Shown here: positions 1 to 64,000 of the stretch, one piece after another
How the letters are laid out: the number at the start of each line of letters is the position of its first letter
Position numbering within the stretch: position 1 is the first letter of the stretch
Assembly: GCA_021018995.1 (NCBI GenBank)
Contig: CM037593.1
Span: forward strand, 20,188,810 to 20,252,809
Reading direction: 5' to 3'
Source of the DNA: Chloranthus sessilifolius
Taxonomy: Eukaryota > Streptophyta > Magnoliopsida > Chloranthales > Chloranthaceae
Length of the DNA: 64,000 bases
Translations under genes and position numbers: made by a program
The notes under the pieces: generated by a model
What the model was told of the DNA's origin: nothing
The model's input: only the letters and a program-made list of their open reading frames with translations
Database searches by the model: none

Positions 1-150
1 GTGAGGTAATCAAGAACAAAAGTTCCCGTCCTTTAGGCGGGTGGTATTAGAGCTGATGTCGGATTAGGTTGACTTTGTTACACTTGCTATCGAGGCGTCT
101 TACGGGTGTAATAACCGGTGTCAAGTTGTCCCCCCGTGACACTTGACTCA
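1..150 (+). mobile_element. 3' end of a solo-LTR-like element (family X), cut by the window edge
   Basis: This stretch has a TGGTATTAGAGC block near 41-53, which resembles the initiator-Met primer site of plant LTR elements. It is followed by about 90 bases ending in GTGACA near 140. The same order (CGTCC, GCGGG, TGGTATCAGAG, then an end in TGACA) occurs on the minus strand at 1576-1690, so both look like copies of one repeat family. The left part lies outside the window. Family assignment is inference. Confidence 0.35.
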
Positions 151-679
151 CTTTTGTGTGCCGCCTAATATTTACTCACTTCTTGAGATGTGTCATATAA
201 AATCATCGTGTGTGCCTCCCAATAAATCTTTGGTGCATAAGATTGATGTGAAAATAATCTCCATCATTTCAATTAATGTAAATCTAACATATCATTCATT
301 ATACATGATCTTTGATTGCTTTAAATTAAAGGTGAAGGGAGATCATGAGCCGGGTGGACAAAATGACCCATGCGCCTGATCGCATTATCACATGCCACTT
401 GACATGATTAACCTATAGCAACTCCCTTATTGAGTTTATCAGCCAGGGAAATGTGACTTAAAAACGTTTTTTTTTTTTTTTTTTTACTCTTTTGCTCTCA
501 GTTTGATGGGTCACAGACAAGGTAACACCCCAAAAAATTTGGTGTATTAATATTGCCCTAACTTTGACCACATTTTTAACGGTAGGAAAATCATAAAAAC
601 AAACATGTTTTGAATGAGACCTGATCGACCTTGTTTAAGTTGTCGTTGCACTCGATCCTTGTGACAGACGTCACATGAT

Positions 680-735
680 GGCCAATTGAGAGCGGGTGTA
701 GAGATTTCTCTGCACCTGGGCGCATAATCCTGTGC
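680..735 (+). mobile_element. Terminal fragment of the foldback (M) MULE-like family
   Basis: The stretch contains GGGTGTAGAGATTTCTCTGC followed by ACCTGGGCGCATAATCC. This matches the right end of the complete M element at 7150-7190 (subterminal palindrome, then GGGCGCAT). No left end is present, so this is a relic. The flanks (150-680 and 735-1015) are AT-rich with no recognisable gene; 740-805 matches one arm of the window's dispersed foldback MITE family. Confidence 0.35.
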
Positions 736-1014
736 CTCTAAATCAAATGATGGAGATTATTTTTTTGACCCAATCTTTTACACCGTAGATCTTAAGATTA
801 TAGGTGTAGGTGCCATATTGCATCGAACACGTGTTTTCGCATAGCATGAATCCCAAAAAGAGACTTGACTACCAAGAGTGCAAACCCGGGTTGCACACCA
901 AATACCAACTCCTCTCAAAACAATGGATATATAAAGATAGCTCCATCAGAAACTACTCTTGCATTAAGTTGACAAGCAAGCAGCATGCATGTAATATGTT
1001 TATCAACTTTTCTT

Positions 1015-1054
<40 letters not shown>
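1015..1054. repeat. (TA)n followed by (GA)n microsatellite
   Basis: About 20 bases of TA repeat run into a GAGAGA tract that abuts the left end of the first M element. Dinucleotide tracts also flank the other M elements and the TA-targeted MITEs in this window. Confidence 0.85.
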
Positions 1055-1055
<1 letters not shown>

Positions 1056-1414
1056 GGGCTTGGGACTATGCACCAAGACGTAGAGATATCTATGCTCCTA
1101 TTGGTATGAGCGTGACACGTAGCACCTTTTTGTGAAGTGATTGGTGCTACTTTATAATCATTTAATCACGTTTTAACACTAGAAAAAAAATTATTAATAA
1201 AAAAAAATATTAAAACTATTACCAGTAAGGGTATTAGTGCCAGTTTTTTTGTTAATAGCGGCAGTTTATGACTGTCGCTAATAGTCTTATTTTTTATAGT
1301 GTAACTATGATTACCATTCTTTTCAAAAAAATAGATAACAATTTTGAAATACCCTGCGCCTGACCACGATGGTATCGGAACTCCACCAACACACCTCTTT
1401 TCCACTAAAAAAGT

Positions 1415-1575
1415 GTCAGCGCTTCACTACCGGGGTGTCAACGCTTTGCTACTGGGGTGCAAATGTCTCGCTATCCGAGGTACCAATGCTTTTCTCTCGG
1501 GGTGTCAGCGCTTATCTATCGGGATGTTATCGGTTCGATACCGGGGTGCCAGCGCCTCGCTATTGAGGTGTCAGT
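1415..1575. repeat. 22-bp repeat array, left part, in M element copy 1
   Basis: Six to seven degenerate units of 21-24 bases run in tandem, each with GGGGTGTCAGCGC then CTATCG-like ends. Units contain small dyads (AGCG...CGCT). The array is broken at 1575/1576 by the insertion and continues at 5784. Confidence 0.8.
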
Positions 1576-3194
1576 TGTCATAAGGGTGTAGCCCGACAAT
1601 GACTATCACACCCATACGATGCTTCGATGCCACGTGCAACGAGGCTAGCCTACCCAACCATCAGACTCTGATACCACCCGCTGAGAGGACGAGAAATCCC
1701 GTTCACGGTTGCCTTCTCTCGAAGCCAACCATTCATCGCATTGTGCCCCTTATGACACCCATGCTCACACCTCCGTGTCTCACTTGGTCTGCTCAAGCTT
1801 CACTTTCGCGTGTCCTGCACTAATTCTGCGCTTCGCAATAGTAGCATGTAGCTCTTCATGCTGTCCCATTTCAACATAATTCACCGACATACCGAGTCAA
1901 GCCCACCATCGTGTGCGTTCCTCATTACTAACACACGTTTGCATCTGACCATCTTGCTGGCGTGCTCTACCGAGTCCCACGCAGCCCTCAAGTGTCTCCC
2001 CCATTGTTGACCCATGTGCACTGCGACGCCGGCCCAGGGCCACATGGCAATCTCACCTTGGGTGTCATACAACATTGCCAAAACAACGTCTTAGGCTCAC
2101 CCTTTCAGGCTTAGGAGATATTTGCACACCATCCGACGACGCAAGGCCCCGTGTAGGTGAGAGGCATCTCATCTAACAACTCTCCCACATAGATGGTTCA
2201 AACACCATCTATGGACAAATAACTCGAAGGCCTCAAACATATTAGTTGTCATACCCCCATGGCACACGGACTGCTTCTGTGGCATACCATACCATGCCTC
2301 ATACCACTACACCCATGTCTCCCCGCATCATCTTCTCATGCGATCGTGTTGTCGTGATCATGTTGCGATCGCACCAACTAGCTCCAAGGCCCATATGCCT
2401 TCTTGCTGCTGGCCAACCAACTCTAAGGCCCCCAAGCCTTCCCGCTGCTACGCAGAGTATTTGTGACAGCCCGAATTTTCCCAACTTGAATTTTGAGATA
2501 TATATATTTTTTTTCTTTAACTTTACACCTAAACCAAATGGGAAAACCCAGACCGTCGGGTCATAGAACACGATTCGAATACAGAATGCTTGGTACATCT
2601 ACATACATGCAGAAATCAAAGCAGAAAATACATATGACATAATTAAATATCCAATATTACAATAACTAACAACGACCACCAGTGATATACCAACATCACC
2701 AAACAGTAGTGTACAATGAGTATGTAATAATACATTGTACCAAGCCACACTCACCAAACTCTACAAAGGAACATCATAGCACTCCTCAATTCCTCAATTT
2801 GCAAGTCCGGTGTCCAAATAGAAGCTATACCTGTGACGTATAGTCGAAGGGTGAGCTACATCCTAGCTCAGCAGAGGAAACTCAGCACAATTTTATATCC
2901 TATCATAACGAAACATAAATTCAATGTCATAATCAAACTTTTTTTTATTTAAAGTTGAAACTCATTCCAAAGGTACTTTTCTTATCAACAAAGACTGATT
3001 TCAAATACTAATTTTTTTTATCACACAAACTGATTTCAAAACTGATTTCTTTTTTCACACAAAACTGATTTAAAAGCTGATTTCCTTATTATACAAAACT
3101 GATTTTCTTTTCACATACAAAAGTAATTTCAAAATATTTATTTATCACATAAAATTGACTTCAAACCTGTGCCGACGACCCACATGGTACTTGT

Positions 3195-3310
3195 ACTCCG
3201 CCCATAGCGGTTCACGACAAGCATAATCCGTCTACAGCGGTCCACATACACATAATCCGCCCATAGCGGTTCATATAGACAATATCCCCCCATAGCGGCC
3301 CACTTTAATC
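3195..3310. repeat. Short tandem repeat with CATAGCGGTTCA units
   Basis: About four units of 30-35 bases carry the shared core CGCCCATAGCGGTTCA, varying to GTCTACAGCGGTCCA. The AGCGGTCCA core reappears in the 60-bp repeat just downstream, so the two tracts probably share an origin. Confidence 0.6.
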
Positions 3311-3369
3311 TCACGACTTATGATTTGATTCATGAAGTATAATCCGAAGAGTACATAAAATCCCGCGAA

Positions 3370-3790
3370 AGCGGTCTAAGGGCGTAGATGAATCTCGTCA
3401 TAGCGGTCCAAGAGTGTACCGAGTCACAACAAGGTCTAAAGGAGTACTTAAAATCTCATAAAAGCGGTCCAAGGACATACATAAGCACAACAAAGTCCAA
3501 AAATATACGTAAATCTCGTACAAATGGTCCAAGAGCGTACATAAACACAACAAAGTCCAAAGGAGTATGTAAGTCTCGTAAAAATGGTCCAAGGGCGTAC
3601 ATAAGCACAATAAAGTCCAAAAGAGTACGTAAAATCCCGCGAAAGTGGTCCAAGGGAGTACATGACTCACAACAGTGTCCAAAAGAGTACGTAAAATCCC
3701 GTAAAAACGGTCTAAGGGCTTACATAAATCCCGCCACAACAATCTAAGGGTGTACATAAATCCCGTCACAGCGGTCCAAGGGTGTGCCTT
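3370..3790. repeat. About 60-bp tandem repeat, roughly seven units
   Basis: Repeated GGTCCAAGGGCGTACATAA followed by CACAACAAAGTCCAAA and GAGTACGTAAATC recurs near 3465, 3525, 3585 and 3645, a period close to 60 bases. Open frames on both strands here merely read through the repeat and are not taken as genes. Confidence 0.78.
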
Positions 3791-4516
3791 CTCACAAATC
3801 TACAAGACTCAATGATTTCGAGTTCACATTCTAGTTCAGATTTCTAATTTACGGTCCAAAGCTCATATTTTTTGTTCAAGGGTTTTAAAACTCACCATTT
3901 AAAAATCAAGTTTAAAATCAAATACCATAGTAGAAATTTTAGGTTAAGTTCACAGTTCAGAATTCACCATTTTCGATTAAAGGATTTCAAATTTCTCTTT
4001 TACAAGGAGTTCAAGTTATAGTTCAAATCACTATCAAACTTACATCAAAATACATCAAGAAAACTTATTATTTTTCATCTGAATACATCAAAGAAACTTA
4101 TCATTTTTCATATAAATACCTCAAAGAAACTATGAATCAAAGTTAAACATGCAAGTTTGTGTTGAAGTTTCCCTATCTTAACCTCAAAGCAAGCAAGGCC
4201 TAATCGATGGCCTTCTGCCCTTAATCTATATCACAAGCGCATAATGATGTATCAAGGATTAACTCTAATCACTAATTACATAGATACATTTAAGTATTTT
4301 CTCAAAATCGAGGTTGAAATGGGCAATTTCATGCCAATATAGAATTTGACGCAACCTTCCTCCTAAATTTTGACCTTTAAAACTTTAGATTTATAAGTTG
4401 GTCAAAACACAAAAGTTATAGAGTTCGTTGTCCTCTTTCCAACGCTATAGAAATTGCGTCAATCGGAGTTCGGAGTAAAATATTATGGTCAAAATACCGA
4501 AATAGTGTCGGCAAGC

Positions 4517-4815
4517 ACATTCAAAATCGATTAATCGAAATTCTAAAGTCGATTAATCGACTCCAAAATCGATTAATCAACTCCAAAATCGATTAATAGA
4601 AATTCTAAAATCGATTAATCGACCCCAAAATCAATCAATCGATTTTATAAAAAAACAAGCTTTTTCAACCACTGGCAGTGCTCATTCGATTGATCGATTC
4701 TAAATCGATTAATCGAAACCAAAAATTGATTAATCAAAATTTAATTTGATCAATCGATTTCGGCTGCCGCTCCCATATTTTCTTTCTGTCAAAAATCGAT
4801 TAATCGATTTTGACA
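4517..4815. repeat. Palindrome array TCGATTAATCGA in solo LTR A
   Basis: At least five TCGATTAATCGA-type 12-bp palindromes follow each other at 20-22 base steps between 4530 and 4650. Variants with TCAATCGATT continue to 4815. Spacers are AAATTCTAA or CTCCAA. Confidence 0.85.
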
Positions 4816-5783
4816 GCAAAATAGCCATTTTCGGCTGCACATCTCTCTTTCAACCTTTTCTCCACTTCTAACTCATTTCCTTTAAATCTTTCACTCATAT
4901 CATTACTAAAAATTAACACAACTTTAAATCACAACTTAACATAAATTTTCTTACCTTTTATCCAACGATTTATTCACTGATCAGATCGTCTTCCTCGTTG
5001 CACAAAAAAGTTTCCCAAACCCACATTGATCTCTTACGAGCTCCACGATCACAACCAAGCCAACGTAATCGTAGGCAATCCTTCCTCACACGCCACACCC
5101 AAATCTCGCTACGATTTGTGGCTTAAAACACATGATCTCTTTGCGAGAAGAAAAAGGGTTTTCAAACTCCAATCGACTTCAAATCACGCCACACGACTCC
5201 TCAATGTCGAAATCGATGATATTTCTCTTCCTTACACAAGCTCATACATTATTTTCTACGGAATCTCGAGCTCGGCGCACACGGATCCGGTCATTCCTTC
5301 TCTTTCTTCTTCTTCCTCTCTCTAAATCTCAAAACTCCCAAAATAGTGCAAACCGGGTGTTAGCTTCCAAAGGAAGCTATTTGCTTTTCTTTAATTCAAT
5401 GGGATTAGTTCCCATACAAAACACATATGCCCCCTTTGGGTGTTAGTTGTTACCCATGTATTTAGCCTCTGTGTGAAACAGACATACTTAGTTAGGGTGC
5501 TATCTCATAACAAAATGATCTTTGATTAGGTGTGGGCCTACACAACCAAACCATCCGCTAATCGGACCCGGTGTTGAGCCAATACACCAAAGCTTGGTGC
5601 ATAAGAAACCATATAATGCTCAACACACAATCTAAATCGGTCTTTTTTCACTTAAGATCAAACCTGAAATAACCCACTTAATTAATTTCACGAAATCAGA
5701 CACGTGACCAGTCAGACACACACACCAAGGCACACTATTCAAAGTCAAAATTTTCAGGCTGTTACAGTATTGGCCCCGTCACA

Positions 5784-5960
5784 TAGCGCTTCGCTAATGG
5801 GGTGTCAGTGCCTCACTATCGAGGTGTCAACGCTTTTCTCTCTGGGTGCTAGCGCTTGGCTACCAGGATACCAACGCCTCTTTATCGAGGTATTAGTGCT
5901 TCTCTCCAAGGGTGTCAGTGTTTCACTATCGAGGTGTTAGCACTTCGCTACCGAGGGTAC
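5784..5960. repeat. 22-bp repeat array, right part, in M element copy 1
   Basis: AGCGCTTCGCTAATGGGGTG followed by several units with TATCGAGGTGTCAACGC-like sequence repeat about every 22-24 bases. This is the continuation of the array interrupted at 1575. Confidence 0.8.
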
Positions 5961-6205
5961 TCACATGTTTGAGTAAAATAGACCTCTAAAAAAGCATGTC
6001 TGACACTTTCTTAGAAAAAAAGGAGAGAAGAGAGCAAAGAAAAAAACCTCTAAAAAGTCAAGTATAACAGTTGAAAGAGAACATAACTTTTAAAAAAATT
6101 TAAAAATTTTAAGTTTAGTTAATAAAGTGGGTCCCATGCAGCATGTCGTCTATAGAGTAGTTTGGGCATAGAGAAATCTCTACGCCTCGACGCATTCTCT
6201 CCTCA

Positions 6206-6207
<2 letters not shown>

Positions 6208-6262
<55 letters not shown>
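6208..6262. repeat. (TA)n microsatellite
   Basis: An uninterrupted TA dinucleotide tract of about 55 bases lies between the right end of M copy 1 and the left end of M copy 2. Confidence 0.97.
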
Positions 6263-6263
<1 letters not shown>

Positions 6264-6285
6264 GGAAAAGGGGAAAATGCATCCG

Positions 6286-6307
6286 GGCGTAGAGATATCT
6301 CTACGCC
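6286..6307. repeat. 22-bp perfect palindrome near M copy 2 left end
   Basis: The stretch reads GGCGTAGAGAT followed by its exact complement ATCTCTACGCC. All M copies keep this dyad in weaker form (1078, 6168, 7150, 13083), so it is a family feature and a candidate terminase or transposase binding site. That role is inference. Confidence 0.75.
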
Positions 6308-6544
6308 AATTGATATAAGCGCGACATATAGCGTCCTTTTTGTGAAGTGATGGGTGGGATGGGGTCCACTTTACTAACTAGGATTAACCTTTTAAATTAT
6401 TCTTAAGTTATATTTCTTTTCATTCGTCATTCTTAACTTTTTTATAAGTCTTTTTAAAGTTTCTTTCTTTTCTCCATCTTCTCTCTCTTTTTCTAAAAAA
6501 ATGTCAGACTTACTTTTTTAGGTATATTTTACTCAAAAAATATG

Positions 6545-6945
6545 AGCGCCCGATAGTAAAATGCTAGCACCTCGGCAGCGAAGTGCCGACACCCTGATAG
6601 CAAGGCGTTGACACCTCGACGGAGAAGCGTTGGCACCCGACACCGAGGTGTCAGCGCTTCTATATCGAGGTGTTGGCGCTTCGCTAAAAAAAAAAAAGAG
6701 GTGCCGGTGCTTTGATTTTTTAAAAAATAATAACAATTTAGTGAAGCATCAACGCCTTTATATAGAGGCGTTGGCGCTTCGATTTATTTATTTTTTAATC
6801 GAAGCATCAGTGCCTCTATATATAGGCGTCGACATCCAGGTCCGCACACCGCTCGGGTGCCAAGTGCTTCGCCATTAGTATCAACGCCGCAATCGAGGTG
6901 TCGTTTTAGTGCGCCATTAGTCATTAAGATGCTAGCGCATTTTTT
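6545..6945. repeat. 22-bp repeat array in M copy 2
   Basis: Units such as ACCTCGGCAGCGAAGTGCCG and ACCTCGACGGAGAAGCGTTG follow at 22 bases near 6570-6640. The orientation then flips to GAGGTGTCAGCGCTTC units. Dyads of the kind CACCTC...GAGGTG are frequent. Confidence 0.8.
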
Positions 6946-7207
6946 AGTAAAATATACTTAAAAAAGTAAGTTTGACACTTTTTTAGAAAAATGGAGAGAA
7001 GAAAGAGACTTTAAAAAAGTCAAGAATGACGGCTAAAAGGGTATTTAACTTTTAAAATATTTTAAAAGTGTAACCCTAGTTAGTAATGTGGTCCCCATGC
7101 CACCCATCACTTCACAAAAAGGGAGCTACGTGTTGCACCCTTATCAATTGGCGTAAAAATATCTCTACGCCCGGGCGCATATCCCCGACCCTATATATAT
7201 ATATATC

Positions 7208-8069
7208 TTACTACTACATAAAAACACGAATGACCTCCTAATTTCTGTCAGTGTTATGTCTTCACACTTTAGGTACAAAATGCCCTTTTTAGTCTAAATT
7301 ATCCCTAAATCGTTCCCTATTTGTCCTTATTTTCTTAAAAATATCCTAACTCCTTAAATTTCTCCATTCTAATTTTATCTTTTAAGTTTTCTACGTCCTT
7401 AGAAAATCTCCTATCTTCTAAATCCTTAAATATTTCCAATCTTTTATTTTTACCCTCTCAAAGATTTGGTTGAAATCTAAGTTAAATTACAATTATCTTT
7501 TTAGATAATTAGGTCTAATTAGGATAATTAAGCGGAGGTACTTTTGCTCTTATAAATCTCCTACCGGCTTACTTTAAATACCGTAATTACTAATTTGAGA
7601 TATATATTTACCATAAAAATCTGCTACTACAATTACAATTGGTATAAAAACCTAAGGGTGTCATTATTTGCAATTGAAGATCCGGCCTCTTTAACCATGA
7701 TTTTTGTACATAAAAACCATTAATGCCTTAGATCAAACAATAGAGATTGTTTTTGGCCCAATCTTTCACTGATCTGATCTTTAGATCATAATTCACCTAT
7801 CATACGATCAGATCATTCCACATCCTTAAAAGCTTAAGTTATCGAATACCCTAGCACTCCTTAAATATTTTAATTACTAATTATAGATAATCACAAAATT
7901 ATCATATAAATCTACACGTACAATTGCAATTATATAAAGGGTGAAGGTATTATTATTTGCATATAAAGATTTTGTCTCCGCTAGGGGCGTAGTTAGGAAT
8001 ATTTATTGGTAGGCGCTGTAAATGATAAATATAATATTAATAGTCATTTTATTATCGATTTGGGAGCTT
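7208..8069. other. AT-rich intergenic DNA
   Basis: No gene is seen. The segment 7730-7830 (TAGAGATTG...AATCTTTCAC...GATCTTTAGATCAT) matches one arm of the dispersed foldback MITE family. A GGGGCGTAGTTAGGAAT motif at about 7984 pairs weakly with GGCTACGCC near 8284 and may mark the ends of a small element. Confidence 0.5.
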
Positions 8070-8266
8070 CTACATCATAGATTTGAGGGCTTATATATGA
8101 ACAAAGGTTGTATAAAAATCATACTTAATAGAAACTCTAGAGTTAAATAGGGGCTTGAGGAGATTTGAGACCTACTACATCATAGATTTGGGAGTTAATA
8201 TACAAACAAAGGTTGTATAAGAATCATACTTAATAGAAACTCTAGAGTTGAATGGGGTCTTGAGCC
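8070..8266. repeat. 105-bp direct duplication
   Basis: CTACATCATAGATTTG... starts at 8070 and again at 8175. Both copies run through AACAAAGGTTGTATAA and AATAGAAACTCTAGAGTT to CTTGAG with few changes. It is probably part of an unidentified repeat ending near GGCTACGCC. Confidence 0.75.
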
Positions 8267-8289
8267 CCCACACCTTTCTATGTGGCTAC

Positions 8290-11200
8290 GCCAGTAGTCT
8301 CCGCAACTAGGGCTTTTGCTCGTAAAATGCATTTAATAAGACATTGATTCCACATGCCACACATCCTTAAAAGCTTAAGTAATGGATATTCTAACTTTAG
8401 TTAAAAAGTGTAATTACCAATTTACAAAATATTGAGACAAAAATGATCTCCATCATCTGAGTTAAATGTAGGCAAATGTCATCTAAAATTAGTGCTACTA
8501 TATAAATCAAACATATCATTAACTCTAGATAGTTTTTGACTATGAAAAGATGAATTGATTGTCTTTCAACTCAATTTTTGCCCCCACAGATTTTGAACAT
8601 GGGTGTCAAATCATTTGGGCCACATGGTGATTCTATATGGCAAGCATTTAGAATATAAATGCAAGCATTCGATACGGCAAAACTTTGGGTTGGTAGCTGC
8701 TACCAACTCATTAGAACTAGAATCTCATTAATATTATAATACCCGACTCTTCAAATTGAGTTAAAAACTTAAAAACTATTTGAACTAAACATTTTATCAT
8801 GTTGACATAAGTACAACTAGATGATGTAGCATGAAATGAGACCTATGCCGTATGTTCTTGTGATTAGTGGATATCCTAAGCCAATATTTGCAATAATGGA
8901 AAAAATGATCACCATACAGTGGGTTTGGCTCATTATAGACATATACATGTTGGCCATGCAACGAGTGGCTCATGAGACATACGTAGGCTTGAGAAAGAGA
9001 CATGCGCAGTCCTGATAAAGAAGGAGATGGAGACAATAACAATAATCAATAAATTTTAAAGGTCAACTTCTTTTTGTTGTCATGTGATTTTTTACTTAAT
9101 TATTTATTTATTTTTTAAAATTTTGTTCTTCAAAGCATTAGTAAGTTAATTATTTACTTTAGAGTAAACGGTTTATAAGAAACCACTAAAGAGCACTTGC
9201 TTACCATCCATCTTATTTGTTAAAGTTATTGACAAAACGTTCATTGGTCTCTCCTTAAATAATCTCTTCCGCTTACCATGGTACTAATTAATACATTCTC
9301 TTAATGTCTTCCATGTCTCCAACAGGATTTCTTAAAAGACTTTTGGTGGTAGGATATATTTACTTTCAACTCAAGATTTTCTTGTCAATCTGAGTTCGAC
9401 ATGCTCAAAATGTTGAGTGAATCAATGGAGGCCATTTTCTGATAGAGGCCATCAAACTGTTAGATTTTGATTTCACATGGTATACATATCGAAAAGTGGT
9501 CTAAGAAACAAGTTTATTGTGAAACAGATCATGTTCACATTTTGGGATGTGCACCTTATAGGATATAAATATGACCAATTGATGGTAGTCCCATGATCTC
9601 AAGATCTGTTATGTGAAAGATTGGGGAGAAAAATGATAATATACCTCATCTCTATCTAAAATTTGGTGTTGATTGCTAACCACCTCATAAATGCATGACA
9701 ATCTCACTATGCAAACTTGCAAACTTTAAGCTCATGATAATAGTAGGGCTATCAAGGGTCAAGTCGACTTAATACGTGACCTGCTTGACCAAGATTTTTT
9801 ACTGGGTTGACACATAAATTTGACTGTCGGTACCCGATCTTTTATCTATGAAAATCATAGGAATTAGAGAAGGTTATCAGATCGGGTCGGGTTTATCAGT
9901 TTGGGTGAGGTTAGGCTAGAGGTATGTGTGATATAATCAAATATCAGCTACAAATATATGGTGGTTAATTCTCACATTCCAATCAAAACTGGAATAAAAA
10001 TTTAAATTAAAGAAAGATATAGTCAAAGTTCAACTTAAGGTAAGTTGATAGAATGCTTGAGGTCTCCCATCAACACACTTTTTAAAGAAACCTTCATTTG
10101 TACTCATTGAAACTTTGAGAGCATCCGTTTAAAAAAGTACATGATTGCTTTGAATCGCAAAATAGAGATCCTTTCTCATTGTAGTCCTCCACATAATGGA
10201 TCTTGAGATGATAGGTGTATCCTTGATAGTCAATGTTTACTATTTTATTGAATGAAAAGAAAGGAAATTGAGAAAAGTTTATGTTTGCTATGAACACGTT
10301 GAAATAAATTGGTACAGAAAACAGAAAGAGATACACAAATTCAGTTCGAGGCACAAGAAATATCGATATCTTTAAACTAATTTTTGGCCCTATCACTTCA
10401 ATCAAGTGGTCACCAACATGTCACCGGCAACATAGTTCTAAGATACAACGAATCGGTTGTGTATTCATGTGATCAGATTTGATAAATCGGATCACGCTGC
10501 CAGAACACCAAACAAGGGAAGAATTCTAAAACAATTCTTTAAAATAATGTAAGAAGGATAAGAAATGCAATAATGAAAAATAGGGTATCGGGTCCCTTTT
10601 ATAGAAATCTATAGGTGCGAACACACCGTTTCGTGAAAAGACATCCGTTTAAAGTAATTGAACGGACACAACAGTTACAAATCAAACGTTTAAAAAAGTT
10701 AAACGGTAATAAATCAAATAGTTAAAATTTGATTATACTTTTATCCAAAACATTAATAATGAAATGCATCGCATCAAGATCGCCACGCACTGCGCATGTT
10801 TATTTGTACTGTGTTTATGCTCAAATGTATGGCGGTGGAAACTAAAAAATTTGATACCCTCTCGGTGAAGGCTACAAGCCTTGACCCAAAGTTTCAACAC
10901 AAAACTCAAAACCTTAAAAATGTTGTACACGACATGGGACTATCAAACCATAAGACAAATCCCCAAAACAAAAAATATTTTAAAATATCTGACACACGCT
11001 TGATAGATTAACATATCGTTGTATATGATTTACATTTATCTCCAACAATATAGTCAATAGATTCTAAGTGTAGGTGCTCAAAAAATCTGTATGTTCAAAA
11101 AGTTTGAGGAGATCATATTGAAAAAACTCCTTAAAAAAGTATAATTCTAGTTACTAAATAAAATTTTATTTTCTATCGTTTATAATAAACACTATATTTT

Positions 11201-11305
11201 TTTTTTATCTTCAATAAAGTTATCTTAATTTTAAATTTGTTTTGCACAAACACATGTAAAACATAGATAAAAAATCTTAAATAAAAACATAATAAGTTAT
11301 ATTAC
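8290..11305. other. AT-rich intergenic DNA with MITE fragments
   Basis: No coding region is recognised; short open frames lack similarity I can name. Pieces of the dispersed foldback MITE family (AGATCTTGAGATCAT, GATGGAGATCATTTTT and complements) occur at about 8440-8590, 9590-9650 and 10150-10230. Confidence 0.5.
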
Positions 11306-11309
11306 CGAT

Positions 11310-11412
11310 ATTTATTAAATTTTATAAATTAATACATGCAACACATCCAAGACTTGAACCCGCGACCTATTGCTTTGGGCAGACAACACTTGCCATTGCA
11401 CCAAGGTTCGAC
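11310..11412 (-). mobile_element. tRNA-derived SINE-like element
   Basis: On the minus strand, TGGTGCAATGG (11393-11403) fits an RNA polymerase III A box. GGTTCAAGTCT (11350-11360) fits a B box at tRNA-like spacing. The stretch between reads like the head of plant Au-type SINEs, and an AT-rich tail follows. The expected acceptor and anticodon arms do not pair as a functional tRNA, so a SINE relic is preferred. Confidence 0.5.
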
Positions 11413-11414
11413 CT

Positions 11415-12650
11415 CTCATAATTGGAGATAGGAATAAACATAATTTCACCTATTATTTTCCTTTTTTTCATTGCATGGTCATATTCCCATTCAGGTATTC
11501 AAGCACCAGTATTAACGTAGTTAATGTAGAGAAGCATATCATCCATTTAGACTGAAAAAATAGTTGATGTAATATTCAATGGATCATACGGTTTAAATCT
11601 CCCTAAAACACCATTTTCAGGTCTCTTGTACTCCAAACAATGGTCTATCACTTTTATGGTACGAATCACCCTGTTTCTTTTGGATAAGTAAGCTGGGCTC
11701 GAACTTGTGATCATTGATGGTGTAATTAAGATCAGTTAAACACCATTTTGGTATTTAAACAAATCACCCACTTCTTTTGTATAGGTAAGTTTGGCTCAAA
11801 CGTACAATCATTGATGGAGTAAGATCATTTAAACACCATTTTCGTATTAAAATGACAACTAAAAGTGTAGGATCCAATTAAAGTTGACAGAGTAGTAAAT
11901 AATTTGCTGAACCATAATAATGATAGCTAATTAAAAAGGGTACAAGATTTTGCAGTCGAAGATTCGGCCTTAACAACTAATTGTTCCACTATTAAACCCG
12001 TTGACTCCTTAAATCAGACGATGGAGATCATTTGTTGACTACTTTGACTCAGACGATAGAGATCATATTTCGCCCCAATCTCTCACATAATTGATATCTT
12101 GATCCACTTATCATACGGTCATATGTCAATTACACATTGCACACATCCCTAGGTGGTCATGATCTCAAGATCTATTAAGGTAAAGATTCAGGTGAAAAAT
12201 TATCTCTATCGACTAATTGACCCTTGGGGATGTGTGCCACGTGGAATCAATATCCAACAACTTGATAGGTGTGCTATAATCTCAAGATCTATTAAGTGAA
12301 AGATCATGATGAAAAATGACGTCCATCATCCGATTAAAATGGTCATAAGAACGGTAGGAATTAGTAGATCCACTTCTTGCTTCCTTAGTCCAATTTGCAA
12401 CCAATGATTTGCTCTCTACAATCAATGATTATCACCATCAGCACTGTTGGCTGTCTTCAATTGAATTCGTCCCAACATTTCACTTAGTAGATCTTGAGAT
12501 CATGGCCCACCTATCACGTGATCAAATGTTGATTCCACATGGCAAACATCCCCAAAAGTTCCCCTTGGAGATTTATATCACGTGACATCAACATAATGTC
12601 CACGTGCATTTGCATGTGCCTTTTTACCAGTGTATATATATTATATATAT
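11415..12650. other. Intergenic DNA dense in foldback MITE arms
   Basis: No gene is seen. A roughly 100-bp imperfect direct repeat (AAACACCATTTT...GGCTCGAAC...AATCATTGATGG) covers about 11600-11870. Between 11960 and 12560 the motifs GATGGAGATCATTT, AGATCTTGAGATCATG and ATGATCTCAAGATCTATT alternate in both orientations. This indicates several nested or truncated copies of the dispersed foldback MITE. Confidence 0.55.
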
Positions 12651-12654
12651 ATAT

Positions 12655-13016
12655 GGGAGCTAGTTAGGTCATCTAATGGAGGACAGTGACCTTCCTCCAA
12701 GATACACATGGAGCTCTACGTGGCACCCAAAACACTGTTTGGGTGCCACGTGAAGCACAAGCGGACGGTTTAGATCAATATTAAAAAAAAAAATTGAAAA
12801 AAACTTTTTAAACCCACAAGTAAAAGTTTGACAAGTTTCATTGGTCCATATTTCACAATTCCAAAAACACATGATGGAGATGAGTTTCTAATTTTTTTTT
12901 CAAAGATGATCTAAGCAATGAACCTGAGCTCCATGTGGCATGGAAACAATATTTTGGGTGCCACGTGGAGGCTTAGATGATGGAGACCGTCCTCCCATTG
13001 AGGACGGACACCTTTT

Positions 13017-13018
<2 letters not shown>
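12655..13018. mobile_element. TA-targeted MITE, copy 1
   Basis: About 364 bases have inverted ends: AATGGAGGACAGTGACC at the left and GGAGACCGTCCTCCCATTG at the right. Inside each end is a GGGTGCCACGTG-type dyad. It is flanked by TA tracts (about 12634-12652 and 13019-13059). A second copy in opposite orientation lies at 24753-25143. It has no coding capacity. Flanking TA tracts resemble the microsatellite-targeting Micron elements of rice; relation to Micron is not shown. Confidence 0.72.

Positions 13019-13059
<41 letters not shown>
13019..13059. repeat. (TA)n microsatellite
   Basis: A pure TA tract of about 41 bases separates the TA-targeted MITE from M copy 3. Open frames translating as Ile-Tyr runs across it are artefacts. 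Confidence 0.97.
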
Positions 13060-13062
<3 letters not shown>

Positions 13063-13935
13063 TAAAAGGGAAAATGCGCTCGGGTGTAGAGATATCTCTG
13101 CGCCTTTTGATATGGGTGTGACACGTAGCGTTTTTTTTGTGAAGTAATGTGTGGCATGAAGCACTTTATTAACTAGGGTTAAACTTTTAAAATATTTTAA
13201 GTCATATTCTCTTTCAACCGTCATTTTTGACTTTTTTAGAAGTCTCTTTCTTTTCTCTCTCTTCTCTATCTTTTTCCAAGAAATTGTTAGACTTACTTTT
13301 TCAACTATATTTTACTCAGAAAATGTGGGCGCCCGACAGTGAAGTACGAGCATGTCGGTAGTGAAGCGCCGACACCCCGTTAGAGAGGTGTCAACACCTC
13401 GATATTGAGGCGCTGACACCCAGTCGCTAGGGTACTGGCGCTTCATTATTTATTTATTTTCTTTTTATTGAAGCTCCGACACCTCGATATAGAGGTGCCG
13501 ACGCCCCTAAAATGATGTGTCAGCACCCTATTTTTTTTTTAGCGAAGTGCCGATACCTCGATATAGAGGTGCAGCCGTGGTACCAACACTTCGCTATTGA
13601 GGAGCCAGTGCCTCGCTATTGAGGTGCCGATGCCTTACTACCGGGGTGCCGGCGCTTTGATACCGAGATGCTAGCGCTTTACTATTGGGCGCTTACATTT
13701 TTTAAGTAAAATATACCTTAAAAAGTAAGTCTGACACATTCTTGAAAAAGAGAGAAGAGAGAGAAAATAAAAATACTTTTAAAAAGTCAAGAATAACGGT
13801 TGGAAGAGTATATAACTTTTAAAAATACTTTAAAAGTTTAATCATAGTTAGTAAAGTGGAACCCATGCCATCCACCACTTTACAAAAAGGTGTTACGTGT
13901 CGCGTTCATGTCAATAGGCACAGAGATATTTATAT
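13060..13935. mobile_element. M element copy 3, right end truncated
   Basis: The left end has GGGAAAATGCGCTCGGGTGT and the subterminal dyad TAGAGATATCTCTGCGCC. The conserved TTTTTTTGTGAAGTAATGTG follows. The centre (13325-13690) is a 22-bp array, then the inverted arm runs to CAATAGGCACAGAGATATT at about 13930. The final CGCCCGGGCGC-type end seen in copy 2 is missing. Confidence 0.68.
13325..13690. repeat. 22-bp repeat array in M copy 3
   Basis: Units with CACCTCGATATAGAGGTG-type dyads and GCCAGTGCCTCGCTATTGAG occur about every 22 bases. Homopolymer and ATTT tracts interrupt the array near 13445-13480 and 13530-13545. Confidence 0.78.
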
Positions 13936-13939
13936 TATG

Positions 13940-14865
13940 GTGCTCAATACTATTAAAGATTGTATTCCGACTCTTCTAGCCAAGGATCAAAATTTCGGCC
14001 GAAATGATCGAAATTTCGGTCCAAATTTATGTAGGACTCAAATTATCTGCCCAAATTTTGGTTCAAATTTTCAGTTTCGGTTAGGCCCGAAACCGAAATT
14101 TTGATCGCTGCAATTGACCAAGTAGGGGCGGGGAATAAATCGACTTGGAAGGGAATAAATCGAATTGGAAAAAATTCCGACAAAATTGGTCTACTTCAGA
14201 GGAAAAAAAATAAAAATAAAAGATAAAGAGTCAAAATTTAAAATTAAATTGATTAAAAGATAATCATTCTTGATCAAAATTATTCTTCGGGCATGGCCAT
14301 CTGAGAAGTGGCCGATTAAATGGAAGGTCTAGATCATGATGAAGATACGTGCATTATTGGCTGATGAAGATGGCGAGTACCATCACTACAATTAGGCTAG
14401 GTACCATGTTATAAAAACTAATTATTATTTATTAGTAATTTTTTATTGCTTTCCAAAAAGTTGCCTAAGAAAAGAATGTGCAAAAGGGAATCTCCTTTCT
14501 CACTAAAGATACTCAAATCTCAATGAATTTGGTCGTCAGCTTTTGTTTTGTCACTTTTTGTAGGGATCATTTCAAAGCATGAATTTAAAATTGGTACAGC
14601 CTTTCAGTGTGAACCCGTTGGTTACTCCCAAGTGTGAACGGGTCAATCTCTTTGCACTAAAGTGATCAGCCTTAGAAAGAGGTCATTTGGTTATGATGAC
14701 CTAAATCAATCAATCACCATCCAGATGTGCTTATTTTATCATAAGGAGGTTGACCGTTCACACTTGACAGTGATCTGATTGCCCTATACCAATTCTATAA
14801 AGGAACATGCTACACTTGTAGTTACAAAAACGGTAGCGTTATTTGCACCCGTTAAACCTGCAACG
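13940..14865. other. Intergenic DNA, no gene recognised
   Basis: A tract at 13990-14105 is rich in AAATTTCGG and CCGAAACCGAAATTTTGATC. The latter recurs at 35353-35385, so it belongs to a dispersed repeat. The rest is AT-rich without coding features. Confidence 0.5.
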
Positions 14866-14867
14866 AA

Positions 14868-15205
14868 CACCTGGTTTCCACTATAAAAAAATCGTTGACT
14901 ACCTTAAATGAGACGATGGGGATCATTTTTTATCTCAATATTCCACACAATAGATCTTGATATCATGGCGCACCTAACAAATGGTCAATGTTGATTCCAC
15001 ACACATTCTCAAAAGTGATCGTTTGATAAGTATGTCCGTGAACATGGTCACTTTTGGGGATGTCTTCCATGTGAAATCAAGATTTGACCGTCTGATACGT
15101 ACGCCATGATCTCAAGATCTAATTGGTGGAAGATTAGGACGCAAACCGATCTCCATCATTTGATTCAAGGCAATCAACCTTGTTTTCCTGTGAAAAAACG
15201 TGTGC
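14868..15205. mobile_element. Foldback MITE (dispersed family)
   Basis: The two halves are inverted copies. GATGGGGATCATTTTTTATC, ATAGATCTTGATATCATG and GGTCAATGTTGATTCCAC on the left pair with GTGAAATCAAGATTTGACCG, CATGATCTCAAGATCTAATT and GATCTCCATCATTTGATTC on the right. The turn is near 15030. No open frame of interest. Confidence 0.65.
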
Positions 15206-15219
15206 TCTTCATAGGAAAA

Positions 15220-15515
15220 ATGGGCGCGAATCATGGTATCAAGTATCAACTGATACCGAAACGTATTAGCGATACGCTACCATTACCTTGGCCAACCGAT
15301 ACCGATACGACCAAGATACAGTATCAGGATCGTATCAGGACCATATCAGTATCGGTCGATATAGGATTGTATCGGACAATACGTATCAAGTATCGGCCAA
15401 TACCTCCTTTATTTGGTTTTTTTTTTTATAAAATTAAACATAAAGTTGTCTTGGTGTCAATATGGGCCGACACGTATCACTCTTCCATAGACCGCTACTT
15501 GAGTTGATACCTTGG
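15220..15515. repeat. GATAC/GTATC-rich degenerate repeat
   Basis: Many short inverted motifs (CCGATACGACC, GTATCAGGATCG, GTATCGGTCGATA, ATACGTATC) repeat at short steps. A related stretch (ATCGTCCGATGTCGATACGT) occurs near 32725-32860. The 133-residue open frame across it is composed of the repeat and is not called as a gene. Confidence 0.6.
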
Positions 15516-15539
15516 TGTGAATAACCCCTTACGAAAAAT

Positions 15540-16780
15540 CTTTAACCTTGGGAAATTTTCATTTATTTATGAGTCCACTAAGATGCATAGTCATCAAATT
15601 AGAAGTTTTTAAAATTTGTTAGTAATTTACAAATTTAAGATTATATAAATTAATTATAAATTATTCATAATTCTTTTGAAAAAATGGGGCATTTTTTAAA
15701 AGTTCACAAATAATTTATAATTTTTTTAATAGATCATGATTTTTAGTATTAAATTTTTATACATTTTCATCTTACTATTTTAATTTTTTTCCCCGAGTTT
15801 ATCATGAACTTTGACAACTTTGCTGGGTTTTTTTTCTAATATTAAGCTTGCCAAATTTTTGTCCAGCCCTGACTTGGTGACTATGCTAAGATGGGCAGTA
15901 AGTGGATCTAGATATGCACATACTTTAAAGAGCGCTTGCCGGAGAGTGGGATGACTTCACATCTAACAAGACATCAACTCATTGTCTGGTAGGGCAAATG
16001 GGCATTGGTGAGGTCCAATAAGGTTGAATTGGATTTCAAGTTAAACCGCTCCTGCAACCCCTGAGAGCAGGACAAAAAGACATGTAAAGACATTTTGTTA
16101 GATCTAAACTGTTATAATTAGCAACATCTATGTTCAAATATTGGATATTATCTTTTCGATTGGCCATTCACCGGTCGGTTGCATGATCCCCCAATCAAGC
16201 AGGCGGTTGATTGGGGGACTATGATCAGCCACCTACCTGACTTTTTGAGGAAAATGGTTAAGTCCTATCAAGCAGAATTGGATTTCCAGTTCTATTCCAT
16301 CTATTACCCTTGAAAATTGGAGAATTATAATTTTCTTGATTTTTACTTTTTATAGTAAAACGTGCAGTCAAAATTCTTTTATTTCCAAGGGAAGAGGATG
16401 GGGTAGGATTGGAGATGCCGCAGGACTGGAAATCCTCTTCTACTTTGTAGGATCTGACCATTGCCGGATTTTCCGATCAGTTGAGTTGCATTTAATTGAA
16501 AGACAAGAGAGAGGGTGTTAATACTGGTTTTTATTGTTTGATAAGGGATCTTAAGACCAATAGTCGACGATAGATGCTGCCAATTTTATGTTTTAAGAAG
16601 GGGATCTTGCAAAATGTCTTTCTATTAAGTAGAACGAGTTGGGTACCATCTAGCAAGTACCAACACCAACCAGATGGAGTTTTGTAGGGGTATTGTTGAA
16701 AATTTAAGCACATGTTGAGGGCTATTTCCAGGCCCTTAGTGAGTTGGGATTTTTGTTGGTAGGTCCTCTTTCAATGATAT
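15540..16780. other. AT-rich DNA upstream of the thioesterase gene
   Basis: No gene is seen. A TTTTT-rich repeat ending GACTTGGTGACTATG (15871-15886) recurs at 20640-20655 and, in weaker form, at 35489-35502. An inverted pair CCCCCAATCAAGCAGG / CGGTTGATTGGGGG sits at 16188-16220. The last kilobase is presumably promoter-proximal DNA of the gene starting near 16.8 kb. Confidence 0.5.
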
Positions 16781-16792
16781 CATCATCAAAAT

Positions 16793-16803
16793 TTTATATA
16801 TAA
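16793..16803 (+). promoter_or_regulatory. Putative TATA box of the thioesterase gene
   Basis: TTTATATATAAG lies about 30-35 bases before a GA-rich stretch (16824-16842) and about 75 bases before the first splice donor. That spacing would put transcription start near 16830. Position and motif are seen; function is inference. Confidence 0.5.
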
Positions 16804-16827
16804 GCAAACGGGGAGCTGAAAGTCAGA

Positions 16828-16872
16828 GAGAGAGAGAGAGAGTAATCATCATTTGTGGCTTCACAAATTCAG
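16828..16872 (+). other. 5' UTR exon of the thioesterase gene
   Basis: A (GA)n-rich leader ends at AATTCAG with a strong donor GTAAGTAA at 16873. The next exon, after acceptor TTGCAG at 17384-17389, begins with non-coding sequence before the ATG at 17459. An intron in the 5' UTR is common in plant genes. The start at 16828 is estimated from the TATA box. Confidence 0.5.
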
Positions 16873-17458
16873 GTAAGTAAAAAACAAGTAAAGCCCATTT
16901 TCTTTCTTCACTTCCAGTTGCTGAAGATTCATTTTGGTATCTAATATGTGTATTTTTTTTATTTTTTTTCTTTGTAATCATCATATAATTTTTTTTTTTT
17001 TCATATTATGTATCTATATATTCCTTTCTCGATGTGGGTAATCTTTTAATTTTTTTTATTGTTTGGGAAGGAGTTTGAAGGGGAAATATTCTTGGGTTGT
17101 TCTTTAAATCCTGCCCACAAAGCATTGATTCCAATATTCAAATCCCAAACCTCTTGCATGGGCTCATTCATTCATGCGTATTCCCCATCTATTGTAGATT
17201 CCCTGCTCATAAGGATTTAATTCTGTTCCCCTTTCAGTATCTTTAATTTTTTGGTACTAATTAAAAAAAAGGGGAAAAGTTGTAACTTTATAGGCTGCTT
17301 TTATTATTTTTGAGTACGATTGATGGGTTTATTCCATTTCCACTGATGGGTATAAAATGAGAGGTCAATATGGTTTTTGTTCGTTGCAGAAGCTGTTTAC
17401 AGTGAGATCCATTGCAAGAGAAAGGTTTGCAACTGTGTTATTTTGCGCGGCGGGGGAG

Positions 17459-20400
17459 ATGAGCTATGGGAGCAGCTCTTTGGGTTCTGGTCAGGCACTT
17501 TCGAAGTCTAGTAATTTTTTTTTTTTTTAGTTAATTGTTGTTGATTTTAGTCATAGCTGAATATTGATATCTTTAGGTTATAATTTATGTACAATGTCGG
17601 ACTTCTTTATTACTTTTAATCATTAAGTTTAATTTTATGAATTATAGAATTTTTAATAAATCAGCTGCAACCTAAGTAGCTCTTTTGGTTCTTATTAGTT
17701 TAATTTTGTCATTTTCTTTTTTATGGGTTTTTTGATGAATTTTATTTTGATATAGATAAGAGACGAGTGTTGATATTTTTGTTACTTACTTCACTTCACT
17801 TCAATGTTGTTTTGTTTTGATTTGTTTTTTTTTTTTTTCGTTTTTTGTGGCTGGCTTGTATTGATATGAGCTAATGAAAAAGTGCAGCTGGTAGGACTGC
17901 TAGAATGACTTTTGAGTATGGAAGGACCCATGTGGTGAGGCCCAAAGGGAGACACCTGGCCACTATCGTGTGGCTCCATGGCCTCGGTGATAATGGCTCA
18001 AGGTATTTATTTCTTCTGTTTGCATTTTCTTTCTTCACTTTATTATTAGTGTTGTAATCTTGTTTTAATTATCATTTGAAGTCATGTATTTTTTATTTTG
18101 ATATTTCTATGGGTGTGTGCGTGCGTGTGTGTGAGTGGTTGAGACTTTGTGTCGTAATTTCTTTTGGTGTCTCAACTTAATCTATCATATCTAATTGGAT
18201 CAGATTTCTTGTAAATCTATCCCACTTTTTTCTCGGGCTAATCAGAAGAAGTTAATTACATGATTTTCATCTTCTTCGAATATGACCACCATAGGAAGTA
18301 CCATTTTTTCTGTTGCATTTGTGGATGAGGCTTATCTTATAAGGTATGTAGCTTTGATCGTAGGAGCAATTTTGGCTGTGTTGCATCATAGTAATTCTGT
18401 AAAGCTTTTGCATTATTTCCGTTAGCTTCAAATGACATCCATGACAATCGTTCATTCTATTCAAAGAATCCCTGTTCTAGAACCGTACGTGAGATTTTCA
18501 TCTCATATGGCTCGTCCCTTATGTGCATAGTAATGCGAGGAATAATCCATGGAACAAAAAAGATTAAAATATTCTCTTTTGAGTTGATTCGGGTTGGTGT
18601 TTTTACAAGGAATCTCTAGCCATCCTTCCTACAAGAGCTCTTTTCTTAGCACCAAGCGTGTTGGTGCTCGATAGAAATAGTAACCCCAACAATTTCTTTG
18701 TCCTTGGCGCCTACTATTTCTATGAATTAGTCACTTGAACAATCTTTGATGGTTATACGGGTATCCAAATTAAGAACAAGATGGATGTTTGTTGTCCCAA
18801 TCATTCTATCCTTGTTACTCCTAAACTCCTAATCTTAAGAAGGAAAATGTGTAATTGATGACAAAGTATTTGTGTTGTTGATTTATGGATGTAGCGTTTC
18901 TTCCCTTATGTTGCCTATTTGTTCTAGTGGAGTAGGATTGACCCGCAATACAAAAACCTATAGGTGTAACCTTTCGCTCAATACTAGAATCAACAATTGA
19001 AGCATATGAGGCTACATCGATCACAGATACACGACTGAAGGAATTGTTCTATCTCTGAACTTCATCTCTACAAAGCATAAGTTTATTTCAAAAGGCATTT
19101 TTCTTTCTATACGGACTCATGCCTCTTCTTGTAAGACTGAGGGTGGTAAATAAATACTAAAAAAATAATCAAATCAACCATCTTTGTAATAGGTAAATGC
19201 CTCTTTTTCTCTGGAAATTGTCGGCATTACTTGTAATAAATTATTGGTTACAATTGAAAATATCTTATCAATAAATTTTTTATTGATTTGAGATCTAGGC
19301 ATAGGTAGCAATCCATTCTAATTCTTCTCATTACCTCTCATGGGAAAGTGATCCACCCAACAAAGGAATTGTATTGTTAAAGTACAAAATAACAAAAGAT
19401 ACATTCTAAAAAATGTGGAACTTCAACTAAAATTGTCCTTTTTAGGCAAGGGTATGTAGGAAAATTGGAATTTGCTTGGATTTATATTCCATTCAAGTTT
19501 AGTGAAAGGAACTATTACCATTACTATTTCATCGAAGTTGAAGAATCAAGGAATTTTGCCCATCACTAATTGCTCAAAGAATTTCTTGATTCGGAATCAC
19601 GGGATTGGTAGATGTCATAGATGTTGGATCCTACGTCCATTACTCTATATTTGTTGGTGTTGTCAATAATGACTGATGAATTGACCTTCAACTGGAATTG
19701 GGGAAATGAGAGGGGGTTGGTGTTGCACGAAGCTGGGATGGGACATACTTAAGATTTGTTCCTTAGAGCTCATTGTTGAAGAATGGTGGCTTGGCATTTT
19801 GGAATTAGAGAAGAATTCTTGTATGAGGTGTGTTGCCATCATTTCCTTCTCCTTTGCTAGGTTATGTGTCATGGATTTGTCGATTGAAGAATCGGATCTT
19901 GGCTTGCTAACCATATTGTTTTTTCATCGGAGGATAGGATCAGCAGGGAGAGTGAACCAAATTATTTAATGATTGGATACTAGATTTCTATTGAGTTGTT
20001 AAATGCAACAAATTTGTGAAAAGTTGATCCTTGGAATTCCTCAGGCCCGTTTTGTAGGTGCAACTTTTTAATTTGTTAGGTTCAACTTACTGAACAAATC
20101 ATTCATCGTCACGAAAACAATTCCACTTTCCCCTTCCTTGCTCACGGTTTGCTTGCTACATCCATCGCAACAAAATTATCTGTTTTTTTTTTTAATAAGT
20201 CTCATTTAAATCATAAATTTTTCTTCAAACCCATTTACTCTATTAATCATCTCATTGAGAAATTCACATATGTTTCAATTTTTTCCCAAATTTTATGATT
20301 ACAATGTGAATTTTATATCTTAGTCACTATTTTTTATAAATGGTAATATTCATTATTAATTAATAATCTTTAGAAGTTTCTTGTTTAAACTATTAATTTT

Positions 20401-23400
20401 AGCTTTTATCTAAATTCCAATTAAGGATAAGTGAATAAGAGTTTTAATTAAAAAAATATTATGTTTCATAATGTTCTAATATCGTTTCCAAATTTTCTCC
20501 GAACTTTGCCTATTTTCTTCCAAATTATGATTTTTGTCCTTATTGAATAATTTCAAGTCTCAATTAGTCCTTTATTTTATTTTTGAATTTTGCCAATTTT
20601 TTCCCACATCATAATTTTTTCCCTCGCATAATTATTCCCGACTTGGTGACTATGTCTATGTAGCGTGGAATATAGAATGGAGACTGTTAGTTTGTGCTAC
20701 AGTTTTCATGCTTTATTGAACCATTAATTATAGAAAATCCATTTATGTTAGTTGAACCATGTGGGTGCTATGCATACTTTCATGCAAGATTCTTATTACA
20801 AATATATGATGGATAAGGGCACCCGTTCCTTCAAATAAATAACATATTGCGGAGGCTTGTTGTTCTTTTCTTTATTTTGCTTTTGGCGTTGAGCTTGGTT
20901 TTGGGAAGGCCCGAGTTAGAAAAGAGAATGTATAAAGGTTTGAATCTTGGGCCATTAGTTACTAGCTTGGTTGGCCAGATAACAATGCTAGCGATTGGTT
21001 TAGCATTAGCCTTTGAAATTAGGGTATTGCATTAGGTGGCAAAATTCCCCCCAAAAAGGGGTCTCTGCACCCCCTCGATCCGTCATATTCTTCAATATCA
21101 TGCACTAGCTCCAGGTGCAACTTCATAAAAAAGCAACCATAGATAAGATCACAACTATTAATGTTTATTTGATTTTCTATCTTACTTTTAGCTTTGGTGA
21201 GTTTGTGTGGTTGATGCTTATTTGTATGCATCATATTGGATTTTACAGTCCTTGTAAATCTTTACCTTCTTTTTTTATTTTATAGTTTTTTTCCAGTATG
21301 ATGTTTCTGAATAATTACTTCAAACTCTACGATTTTAAACAATACTGGCTAGATGCCAGCATCATCTTCACTGGAATTGTTTAGGTCGGTTCTATTGTAA
21401 AATGGTTTGGTGATTGAATCCGGATTTCGAATGAGTTGTTTACTGCAAGACTTTGCAAGAAGTTTACACTATGCATCCGTTAGGCTTTTTCTATAGATGT
21501 GATTGTTTTAATTTGTTTGGTCAAACTTACTAAAACGAAACCTATGCATGCTCGTTAGCAGAGAGGTACTGAATATATATTTTTTTTTGCGCTCATTAAA
21601 TGAACATTAGTTTGTATTACACTTTTCGGGCTTTAATAGCCTAACTTCAGGTTTTAATTTTTTTTCTTTTTTCCCTATGGATATGTACCTTTATAAAATG
21701 GACTTGTTTGAAGCAGAAACAGGAAATGGAATTAGAAAATTTCAATGTAGTCTCCATTTTTTTGGGGGGGGGGGGGTGTTATGCATACTTTTCATGCAAG
21801 ATACTAATTTCGGTTGACTTGTTGGGTAAGAGCACATATTGCGGTGACTTTGTTGTTCTCTTCTTTTCTTTGATGTTGAGATTTGTCGGTGAAAGTACCG
21901 AGTTTGAAAGGAAAATATGTAGAACCCTTGACAACTAGTTCACTAGCTTGGTGCCCAGCTAACTAAACTAGCCTTGGTTTAGTATTAGCCTTATTTATTC
22001 GGACATTACAGTCTAAGAAGTATCAGTTAAATTTTTAATTTTACTTTCAGCTTTGGCAAGGTTTTGTGACGAGTACTCTTTTGCCTGTGGTATATTGGAT
22101 TTATACTCCGATAACTGTTTTTTCACTATTTCTCTAGTGTGACGTATCTAAAGAATACTATGCTTCAAACTCTAGGATTTTACATACTTCTAGCTAGATG
22201 CCTGCCATCTTCTCGATTTTATTTAGGGTTAATGATAGCTCACCTTAGACCAAAAATAAGCCCTCACCGTCCAACTTCTGGGCCATTTAGCGGCCTTGTT
22301 GGGCCAATCCAAATTGTCCAAGTGGCTAAACGTTATACGAAGATCAGCTAGTAAAAAAAGCATGCTCCTCAGAGGGCTTAAACTATTTGATATGGAATTG
22401 ACCAGTGTTCATATCCAACAAAGGGTTCATATTGAACGTTCTTGGATTCAATGGTACGAATCCTCCAATAGGTATTGTTTTGGGTTGGACAGAGGTCATA
22501 AGATGCTCTGAAACTTGGATAAAACTGTGTGCCACTTGGCACCATAGTGAGGGTTTTATCTTAAGCCTGAGGTGAGTAGAGTCAATCCCATTTTATAATG
22601 ATCCAAGTCCAACATGTGAATTGTGGAGTGATATTCTTCGCGGATAATTTACTTTTCTTCTTGACTATACAATTTTGTCCTATTGAAAAAAAACCTTCTG
22701 ATTTTTTAAGTTATGATGATTGAGTGGAACGATTATCTGGGTTTTATGATTGCTCATTTGCTTGTTTTCTTTATTTTCTTTGCCATCTTTGCTTCTGCTT
22801 CAAGTGATAACTGCTGCTGTTTGCACTTCTAGAGGCTAAGTTGGAGGCAAAGATATTGGAAACTTGAACGTTGTGGAAAGAATGACAGCCAGTTGTTCTC
22901 CCTCAGTTTTCTACACTAAGTAGTTTGTACATTCGCAGATGGATTCTTACTCATGTTAGAATTTGGAATGAAACAGTAGTCAGGCTACCTACCTGCCGTC
23001 TAAGTAACTAATCACGCACAACCTGCTGTACTGATCATTTGGTTAACGATCTGAGACTGTTGTTGCTTTGATTGTGGCGGTCAAGTTTAACTAAAAAACT
23101 AAGTTCGGTGTTAAATATTAGTAGAGAAACTCACTATTATCATGGAGTTAGCATATTACTTTTTCCATAGATCCTTCATTACCATGCATTATTGTTTGGA
23201 AATGTTTCCTTTTATTTTTCTTTGTATTTTCTTCCTTTATATTTACCTTAGGTATCCCACTTTGGTTGGGTGACCATTTTCTTCTGTTTTTGTAGGCTTG
23301 TGTCTTCTCTGAATAAATTTGCACAACCAATGAGAATTTTTTTTAGTAGTTTTTGTTAATGATTTTTCTAAAATATCTTGATGTGCATAATATTTTCCAT

Positions 23401-24679
23401 GCCTTAAACCGAGTTTTTGTGTTGAGTATCTCTGTTCGCGCCTGCAAGATTACTACAGGTGCCTACGTCGGAAACCCATGAAAACCCATTAACTGCTTCG
23501 AATTAGATGATGGAGATTCGTTTTTCAATCCCATCTTTTTCAATCCCATCTTCCACACAATGAATCTTGAGACCATGAGCTTACCATCAGACGGTTTGTT
23601 TTGGTTCCACGTGGCACAGATCCCAAAAAATGCCCTAAAATCACGTTTGAGCGTAATGTGTGCCATGTGATTTTAGGGATGCTTTTTTGGGATCTATGCC
23701 ACGTGGAATAAAAAACTGACCATCTGATGGTACGCTCATGGTTTCAACATCCATTGTATGGAAGATTGGCGTGAAAGATGATCTGTATTGTCCGATTCAA
23801 AGCAATCAATGTGTTTCAGTGGATTTCAGACAGGCTCCCTCACTAATCCTGTAGGTGCGATCAGAAGTACCCTTTTGTATTACATAATTCAAGCTTCTAT
23901 TTATTGCGCTATTAAGCGGGTTCTGAACTTTCCAACCCAGGCATGGATTTACTCATCTATGTGTTTCTGTTTTTGTTTTGCAGCTGGTCCCAGCTCTTGG
24001 AAACCCTTCCTCTTCACAATGTAAGGATAAAGAACACATAGGCGTGCACTGTGTATTCATGTTAATATCATCATTATAATAACCTTGTCCCATTTATTTT
24101 GGTCGGCTTTGCAAGTTCTATTCATTTAAGGCTAAACTCAATCACTATGCAATTCTTCGTGTCACTTCTCACTACTTCCCTCGAAGTCCTTATTGCTCTT
24201 CTCCTCCTACTAATTCTTTGAGCTTATCTCATTCTGAAACCGTTCATGTAGGGCTATTCCAAGTTTCTAACGGATATGTACAAACCATATTAAATGACAT
24301 TCCTTAATCTTCTTTTTTATTGGTGCCACCCCAAGCTTCCTCTTCTGCACTTGTTATCAATTTTAGTTGTCCTTGTTACTCCACGTATCTACCTTAACAT
24401 ACACATCTCAGCTACATCTACTCTTTTCATCTTGCTTCTTCATAGCCCAACGCTCGGCACCAAATAATGGTGCAGATATCCTTTGAAAAAATGTCATTTC
24501 AATCAAAGTGGCGTGTCACACAACACATCAGTCACCTATCTCCACTTTGCCCACCCTACATGGATTGTGTTTGAGATGTCCTCTTCAAATCAACTGTTTG
24601 ATTGTATGGTAGAACACAGTTATAAATCCATCGTATTGTTGCACTAAATGGTTTTCTACTTTTATCAAAACATCCTTCC

Positions 24680-24754
<75 letters not shown>

Positions 24755-27700
24755 AAAAGGTGTCCGTCCTCCATGGGGGGATGGTCACCGTCCTCCAAGG
24801 TTCCAGCCTTCCAGGTGGAGGTCCACGTGGCATCCAAAACATTGTTTCAATGCCACATGGACCTTGGGTGCATTGCTTAGATCGTTTTAAAAAATATATA
24901 TAATTTTAAAAACTATCTCCACCATGTGTTTTTTGAGCCGTGAAATGTAGATCATTGAAACTAGTCAAATGTTGACTTATGCTTATAAAAAGTTTTTTCC
25001 GAAATTTCTTTTTTTAAAATTGATCTAAATCACCCACCTGTTCTCCACGTGGCAACCAAAGAGTGTTTTGGGTGCCATGTGTCCCTCCACGTGAACCTTG
25101 GAGGACGGTGACCGTCCTCCCATGAAGGACCTAACCGGCTCCTTATATATATATATATATATATATATATTCTATTTTGTGTCATGTTGTTACAGTGGTT
25201 TTGACCATTCATTGTCCACTGAATTTCAATAATGCAGATTAAATGGATATGTCCAACAGCTCCTACTCGACCAGTAGCTGCTTTTGGTGGATTTCCCTGC
25301 ACTGCATGTAAGATTACTTGTTTAGAGATAAACTGCTGACTTTGTTTCACATAATCATCTAACTACATAGATGCAGTTTTTAATAACCATTTTACAATTT
25401 GATCCATTCTTTCTCTTTTAACCACTCCATAGTAGAAATCAGAATGCCTTTTTCATTGTAAAATTGGCATACATCGTTCTTGACATTAATTGTTCAACTT
25501 GTATCAGGGTTTGATGTTGGAGACCTTTCAGAGGATGGCCCTGATGATATAGAGGGTTTGGATGCTTCAGCAGCACATGTCGCAAATCTTTTGTCAACAG
25601 AGCCTTCTGATAGTAGGTTCCATGAAGCTTCGTATATTCTTTAATCTTATTTTATCGTAGTAAGAAGTCTCCGTTCTGTTATGATGTCATAGTACTTCGT
25701 CAATAGTTGATATTTGGTCTGTGCTCATTGGAAAATTGAAAGTCAAAGCATTTCCCAAATTTCTTTTCGTAAGGGCAATCTAATTTTTAGCTGCAAAATG
25801 TGAGATTTGACTAACATGATTTCGACACTGAAGAAAAAAAAATTGATCAGTAAAGGAGAAAAGAAAATTCATCCTTCAAAACCATCAAACTCCTTTTTCA
25901 TTGGATCCTATGGAAAATAGATAAGAGTTTATTCCCAAAATGCGTCACTGACGAAATTTTATGACCAAAAAAGTTTCATTTAATTTTATTTCCAAAAGGT
26001 GTTAATACAGGTGGAAAACGGGCTCGATGAGGTAAGCCATTCTCTCATGCTCTCTAGAGTTAGTATCAGGTAATATACTTAAGTAGCATGTGACTTGATA
26101 CCTGCCGCTTTTTGGGATTTGTACCACGTGAAATCATGTAAGCCGTTCTGATAGGTGAGCCATGAACCAAAGATTGTTGGTGTAAAAAATTGGGATCAGA
26201 ATTTGTCTTCATCATCTGAGTCAAACCAGTCAAATACCATCTAAAATTTGTCGCTACCATGTAAACTCAATATCTTTTAATTTTAAATGGCCTTTGACTG
26301 CTTTGAATTGGATGATGGAGATTTCTTTCAACCCAATCTTTTGCACCATAGATCTTGAGATCATGTTTGTCAAATCACATGGAACACATGGTGGTTACAC
26401 ATGAGTCGCATCCCAAAAATTATCCGAGTACCAAGAAGGTGGCCGCTCAAGTTGAGCACCTAACACCTTCCCCTTTTTTTGCATTAAGATTTTATCCGTT
26501 CTCGCGTCACCCGTTTTTGCATGTCCTCACCTACTTTCCCTTCGTTTCACCAGTATATGGTAATATATATTAAACCAAACCGTTTTGGTAATAAAAATGA
26601 CACATTCCCTAATTTGGTAAGATGCCCAAATAGATATGCATCTTCTCTTTTAAACCAGAGAACGACTAACGATAGTGGTTCGAATAAGTATAAATATGTC
26701 TAATCAGTTTATTTCTACCTTCAAAGCTTAGTCATCTGTTCGCTTCTACCTTATTACAGTCAAAGTGGGTGTCGGAGGCTTCAGTATGGGTGCTGCAACT
26801 GCCCTCTACTCCGCTACTTGCAATGTTCATGGCAAATATGGCAACGGAAATCCATACCCAGTCAACATAAGTGCAGCTGTTGCTCTAAGTGGCTGGCTTC
26901 CATGTTCAAAGTTTGTCTTCTCTCTACCTCAGCCTTCTCCATATTGGTATGCACATGTTTTTTGTGTTGTGACTATCTTTAAGTCTTATGTTTTTTTTTT
27001 CCGTAGGAGCTTGAAAAACAAGGTTGAAGGGTCACAAGAAGCTGCAAGGCGCGCTGCGTCGTTGCCCCTTTTGCTTTGCCATGGCAAAGGTATTTTTCAA
27101 GTGTGTACCTCTACTGATTAGTTCTGATTTCTTACCTTTTTTCCATATGATTTTATATAGGATAACGGACCCATTCCCAATCTAGATTTTGAATGGGTCA
27201 CTGGTTTTGGACACATGGCACTATTTTTCATCAATTGTACCACGCGATGCGCAGGACCTAATATGAAGATCTGGTGGGTTGAAGATTGCATTACAGTGGT
27301 CAAACACCTTTAAAATGAATGACTAAAACTGATTCTGAATATTTACATGGTAACCGTTCATTTTGAAGGTGTTGATCGCTTTGAATCTCTCAATAGAGAT
27401 TTTTTTTATGCAACTTTCGACCCAAGGATCTTTAGATCATAATCTTCGCATCATGCGGCACGCGATGAAAAGTAGTGCCAAGTGTCCAAAAAAGTTGACC
27501 CATTCACACTCTATATTGGGAATGGATCGGTCACCCTATGCCAGTGATGCAGTACGGGCTATAAAAATAATTAGGATGGTGGACTCACTCACACTGGGTG
27601 GAATCGCTCACGCTAATACTAGGGACTTGCTCACCTAGATTAGGGAATCACTCACTCTATAATGGAGGCATCAGGCTCTCAACATAAAAACTCAAATCTT

Positions 27701-30376
27701 CTTCTTTTACATTCACCAAATGCCCAATTTATAAAAATGAGCTTACAACCATTAACTAGATAATTAAAAACTACAATATTTCTTAAGTGACTTTTGAAAT
27801 TCTCCAAATGTCTTTTCAACTCCCAATGCTAACTACTAATTAGACTCCATAATCACTAATGGCCAAAAACCACAAAACATTAAATGTGTGCTGCATAGGC
27901 ATGCCATGCGGACGGATTGAATTACGCCAAATTTGTGCCACAAGGGCAAGGCAGATTATGCCAACTAGCTGTGATTTTCTGTTGTGTTTACTATGTGAGG
28001 TTAGCATCTATCTTTCTGAATCTATAGATACCAACTTTTGACCTTCCACTGATTTCACAATAAAAAATATCAGCACAAATACCAAGGTTGGGAGTTTAAG
28101 ATTGACCTGAGTGCTGCTGTTGGCTCTCAGGTAGGGTACCTTACACCAAGTCGTCGAGAATACAAGCAAGGGATATCTCACAGTCTAATATTGTCCATCT
28201 CAGGGGCCGGATTGTTAATTGCACTAGCTTTGTTTGATCTTTGTAAGGGGAAAAAATGCGATATGCATAAAATTATTGCATGATCTGTCACTATTCTATT
28301 CCTGATATGGATGGTTTTAGATTTGAGAATGCCTTATCTCTTCTGTGAGTTGACGTTACCTTAGTCATCTCGTTATTTGTTTAAATAAAACTTTAAACAA
28401 ACTTTTCTTGCTTGGGGTAAGTGGAATTCATGACTGCCTAACAAATCACAAAAACTTCTGAGTAATTGTACGGGTTGGCTTGTTTCTTTAGATTTACTGC
28501 AATGGATCCATGTCACTCAGACTAAGACATGGAAGCAATCTTACTGGAGTCATGGGGCATAAGCTCATGATTCGAGTATCATTGGCTATAACTTATCGAT
28601 ATCAGTGTAGTGAGAGGGCGTTCACTTAAGCGTAAAGTGGATATTTTATGCAAGAAGTTGGTATTTTACGCTGAAGTGACGGTTTCCAATTGTTTTTCTC
28701 ACCATAATTTCAGCCATAATTGCTGATGTGGCAACCCATGTTTTTTCTTTGGATTCCCGGGGATCTCTGCTTATGCTTCTTCAGGCATTGTCTATTTTGT
28801 CTTCCTTTTTTGTAATTTTCTCTCTTGTGAATCTTTTGAGTCACTAGTTTCTTTTTTTTTTTTTTTTTTCCTTTTTTCGAGCTCCTCGCTCAATCCGATC
28901 TGGGATGTATTTTCCTTTGTTTTAATGAAAATGCATCTCTTACCGATCACAAAAAAGGTAAAAAAGTTTTAAAAATCATACGAGAAGTTGCAATGTAAAT
29001 GTTTACTCCCATCTACACAAGTCTCACATTAAGCGAGTTCACTTTGGTGTGCCCGGAAAAGTTGGTGGAAAGTGTATTTTATACAACTTATTGCGGTGAA
29101 ATAAACAAACATTTAAGCCAGTAAAGGTGCTTATTACAGGTAATATTTTCCGAAAATTTTACCTGGAAAAAGCCCTGTACTTGAGAAATGATTATGCCAA
29201 AGTGAACGCCCTCTAAATCAATAATTTTTGAACTTTTATCATTTAAGATGTCTGCATGAATAATGGTGGTCATATATTCTAAACCAGGACACGAGCCAGT
29301 ACTAAGTTCTGGAACTCAAATTAAACACCATATTTGGAGTAAAGATAAATGGGAAGAATTCGTTTTTATAAAACCAAGAAAAATTTGATCTAGTACTCAA
29401 CCAAATTTCTAATGGACTTCAGACGAAGGCCCACATTAGCTCCAATTTGAATACAGGTTCTTAAAGCTTGTTCCATATCTGTCTTTCTATTTTGTCTGCG
29501 TTTGTTGGCTGAGAAAATTCAACCTTCGTCCTTGATTTTGGAAAATTCACTGGTCTCATCAAGAAGCCTTACCTATAGCCTTATGTTGTACAAAGCTATA
29601 ATTTTTCGAGATTCAAAAGTTTAATATTCTGCTAACAGTAATATGAACAAAAAATAAAAAATCTACCAACAGAATCCGAATCTGCCTACTAAATTTCTCG
29701 GTTTCTCTAATTAAATAGATTGTTATTTTTTTGTTTCCTCCTGCAGGGGATGACGTGGTCCTTTATAAGCATGGGCAGAAATCTGCTGAGGCCTTAACTT
29801 CAAACGGATTCCAAAATCTTAATTTCAAAACCTACAATAGGTATTTAATCAATTGCTCTTCCCTTGCTAGAACATTGATATACTATCTTTGTTAGAAGGA
29901 TTATTGGGTCATGACCGCCCCAATTGTAGGCCATGTGACACTTGGTTTTGAGCAATCCAAATCATTAGAAGGGAAGCTCTTTTATTGAACTGAAGTTGGC
30001 CCAAAAATCACACTTATTATGGATTTGAGCCGTCTGATCTTATGCACTCTAAAATGATCAATTGTCATATATTATTCGTAACGGTCGATATTAAAGTGCA
30101 CAGATAGAATGTTTCAAATTCCCCTAATAAGGGTCATTTTTTGGCTGAGAATGTGTCAATGAAGGGGTGCTAGCTGACCTACTTGGACTGATCAAAGATG
30201 TGCACCATGTGGCCCAAAAGTACTGGTCATGGCACTATTCCTCTGTGTAGTATGAGCAATCCATTTAGTGCAATTCAATAATGTGCAGGCTCGGACACTA
30301 CACAATACCTGAAGAGATGGATGATGTCTGCAAATGGCTCACTGCAAGTCTCGGGCTCGATGGGTCCCACTCATAA
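17459..30376 (+). CDS. Acyl-protein thioesterase / carboxylesterase (alpha/beta hydrolase), complete gene in nine coding exons
   Basis: Exons: 17459-17489, 17888-18002, 23984-24020, 25238-25307, 25508-25612, 26760-26910, 27007-27089, 29747-29840 and 30289-30376. All have GT/AG borders and matching phases, giving 774 bases or 257 residues plus TAA, the usual plant length. The protein opens [10 protein letters not shown], then [12 protein letters not shown] (oxyanion-loop region, about residues 36-47). The nucleophile elbow GGFSMG gives Ser128. CHGKGDDVV gives Asp199 and LGHYTIPEE gives His232. This is the complete Ser-Asp-His triad of the phospholipase/carboxylesterase (APT1/APT2) family, which removes acyl groups such as palmitate from protein cysteines or lysophospholipids, normally in the cytosol or at membranes. 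No signal peptide is seen. The start follows family N-termini (SGxxGRTAR). Introns occupy about 94% of the coding span and are full of transposons. Substrate is not predictable; enzyme family is firm. Confidence 0.95.
18300..19445 (-). pseudogene. ycf3: Nuclear plastid DNA: ycf3 exon 1, group II intron and part of exon 2
   Basis: On the minus strand the frame from 19302 to 19178 reads [18 protein letters not shown] and ends [12 protein letters not shown]. This is the plastid Ycf3 (photosystem I assembly) first exon at its usual 125 bases, with about ten changed residues. It is followed by a roughly 700-base intron ending in a group II domain V-like hairpin at 18479-18513 (GAGCC...GAAAATCTCACG...GGTTCT). 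Degraded exon 2 sequence (KALQNYYDA) follows and fades near 18300. Exon 2 has indels and stops. The location inside a nuclear intron and the decay show an old plastid-to-nucleus transfer with no expected function. Outer limits are approximate. Confidence 0.85.
19965..22230 (+). repeat. Large diverged tandem duplication inside the intron
   Basis: Segments recur in the same order. GATTGGATACTAGATTTCTA... (19972) matches GATTGAATCCGGATTTCGAA (21412). TATGCATACTTTCATGCAAG (20769) matches TATGCATACTTTTCATGCAA (21780). AACTCTACGATTTTA...CTAGATGCCAGC (21323) matches AACTCTAGGATTTTA...CTAGATGCCTGC (22167). The offset falls from about 1440 to about 1010-845 bases, because copy A carries a T-rich insertion (about 20120-20660) ending in the dispersed GACTTGGTGACTATG motif. 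Neither copy has a convincing gene; the 62-residue frame at 20847 is not conserved in the second copy. Confidence 0.75.
23438..23860. mobile_element. Foldback MITE in the intron before coding exon 3
   Basis: Inverted halves turn near 23645. TTCGAATTAGATGATGGAGA, GGTTCCACGTGGCACAGATC and ATCAGACGGTTTG on the left pair with GATCTATGCCACGTGGAATA, CTGACCATCTGATGG and TTGTCCGATTCAAAG on the right. It ends about 120 bases before the exon 3 acceptor. Same family as the elements at 14868 and 30422. Confidence 0.7.
24683..24752. repeat. (TA)n microsatellite
   Basis: A pure TA tract of about 70 bases, the longest in the window, directly borders the left end of the TA-targeted MITE in this intron. Confidence 0.97.
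24753..25143. mobile_element. TA-targeted MITE, copy 2
   Basis: GGAAAAGGTGTCCGTCCTCC at the left end matches, in reverse, the right end of copy 1 (13018). GACCTAACCGGCTCCTTA at the right end matches copy 1's left end (GGAGCTAGTTAGGTC). Inner CCACGTGGCA dyads are shared. TA tracts flank both sides (24683-24752 and 25144-25170). It lies in the intron between coding exons 3 and 4, ending about 95 bases before exon 4. Confidence 0.75.
25144..25170. repeat. (TA)n microsatellite
   Basis: A 27-base TA tract abuts the right end of the MITE. Confidence 0.93.
26085..26430. mobile_element. Foldback MITE in the intron before coding exon 6
   Basis: AATTTGTCTTCATCATCTGA, CATGAACCAAAGATTG and TGGGATTTGTACCACGTG on the left have inverted partners TGGATGATGGAGATTTCTTT, AGATCTTGAGATCATG and the CGCATCCCAAAAATT region on the right. 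The turn is near 26265. It is a diverged member of the dispersed family. Confidence 0.55.
27155..27525. mobile_element. Foldback MITE in the intron before coding exon 8
   Basis: GGACCCATTCCCAATCTAGA...TGAATGGGTCACTGG...GTTTTGGACACATGGCACTA on the left pairs with AGTAGTGCCAAGTGTCCAAA...GTTGACCCATTCACA...TATTGGGAATGGATCGGTCA on the right. The turn is near 27340. Start sequences differ from the 14868/30422 group, so this may be a separate subfamily. Confidence 0.65.
28613..29214. mobile_element. 602-bp element with 15-bp terminal inverted repeats
   Basis: AGAGGGCGTTCACTT at 28613-28627 is repeated exactly in inverted form at 29200-29214. Subterminal TTTTATGCAAGAAGTTGG and AGTTGGTGGAAAGTGTATTT are also inversely similar. 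No target duplication is clear and there is no open frame, so superfamily is left open. It lies in the same intron as the MITE at 27155. Confidence 0.6.
29945..30165. mobile_element. Small foldback MITE in the last intron
   Basis: GGCCCAAAAATCACACTTAT and ATCTTATGCACTCTAAAATG are inversely matched by ATTAAAGTGCACAGATAGAA and TAATAAGGGTCATTTTTTGG, with the turn near 30050. It is non-coding. Confidence 0.5.
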
Positions 30377-30421
30377 TATTGAGGAGGTAAAAACGGAAAG
30401 AGGAAAAACAAAATAGAGTAC

Positions 30422-30817
30422 GGGTTTTTGCAACCGAAGGTTCTTCCAGCTCAACTGATGGTTCCACCGTTCACACCATTGACTACCTTGAATAAGCTGA
30501 TAGAGGCCATTTTTTATCCCAATATTTTACATTAGATCTTGAGATCATGGCCTATATATCAGACGGTCATATTTTGATTTCACGTGGCACACGTTCGCGA
30601 TCACAGTGTACCATGGTACACCATGATCATGGTCACTTTAGGATGTGTGCCACGTGGAATCAACATCTGACCGTCGGATATGGGTGCCATGATCTCAAGA
30701 TCTAACGCGTGAAATATTGGAACAAAAAATGACTTCTATCATCTTATTCAAGGCAGTCAACGGTGTGAACGGTGGAACCATCAGTTACGCCGGAAGAATC
30801 TTTGGTTGAAAAAACCC
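30422..30817. mobile_element. Foldback MITE 46 bp after the thioesterase stop codon
   Basis: The best-preserved member of the dispersed family. GGGTTTTTGCAACCGAAGGT at the left end pairs with ATCTTTGGTTGAAAAAACCC at the right. Internal pairs include AGATCTTGAGATCATGGCC / GCCATGATCTCAAGATCT and CGTGGCACACG / TGTGCCACGTGG. The centre holds CACAGTGTACCATGGTACAC. Because it begins so close after the stop, the gene's mRNA either ends before it or carries it in the 3' UTR. Confidence 0.75.
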
Positions 30818-30829
30818 TTGCCCAACAAA

Positions 30830-32160
30830 TTATATCTGTAAGGAATAGATATGACTTAAGAAGTAGCTAGTGGAGTTTGGGGTATATGGTATAGTGGCAT
30901 TCGTTTATCTGTTCCTTTAGTCCTCATGTTCCATTTGATATTAAGCATTAGAACATGTCTTTTTTTTTTTCCCTGTAACTTTGGCTTATTGGTACCTTGT
31001 TGGGGTTGGTATTGGTTAATCTGAATTTTCATGATTGGGTTATTTGATTTGGGATTCTATTGTTCAGGGTTTTGGTTATTTCATGACATTCTATTAGTTC
31101 ACCTTGGTTGTTGGTATGAATTTGGAATTCATTGATGTGTGTTTCATTTGAATGGATGGTTATATATCATAGGACACTTTTGTTGCTTTGATGAACTAAA
31201 AATTTCTCCCTCTATCCCCAGTGCCTTCCGACTCTTGTGGGCCCGGTGCCTTACTATTGGATTAGCATTGTTGTCAGCCTGAGCCTATGAAGCCGCAGAG
31301 CAATCGCTACCATCTTGCACTACATCAAAAAGACCCTGCCTATTCTATTATATACCAAAGGGGCTTCGATTGACCACCTGTATTTAGCAGAGGGATAACC
31401 GTTTGGATCAAGATACCTGGCACTCCCAAGTGCCAGCAGACACAATACTTCCTATAGACAAGTGTAGCCCTTGCTTCCTCTCCTTGTTCATTCTGTAGGG
31501 TGAGCCAGCTATCGCTTCCCTCTCATTCAGTTTGTTCTCAGTCCAACCCGGTTCCCACTCAGTGTAACCATGCCCATTCTCTTTAATCAGAGAAGCCTTG
31601 AAGCTATAATATTTTATTTTGTTTTGCTCAATACCTCGAATCTATAATTCTGATCTTGTTGGACTAATCTGGTCGGGTAATGACTCGAAACTGTCCTGTT
31701 GAGCAAGTTTGATCACAGAGCTAGCATGGAGAGTCACGCATTCTGATTCCATTTGAGCTCATTTATTTGAAATCTAGACCTGTTTGGGATCCGAACGTCC
31801 CAAATCTCAGTCTGTAAGGTTCCGGTCAATCAGCAAATTGTTCCTCTTCCCATGGGTTTCAGTAAGAGTCATCTGCCCTATGCTTACATAAAATTTTCTT
31901 TATTAAATTGTAAACCATATTTTTGATAAATTGTAAAGAATTTACAGTCTTAGGAATTCTGCTCTCATTCTAGTTGGATCTCAGTAACAAACACAGCTGA
32001 ATATTCATGGTCAAATAAATCATGCTTTAAGCACGATCCCTTTAAAAAAAATCACATTTTAACTGAAGAAAAAAAAAAAAAGGCTGAGCACGAAGAGTAC
32101 GGCAAACACGGCATCCGTAATGGAGTTAACAGTATCTTCCTTCTATTCTATCTAGATTTT
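30830..32160. other. Intergenic DNA, possible retroelement debris
   Basis: No gene is recognised. At 31305-31400 one frame reads HYIKKTLPILLYTKGA, which distantly recalls the RNase H region of Ty1/copia elements, but stops follow and the match is too weak to call. Confidence 0.35.
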
Positions 32161-32164
32161 GCAA

Positions 32165-32300
32165 ATGATTGCGACTACTCTTGTGCTCAGCTTCCGATTA
32201 TTTCCATCACCATCAGTATTATTTCTCGGATGATTGCGACTACTCTTGTGCTCAGCTTCCAATTATTTCCATCACCATCAGTAGTATCTCTTTGGCACAA
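32165..32300. repeat. 65-bp direct tandem duplication
   Basis: ATGATTGCGACTACTCTTGT begins at 32165 and again at 32230. Each copy continues through GCTCAGCTTCC, ATTATTTCCATCACCATCAG and a TATCTC-like end, with only a few differences. Confidence 0.85.
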
Positions 32301-33434
32301 GACTACTCGCAATAAGGAATTGATAAGATTTTTACAATTGGATGTCTACCTGATACTAACCTGCCTTTTCTGATATGGGCTTAGGATCAGCATTGACAGA
32401 AGCAAGGTTCGTATCTGTATTGGTTTGTGTTAATACCAATTTAAGTATAGGGTATTGCTGATAAAAACCGTGTTGACTATATCATAAAAATGAGGCAAAA
32501 ATAGTTTGTATGGTCTCGTCCCGAGTCTCTCCCGTATTGAGACATGTTAAATGATACATCTTGGTATTGTCTAAGATTTTGATATATGCAAGCCCTCAAT
32601 TTTTGAAGATAATATTCAATTCTTTTTTTATTATGGTCCCAATTTTATGGTCTCTTACTTGACCTCAAAAGGCAGTAATCAGCGATGAAATTTATCACAC
32701 AAGAGTGCACTCCATGGATCAAAATATCGTCCGATGTCGATACGTATTGGTTTTGGATGTGGACGATAATTCGCTAATCTCAAATTATTATTTTTTTTAT
32801 AAAAAAATACCGGAATGCATTGTCTGGAATCGAAACGTATTGTCTGGTTCATATCGGTTTTGAGGTTGAATAATATGTATCAAAAATTTGAGATTTATAT
32901 TTATGGTGCACTCACACGAGCGCACTGCATCATATGTCTTATGGATAACTATGGAATGACTCCTCATTTGTTGGTCGAAGAAAAAGAGTCCGGCTGCTGT
33001 CAAGGAAGCAGTATGTATTGTTAGGTATTGCTACTACGCTGTAGGGCATCAAAAGTCACTTAGCTTTGGTATCCTAGGTATAAAAATATTTCCAATCTGG
33101 TCTCTAAGATTAACGGATACCTACATGTCGAAGTTTGAACGGTAGATTTATGATGATCAGGGTGAAGAGATTGGCGTCCAATGCGTAGATCGTCCAAAAT
33201 TGCTACTTCTTCTTCCTCCTTGATTTTATAGCAGAAAAATATTAGTGTTCTTTATAGAATAATACAAGTCTTTTATAAAAATTAAGAAGTTTAGTTTCCT
33301 TACCTCCTCCCGGCCGACCCCCTGTGGGTCAGTAGGGGTCAGTGTTTTAATACCTCCTTGTTCTAGGTCTCAGTGAAGCCGAAAAATCCTGAGATTGATC
33401 AGTTCTAAATTTTTCTTGTATGATCACCTATTAA

Positions 33435-33745
33435 ATCATTAATACAAATGTAAGTGGCACTCATCCATCCTTACTTAAATGTTGGACAGTGTTATATAAG
33501 GGACAATATTTGATAGATAATTTTACCGACAGCTTATATGGCGTGATGTAATTGGCTGCACACATAATGGGGACCAAGCACTCCAGCCAGTCGCGTCGCA
33601 TGATATAGTTGTCTGCAAAATTGTCTATCAAAAATTGTCCGGCGTTTATAATTTTCGAAAAAATATCCTTATTTAAATGTTCCCCCTTAAACCGCCTTTC
33701 CCATTTTGTCAATGTTTTATCGAGCCAAACTGATTGGACCAAAAG
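33435..33745. mobile_element. Foldback element / hairpin-forming repeat
   Basis: GGGACAATATTTGATAGATA...TTTTACCGACAGC...ATATGGCGTGATG on the left pairs with CATGATATAGTTGTCTGCAA...TTGTCTATCAAAAATTGTCC on the right. The outer TTACTTAAATGTTGGACAG pairs with TTATTTAAATGTTCCC. The loop is short (about 33550-33600). A 93-residue minus-strand frame spans it, but it is a by-product of the repeat. A non-autonomous element is most likely; a small-RNA precursor is an alternative. Confidence 0.5.
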
Positions 33746-33749
33746 GGTT

Positions 33750-35864
33750 TAACAAATAATAATAATAATAACGGCAATAAAAAATAAATAATTATCACTC
33801 AACTTAATAATGGACAATACAAAATGGAAAAAGTAAATTGTACAATTAAGTATTGATAAATATTATTGAATCAAAAAAAAGGTATTGATAAATATTAGGT
33901 TTGGCCCTTTAAAAAATGGAAGGTTGAGAATATAAAAACCTGAACTGTCACAGGTTTGAGCCGGCCTTTTGGGGTGTTTTCATAGAGATGTGACCACAAT
34001 ACCCTTTATGAATTTGCCTATTTTTATTCAAAGTTATTTGAGACCAATGGGTCTTTTTGTCAAACTTGGGACTTTCTCAAAACAAAATCTACTTTGAACT
34101 CTTAAACTCAATTATCATCAAAATTTCAAATACCATTAAAAAAGTAAAAAAACAAATAATACATTAGTAAATAGATTGAAATTGAAGCCTAACTAACTGA
34201 TGGATCATCATTTATCTTGCCTTTGATTTGGTGCATCGATGAATACAATGTGCGAATTTGACCAAATACTATGGTTTTTTGAAAAGACCGCGTTTTAATC
34301 ACTCCTCTCATAGTAAAGGATTAAATCTTATTTATTTTTTATTTTTTTTTGTTACTGTTTTTTGAAAAATTGTAAATTTTGTGAATAAATCATGATTTTT
34401 CAGCTTTCTCCCTTTTCTGTGACTGTTCTAATATTTATCTTTTCCAATTTTTTATTTTTAATAATTTTTAGTAATATCTTTTTATAGATTTTTTCAAATT
34501 TCCCCGGACTTCTACTTTTTTTCCTGAATTTGCCAAATTATGCCATTACTTGCATTTTGAGTTTATTGATCGATTTTCTTTTTTGGGAGCCATTACTTGC
34601 ATTCAGAAATTTGACCCTTGTTCTGAAGTTAAAGAAAGACTTTGTATTTTAGGGGCATGTAACATGTGAAAACGAAACTTGAGCCGTCTAATTTAAAGTT
34701 CATGATCTATAGATATTTAATGGATAAGATTGGAGCAAAACATGATACTTATCATATGATCTATTGTAGTCAATTGTTAAATCAAATAATAGCCTTTGAC
34801 TATGTTTAATAACATAATAAATATTATATTTCATGCTAATCTTTTGCACGTTATATATTTAAATGACGAGTTCCAAATCAAATAGTTTAGATGATGTTTT
34901 CATATAGCAGAGGTCGCCAAACTTATGAGTCTTTATTTGAAACTCAATGCAAGGGCTAAGTTTTAGAGTGCGAGTAATGGCTCCCTTCTTTTTTGGCATG
35001 ATTTACAAGGATTGGTGGGTCTCACCTTTTCATTAATCTTTAAGAAAATTTTAGATGATACTTCGTTTCCTAGTAAATAAATCTTCAAATAAGATATAGG
35101 AAAAGGGAGGAGGAAATACTCATTCACAAGTATGGTCACAATTCTCCTAAAATTTGAAACATTTTTGAATAATTTGCGAATTTTAGGTTCTACCAATTAA
35201 TCATGAATTTTAAAAAAAATCATGAAATTGGCAAATAATTCAATAATTTTTTTTTTCAATATATCGTGATTTTTCATATTAACGATTAAAATTTCGGGTT
35301 AAATATTGGATCCCATACAAAACTCCAAAATTTTGGATTTTGGTTTCGGTGGGGACCGAAACCGAAATTTTGATCCTTGTTTAATATTGTTTAAATTTGT
35401 TTATTCTTTTTAATCTTATTTTTTTATTTTTTTTTCTTAATTTTATTAGATTTTTTAAAATTTTAACCTTCCCCAATTCTTGCCGAACGACGACTTGGTG
35501 ACAATAAACACAACTAAGCTTGCATCAGTACCCAACCTCCGTAAATGTCTGCACACTTGTTACACTCTCTCCACTCATGTTGTAACTCGCCGCAATTGAA
35601 GAAATTTGATAAATTCTTAATTTTTTCAATAATTGCCATTTTGTAGCCTAAATTTCTTTGCCAATAGTGATTTAACCACGACAAGAGAATCAGATTCAAC
35701 GATCACCATGTTAAATGCTCACTGGCTACTTTCAAATGAGGTCAAAAGAATTTTTTTTTATTTTTATAGAAAACATTACCGATTGTCCCATCTACATTGG
35801 TGTAGCCAATACGTATGGTCTACGCCTAATTCTTCCCCGAATTTTTAAATCCCAAAAAGAGAAA
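33750..35864. other. AT-rich intergenic DNA
   Basis: No gene is seen. MITE arms occur at about 34670-34800. The CCGAAACCGAAATTTTGATC repeat is at 35360-35385 and the GACTTGGTGAC repeat end at 35489-35500. Confidence 0.45.
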
Positions 35865-35873
35865 AAATCATAA

Positions 35874-35957
35874 GGGAAATTTACCTGACCGGCCCTGTCA
35901 GATACGCCTTTTACGTCAGAAGCCCTGTAGTTTCACTTTTACCCAGACAAACCAGCT
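35874..35957. repeat. Left terminal inverted repeat of the MULE (84 bp)
   Basis: It runs from GGGAAATTTACCTGACCGG to CCAGACAAACCAGCT and matches the complement of 45273-45356 with two differences (CCTG versus TCTA at repeat positions 51-54). Confidence 0.92.
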
Positions 35958-36298
35958 CCAAGCCTAGCCGACCCTAAGGAGAGTAAAAGGTCCAAATTAC
36001 CCCCTTCTAAGACCTTCTTTAACAAACAAAGCATCGTCTTCTTCCTCATTTTAACCTGCAAAAAAGTTAGAGGTGTAAAACCCTAGACGGAGTGTCCTTA
36101 CTTAGTCTGATCTGCTTCGATCTGCTCCGATCTGCTATTTCGAAGAAGAAAACAGAGGCTTGGAAGAAGAAGGCCCTGAACTTTGTCCTTGCGACTAGAG
36201 GTATCCTACTTAACCCCATTTTCAGTTTATTAGTGTTATGTAGTGATGCAGTATCTCTTAGAAGAAGAAGGCCCTGCATTTCGTCATCGGCTCCATAT

Positions 36299-36556
36299 AT
36301 ATCCGATATCGATATCACATACAATCGATATCGATTGTGTATAGAGTCGATTACGACTCTATTTGAAATCGATATCGATTGTATATACAATCGATGACGA
36401 TTGTATATAGAGTCGATATCGATTGTTTATACAATTGATATCGATTTCAAATAGAGTCGACGCCGATTGTATATAGAGTCGATGCCGATTGTATACACAA
36501 TCGATATCGATTTCCAATAGAGTCGATATCGATTGTATTTGCAATCGACTAAGAGT
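36299..36556. repeat. TCG-N4-CGA palindrome array upstream of the MULE transposase
   Basis: Eleven or so units of 21-23 bases of the type AATCGATATCGATTGTATA or GAGTCGATATCGATTG follow one another. Several are perfect dyads, such as TAGAGTCGATTACGACTCTA. The array lies between the 5' leader and the transposase ATG at 36623. Confidence 0.9.
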
Positions 36557-36622
36557 TATAGTCGTCTTTTCTCTTTTATTTCATCAGTCTTATGACCCTT
36601 CCTTCTCATTCTTAAACAGACG

Positions 36623-39288
36623 ATGACGGACGTGAGGATTCCTCTTCTTTGTCACTATGATGGCCTTCTTGTAAACGATGATGGCTTGTATGAAGGTGGC
36701 CGGCGGAGGCTTATTAACATTTCAATTGAAATTTCTTATGAACAATTCATAAGGCGAATGTCTGCTTTGTCGTTTTTAAGGATGATTCAACAAAGTTTCA
36801 TATGAAGATAGTCAATACGCCTGTAGTTGCCGACATTTTGGACTCTGATGATTTGACTACATTATTTAGTTTTTATAAATCCGGAGTGGACGTTATAAAA
36901 GTATTTATCATTAAGGAACCGTCATCCTTCCCAGTTGAAGCTGAACAAGTAAATCTCGGCGGGATTGATTTTGTGTCTCATTCATTTCAACCATGTAAGT
37001 TTGAGGATGAAATTGTATACGATACCGTCCCGTTAAGCGATGACGGTTATATTGTGGCGAACGATGGCAGAGGGAAAGCAACATTTGATTTAAACGATGC
37101 TCCGATTGAATCGTATGATGACCCAGTAAAATACATGCATGGGTCACAACAATGTAGTCAATGGTTAGACTATACTTCAGAGAGGGTGGTGGATACCAAC
37201 GATTTCAGTCATATCTTCCCCGGTGGATGGACAACTTGGTTTACTCAAAACTTATGTTCTACCATGCCATCGATGGAAATTACCGGAGTAACTCAACCCC
37301 ATGTCCATACATATGAGCACCCCTTCGGTGAAGGGCCTAGCCAACCACGCCATTATCCATTCTGTGAAGGATCCGGTCAATCACATCAGAACCCCTTCGG
37401 TGAAGGATCTAGTCAACCACCCGAGAACACCGCCATGAATGAAGATACCTTAGAAGAAGAATATGAAGGCGAACCAGATGGGTTTATCAAAGAGGACCCG
37501 AAAATTTTTGTGAGAGATATTGACAATCCCCTAGTAGACGGAGATTACGAAATGTCAGAGACATCGGGCGATTCCTCCGATGAAGAGGTGGAAACTGAAT
37601 ATCGGAATTGGACGTTTAAAATTGGAGAGATCTTCCGAGACAAACAAACATTTCAAAGAGCATTGAAAGAACACGCGGTGGAGAAAAACTTTCAAATTCG
37701 GCCTTTGAGGACCGCTAGTTATCGAAAGGATACGATGCTACGAACCTGATTGTTCGTGGCTAATACATGCTTCTAAATTGACTGGGCTCGATTCTTTCCA
37801 AATCAAGACATTCAATAGTACTCACACATGCGGAGCCGCTAAGATCGGACCGCACGGTCACCGTAATGCAACAATCTCCTTCGTAGCGAATTATGTACGG
37901 GATAAACTTATGGAAGGATTCAACTACACACCGGCGTCGATAATGTTTGATATTGCAAAAGCTTATAATGTGCAAATCTCATATGCAAAAGCTTGGAGGG
38001 GAAAAGAGCTTGCCCTTAATGATATTAGAGGAAGTTGGGAAGGACAATTTGTTGATCTACCAGCCTACGTGAAGGAGATGAAGAGGGTAGATCCTAATGT
38101 ACAAACATCCTTTCAACTTACTCTTGACGGTAAGTTTCAAAGATTTTTTTAGAGTTTTGGCCCATGCATCGGAAGCTACCGCAATACACTTCGCATATTG
38201 CTTGTAGATCGGCACACACCTACGAGGACGTTTGAAGGATCCTCCTTATCGCCTCTGCAAGAGCGGTAATGGTCATATATTACCGTTAGCATTTGCCGTG
38301 GTCGAGTTAGAAGAAGAGGATACGTGGATGTGGTTTCTTGAATGGGTAGGTGCGTTACGTGATCGGTGGGTTTAACGAGGATCTCGTAATTATCACGACG
38401 GTCGAAGGGTTTAATAAATGCGGTGAAACGTATCTTCCCTAACGCATATCACAATCATGCGCATATGACACAAAATTTGCAAGACAAGTATCCAGGGAAC
38501 AATGTGAAGGGTCTATGGTGGTGTGCGTGCATATTCAGAGAAATTTGATTATTTTATCAGCGAAATGAAGAAAGATCCTGCGATTCTCGGGGTAGAATAT
38601 ATTTTGAAAATAGATCCAAAGCATTGAGCGCAGCGCACATATGGAAGGAAGGCGACGAGTCACGACTACGAATACTGCCGAAAGTTTAAACAGCGTAGCT
38701 CGAGAGAGACCAATTATTGACTTAATCGGAACTACTAGAAAGAAAATCGTAGATCATTTTCAAAATGCGAGAGATGTCGATAAATGGACCACCTTCTCTG
38801 CGGCGGATGCTCACATGAAGAAGGTGTTGCAATGGGCCGGTAGAAAGAGAGCTCAACCATACGGGCGCGATCAATTCCAAGTCAATTCTGGAAATTACAT
38901 TCATCACGTCGACTTGGAATACAAGACCTGTAGTTGCCGCCGTTGGCACATTCATGGCTTGCCTTGCTCCCATGCCGTTGCGGCCATCAATCGAAGAAGT
39001 TACGACTACCATAAATTTTGTGAGAACTGGTTTTTCACCGCTTGCTTTAAACAAACATATGACGAGCAATGGGTTCCCACCCTCGATAAAAGTTAATGGG
39101 AGTTCCAAGCAGAGCAACTCCCTGAAAATATGAAAGTGAGACCACCCTATTATTGCCGAAAGCAAGCCGGCCGTCCGAGGAAGAGAAGGATAAGGTCTAA
39201 GGGTGAGGTTAGGGCACTACAGTGTAGCAGGTGCAACGAATATGGTCACAACCGCAGGAGCTACAAGGCAGTGGGACCGATGGGCTAA
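36623..39288 (+). pseudogene. MuDR/FAR1-type MULE transposase, broken
   Basis: The N-terminal frame (MTDVRIPLLCHYDG, from 36623) and an acidic region (36802-37749) lead into FKIGEIFRDKQTFQRAL, the MuDR DNA-binding region. CSWLIHASKL and STHTCGAAK (37750-37850) look like its zinc-coordinating C-C-H-C part. A catalytic-core remnant follows: VD codons at 38204-38209, where an extra C at 38210 shifts what should read VDGTHLRG, then LPLAFAVVELEEEDTW. The SWIM zinc finger CSCRRWHIHGLPCSH lies at about 38930-38980, and the C-terminal knuckle CSRCNEYGHNRRSYK has Tyr in place of the last Cys. At least four frame breaks (near 36800, 37749, 38150-38210, 38370-38640) make it non-functional. The intact enzyme would cut and paste the element in the nucleus. 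Confidence 0.85.
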
Positions 39289-39379
39289 CAGTGTATATTT
39301 TTAATAATGATAGATTGAATGTAAATGAGAAATTCAGAATCTATATTTTTTTACACTGTATTATAGTCTTTACTGATGT

Positions 39380-39640
39380 ATCATAGAGTCGTCATCGATT
39401 GTATAACTAATCGATATCGATTCTATATAGAGTCGCCATCGACTATGTATAACGTCGATATCGATTCATTTAAGAATCGGCATCGATTATGAATATAAAT
39501 CAATAGCGGCGACATATATAGTCGATATCGATTATTTATACAATCGGCACGATTATGTATATAGTAAAGCGATTACATACAGTGTCACCGATTATTTATA
39601 TAGTCGATGGCGACTATATATGTAATCGCTAATGGATGCT
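39380..39640. repeat. Palindrome array between the two MULE genes
   Basis: About ten units such as GTCATCGATTG, TCGATATCGATTC and GTCGATGGCGAC are separated by ATATATAG-type spacers. The array fills the space between the transposase stop and the 3' end of the Ulp1-like gene. Confidence 0.85.
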
Positions 39641-40654
39641 ATTCTACTTTTAACTACAAGTACATAAAATAGTGCCATTATATTCAAAATAATTCAATTT
39701 TCAATTACAAAAATATTCAATGCAACCACACTATTACAAAATATTCAAATACAACCACACTCTGCTCCCCTCCTTTTTGTCTTCCTTCGCCGATTCGCCA
39801 TACTGTGTATGTAGCCAGTGTATGGCCAATTTTTGCCCTGATCCTCTCTATAACTGATTGCGCGAAGTCAAATTTCTTCCCCATCATAAAGTATTCGCAT
39901 ACTTCACAACAAACACTCGCAATCACGAGTTGGTGTGGGGACGGCTTTGATCCGTAGTCGATAGATGGCCAAGGATAGTTCTTCTTTATTAGCGCAGAGG
40001 AGTCACCGAATATAAGATCAGGGGAAGGTATTGAGTCTATTTCGAAATAATAGAGTGGAGTGTCAGGTAAGTTAAGCTAAGAAAGATAAAAGTAAAGCAA
40101 AGCTAAATATCTTACCAGGGCCTGCAATTGGGCCACAAATCTTTCCTTAGAGGGCCTATTAAATATAGGGACGACAATCATTATTGATCGTTCGACTACC
40201 TTCTGATCATAGCGCGCCGATGTAGTGGTTGTTAATGTATTGACATAAATATCTATAAAAAGTAATATAATCTCAAAGGGTAGGATAGAAAAATTAAAAG
40301 AATAATTATAAAGAGGATAAAAGCATACTATGTTGCATTCGTGAGCCTGATTCAAGCTCATTGTAGAAGAAAGTTTCCATCACCTCTTCCTCCGGTCTCT
40401 CTTTGTTTATAGGCAACCACCGTGAACTTGAACCTTGATCATTGGTCGCAATTTTTCGAAAGAAGCAAAACTTGTTGAAATCTCTCAGTTCATAGCCCAT
40501 GTACGTCAGTGTCGCAGGGTCCATTAGGAAGTTTTTGACATTTTTCTCAGGATGCATTTTATCATCAATAACTTCCAAATGTCTCATGTAGGTGCCCATA
40601 ACCTGAAACCAATGCAGTTAGATTAAAATATGCAGTTAGAGTTTAATACATAAT

Positions 40655-40868
40655 CGTTAGCGACTCTGTATATCATCGATATCGATTCCTTTTAGAGTCG
40701 GTAACGATTATTTAAGTCGTCGAAATAGTTGTCGACTCTCTAATGAATCGATATCGATGATGTACAGAGTCGCTAACGATTACATACGCCATCGCTAGCG
40801 ACTCTACAAGCCATCGATACCGATTTCATAAGCCATCGATAACGATTACATAAGCCATCGATACTGGA
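40655..40868. repeat. Palindrome array in an Ulp1-like gene intron
   Basis: Units such as ATCGATATCGATTCC, GTCGCTAACGATTAC, ATCGATACCGATTTC and ATCGATAACGATTAC repeat at about 21-22 bases. They lie strictly within the intron before the MGTYMRH exon (the array starts about 55 bases from the exon edge). Confidence 0.88.
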
Positions 40869-41534
40869 TTTTGCCTACTGATATTAAAATATACACTTAC
40901 AAAGTTATCCGAGGCTGGGTTTCCGCCCATGACATCTGAAGGATTGCACCACCGGCTTGTACTTGCAAGCTAACATATTCTGCATAAAAATGACCAACTT
41001 AACTAATCTTCACGATAAATATATAATAATAAAGTTAAGTATTGAGGTAATTCTACTTACTCGTCCTCCTTCAGGCTTGTTCCATATGTCTAGCATATAT
41101 TTTTTCTCTCGTTAGCTCGGCGAGAGCATCTTCATCGATAGACCGGGACCGGTGTAATGATTGCCACCGGTCCGGGCTCGTGATTGGTCCTTCACCGCCT
41201 TGTGGGGGCTTCTTTTCAACCGCTACCCTTATTTGGGCCTTAGGTTTGATGGAAATTATTTTGTTGGCTTTAAGCCTAGGTCTTAAGCGAAGCTCAAGGC
41301 AATTGGGAAGAGGTTTCCTCTTCACCTGTGAGACCCTTATCGGTTTGGGTCTCGGTGCTTGTCGTGTTGCCTTCACCTCATCAACGGGAGGAGGAGGAGG
41401 AACGATCGCAGGCGATGGTTCCTCATCAAGGTCTGTCGCTACCTTCGTTATCAGCTCCTCTATAGCCACATCCTGTACATCGTAATAATGATGCAAAATA
41501 AGAATTAATTTTTAGTCCACATTTTAAAAGAAAA

Positions 41535-41770
41535 AATCGATTTTAAATATAGTCGCTATCGATTATATATATAGTCGCTATCGATCATATATATAGTCGC
41601 TATCGATTATATATATAGCGCTATCTATTTTACATATGGTCGTTATCGATTATATAGATAGTCGAAATCGATTGTAAATAGAATCGACTTCGATTGCATT
41701 TATAATCGATAACGATTGTAAATAGAATCGATATGATCGGTATCGACTCTATATATAATCGATATCGAAT
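41535..41770. repeat. Palindrome array in an Ulp1-like gene intron, exact 22-bp period
   Basis: AGTCGCTATCGATTATATAT repeats three times at exactly 22 bases, followed by about seven diverged units. The TCG...CGA arms are kept while the four central bases vary (CTAT, TTAT, AAAT, ACTT, ATAA, ATAT). Confidence 0.92.
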
Positions 41771-42414
41771 TATGTTAACAAAATTGAATATTAAAACTAG
41801 ATTTCAACATATACCTTAGGTCTCGCCTCCAATAAATTTTCAAGGAGATCTTTTATTTCAGTCTGGCCCTTTCTGACTAAAGAGTTGTAGTGATTTAACC
41901 GCCACTCGCATCCCTTGAATTGACCTCTCATTGAAGGAGTTGCGAGTTTCTCTAAAGAAGCAACGCGTTTAGAGCCTTATTCTCTCTCTCCAAATCGCTC
42001 ACTCTTTGGGTGAGCTTCAAGTTATCCGTCAAATGATCGACCCTCCTCAACAAAGAATCATTGGAGGTGGGCCTTGTGCTATCTTTCACTGCCAGGCTCT
42101 CCTTGGTGGCCCCCCTAGTTCTCGGCCGACCCTCTCCCACTAGCACGGGGCCCCTTTTCCAGAGGGGTTCTTCTTCTGACGTCGATGCGTCATCCCATTC
42201 TTCCTCTCCCTCCCCAAGCTTATCGTAGGAATGTAATTTCTTTTCTTCTTGGTGAATCTCTTCCTGACTTTCTTGATCGGTTCTTTCCTCTTCCCCAACC
42301 TCCTTTTGAACCCGTAGATATTCTCTTACCACGGGTATCTCTAATTCAAAGCCACGAGGCATGAGGAGCGCGAACCTTTTGAAAGAAAATGAAACAACAG
42401 AATAAAATGATCGT

Positions 42415-42615
42415 TATATATATAATAAATCACTCTCGATTGTGTAAAGAATCGCTATCGATTCCTTACCTTAACAAATCACTATCGATTAGATAATGAA
42501 TCGTTATCGATTACTTATTAAGTCGTTATCGACTCTGTACGTAATCGCTATCGATTCGTAAATGAATCGGTAGCGATTCTGTAATGAATCGGTATCGATT
42601 CTAGAATGAATCGGT
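42415..42615. repeat. Palindrome array in an Ulp1-like gene intron
   Basis: Units AATCGCTATCGATTCC, AGTCGTTATCGACTCT, AATCGGTAGCGATTCT and AATCGGTATCGATTCT repeat at 21-22 bases between the acidic exon and the DUF1985 exon. Confidence 0.88.
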
Positions 42616-43504
42616 AAGTTGCTTTTTTTTTTGAATAGACCTCATACCTTGCTGTCTAACATCTGCCCGCGAGTGTAACCTTTGATCCTGGACTGCGCCC
42701 TGTCCGACCATTTCAGCAGCCGTGGGAAAGGGTCCTTGAGGCCTAGCTGGGATGGTGATATATCAGGCAGGATCTCATAAGCCCACCATTGAAGTACACA
42801 TATGCATCCATATGTGTTGTACGTCTTCAGGGCTTTATCCATCTCGTGATTTTCTATTCGCGCCCTTTATTATATACTCCATCAAGTCCTGGTAGACGAG
42901 CAGACCCCACGGAGTTCGGTTGAAGGCCTCCATATCATCGATGAGGTCGATGTGGTCTTCAGAAATTTGATGGTGGGAACCGGGGAAGAGAAATATGCAC
43001 AACACAAACAGAAGGGACAACTTTAAGAAGTCCTCATCACTTTCCGCTCTATAAATTGCAGCATCTATATGAGACCGGAGAATTTTTTCGGGAGGCGTTC
43101 CACGAAAGTATTTGTTTCTAATGGTTTGTTCTACCGATGGTTTACCGGATGGGGTATCCTTTTTACGGGCCAACTACGGCAAGGCCCGATGTCAATGCAA
43201 TGTCTATCTTAGAAGATAGACATCAGTCTTCAATTCGGAAATAGTTTTTATCAACCCAAAATGTCAGCACCGAATCCACCACATCAGAAAGAAATCCCAC
43301 ACCCTTCGGGATTTGAAATATTCCACCAAAAACTGAATCTCTCAGTAACTTCTTCCGATCTGGGGTAGCACTTTCGTAGAGATTCGAAAGAAGCCTGCGA
43401 ACACTTGCTTGATAGTCTTTTGAAATGAGCGTAATAAAAAGCGAAAGGACTCAACACCATACTAACAAGGATAGTTAAAATGTTGATGAAATGTATATAT
43501 AAAA

Positions 43505-44060
43505 CCATTGTCGATTACATCTAGAGTCGGTTATCGATTACATAGGTAATCGACGATCTAAATGTAATGAATAAATCTATATATAATCGATACCGACTCT
43601 ATATGTAATCGATATCGAGTCTATATGTAATCGATATAGACTCAAAAGATTTCATGAAGTCGCCATTGAATCAAAATGTTTTATTTACTTGCAAAATTTT
43701 CAATTACATTCATAATAGTTCAATTAAAATTAAAAGTAAAAGGAAAATCTTGCAAGTCTACATATAATCGATAACGATTACATATGTAAGCGCTAACGAC
43801 TCTATATGTAATCGATATCGATTACCGATGAAATCGCCAACGACTCAATATAAATTCGCAATGACCTCAAAATGTTTATTTATATAGAAATTACTTGTTT
43901 TAGTCACTCTTAAGTTTCTTTTTCTTTCTTTTGTTCTATTTCTTTTCTTCCTTCTTCTTTACCTACATCGATTATCTCTATAATCGATATCGTTCCTATA
44001 TGTAATCGCTACCGACTCTCAATATAATCGATCTCGATTACTTATGTAATCGCCATCAAT
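43505..44060. repeat. Palindrome clusters in the first large intron, part 1
   Basis: Three clusters (43505-43635, 43755-43860, 43970-44060) contain units such as ATCGATACCGACTC, ATCGATATCGAGTC, ATCGATAACGATTAC and ATCGCTACCGACTC. A segment with GACTCAAAAGATTTCATGAA followed by GTCGCCATTG occurs twice (43631 and 44142), so a larger duplication of about 510 bp underlies this stretch. Confidence 0.85.
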
Positions 44061-44794
44061 TAAATATAAGTCTACATTGATCTCAAAATGTTTAATTTAC
44101 ATCGTAAATTTCCCTTATTACATAGAAAATATTTAATTCTGGACTCAAAAGATTTCATGAAGTCGCCATTGCATCAAAAAGTTGTTTCATTTACTTCACA
44201 ATATTTCAATTACATTCAAATTTTTTCACTTATAATTAAAAAATAAGAAAAGTTAGGAAGAAGGAGGAAGAGCAGGTGGGGGGTGGGGCGGAGCGCCGGG
44301 TGGTCCCGTCTTAAGTTTCTTTTTCTTTTCTTCCTTCTTCTTTTTCTTTTCTTCCTTCCTCTTCTTCTTCTTTTCTTCCTTCGCCAAAATCTCCATTACT
44401 TCATCGTACTCGTCCCACAGGAACTGCAGAGGATCTGGTTCTGGTGGTGGTGGTGGGTCCTCCCCTACTGAGGATAGAACTTTATTGGGTTATAGAAGGT
44501 TTTTCTTCGTCAAATGGGACATTGGGAAAAATATGGGCTGCTAGGGATGATAGGTGGTTTGCTAAGGTCGAACTAAACCTGTATTTAAAGCTCCTAGATT
44601 GTGGAATACGAATCGTTGTATTAAATTTTCTCATTCTTCCAACCTAACTTGCCATAATGGTTTTACAAAAGGGTAGTTGGCAATAAATTGAACGTCGGCT
44701 GAGATAAATATAAAACCTCGTATGATTTATTATGGCATCGAGGGTAATAACTATAGGGAAATTATTTCAAATGATGGGTATTAATTATATTCAT

Positions 44795-45000
44795 AGAGAG
44801 TCGATATCGATTTGTTATAGATTCGTCATCTACAGTTCATATAGTCGATTACGACTACATATATAATCGTTATCGACTCTAAATGTAATCGAGAACGTTT
44901 TCCCATATGTAATCGGTAACGATTACATATGTAATCGATATCGATTATATATGTAGTCGTAATCGATTACATATGTAATCGTTACCGATTACATATGGGA
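44795..45000. repeat. Palindrome array near the Ulp1-like gene 5' end
   Basis: Units AGTCGATATCGATTTG, AATCGTTATCGACTCT, AATCGGTAACGATTAC and AGTCGTAATCGATTAC repeat at 22 bases. The sequence around 44900-45000 is itself an inverted repeat: CCCATATGTAATCGGTAACG and its complement, ending ACATATGGGAAAAC. Confidence 0.88.
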
Positions 45001-45272
45001 AAACCTAAAAAAAATATGTCAAAATATGCAACAAAGAGAGGAGAAATAAAAAATCTATAGCGATGGAAGCTAATTTTAATTCTAACTTACAGATTTGGTA
45101 GCTTGAAGGTTGTAGTTTTGAACGCGATCGTCCACGAAGCGTAAACGACTCTCCACCGACTTCGAACGAAAAAGTAAATTCAAAACAGTAAATGATTTGA
45201 AAAGAGGGCGGCTATTTATTACTGTGGGGGTAGTTTGGGTATTTCCTATAGGCGTGCCTCAGCTCGGCGCGC

Positions 45273-45356
45273 AGCTGGTTTGTCTGGGTAAAAGTGAAAC
45301 TATAGAGCTTCTGACGTAAAAGGCGTATCTGACAGGGCCGGTCAGGTAAATTTCCC
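45273..45356. repeat. Right terminal inverted repeat of the MULE (84 bp)
   Basis: The exact inverse of the left repeat with two differences. It starts AGCTGGTTTGTCTGGGTAAA and ends GGTCAGGTAAATTTCCC. Confidence 0.92.
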
Positions 45357-45774
45357 AAACCATAAACACTAATGATGTGACAACTGACAACAAGGCAGAA
45401 ATAGATTAATAAATCAATTTCCCAAGAAAAATTTACACGATCGACCCTTTGAAGCTCAACCGATGCCCGCCTTTATGAATTACCGAAAATACTCCCAAAG
45501 TAATAAATAATCGTAAAAAATTCAAATCATTAATTTCTTTTAATGTTTTACTTTTTTTACTTTTTACTTTTCGTTCGAAGTCGGTAAAAGGCAGTGTCAT
45601 TTCGAAGTCGGTGGCGCTCAATCGTTCAATCTTCAAGTACCAAATCTGTAAGTTAGAAATTAAATTTTATTTCATTACTGCAGAATTTTTTTTTCTTCTT
45701 TCGACAATCTATATTTTGATTTAATTTTTTTTGTTTTTCCTATATTAACGCAGCAATATCAACCCTTTAAACAA

Positions 45775-45900
45775 ACGGTATCGACTGTTTAGAAGGTTGA
45801 CAACGACTGTATATACAGTCCATACCGACTGATTAAAGAGTCGATACCGATTGTTTAAAGGGTCGATAGCGACTGTGTATACGGTCGACATCGTTCTCTT
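45775..45900. repeat. Palindrome array in intron 1 of the second Ulp1-like gene
   Basis: Units such as AGTCGATACCGATTGTTTAA, GGTCGATAGCGACTGTGTAT and GGTATCGACTGTTTAG occur at about 22 bases. Spacers are GTTTAAAG rather than the TATATA of the first element. This is the position corresponding to the first element's intron 1 clusters. Confidence 0.85.
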
Positions 45901-46854
45901 AGCCTGATTATAATATATAGTTCATTTAAACAATCTGTGTTAGTATGAGACTCACTATTTTCTTTTTTATTACAATTCATTTAAACAAGTTGTGAAGATG
46001 GTCGTACAATGGGCTATTGCCAACTGTTCTCCCACTGGCATTTGGAAGTTCTATGATGATGCTAGCCCGAGGAGAAAGGGGTTATAGAGAGCATCAGTTT
46101 TCGGTAAAATATTTCAAATGCCAAAGGATCTGAGTTTTTTTGAAGATGTCGTCGATGCGATGTTGAGTTTTTGGGTTGAAATGAATCACTTCATAATCAG
46201 AAAGAGTGATGTCTATCTCCGGAAGATGGACATTACATTAATACTGGGTCTTATCGTGATTGAACTCGAACAGTATACCCCCCTTTAAACCACCGGAAGA
46301 AGAAATCATTCGCTACAAATGTTTTCGTGGACTGCCTACCGAGAAAATTCTCCGGTCTCATATAGACTTTGGAATGAGGCGAGCGAAAAGGGACTACGAT
46401 TTTGTAAAGTTGTCTCTTCTATTTGTGTTGTGTATATTTCTTTTTCCCGGGTCTCATCATCAACTGGTAGAAGAGCACGTCGACCTCATCGATGACGTCG
46501 AGAACTTCAATCAAACTTCGTGGGGTCTCCACGTGTACCGTGACTTGATCGAGTATAATATGAAGGGTATGACGAGTAGAAAGGTTGCTAATAAGGATAA
46601 AGCCTTTAAGTTGTTTAACATTTATGGATGCATTTGTGTACTTTAATATTGAGCTTATGAGATGCTTTCAGAAATCTCACCTGAAAGAATGCCCCTGAAA
46701 AATCCTTTCTTACGATTATTGAAATGGGCGGAGAATGAGCAATCGAGGATGAAGGGCTACACTGTTGGGAAGATGTTGAACAGTAAGGTATGATGTCTAT
46801 TTAAATACTTCAAATCTCTAAAGCTATAGAATGTAAAGAGTACCAATGCCAATT

Positions 46855-46955
46855 GGAAAAGGGTACCGATTGCTTAAAGAGTCGATACCGACTGTTTAAA
46901 GAGTTGATATCGACTGTTTAGAGAGTCAATTCCGACTCTTTAAAGAGTTGATACC
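46855..46955. repeat. Palindrome array in the intron after the DUF1985 exon, second copy
   Basis: Units AGTCGATACCGACTGTTTAA, AGTTGATATCGACTGTTTAG and AGTCAATTCCGACTCTTTAA step at about 22 bases. This is the same intron that carries an array in the first element (42415-42615). Confidence 0.85.
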
Positions 46956-48299
46956 TTGCGCTTATATTCTATTTTCGATTTAGTATTATGATATTTTGGG
47001 GGTTTCTCTTTTTCTTTTTTTGTAGAAGGTTTGCGTTCCCCTCGAACCGATTTTCTTCGAGTTAGAGATACCAGTCGTAAGAGAATATTCGCGGGATCTA
47101 AAGGTTGTTGGGGAGAAGAGGAAAAAGGTTGATGAAGAGGTCGAGAAAGCTGTGAAAGTGGATGTTGAATCGAAGAAGAAAAAAATTACATTCCTATTAA
47201 AAATATTGACAAGGAAGAATTTGATGCCCAATCGACGTCGGACAAAGACTCATTCTCGGAAGAGGGCTTCGTCCAATTAGAGCGGCAGAGAATAAGGGAG
47301 GCCACGAAGGAGAACGCCAGTGCACCAACATCCTCTAATGAATCATTGTTGAGGATGATCGATGGTCTAGTGCTCGACAACTTGAAACTCATCCAGAGAG
47401 TGCGCCATTTGAGAGAATGACCGTTTCGCGAGAATAGAGCAAGAGAATGAGCTTCTCGCCACACTCCTTGGATGAGTGGCTCACTTCAAGGGATGTAGAG
47501 CTGCAGAGGATGAATCACCACAACAAGTTGATCAGAAAGGACCAAACGATTCTAAAAGAACTTCTTGAAACTTTTTTGGAGGGGACACCTATGGTATGTG
47601 TTGTAACGTAGTTTGTATAAGTGAATAAAATTTCAGTCAGCTTTCTAATAATGTTTCATTCGATATTTCAAGATGTTGCTATTTTGGAGTTGCTATCGAA
47701 GGTGCCTAACAAACCTTCGATATTTTATCCTTGGTCGATAAGGGACCACCTCCTCCCATGCATGCGGAGGTACCAGTTGGTGACGAACAACCTGAGTCTC
47801 AACCCGATAAGGGACCAACTGATGATGAGCTACCCTCTTCCCAATTCACGGGGGTGCCTGAGCAACAAATTGACACTCGCTTGAGACTTAGGAAACTCAC
47901 GAAACACACTGTCGTGAAACCTAGGACCGGGCGAAAGGCACCCTCGAAGGAAAAGCCTGAAGCGGAGAGGGCCATTGGGGAAGTTCAATAGACAGAGCAG
48001 GAGAAATATGTCGGCCCTTTGAAACAAGCCTATTTCTAAAGACTAGTAAGTTTATTTTTCCTATGATAGTTTGTTAGTACTTAATTTAATTTAGTTTTGA
48101 ATTTCAACATTGGCCGTTATTTATACAACACCTATGTAAGCACCGTCGGTGATTATACGCTCCTACTGCAGTCTTTCAGATGTTTGGCAGGCACGACAAT
48201 ATTATAACCTTACAACTCATATAATGCTTGAGTGATGTTCTGTCATATTTAGTTTAGGATTGGTCCTGCATGTCTTTGCTACTATAAGGTAAGTACCGA

Positions 48300-48545
48300 A
48301 TAGTCAATCGTCAACGACTCTGTACATAGTCGAATGACTGTCTATAAAGTCATGGATGATTGTCTATTCACTCGTGGGCAACTCTTTAAACAGCCATCAA
48401 CAACTCTATAGGGAGTTGTTAGCGACTGTATAGGGAGTCGTTAGCGATTGTCTAAGTAGTCGAAGACGATTCGTTATACAGTCGCTACCGACTCTTTTGA
48501 GAGTCAGCAACGACTGTATATAGAATCGTCAACGACTCTTTAAAT
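48300..48545. repeat. Palindrome array in the intron before the MGVYLRLLR exon
   Basis: Units such as CGTCAACGACTCTG, AGTCGTTAGCGATTGTCTA, AGTCGCTACCGACTCTTTTG and AATCGTCAACGACTC recur at 21-23 bases. This is the same intron as the first element's 40655-40868 array. Confidence 0.85.
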
Positions 48546-49651
48546 TGTTTATTAGTTTAACGTTGTATTTGTATTGCTTTCAGATAATGGGAGTCTACCT
48601 AAGACTCCTGAGAGTCATTGATGACACTCGTCATCCTGACCGAAAAGAGAAATGTTTCCTTATGCGCCCCACCGTGTTGACCCACATGGTCCTAGACTTG
48701 AGAGATTTCAAAAAATTTATAATTTATGAAAAACTCTACGAAGAATCATTCGCGATACAAATCGAATGGTGGTCTGCTTATAAGGGAGAAGCGAACTAAG
48801 GCAGAAAGGTGCTATAAAACTTCTTCAACCGGTTGCGAGATCTGTGGGCTCACAAATGTAGGTCGGTACATTACGATCGCTACTAATAACTTTTAAAATT
48901 TTTTAATAAGTAGCCTCTAACATTATATTCTTCTTTCCAGATATTTGTCCCTATTCATTCTCATCAACCATTACATTGGGCACTTGTGATCGTGAAGGTT
49001 GTCGAACGATCGATAATGGTCGTCGACCCTATTTTTGATAGGTCCTCAAAGAAAAAATATCAAGAGCAATTGACAACATTGGTAAGTATTATATAATACG
49101 AATTCGTCCAAACTTACAAATTTTCATTGTTTGTTTAGCTTATCTGACATTCCTCTATTTTAAAACAGACACAATACCTACCCGTTCTTTTATATTTGTA
49201 CGGAGACTCCACTGCACTGAACGTTAAGTCTTATCCTTGATCATGTACTGACTGCAGAATCAAGTTCGTTCCCCTACAGACCAATTCGTGGGACTATGGG
49301 GTGCTTGTGCAGAAGTATGTGGAGTACTTCACGGAGGGAAAGAAATTCGACTTTGCGTAAAAAGATATGAGTAGGTTCATGGGAGAAATTGATCATGCCC
49401 TAACTACATACACCAGCGATGGAGGCGGATCAGACGAGGACCTTGGTAAAGATGTACCAGTGGATTCGTCCTCATAGTTTTGAGCATATGTACTCTTTAT
49501 TTGTAAACTCTTGTAAATTCAGGTTAAATTATAAATTCAAACTCGTATGTAAATTTGTAATATAAATTAAACTATAAATTTGAATATATGTTAATTTGTT
49601 ACTTTGTATTTATAAATTCAAACTCAAATTTGAGTATATGTTAATATGATA

Positions 49652-51114
49652 TGTGCCGAAATATGACATTATTTTGCACCCTAATACCAACATTTGGTTG
49701 TCCGATGAAGACAATCTAACGGTTGTTGTGTAGTTTTAATAGTTTCAGGTGTTCTTGACTGTTGGATCTTGCAGATGCATAAAGGAGCATAATTAAAGAC
49801 TACATGGGGGCATTAAACCATTAAGCCAACGAAAGCATCGAAATTCATGAAAAGAACCGATTGAGCCAGCCATTGCTAAGAGAATTAAAAATGTCACAGG
49901 TCTAACTCAATCGGTTGAGTTCACACCTGTTCTGCCGCCCAAAATCTGAATTTAAAATCAATCGATTGAATTTCAAAAATCAATTGATTGAGTTTGTGAT
50001 AACTATTTTCCCTCTCAAATTTGAATTTAAATTCAATCGATTGATTTCCTAAAATCAATCGATTGACTTTAAATTCAAATTTGAGCCCGCCAATTTCAGA
50101 TTTTGAATTCAATCGATTGAATTTTGGAATTGAATCGATTGACCTATAAATGAAAGTTTTCAACCAGCGACCTATATAAACAAAACATTGTTATGGTTCG
50201 GGGAGACTTCTTCTTGGCCGGAATTTCTTAGTATTTTTTCAAAATTTCTCCATTATTTTTAGGGCTTAATTTTAGTTGATGATAAATAGTTTATAATTAG
50301 GAATCTAAGCTTTGTAAGGTTCTTGATCTTTTTCTAAAAGATTCAAACACTTGATAAATAAAAGAATGTTTTGATGGTTTCATACTCATGTGTTGCGTAC
50401 GGATCAAGGATGAGCGGCTAAACCTCACGATCGAGGAGGACGCAAACCCTAGATGAGTAATTAACACATTTATAGTTCAATCATTCTTTGCTATATTTAT
50501 TGAATCGTACGACTATAGTTTGTGCATACTGATATATCCTCGAATACTCATTTATAGCCGTTGATCTTATAAATCAATGGCAATAAAAGAGTTATTCCAC
50601 CTAGTTTGATCTTGTAGATCAATCTAGGATGTTGTACGATTGATTTTACTTGTTGTGGTTATGTGCTTGGGATATGTTATACCTTTCACATGATTCATAT
50701 CTTGATTGAATGCGTCATAATGTTAGGACAGTGTATGCCGACTATCGTAATCTCATTTTTATCGATTTATTTTTGCTTGTAGTAAAATGAGGGTTAATAA
50801 ATTATCATTGAAATGGTTGGATTGTGAGTAGAAAAATTACATATCTAGGGTAGCAAAATCCTTGATTATTTATCATAAGTTGTTTTATTTGTCTTGTTCT
50901 TCCTTGCGTAAGTTTGTTTAGATCTCTTTGATTGTGTTTGTATAGTTGCTAATCTTCATCGTAACAAAAATCTCACCTTTGGCACTCCTTTAGGTTCATC
51001 TAACGCTTTTAGAATTAACTAAATTTCAAGCTTCCCTGGGCGTTCGACATCCGTTGTACTCACCCTTGTTCTTCGAACTTGTGCACTTGCAAGGGTATAT
51101 TTCTAAAACCATCA
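49652..51114 (+). mobile_element. 5' LTR of an Athila-like retrotransposon
   Basis: The right end (...AAAACCATCA) lies six bases before a tRNA-Asp-type primer site, which fixes it well. The left end at TGTGCCGAAATATGACATT is chosen as the nearest TG after the MULE gene and is uncertain. The length of about 1.46 kb suits Athila. TCAATCGATTGA-type palindromes fill 49955-50150. Confidence 0.6.
49955..50150. repeat. Palindrome array TCAATCGATTGA in the LTR
   Basis: Six units of AATCAATCGATTGA or ATTCAATCGATTGA occur as three pairs. The members of each pair lie about 22 bases apart. Confidence 0.88.
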
Positions 51115-51120
51115 AGTTTT

Positions 51121-51138
51121 TGGCGCCACTGTCGGGGA
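51121..51138 (+). other. Primer-binding site (tRNA-Asp type)
   Basis: TGGCGCCACTGTCGGGGA matches the Athila-type primer site (usually TGGCGCCGTTGCCGGGGA) complementary to the 3' end of plant tRNA-Asp. It sits just inside the LTR. Confidence 0.85.
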
Positions 51139-51309
51139 AGCGACGAAATTTTGTTGATTATAGGAGTGTTTAGTTTTGTTTAGTCTTTTTTTTTTTTTTT
51201 TTTTTTAAATAAATAAAAATAATAATAGATATAAATATTTATGCTTGTGTGATTGTTGAAATTTTTTTTCATCATGTCGGATAGTGGGTTTTTGTTCTCT
51301 ATTTTGCCA

Positions 51310-51590
51310 GTCAATCGATTAAATGGTGAGATTCAATCGATTGACTGAGGAGCAAAAACATGCCTACTCTATGGCAAATCCATCGATTGATCTATCTCAA
51401 TCGATCGATAGAGTCTGAACTTTTACCCTTCCAACTTTTTTTATTTGTTCTATTTGGACAGTGTATACTGTCTCGATCGATCAATTGTTCAGAATCAATC
51501 GATTGATTGAGGAGCAAAGAATTGTGTTAAATTTGGCTCACTTTTTCACATCAATCGATTGATTTTCAAAAATCAATCGATCGATTTTTA
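51310..51590. repeat. Palindrome cluster in the retrotransposon leader
   Basis: About eight palindromes such as GTCAATCGATTAA, CAATCGATTGAC, ATCAATCGATTGAT and AATCAATCGATCGATTT are spread between primer site and gag. A homologous leader with the same kind of palindromes is at 60545-60905. Confidence 0.85.
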
Positions 51591-52844
51591 ACAGTGATTG
51601 TTCTTCAGTTCATTCTCATTTAAAAAATAATAATAATAATAAAAATAAAAAAATAAAATAGAAAATTTAAAATAAAAAATTTTGGGTTCACTACATCCTT
51701 GTCTCGGTTTATAGGTGTATGAGCTTTACCCAATCTCATCACCTCGATATACAACCTTTGAATCGTGAGATCGAAAGATCTTGTAAAATAAATCGTAGAA
51801 ACCGAATACTTCAGTGTGATAACATTGAGATCATGGCTGAGCAAAGCCGAGGAGGAAGGAATGAAAACAACACTAATGAAGGGGAAAATGGAAATCACAA
51901 TGAGGGGCCAGTTGGTCTAAGAACGTTAGAGGAGTAAAATGATCCTAGTCCTTACGAGGATCAGGATAGTATCACTCATGCTTGCATTCCGGGGAATCAT
52001 TCGGATTTAAATTGGCCATGATCCAAATGTTATTGATTTTCAACGGATTAAGTAATGAAAATTCGCACGCACACCTAACCGATTTTATCGGGGTTTACAA
52101 GATGTTTAGGTTACACAATGTGACTGATGAGATAGCAAAGTTGAGACTTTTTCCTTTCTCTTTGAGAGATAAGGTAAAATTTTGGTTTCTTTCACTAGAA
52201 CCAAGATCCATTAGGAATTGGAATGAGTTACAAAGAGAGTTTTTAAAAAAATACTTTCCCATCAGTAAAACCATTGATCTGCGTCAGAAAATTCTGACAT
52301 TTGCTCAGCAGTCTGCTGAATTATTTCACGAGAGTTGGGAGCGATTTAAGAAATTAATTCGGAGTTGCCCACATCACCAAATCCCAAGATGGCAACAGGT
52401 CCAGAGTTTCTATACTGGACTGATACCAGAAGAAAGACGCATGGTGGATGCATCGTGTGGAGGATCATACATCGTAAAGGAAGAGGGAGAAATTTGGGCT
52501 CTTTTCGAAAGATTGAGCCAGAATTCAATGCAAGGAGAGGCATTGGGTCGTGCTAATCTCGATATGTAAGTCAAAACCCATGTGCTGACGGAAGGCGGGT
52601 TGTATGAAGTCAACAGTACCTCTGACTTAGCAATCAAAGTTAATGTGTTGTCAAGACAAATGAATATCTTGTTGGCAGCGACCAGCAAGCTCAAAATCCC
52701 ATCACTCCTATTGTCTGTTCGATTCGTGAACATCAGGGTCACACGACTAATGAGTGTCCAACCACTCAGATAATCTTTCCTGATGATCCTAATCCTCATG
52801 AGTAGGTGAATGTGACCCAATCATATCAAAGGCAGGATAGAAAT

Positions 52845-55015
52845 TATGACAGTCCGAATTTCGACACCCCGAAACCCGTGCCATCAGCACAACCCTTAGG
52901 GCCGTGCCCTGATTCTGTACGAAGCATTGGTATATATATAAGTCAAAAACTACAAGTAAGGCACATGCATCTACTCTAAACAAGTTTTCATGCATTTAAA
53001 ATAACAGAAACTCTAGAGACAATTTTTGTCCCATGCCAATTCATGGGCATAAGAACTGACCCAAATCGTTGGTGATAACTATTCACCCTCGACGTTTGTC
53101 AAAAGAATAAAAATATTTAATTACATTCAAAATAAAGAGGCTTGACATACTAAGTCGTACCTAAATACTCTCAACTCACTCTCAAAGTACGCAATGGGTC
53201 TCCTAGAAAAATTCCTCAGGAGGAGGCTCTAACTCTTCTGTGGGCACGTAATTCGAGTCCCCCGGATCAACGTCTTCAGAAGTCTCTGCTACCGCTAGTC
53301 CTGGACCTGCGATGTATAGTCTAAAGGGTGAGCTACATCCTAGCTTAATAGAGAAACACAGTGAACATATAAATTAAGCTCTCACATGTATGTTAAAACA
53401 ATTTAAAGATATGATTTATTTGATAAAACTGCTGAAAGACAATAGAATAATTGGAAATAAAATGACAGATACAACTGTTACTTTATATGACTTTGTTTAT
53501 TCTTGTCTTACTGGTATAGTAATAGATTCGGCCTAATCACTTAAATCTTAACTTAAATAGTCCCCGAGCAATATAGCATCGAGCCCCGATGGAATACCCA
53601 CCATCGTCGTCTAAATAGACACTTGTTATGTGTAAAAATTCAATACTACCCAAGCCCCTTTCTCTTAGGCGGTGGGGTCTATTCTCAATTCAACATCCCT
53701 GGGATGTGCTATTGTGTACAATTTGGCCGCCGTACCGGTCACGGATATCCTGCCGAGTCAGTCGTGGGTATCCCGCCATGTCGGTGGGGTATTCTAATTA
53801 AACCTTAAATAACAGAATATCGAATGTGCTCTACATATAGTTATTCACCGTGATTGTGCTAATTTTATTACGTTAGGCCTTATCGTTCTTCTTTTGTTCC
53901 ACCATTTGGTTTCTTCTGCATCCCTGGGACGCTACTGGTTTAATGCATCATTCAGATGCCCATTGTTACAATTCTACATCCCCTGGGGACTTCATGATTT
54001 CTATTTAAAATTCACTCATGCACACACACATGTTGGAAACATATTTATATGACTGTTCTCTTGAGATACTCTATATGATTGAAATACTCTACATACATGG
54101 TTTTGACAAATTAAAGTACATGTTCCAAGATATTTCCTACCTCAAGTAAATCCAACGCGCTTCTTTCTCATAGAGGTTTACGCGTAACAACTCACGTCAT
54201 ACCTACATCGCATGTGACACGAAATTACTCAGGAAGGTCTCTAGAACCCTTGGAAACACAGCTCTCATAATTTACACCAAAAGAAATGAGAGAACTGAGT
54301 AATTCCTCGCGCGAGCGGTCATTTAGCCTTGCTCGGGCGAGCACTTGACCTCGCTCGAGCGGTTATAAATTCTCGCTTGAGCGGTCATTATTCATCGCTC
54401 GAGCGGTTATAATATAAGGTATCTAAAGCTCTAAGCGATGTCTCGCTCGAGCGAGCTTCTCCTTCACTGTGGGTCTCACTCGAGCGAGTCCAAAATACGA
54501 ATATGCTCAGAATATTCTCTCTGTCCTCGCTTGAGCGAGCCACGAAAAGATGTATGTTCTCTATATGTTCGAGAACTATCATCTTCTTCATGAGGGATTT
54601 AATAGTGTCAAGGATCATTCGCCCACTAGTTTAAACTTTACTTAAAACATACGTAAACATCTAAATTCATACCTTACTCGATAGATCTCCTATAGTTTGA
54701 TCCAAGCTTCGTCTAATTGTGAAGATTTTCAAGGTTTTCTATTGCTTACACCAACGAAACTCTCCTCCTCTTTAGCAACCCTTCTCTTCTCTCTCTCTAT
54801 TTTACATTCTCTCTAACTATGCTAATTTAGGTTACGTAGGGGAGACTCCTCCCCACTTTCACTTATATAGTAAAAGTTAGAAAGTTTCATATATACACAC
54901 AGTGTGTATATGTAGTTTTTGGTTTCCCTGTGAATCACAAATACATGTGCATGATATGTGGTACACGTGCATGGTAAGTGATATTCACGGTTCCCAAAAA
55001 TCTGGGGTTATGATA
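52845..55015 (+). mobile_element. Solo LTR B (about 2.2 kb) inserted in gag
   Basis: It begins TATGACAGTCCGAATTTCG, close to the start of solo LTR A (TGTGACAGCCCGAATTTTC), and shares the block CCTGCGATGTATAGTC...GTGAGCTACATCCTAGCT (53306) with LTR A. It ends around GGGGTTATG(ATA). GATAGAAAT occurs on both sides (52836-52844 and 55012-55020), so the exact end and duplication length (5 to 9 bp) are ambiguous. Removing it rejoins the gag frame. The terminal TG appears mutated to TA. Confidence 0.7.
54305..54545. repeat. Palindrome array TCGCTCGAGCGA in solo LTR B
   Basis: At least seven palindromes of the type CTCGCTCGAGCGGTTA recur. Three successive units near 54355-54410 are exactly 22 bases apart. 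Others are TCACTCGAGCGAG and CTCGCTTGAGCGAGC. The array is markedly GC-rich compared with its surroundings. Confidence 0.9.
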
Positions 55016-55599
55016 GAAATCCTTATCCCAACAACTATAATCAGGGATGGAGAAACCATCCTAATTTAGGATGGGGAGGATCAAATCAAGTTGGATCGGC
55101 GAACCAGCAATTTAGACCAAATGCACTTAGCGGACAACAAGGTTTTCGTCCACAACAGAATTCCAACTTCCAATTGAATCAGAGCTATCAACACCCAAAT
55201 TCTGATTTTCAACAGAATCAGAATTTTCATCAAACCGACACATCGAGAAGTTATGATTTTGAATATAAAATGTTGCAAACTATGCAATCTTACTAGTAGT
55301 CCATAGCCAAGCTGGAAGACCAGATCGAGCAATTGGCTAACCAAATGAGTCGAAGGGAAGAAGGAAGGCTTCCCGATCAGCCCATCAATAATCCTCGTGG
55401 TCAAGCACCATCTAGTGAAGGACCATCAACCAACCACCATCTGAAGCCTGTAACCGTTTTGAGAAGTGGGCGAATCATTGATAATCATGTTGGAATCCCG
55501 CCTGAATTAGAAGAAATGGAAATGGAAAAGGAAGCCGAGAAGTAGAAAGAACCAGAGAAAGGAAAAGAGAAAGAAGTCCCTGAAATTGTCCAAACAGAT

Positions 55600-56526
55600 T
55601 CTGAAGAAGACCCATTTGCTGAAGATAATTCCCAAGCACCTAAGGCACCATATCCGAAGTGCCTTACACCACCGTCAAGATCAGGAAAAGGTCTGTCGAA
55701 AATAGATGATGTTTTAGAAATGTTCAAGCAAGTGAAGATCAATCTTCCATTGCTTGATGCTATCAACCGAGTTCCCGCATACGCCAAGTTCTTCAAGGAC
55801 TTGTGCACTCATAATAGAAAGGCATGTACCCATGTATCCAAGAAGGTATTTCTGACTGATCAAGTCAGCTCCATCCTAAAATTGGATGCTCCACAAGAGC
55901 TCAAGGACCCTGGAGTCTCGACTGTTTCATGCGTTATTGGTGGGCAAACGATTGGTAAAGCACTTTTGGATCTGAGAGCAAGTGTAAATTGGATTCCATA
56001 TTTGGTTTACGAAAAATTAGGACGTGGTGAATTGCAACCGACTGCTATGACACTCCAGTTAGAGGATAGGTCTGAGAGAAGGCCTAGAGGTTTCATCAAA
56101 GATGTTCTGGTAGGGATAAATAAAATTTTCTTCCCAGTAGACTTTGTTACACTAGACATGGAACCCCGAGCCAAATCAGAAAATCAAATCTCCATTATCC
56201 TTGGACGTCCTTTTCTTGCAACCGCTAATGCCTGTATTAATTGTCGTATAGGAGTCATGGATGTGGCTTTTGAGAATATGAAAGTGGGGTTAAATGTGTT
56301 CAACGCCATGAACCATTTTTCAAATGAGGAGGAAGCCGATTATTTCTATATCGATCAGGTTGACAAAGTGGTAGAGGAGGCTCTTCCATCGATGTTAACC
56401 AAAGAAGAATTTGAAACTACCTTGTTGGCCATCTACGATGAAAGAGGAAGTGCCGAGCAACATTTCGAAGGAATGAAGACCGTTTCAATGTCTCAGGAAA
56501 ATAGACCATGGAAGGCAAGGGTTTAA
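55600..56526 (+). pseudogene. Athila-like aspartic protease region
   Basis: The frame 55720-56526 contains the retropepsin active-site region as ALLDLRASVNWIP, where the usual D-L-G-A-S is D-L-R-A-S. It continues with DVLVGINKIFFPVDFVTLD and IILGRPFLATANACINCR, standard for Athila proteases. The Gly to Arg change in the active-site triad should inactivate it. A TAA ends the frame at 56526, before the RT region. Confidence 0.85.
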
Positions 56527-56589
56527 CCATTACCCATTGCGGAAAAGCCAAAACTGAGGCCATCAATATAGCAGCCACCAGACCTTGAA

Positions 56590-57715
56590 TTGAAATCGCT
56601 ACTTGATTCACTCAAATATGCTTTTCTGGGACCTCATGAAATGCTCCTAGTAATAATTTCATCAACTTTGTCTAACAAGCAAGAGAGTGAATTGATGAAG
56701 GTGCTTAAAGACCACAAAATAACAATCGGATGGACCATGGCTGATCTAAAGGGAATTGATCCGTCGGTATGTATGCACAAGATACATCTCAAAGAGGATA
56801 GCAAGTCATCAAAAGAGGCACAGAGACGACTTAACCCAAATATGAAAGAAGCCGCCCTAAAGGAGATTATCAAATTGCTTGATGCAGGAATCATTTATGT
56901 AATCTCCGACAGTGAATGGGTAAGTCCGGTTCAAATTGTCCCAAAAAAAGTCAGATATAACGATGAAGGAGAACACTGAAGGGGAACTAATGCCTACACG
57001 CGAGACCATTGGGTGGCGTGTTTGCATCGATTATAAGAAATTGAACTCTGTTACGAGAAAACATCATTTTCCTCTTCCTTTTATTGATCAGATTCTAGAG
57101 AAACTGGCAGGACAAGAATTCTATTATTTTCTTGATGGCTACTCGGGGTACAACCAAATACCCCTATTTTCTGTCGATAAAGAGAAAATGACTTTTACTT
57201 GCCCGTATGACACATTTTCATACTGTAGGATGCCATTCGGATTTTGTAATGTGCCTATCACTTTCCAGCGTTGTATGATAGCCATATTCTCTGATATGGT
57301 TGATAGTTTCATTGATGTATTTATGGATAAATTTTAAATTTTTGGGAAGAATTTTGAAATGTGTCTGCACCATTTGACACTAGTTTTACAATGCTGTGAA
57401 GAATCTAATCTTGTTCTAAGCTGGGAAAAGAGCCATTTATGGTCCAACAAGGAATCGTCCTGGGGCACATCATATCGAAGAAAGGAATCGAAGTCGACAA
57501 GGCAAAAGTCGACTTGATTGCTAATTTGCCGCCCCCAAAGTCCGTTCGTCAAATACGATCATTTTTGGGACATGCGGGTTTCTACAAGAGGTTCATTAAA
57601 GATTTTAGCAAAGTGTCTAAACCGTTATGTAGCCTGCTTGGGAAGTGCGTTCCTTTTCACTTTGATGATGATTACATGAAAGCTTTTTTGAAACTGAGTT
57701 ACTTTCAAACGCCGC
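56590..57715 (+). pseudogene. Athila-like reverse transcriptase, broken
   Basis: The N-terminal part (56590-56979) ends in VSPVQIVPKK, after which a frameshift moves into 56936-57337. That frame contains RVCIDYKKLNSVTRK, FYYFLDGYSGYNQI, FTCPYDTFSYCRMPFG and the catalytic-loop region VFMDKF. The usual second Asp of the Y/F-x-D-D motif is Lys, immediately followed by a stop. The thumb-like part resumes at 57439 (GHIISKKGIEVDKAKVD, SFLGHAGFYKRFIKDFSK). It is inactive. Confidence 0.88.
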
Positions 57716-57717
57716 CC

Positions 57718-58200
57718 CAGTGAATAATCCTCTGGATTACTCGCTTCCTTTTGAATTAATGTGCGATGCTTTGGACTACGAAATAGGAGCGGTCTTAGGT
57801 CAAAGGGTGGGTAAATTACCCCATGTGATTTACTACGCTAGTAAAACATTGATGGACGCACAACTGAATTATACCACGACAGAAAATGAGTTATTGGTTG
57901 GCATATGCACTGGTTAAATTCTGCTCATATTTGCTTGGATAAAAAATAGTGGTCTTTTCAGATCACTCGATGTTAAAATACTTATTGGCGAAAAAGGATA
58001 CGAAACCGAGATTGATCCAATGAATTATGCTTCTACAGGAATTCAATTTTGAAATTCATGACAAAAAAGGGGTTGAGAATGTGGTCGCCGATCACTTGCC
58101 ACGAATCCTACCTGAAGAATCATCCTCATCAGAGACCATCCATGACACATTTTCGGATGAACAATTAATGGCAATAGGTGTGGCAGCAAATAGAGCCCCT
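57718..58200 (+). pseudogene. RNase H region of the Athila-like pol
   Basis: The frame from 57720 includes LPFELMCDALDYEIGAVLGQ, HVIYYASKTLMDAQLNYTTT and ENELL, the Ty3-type RNase H start with D, E and Y-A-S-K-T hallmarks. A frameshift near 57910 displaces the expected FSDHSMLKYLL region (57957-57990). It ends around a TAG at 58201. Confidence 0.8.
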
Positions 58201-58242
58201 TAGTACACAAACGTAGTAAATTACCTAGTCACCGAACGAATC

Positions 58243-59449
58243 CCTTTGCAGTGGGGTAAAAATGATAGAGATCTATTTTTCTCACAAGTAAAATACTATT
58301 TTTGGGATGACTCATACCTTTTCAAGTTCTACTCCGACCAAGTGATTAGAAGATGCATACCTGAAGAAGAGCAAGTGAGCATTATGAACTTCTGTCACGT
58401 CGGGGCATGTGGAGGCCATTTTGAAGGACAAAAGACCGCACACAAAATTCTTTAAAGCGGGTTTTATTGGCCCTCCATTTTTCGGGATACATCAAGGTAC
58501 TGTAAAGAGTGTTTAAGATGTCAAAGGCTAGGAAACATTTCAAGAAGAAATATGATATCATTGCAACCGATTTTACTGATTTTAATCATCAAAGTCTTTG
58601 ACGTTTGGGGAATTGACTTCATGGGTCCCTTTCCCCTATCATTTGGTTTCCTTTACATCATGGTTGTAGCTGATTATGTATCAAAATGGGTGGAAGCAAT
58701 AGCCACTAGATCAAATAACCACAAGGTTGTTGCCGGCTTTTTGAAGGAGAATATTTCAATCGGTTTGGAGTACCGCGAGCCATCATCAGTGATGGTGGCT
58801 CGCATTTTTATAATTGCTACTTTGATTCACTGATGAAGGAATATGCTGTTACACATAAAGTAAGAACGCCATATCACTCTAAGACTAGTGGTCAAGTGGA
58901 GGTGTCAAACCAAGTGATTAAAAGAATTTTGGAAAAAATCGTGCGTCTGGACATAAAAGATTGGTCCTTGCGCTTGTCTGATGCCTTATGGGCGTATAGA
59001 ACAACATTCAAGATGCCAATTGAGATGTCGCTTTTTAGACTTGTGTTCGGGAAGGCTTGTCACCTCCCGATTGAACTGGAACATAAGGCATTCTGGGTGA
59101 TAAAGCATTTTAATTTTGATCTGCAGATGGTTGGGTCAAATCGTCGTTTACAGTTGAGTGAACTAGAAGAATTGTGCTATGATGCGTATGAGAATTCAAA
59201 GCTTTACAAGGAGCGATTCAAGAAGCTACATGATCAATTGATCTCTCAGAAAGAATTCCACCTAGGACAAAAGGTGTGGTTATTCAACTCAAAGCTCAAA
59301 TTCCATTTAGGAAAACTGAGATCAAGATGGGAAGGACCTTTTCAAGTCATGTCTACCTCTTCCCATGGTGCAGTTGAAATTCGAGATCTAAAAGATAACC
59401 GTGTGTTCAAAGTCAATGGTCAACGCCTCAAACCGATGTTTGACCAATG
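58243..59449 (+). pseudogene. Athila-like integrase, broken
   Basis: The zinc-binding region is recognisable as NFCHVGACGGHFEGQKTA (58387 onward) with a stop after HKIL, then CKECLRCQRLGN in the next stretch. The catalytic core has VWGIDFMGPFPLSFG (first Asp), an out-of-frame SDGGSH (second Asp, about 58787-58810) and [17 protein letters not shown] (Glu). The C-terminal part 58833-59449 includes WALRTT-like [27 protein letters not shown] and [12 protein letters not shown], and ends at TGA 59447. At least two frame breaks disable it. Confidence 0.87.
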
Positions 59450-60540
59450 ACCCAAATGTCTATTGACTCCATTGATCTCGTTGATTCCAAGGGTTAAGAA
59501 TCAAATGGTCGAGCTGTCAAGAACTAAACTCAGCGATTACAGGGAATTTTCTTAGTTTTTTCCTTAGCTTTTCATTTTTTAGCTTTAACTTTTGAGCTTT
59601 TATTTTTCTAGCAATTTTTAGGCTCTTTCAGTTTTCCCTTTTATTTTTGAAGCATTATTCTTTCATTCCCTAGTTCCAGAACCTTAGAATAGTTTGAAAT
59701 CTGCATTTGAAGAAGGATTGTACTGATTGGATTAAAGCTTTTGTGGATCTTGTGAAGCCCTTTTACAGTATTACGGTATTTTAATGTCAATTTCAATTTC
59801 TGTCTTTATTTTATTGTTTACTTCGAACATGAGTGGCTAAATCTCTTTGAGGATTGGGATCTAATGAATCCCATCTGAGGCTTCATTTATTTATCATAGA
59901 TCTGTAGTTGGAATTTAATGTTTGATGCTTATTGATTTTATCGCTTAAGTGTTCTTGCCGATCTTTGTAAAAACTAATCACCAATCTAAGATATGGGATT
60001 TAGTTATGCTCTTCCCGTGATCTCAGATATGTGATTTGGAGTTTACATTGAGTTCTTTAATGTTAATATTTGCGGCATTTACTTATCGTCATTAGAAACA
60101 AATATCTTTTACAGTGAATGTTTTATCCATTTCTTTTGCGGGATTTATTTATTGTAATTCGTGATCTCTTTCACAGTAAGTGTTTTACCTCATTTCTTTT
60201 GCGGTTTTGGAAGAGCACTAAACTCGTTGTTGTTGAGAGGCTTTAATGTCCCATCTTCCATAAATTACCAATTGATTTTAGTGTTTACGAGTTTCGCATT
60301 GTTTGAATTTCGACCAATAAGATGTACGATTATAAATGGAAAGCCGAGGATGGGAGGATTTAGCATCCCGAACCTCACCTTTTTCTATTGCTTTTAATTT
60401 CATTTAACTATTTAATTGTTAGTTCCCATCACTCTCTTTGAAATCAATAAAACTAGTTTAGATATTGTGCTAAATCTGTGGATATTCTCCTAATTATTTT
60501 CTATTTCTATCTTTAAATTTTCTCCCTAGGATTATGGATT
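59450..60540. other. Post-pol region, LTR-like in part
   Basis: CAAGAACTAAACTCAGCGAT...ACAGGGAATT (about 59515-59550) recalls the AAGAC..AAA..AGCGCT..GGGAGG tail found after pol in many plant Ty3 elements. GAGTGGCTAAATCTC...GAGGATTGGGATCTAATGAA (59831) resembles the 5' LTR stretch at 50411 (GAGCGGCTAAACCTC), suggesting a diverged LTR. No primer site follows. No gene. Confidence 0.45.
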
Positions 60541-60544
60541 TTGT

Positions 60545-60905
60545 TCACAGTTTTGTCAATCAATTGATTGATTTGTGAAATTCACTTGATCGACTGACAC
60601 ACAAATTCAAGGGTACTATTTTGGGCACTGTGACAAGTCAATCGATCGATTTGTGAAAATCAATCTATTGACTGAGAAGCAGAAACTGGCCAGCTCTGTG
60701 GCAAATCGATCAATTGAGTTATTTAAACCAATCGATTGATTCTGAACTATGACCAGTGCAGCTTGTTTTTAATTAATTAATTTATTTTTTTAAAATTATT
60801 TTGTTTGGGCAAACTGTGAAAATTATGCTTTCTGTTGTGTTTCAATCGATCAATTTTCAAAAATCAATCGATCGATTTTCACAAATCAATCGATCGATTT
60901 TGAAC
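60545..60905. repeat. Palindrome cluster in a second leader-like segment
   Basis: About nine palindromes such as GTCAATCAATTGATTGATT, GTCAATCGATCGATTTG and AAATCAATCGATCGATTTTC. The block CTGAGAAGCAGAAACTGGCC...GGCAAATCGATC (60681) matches CTGAGGAGCAAAAACATGCC...GGCAAATCCATCGATTG (51343), so this is a copy of the Athila leader. Confidence 0.85.
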
Positions 60906-60949
60906 TGTGGCTGCTTCTCAGTTTGTTTTCATATAAACATTAAAAAAAA

Positions 60950-61460
60950 AAAAAGAGTTAAGATTAGGTTTTTTTTTAGGATTTTAAAGATTTTTTAGGA
61001 TTTGTAGGATTTGTAGGTTTCTTTTAAATTTTTAAAATTTAAAATTTTGAATTTAGAAATTTTGAATTTTGAATTTTTGGATATTTTTTATTTTTAGGAA
61101 TTTTTGAATTTAAAATTTTTTGAATTTTTAGGATTTTTGAAATTTTGAAAATTTGAAGTTTTAGGATTTTTTTTAGGACTTGTAGGATTTTTAGGAATTC
61201 TAGTTTAGGATTTGTAGAATTTTTTTTTTTTTTGTAAGATTTGTAGGATTGGTAGGATTTTATATTTTTTCCCTTCTTTTCTTGTGTAGATTTGTAGGAT
61301 TTTGTAGGTTTCTTTTAGTTTAATTGTTTAGTAATTTTCTAATTCTAGTTTATTGCCTTTTGTAAGATTTTTTTAGGATTTGTAGGTTTCTTAAATTTTA
61401 TTGCCTTTTATTTTATTTGTATTAGTAATATTTTAATTATAGTTTACTTTTTTTTTTTTT
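60950..61460. repeat. Low-complexity TTTGTAGGATTT tract
   Basis: Degenerate repetition of TTTTTAGGATTTGTAGGATT and TTGAATTTTGAATTTTTGGA over about 500 bases, strongly strand-biased for T and G. No coding sequence. Confidence 0.8.
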
Positions 61461-61598
61461 CTAAATTTAGAGATTGAGGTTTGAGTCTACCAAAGCTTCG
61501 AAGGAGACACTCGTGAGAGGCCAAGGTATGCACCTTTATTTTCAGATTTAGTTAAAAAAATATAATTATATTTTTATTTTCTAGTTTGTCTTTGAGAT

Positions 61599-62500
61599 AT
61601 GGAGTTTCCCACAATTTCGATAACCCCATCTTTTTATGGGTTTAATTATGAGACTCCATACCAAAATTGGGATGCATATGGGGAGAATGATCCTAATTGG
61701 TGGGAACCAAATCAAGGTTGTGAATTAAATCAGCTTTATATACAAAATTTTTCAGACCAACCTCAGTTTAACCCACAATACTCACAATCCCTATGGAGTT
61801 CTGATTTCGAAGACCGGATGTTAACTATGTTAGAAGAACTCCAATTCCAGTCTGACCATCTTGCGAGACTTGAATATCAAGTAGGGCAGTTGGTCGCTGT
61901 CATTGCCAGGGAGGATGATACCTTGCCTAGCCAACCAATAAATATCTCGTAAGACCTGATTTGGAAAGAAGAAACTACCCCCACCCATGAGCATGAGGTT
62001 GAGACTGTGACCTTTAGGAGTGGACTTAAGGTAGATTACAAGGAAGATGTTGTTAGCCCATATAACATTGAAACAGTGGAAGATTGCCAACCAATTTGTG
62101 ATACTCCTCTAATACCAAAATAATAATTGCAAGATGAAGACACAATTTCTTATTTTACATTGATTGAGCAGTCAAGCATTACATATGAGGCACTTTGTGG
62201 GCCCAAAGATCCATTTCTACAATATTTTGACAAACCCTCAAGTCGATTGGTTGTAAACAATGATGTATTTGATACTCCTAAATTGTAAACATACATTGAA
62301 TCCAAATATGTCATGGTTTATAGGGTGAATGAGTTGGTTGAAAGTCCACCCACAAAAAGCCTCAAGACCCTAATTAATAGAGAAGGCAATCAATTCATGC
62401 CAGGTGAATGGCCCTTTCTTATGCCTATTGTAGTTTGAGGGGGTCCGGGTGAAGACCGAAAACTTAGCGCTTACTGGGAGGCAACCGAGTTGATTTGCCT
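61599..62500 (+). pseudogene. Gag-like ORF of a second, pol-less Athila-like derivative
   Basis: The frame from MEFPTISITPSFYGFNYE (61599) to 61952 resembles the Asn/Gln/Trp-rich tail of Athila gag and contains LEYQVGQLVAVIAREDDTLPSQP, comparable to LEDQIEQLANQMSRREEGRLPDQP in the first element. It breaks at TAA 61950-61952; further fragments with stops run to about 62440. At 62440-62480 the typical tail GTGAAGACCGAAAACTTAGC...TACTGGGAGGCAACC appears directly. Leader, gag-like ORF and tail without pol suggest an internally deleted, non-autonomous relative. Confidence 0.55.
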
Positions 62501-62555
62501 TTAATTGTAAAAAAAAAAAAAAACAACGGGTCATGTGTGTGTCTAGTGTGTTTTG

Positions 62556-62595
62556 GATTAATCGATTGATTCTTCTAAATCAATCGATTGATGTA
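62556..62595. repeat. Pair of TAATCGATTGATT palindromes
   Basis: TTAATCGATTGATTC and AAATCAATCGATTGATG lie about 22 bases apart, the same motif and spacing as in the LTR and leaders. Confidence 0.8.
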
Positions 62596-62599
62596 TTTA

Positions 62600-64000
62600 T
62601 TTCATGTATGTGGACGATTCAAAGTCTTGAATGTTTGGGCATGCCTAGATTTTTCCTAGGTTTCCACTTTTTGTACATGGAGTTTGTTTAATGTTTGTAC
62701 ATTTTACAAGATAAATTAGATGTTTTTTTATCTTTCTTTTTTGGCATGTGTGGTTGCTTAATTTTTGTGGTGGTGTTGGCTATAGTTCTTGAACAGGTTT
62801 GGGAGAGGCACATTTAGCCTCTTTGCCCCTGAATTTCTTACTTATTATTTATTATACTGTGCAATGAGGACATAGTACCACTTAAGTTTTGGGGTGTTGT
62901 GATTAATGCAGGAATCATCTTCTTTAACTTTTATATCGCATGTTGATCCATTGTTTAAAATACACCTTCAATCCCATGTTTAAGAAAAAAACCATCACTG
63001 TTTATTTCTGACGTAGTTTTCAAACTGTAGTCACTGATGCATGAAAATTTTAATTTTTAAATATTCATGCCATTATAAAACTGTTGTTGTTTAGGATAAT
63101 TAACTTCATTGTGAATATTTAAAGATTGGTCTGAATTTTATGCTTAGAAAAAAAAAATTTGCACCTTCGTCATGCTTAGGTCCAGAAATCAAACGATTAG
63201 TTCAAATCTAGAATTCTAGGATCCTAAGAAAGACTAAAGTTGGAAAGCTTTTGAACTTTTTCCTCATTCTTGATGAGTGCTAAATAAATTCAGAGTATCT
63301 TTGGAATTCGTGCTTAATTATTGAAATCTCACATTTTTTATCTCAGTTTGTTTATTTTGCATGTCTTATATTATCGCACTAGAACTCATTGTGCTTAGAC
63401 TCAAGACAAATAGGCATCATTACCATCTTAAAAGGAAATGATCAAAGGCCATCTTTGGCTCATTTGTGCCTAAAATGTCCCACCTTATACTGATTTACCT
63501 TTTTACACGCCTTTCGAGCCTTGTTGAAAATTTTACCCAAAATATTTCTTATTAAACTATATTAATTATCACACCAGTTTGAAAAATGTAAAACCTTACC
63601 CTTCAATCTCTGAAAAATTGTGAAAGACGGATAAGAACAAGCAAGAAAGTAGAGGCATAGTAGTAATGCTTGCAAGGAGCATATGGTAGAAATATATTTG
63701 AAAAAAAGGGAGAGAAAAAGAGAAAAATATATATATGCGTGTGTGTGTGCAAGAGGAAGCAAAATGAGAAATAAGTGAAAAACATGAGGTAGTGTCTAAA
63801 AGAAAAAGAAGGAAAAAGTAGAGAAAAAGAAAAAAAGAAAAGTTATGAAAAATTCGAAAAAGAAAGAGTGAAAAATGAAAAAAATAAAATTAAATGTAAT
63901 CTTTTTCTAGTTTCTCAGAGTAATTTGAAGGAGAAAGTAGAGAAAAAGAAAAAAGAAAAGTTATAAAAAAATTCGAAAAAGAAAGTGAAAAATGAAAAAA
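62600..64000. other. Right edge, non-coding
   Basis: No gene is recognised. From about 63690 on, the sequence becomes a purine-rich GAAAAAG tract with two near-copies of GAAAAAGTAGAGAAAAAGAA...AAGTTATAAAAA (63808 and 63931). A polypurine tract and 3' LTR would be expected near or beyond this edge if the Athila-like unit is complete; neither can be confirmed. Confidence 0.5.

What the first reader, a model, noticed from the sequence alone, without database searches (positions are those of the whole stretch)
1415..62595. Arrays of short palindromes at a roughly 22-bp step in five unrelated transposon families
Kaonashi MULEs (TCG-N4-CGA), solo LTR A (TCGATTAATCGA), solo LTR B (TCGCTCGAGCGA), the Athila-like element (TCAATCGATTGA) and the M foldback elements (AGCGCTTCGCT / CACCTC...GAGGTG) all carry non-coding arrays of 10-14-bp dyads spaced 20-24 bases, most often 22. 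Spacing and symmetry are shared, but sequence is not, so common descent is an unlikely explanation. Possible readings, all inference: arrays of dimeric-protein sites on one helix face (two turns), hairpins that promote local copying, or a host or element feature tied to 21-22-nt small RNAs.
Basis: partly seen in the sequence, partly recalled or inferred. Interest (0 to 1): 0.92.

Follow-up and report, generated by a model that had tools for sequence, protein, structure and literature searches.

The report
22-bp site arrays in plant transposons
Several mobile DNA elements in this plant sequence carry rows of short two-fold symmetric sites every 22 bases that look like docking sites for paired DNA-binding proteins, and in one element type they probably serve a self-made anti-silencing protein of a kind already known from Arabidopsis.

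Summary
The arrays are real: each of 21 stretches tested beats its 200 shuffles, and in 20 the best lag is 22 or 44. But "five unrelated families, one phenomenon" does not hold. MULE, Athila-like element, LTR A and LTR B have genuine dyads; the M dyad is of a strength that half of random 22-bp tiles give; LTR A steps mostly by 19-22. MULE, LTR A and Athila-like also share CGATT/AATCG half-sites.

In the two MULEs, arrays sit in introns and flanks of a DUF1985 gene (with a Ulp1/C48 domain in element 2). DUF1985 is a domain of VANC anti-silencing proteins, whose motifs lie in tandem repeats in the same places. Half-sites vary independently within a dyad (element 1: odds ratio 0.86, p=1), which speaks against hairpins; yet both shift together between the two elements (p=0.0003 and 0.002), as expected if an element-encoded dimer drives them. 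Best read as a VANC/KIU-like target array with a new geometry: inverted half-sites on a 22-bp lattice, in an element with terminal inverted repeats. The LTR arrays resemble Sirevirus "RM boxes". The common pitch is most simply two helical turns between dimers; that step is inference.

The parts
35874..45356 (+). MULE element 1, 98-bp terminal inverted repeats 35874-35971 / 45259-45356 (93%), flanking 9-bp direct repeats AAATCATAA / AAACCATAA (8 of 9)
36596..39288 (+). MULE transposase region (SWIM zinc finger; weak DBD_Tnp_Mut match below cut-off), spread over several open frames
39717..43514 (-). DUF1985 gene of element 1 in several exons; DUF1985 E 3.6e-7 at 42835-43173 (30.7 bits, curated cut-off 35.1)
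36280..36560 (.). 22-bp array upstream of transposase
39360..39640 (.). 22-bp array between the two genes of element 1
40630..40870 (.). 22-bp array in an intron of the DUF1985 gene
41520..41775 (.). 22-bp array in an intron of the DUF1985 gene; none seen in the matching intron of element 2
42420..42625 (.). 22-bp array in an intron of the DUF1985 gene
43570..44070 (.). three short 22-bp arrays 5' of the first recognised exon (43570-43660, 43755-43870, 43960-44070)
44780..45005 (.). 22-bp array near the right end of element 1
46088..49477 (+). element 2 DUF1985-C48 gene (DUF1985 46260-46646, E 8.3e-4, 19.8 bits against cut-off 35.1; Peptidase_C48 48914-49096, E 7.6e-7, above cut-off); ends of element 2 not determined
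45760..45900 (.). 22-bp array upstream of the element 2 gene
46855..46965 (.). 22-bp array, element 2 intron (same intron as 42420-42625 in element 1)
48300..48550 (.). 22-bp array, element 2 intron (same intron as 40630-40870 in element 1)
49900..50150 (.). Athila-like 5' LTR: one single and three pairs of TCAATCGATTGA-type dyads, pairs 22 apart, just upstream of TATA-like boxes at 50145 and 50173
51300..51600 (.). Athila-like leader, downstream of the PBS-like sequence at 51121: four dyad pairs, three at 22 and one at 18
60540..60910 (.). non-coding region downstream of the integrase frames: three dyad pairs and one triplet at 22
62550..62595 (.). dyad pair at 22
4518..4810 (.). LTR A dyads TCGATTAATCGA, steps mostly 19-22
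54302..54540 (.). LTR B dyads CTCGCTCGAGCG, four steps of 22 then irregular
1413..1580 (+). M array 1: 22-bp tandem repeat, dyad not supported; no inverted partner of it found in 900-2000
5780..5955 (+). M array 2, one arm of a fold-back element (partner 6570-6638)
13580..13690 (+). M array 3, one arm of a fold-back element (partner 13272-13420)

Best explanation
The finding bundles three things. (1) MULE arrays: target arrays of the DUF1985(-Ulp1) protein that the MULEs encode, a VANC/KIU-like anti-silencing protein. It would bind as a dimer to ARTCG-N4-CGAYT; 89 such sites lie in 22-bp chains in introns and flanks, on one face of the helix, so the protein coats the non-coding DNA and keeps its own element free of silencing marks. 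Shown: arrays, positions, gene domains, independence of half-sites within a dyad, concerted half-site shift between the two elements. Inferred: binding, dimerisation, demethylation. (2) Athila-like, LTR A and LTR B dyads: non-coding sites for a dimeric DNA-binding factor, working like the palindromic RM boxes of Sirevirus LTRs. Shown: dyads, spacing, and for the Athila-like LTR a place just upstream of TATA-like boxes. Inferred: factor and effect. (3) M: an ordinary 22-bp tandem repeat, in two of three places in the arms of fold-back elements. The common pitch in (1) and (2) is most simply two turns of DNA, the closest same-face spacing for 12-14-bp dimer sites (inferred).
For: DUF1985 in both elements, C48 in element 2. 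[quoted passage not shown] A profile of 30 of 93 DUF1985 relatives (28 Ficus, 1 Cannabis, 1 Acer) matches the solved VANC21 chain 9lnj (E 4.5e-17) and SENP1 (E 2.8e-7). Arrays in non-coding DNA: 1 of 63 exact core motifs lies in the exon-like frames I listed. No within-dyad association (element 1 table 32/11/17/5, p=1; element 2 1/2/5/9, p=1; pooled odds ratio 1.6, p=0.35) but element 1 v 2 shift at both half-sites: R A/G 46/22 v 3/14, p=2.6e-4; Y T/C 50/18 v 6/12, p=2.3e-3. Core kept, linkers diverged. LTR precedent: Sirevirus RM boxes, Tnd-1 RM = ACAATCGATTGT (PMC2829016, passages). Outside plants, patterns that allowed a range of spacings hit exactly 22: a TCAATCGATTGA pair between two divergent TetR-type regulator genes (dimeric repressors: recalled) in Acidobacteriota, 2 homologous loci, the only matches in the bacterial and archaeal collection, and a 22-bp tandem repeat with a CGCTCGAGCG dyad in one viral contig.
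Against: VANC21 motifs are arrayed in one orientation; here half-sites are inverted. KIU-bearing MULEs are described as non-TIR; element 1 has 98-bp TIRs. The window's DUF1985 exons alone do not reach VANC21 in the PDB, both DUF1985 matches in the window are below Pfam's cut-off (30.7 and 19.8 bits, cut-off 35.1), and no C48 match was found in the two element 1 frames tested. Element 2 contributes only 18 units, and units of one array are not independent: neighbours are measurably more alike than shuffled ones, so the p-values are optimistic. Some offsets come near significance for covariation (main dyad offset 9: 89 of 2000 shuffles; half-period centre offsets 2 and 4: 37 and 85 of 2000), uncorrected for 22 tests. 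Athila linkers are more alike than composition predicts (0.58 v 0.35), so part of the constant spacing there may be inherited. No binding, methylation or small-RNA data were available.
Confidence: 0.62

Rival explanations
1. Hairpins or cruciforms: the dyads are kept because one strand or the RNA folds (recombination, local copying, small-RNA trigger).
For: All true dyads could fold; palindrome clusters in maize Sireviruses attract small RNAs (PMC10760457, passages); a few offsets come near significance for covariation.
Against: The varying core pair is independent within each element; compensated against one-sided changes 1:22, 1:7, 1:13 in Athila-like, LTR A, LTR B; MULE core mismatches 35 G.T against 24 A.C, not tested for significance.
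Confidence: 0.07
2. One host factor with half-site CGATT/AATCG serves MULE, LTR A and Athila-like elements, and another serves LTR B; the arrays are host enhancer sites exploited by transposons.
For: Three families share the half-site; about 1% of random 12-bp palindromes contain it, 3% of those with a CG; upstream of TATA-like boxes in the Athila-like LTR.
Against: Spacing of the half-sites differs in the three families (MULE 4/8, LTR A 0/12, Athila overlapping), the similarity was noticed after the fact, and the half-site moved in MULE element 2 within the same host.
Confidence: 0.15
3. Arrays are ordinary minisatellites made by slippage, with the 22-bp unit a coincidence.
For: Fits M; tandem duplication must have founded the other arrays, and its trace is still measurable in MULE linkers (0.53 against 0.47 shuffled, 0 of 500).
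Against: Core conserved and linker diverged; 22 in 12 of 13 close Athila-like gaps although they are scattered pairs, not one array.
Confidence: 0.13
4. One mobile satellite spread between the families.
For: LTR A, MULE and Athila-like share a short core.
Against: M and LTR B show no similarity to any other family; contexts differ (introns, LTR, leader).
Confidence: 0.03

Closest known systems
VANC21/VANC6 target motifs in VANDAL MULEs, and KIU (VANC with Ulp1 domain) elements (Arabidopsis)
   Same: DUF1985 protein encoded by a MULE; short motifs at high density in non-coding DNA, in introns of the DUF1985 gene and upstream of the transposase; motif differs between related elements.
   Different: Here half-sites are inverted (two-fold symmetric) on a fixed 22-bp lattice rather than in one orientation; element 1 has 98-bp terminal inverted repeats, VANDALs are described as non-TIR; binding and demethylation untested.
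Sirevirus palindromic repeated motifs (RM boxes) in LTRs
   Same: Many palindromic boxes in the LTR upstream of a TATA box; the Tnd-1 box ACAATCGATTGT differs from TCAATCGATTGA only in its two end bases.
   Different: The Athila-like element has an RVT_1 match (Ty3/Gypsy-type: recalled) rather than copia-type reverse transcriptase; dyads also in the leader and further 3'; fixed 22-bp pairs; the usual CGG-CCG core is absent (it is also absent in Tnd-1). The passages I read give no box spacing.
Bacterial paired operators and plasmid iterons (analogy)
   Same: Dimer sites repeated at about two helical turns; an exact TCAATCGATTGA pair at 22 lies between two TetR-type genes, and a viral contig has a 22-bp repeat with a CGCTCGAGCG dyad. 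Iteron spacing is recalled.
   Different: No relationship by descent is claimed.

Membership tests
VANC/KIU anti-silencing system (VANDAL-type MULE) | MULE transposase in the same element | tested here: met
   SWIM E 1.6e-9, above cut-off but not specific to MULEs; DBD_Tnp_Mut only E 0.0083, below cut-off; 9-bp flanking repeats
VANC/KIU anti-silencing system (VANDAL-type MULE) | DUF1985 protein | tested here: met
   E 3.6e-7 and 8.3e-4, both below Pfam's own cut-off (30.7 and 19.8 bits against 35.1); the two genes 68% alike; tblastn of a Ficus DUF1985 protein E 8.6e-9
VANC/KIU anti-silencing system (VANDAL-type MULE) | Ulp1/C48 domain (KIU subtype) | tested here: met
   Element 2: E 7.6e-7, above cut-off; element 1 only by 68% DNA similarity to that region, two of its frames gave no C48 match
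VANC/KIU anti-silencing system (VANDAL-type MULE) | Motif arrays in introns of the DUF1985 gene and upstream of the transposase | tested here: met
VANC/KIU anti-silencing system (VANDAL-type MULE) | Motifs in the same orientation | tested here: not met
   Half-sites inverted, two-fold symmetric
VANC/KIU anti-silencing system (VANDAL-type MULE) | No terminal inverted repeats | tested here: not met
   98-bp TIRs, 93%
VANC/KIU anti-silencing system (VANDAL-type MULE) | Sequence-specific binding and loss of DNA methylation | not testable with these tools
   no wet data
Sirevirus RM boxes | Palindromic boxes upstream of TATA in the LTR | tested here: met
   Athila-like element only: dyads 49907-50142, TATA-like boxes 50145 and 50173, among five TATAWA matches in 49601-51120; not shown for LTR A or B
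Sirevirus RM boxes | Ty1/copia Sirevirus element | tested here: not met
   Athila-like element: RVT_1, Retrotrans_gag, integrase matches; LTR A and B carry no tested coding region with a match
Hairpin-forming arrays | Compensatory changes between arms | tested here: not met

The most novel reading that the evidence does not exclude
Retrotransposons in this genome have evolved the same half-site (CGATT/AATCG) at the same 22-bp pitch as the MULEs and so borrow the MULE-encoded anti-silencing protein: a shared two-turn lattice used by unrelated transposons to escape silencing. There is a precedent for an unrelated element being hit by a VANC (AT9TSD1 by VANC6). Against: half-site spacing differs between the three families, LTR A steps by 19-22, and LTR B does not share the half-site.
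Probability: 0.1. Interest if true: 0.82.

Novelty: new variant of a known kind. Interest (0 to 1): 0.5.

Why it matters
If right, the MULE arrays give a readable record of a protein and its DNA target changing together: the half-site is mostly AATCG in one element and mostly AGTCG in its neighbour, on both sides of the dyad. That makes the DNA specificity of DUF1985-Ulp1 proteins directly testable, and gives a geometry (inverted half-sites, 22-bp lattice) for how a short motif can mark a whole element. The question why unrelated elements use the same pitch would become a question about dimer packing on DNA rather than about shared ancestry.

Tried and rejected
Hairpin or cruciform selection: not supported for the MULE, Athila-like, LTR A and LTR B dyads. 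M dyads: two of five pairs are slightly above column expectation (11 v 8.2, 13 v 10.6; 5 compensated against 26 one-sided), one never pairs; I do not count this as support. Recent slippage as the whole cause of MULE unit similarity: I first compared neighbours with random pairs over all arrays (core 0.81 v 0.78, linker 0.53 v 0.45); a control shuffling unit order within each element shows that neighbours are measurably more alike (linker 0 of 500, core 11 of 500), so duplication left a trace but does not explain the kept core. CpG richness of the arrays (observed/expected 2.55 v 0.91) is not used as evidence because the motif itself contains CG. A de novo search for perfect 12-nt dyads gave 11, 6, 19 and 20 dyads in four parts of the window against simulated means of 4.2, 5.7, 4.5 and 5.2, but few pairs at 22 (1, 0, 0, 2), because MULE centres are mostly not self-complementary; I used motif-based counts instead. 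Host species not identified: the only protein hit to the joined query at 1e-5 was Ficus carica at 32% identity over 25% of the query; a second search gave 93 proteins, 91 named Ficus carica, one Cannabis, one Acer, from 7,999 scored candidates. Pattern scans of viral contigs: none, one contig (L003) whose match is a 22-bp tandem repeat.

Full report
WHAT WAS CLAIMED. Five unrelated transposon families in one plant window carry arrays of short dyads at a step of about 22 bp, with shared spacing but no shared sequence.

IS IT THERE? Yes, with corrections. I compared lag identity with 200 dinucleotide shuffles in each of 21 array stretches chosen after seeing the sequence; every one exceeded all its shuffles at its best lag, which is 22 or 44 in 20 and 42 in LTR A; for 60540-60910 the margin is thin, 0.38 against 0.37. 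An unselected scan of 150-bp windows finds lag-22 signal over 50% identity in the M, LTR B and MULE arrays and lag 20 in LTR A; other windows with a best lag of 18-26 are position 14126 (lag 20), an AT microsatellite and a CT-rich tract; the Athila-like dyads, being scattered, do not reach 50%. In the MULE region TCGN4CGA occurs 63 times against a simulated mean of 5.9 (maximum 11 in 100), and 37 of 47 gaps up to 70 bp are exactly 22. The Athila-like dyads stand in scattered pairs: in the automatic scan 13 of 20 distances up to 40 bp in the whole window are 22, two of them outside the element; in the 26 dyads I picked, 12 of 13 gaps up to 40 bp are 22, one is 18; one of the 12 depends on the choice between two overlapping dyads (60556 or 60560). 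LTR B has four gaps of 22 and then 48, 33, 51; LTR A mixes 19-22 with longer gaps. M is a 22-bp tandem repeat, but its supposed dyad is of a strength found in 49% of random 22-bp tiles and its conservation is not concentrated on the dyad. So four of five families have real dyads, and three of those hold to 22, LTR B only for its first four steps.

IS THE SEQUENCE UNSHARED? Not quite. Local alignments of LTR A with the array of MULE element 1 and with the Athila-like LTR score z=5.0 and 4.9, and MULE element 1 with Athila 3.8; for MULE element 2 the values are 2.6 and 1.4; M and LTR B match nothing (at most 1.4) (60 shuffles each). The common piece is the half-site CGATT/AATCG, in three different arrangements (gaps 4/8, 0/12, overlapping). 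About 1% of random 12-bp palindromes of this composition contain it, 3% of those with a CG. This was noticed after the fact.

WHAT THE MULES ARE. Element 1 runs from 35874 to 45356, with 98-bp terminal inverted repeats (93%) and 9-bp flanking repeats matching at 8 of 9. It has a transposase region with a SWIM domain and, on the other strand, a gene with DUF1985 (E 3.6e-7, below Pfam's cut-off). A second, 68% similar gene on the + strand (46088-49477) has a weak DUF1985 match (E 8.3e-4, also below cut-off) and a Peptidase_C48 (Ulp1) match above the cut-off; matching stretches are. By eye, donor and acceptor sites of the introns correspond between the two genes. Two homologous introns hold arrays in both elements (42420-42625 with 46855-46965; 40630-40870 with 48300-48550); one holds an array in element 1 only (41520-41775). 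Arrays also precede the transposase and the DUF1985 genes. Only 1 of 63 exact core motifs lies in the exon-like frames that I listed.

HOW THE MULE ARRAYS BEHAVE. From 95 located units I kept the 89 that stand in 22-bp chains. The motif is ANNNARTCGNTANCGAYTNNNT. The core is far better conserved than the linker (neighbours 0.81 and 0.53; random pairs 0.78 and 0.45). Neighbours are somewhat more alike than with unit order shuffled inside each element (linker 0.53 v 0.47, 0 of 500; core 0.806 v 0.785, 11 of 500): tandem duplication has left a trace, yet what is common to all units is the core. Within a dyad the left purine and the right pyrimidine are independent (element 1: 32/11/17/5, odds ratio 0.86, p=1, 65 of 71 units; element 2: 1/2/5/9, p=1, 17 of 18 units; pooled odds ratio 1.6, p=0.35). 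Between elements both shift: A/G 46/22 v 3/14 (p=2.6e-4) and T/C 50/18 v 6/12 (p=2.3e-3). A folding constraint predicts the reverse, covariation inside each dyad. A dimer that reads each half-site separately, and whose preference has changed between elements, predicts what is seen. Caveats: units in one array share history, so the p-values are optimistic; a few offsets come near significance for covariation (main dyad offset 9: 89 of 2000 shuffles; half-period centre offsets 2 and 4: 37 and 85 of 2000), uncorrected for 22 tests.

THE KNOWN COUNTERPART. In Arabidopsis VANDAL MULEs, VANC21 binds YAGTATTAY in vivo and in vitro; VANC proteins carry DUF1985 and DUF287; the motifs lie in tandem repeats in introns of VANC and VANB and upstream of VANA; VANC6 uses other motifs (PMC5735166, passages read; also PMC10398659, passages). 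VANC genes with a Ulp1 domain are called KIU, and a review states that they too act through motifs in non-coding regions (PMC13317346, passages, citing Sasaki et al. 2022, which was not held). A profile of 30 of the 93 DUF1985 proteins found matches the solved VANC21 chain 9lnj at E 4.5e-17 and SENP1 at 2.8e-7; the window's own exons alone do not reach VANC21, so that link is by way of the DUF1985 family. Differences: VANC21 motifs run in one orientation, here half-sites are inverted; KIU MULEs are described as non-TIR, element 1 has TIRs. So it works like a VANC/KIU system, but two described features are not met and I do not file it as a VANDAL.

THE LTR ARRAYS. The Athila-like element has gag, RVT_1 and integrase matches, a PBS-like sequence at 51121 (recognised from recall), and dyads directly upstream of TATA-like boxes at 50145 and 50173, two of the sites among five TATAWA matches in 49601-51120, again in the leader, and further 3'. 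Bousios et al. 2010 describe palindromic repeated motifs in Sirevirus LTRs upstream of TATA; the Tnd-1 motif is ACAATCGATTGT (PMC2829016, passages). The Athila-like element is not a Sirevirus (RVT_1, not copia-type), so this is resemblance in design. One-sided changes far outnumber compensated ones (22:1 Athila-like, 7:1 LTR A, 13:1 LTR B).

WHY 22? Two helical turns is the closest same-face spacing for 12-14-bp dimer sites; this is inference. Two independent cases came up by chance. The only two matches of TCAATCGATTGA-N8..12-TCAATCGATTGA in the bacterial and archaeal genome collection are homologous Acidobacteriota loci (one case) where the pair, exactly 22 apart, lies between two divergent TetR-type genes. 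The only match of TCGCTCGAGCG-N8..14-TCGCTCGAGCG in viral contigs is a 22-bp tandem repeat of 2.7 copies. For the Athila-like element, linkers are more alike than composition predicts (0.58 v 0.35), so inheritance explains part of the constancy.

NOT IN PRINT?

VERDICT. Observation partly confirmed; dimer-site reading supported, hairpin reading not; MULE part a new variant of a known anti-silencing design; LTR part close to known promoter boxes; M ordinary. The cross-family pitch stays open until a plant genome is scanned.

Noticed in passing
window 18441-18515 and 18998-19044: Two matches to plastid or group II intron families (Plastid-ycf3, Intron_gpII): probably plastid DNA inserted in the nuclear genome.
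   Followed up: no
window 49241-49360: Element 2 C48 region reads QTNSWDYGV where I recall a D-C-G catalytic motif in Ulp1 proteases; the copy may be inactive.
   Followed up: no
L001 3649-3682; L002 5233-5266: Acidobacteriota (Geothrix rubra and a MAG): two TCAATCGATTGA dyads exactly 22 bp apart between divergent TetR-type genes, a likely paired operator.
   Followed up: partly
L003 12792-12851: A viral contig carries a 22-bp tandem repeat (2.7 copies, identical) with a CGCTCGAGCG dyad, close to the LTR B dyad in sequence and pitch; iteron-like.
   Followed up: partly
P0001-P0091: Ficus carica holds a large family of DUF1985 and DUF1985-C48 proteins, one also with a SWIM domain (P0067) and one with MULE transposase domains (P0074).
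   Followed up: partly
window 41520-41775 v 47420-47660: The same intron of the DUF1985 gene has an array in element 1 and none seen in element 2: gain or loss of a whole array.
   Followed up: no
window 3391-3727: A 60-bp tandem array (5.5 copies) outside the 22-bp arrays.
   Followed up: no
window 36280-36560 and elsewhere in the MULEs: The MULE half-site ARTCG begins like the VANC6 motif AGTTGTCC and holds A-G-T as does VANC21's YAGTATTAY; too short to weigh.
   Followed up: no
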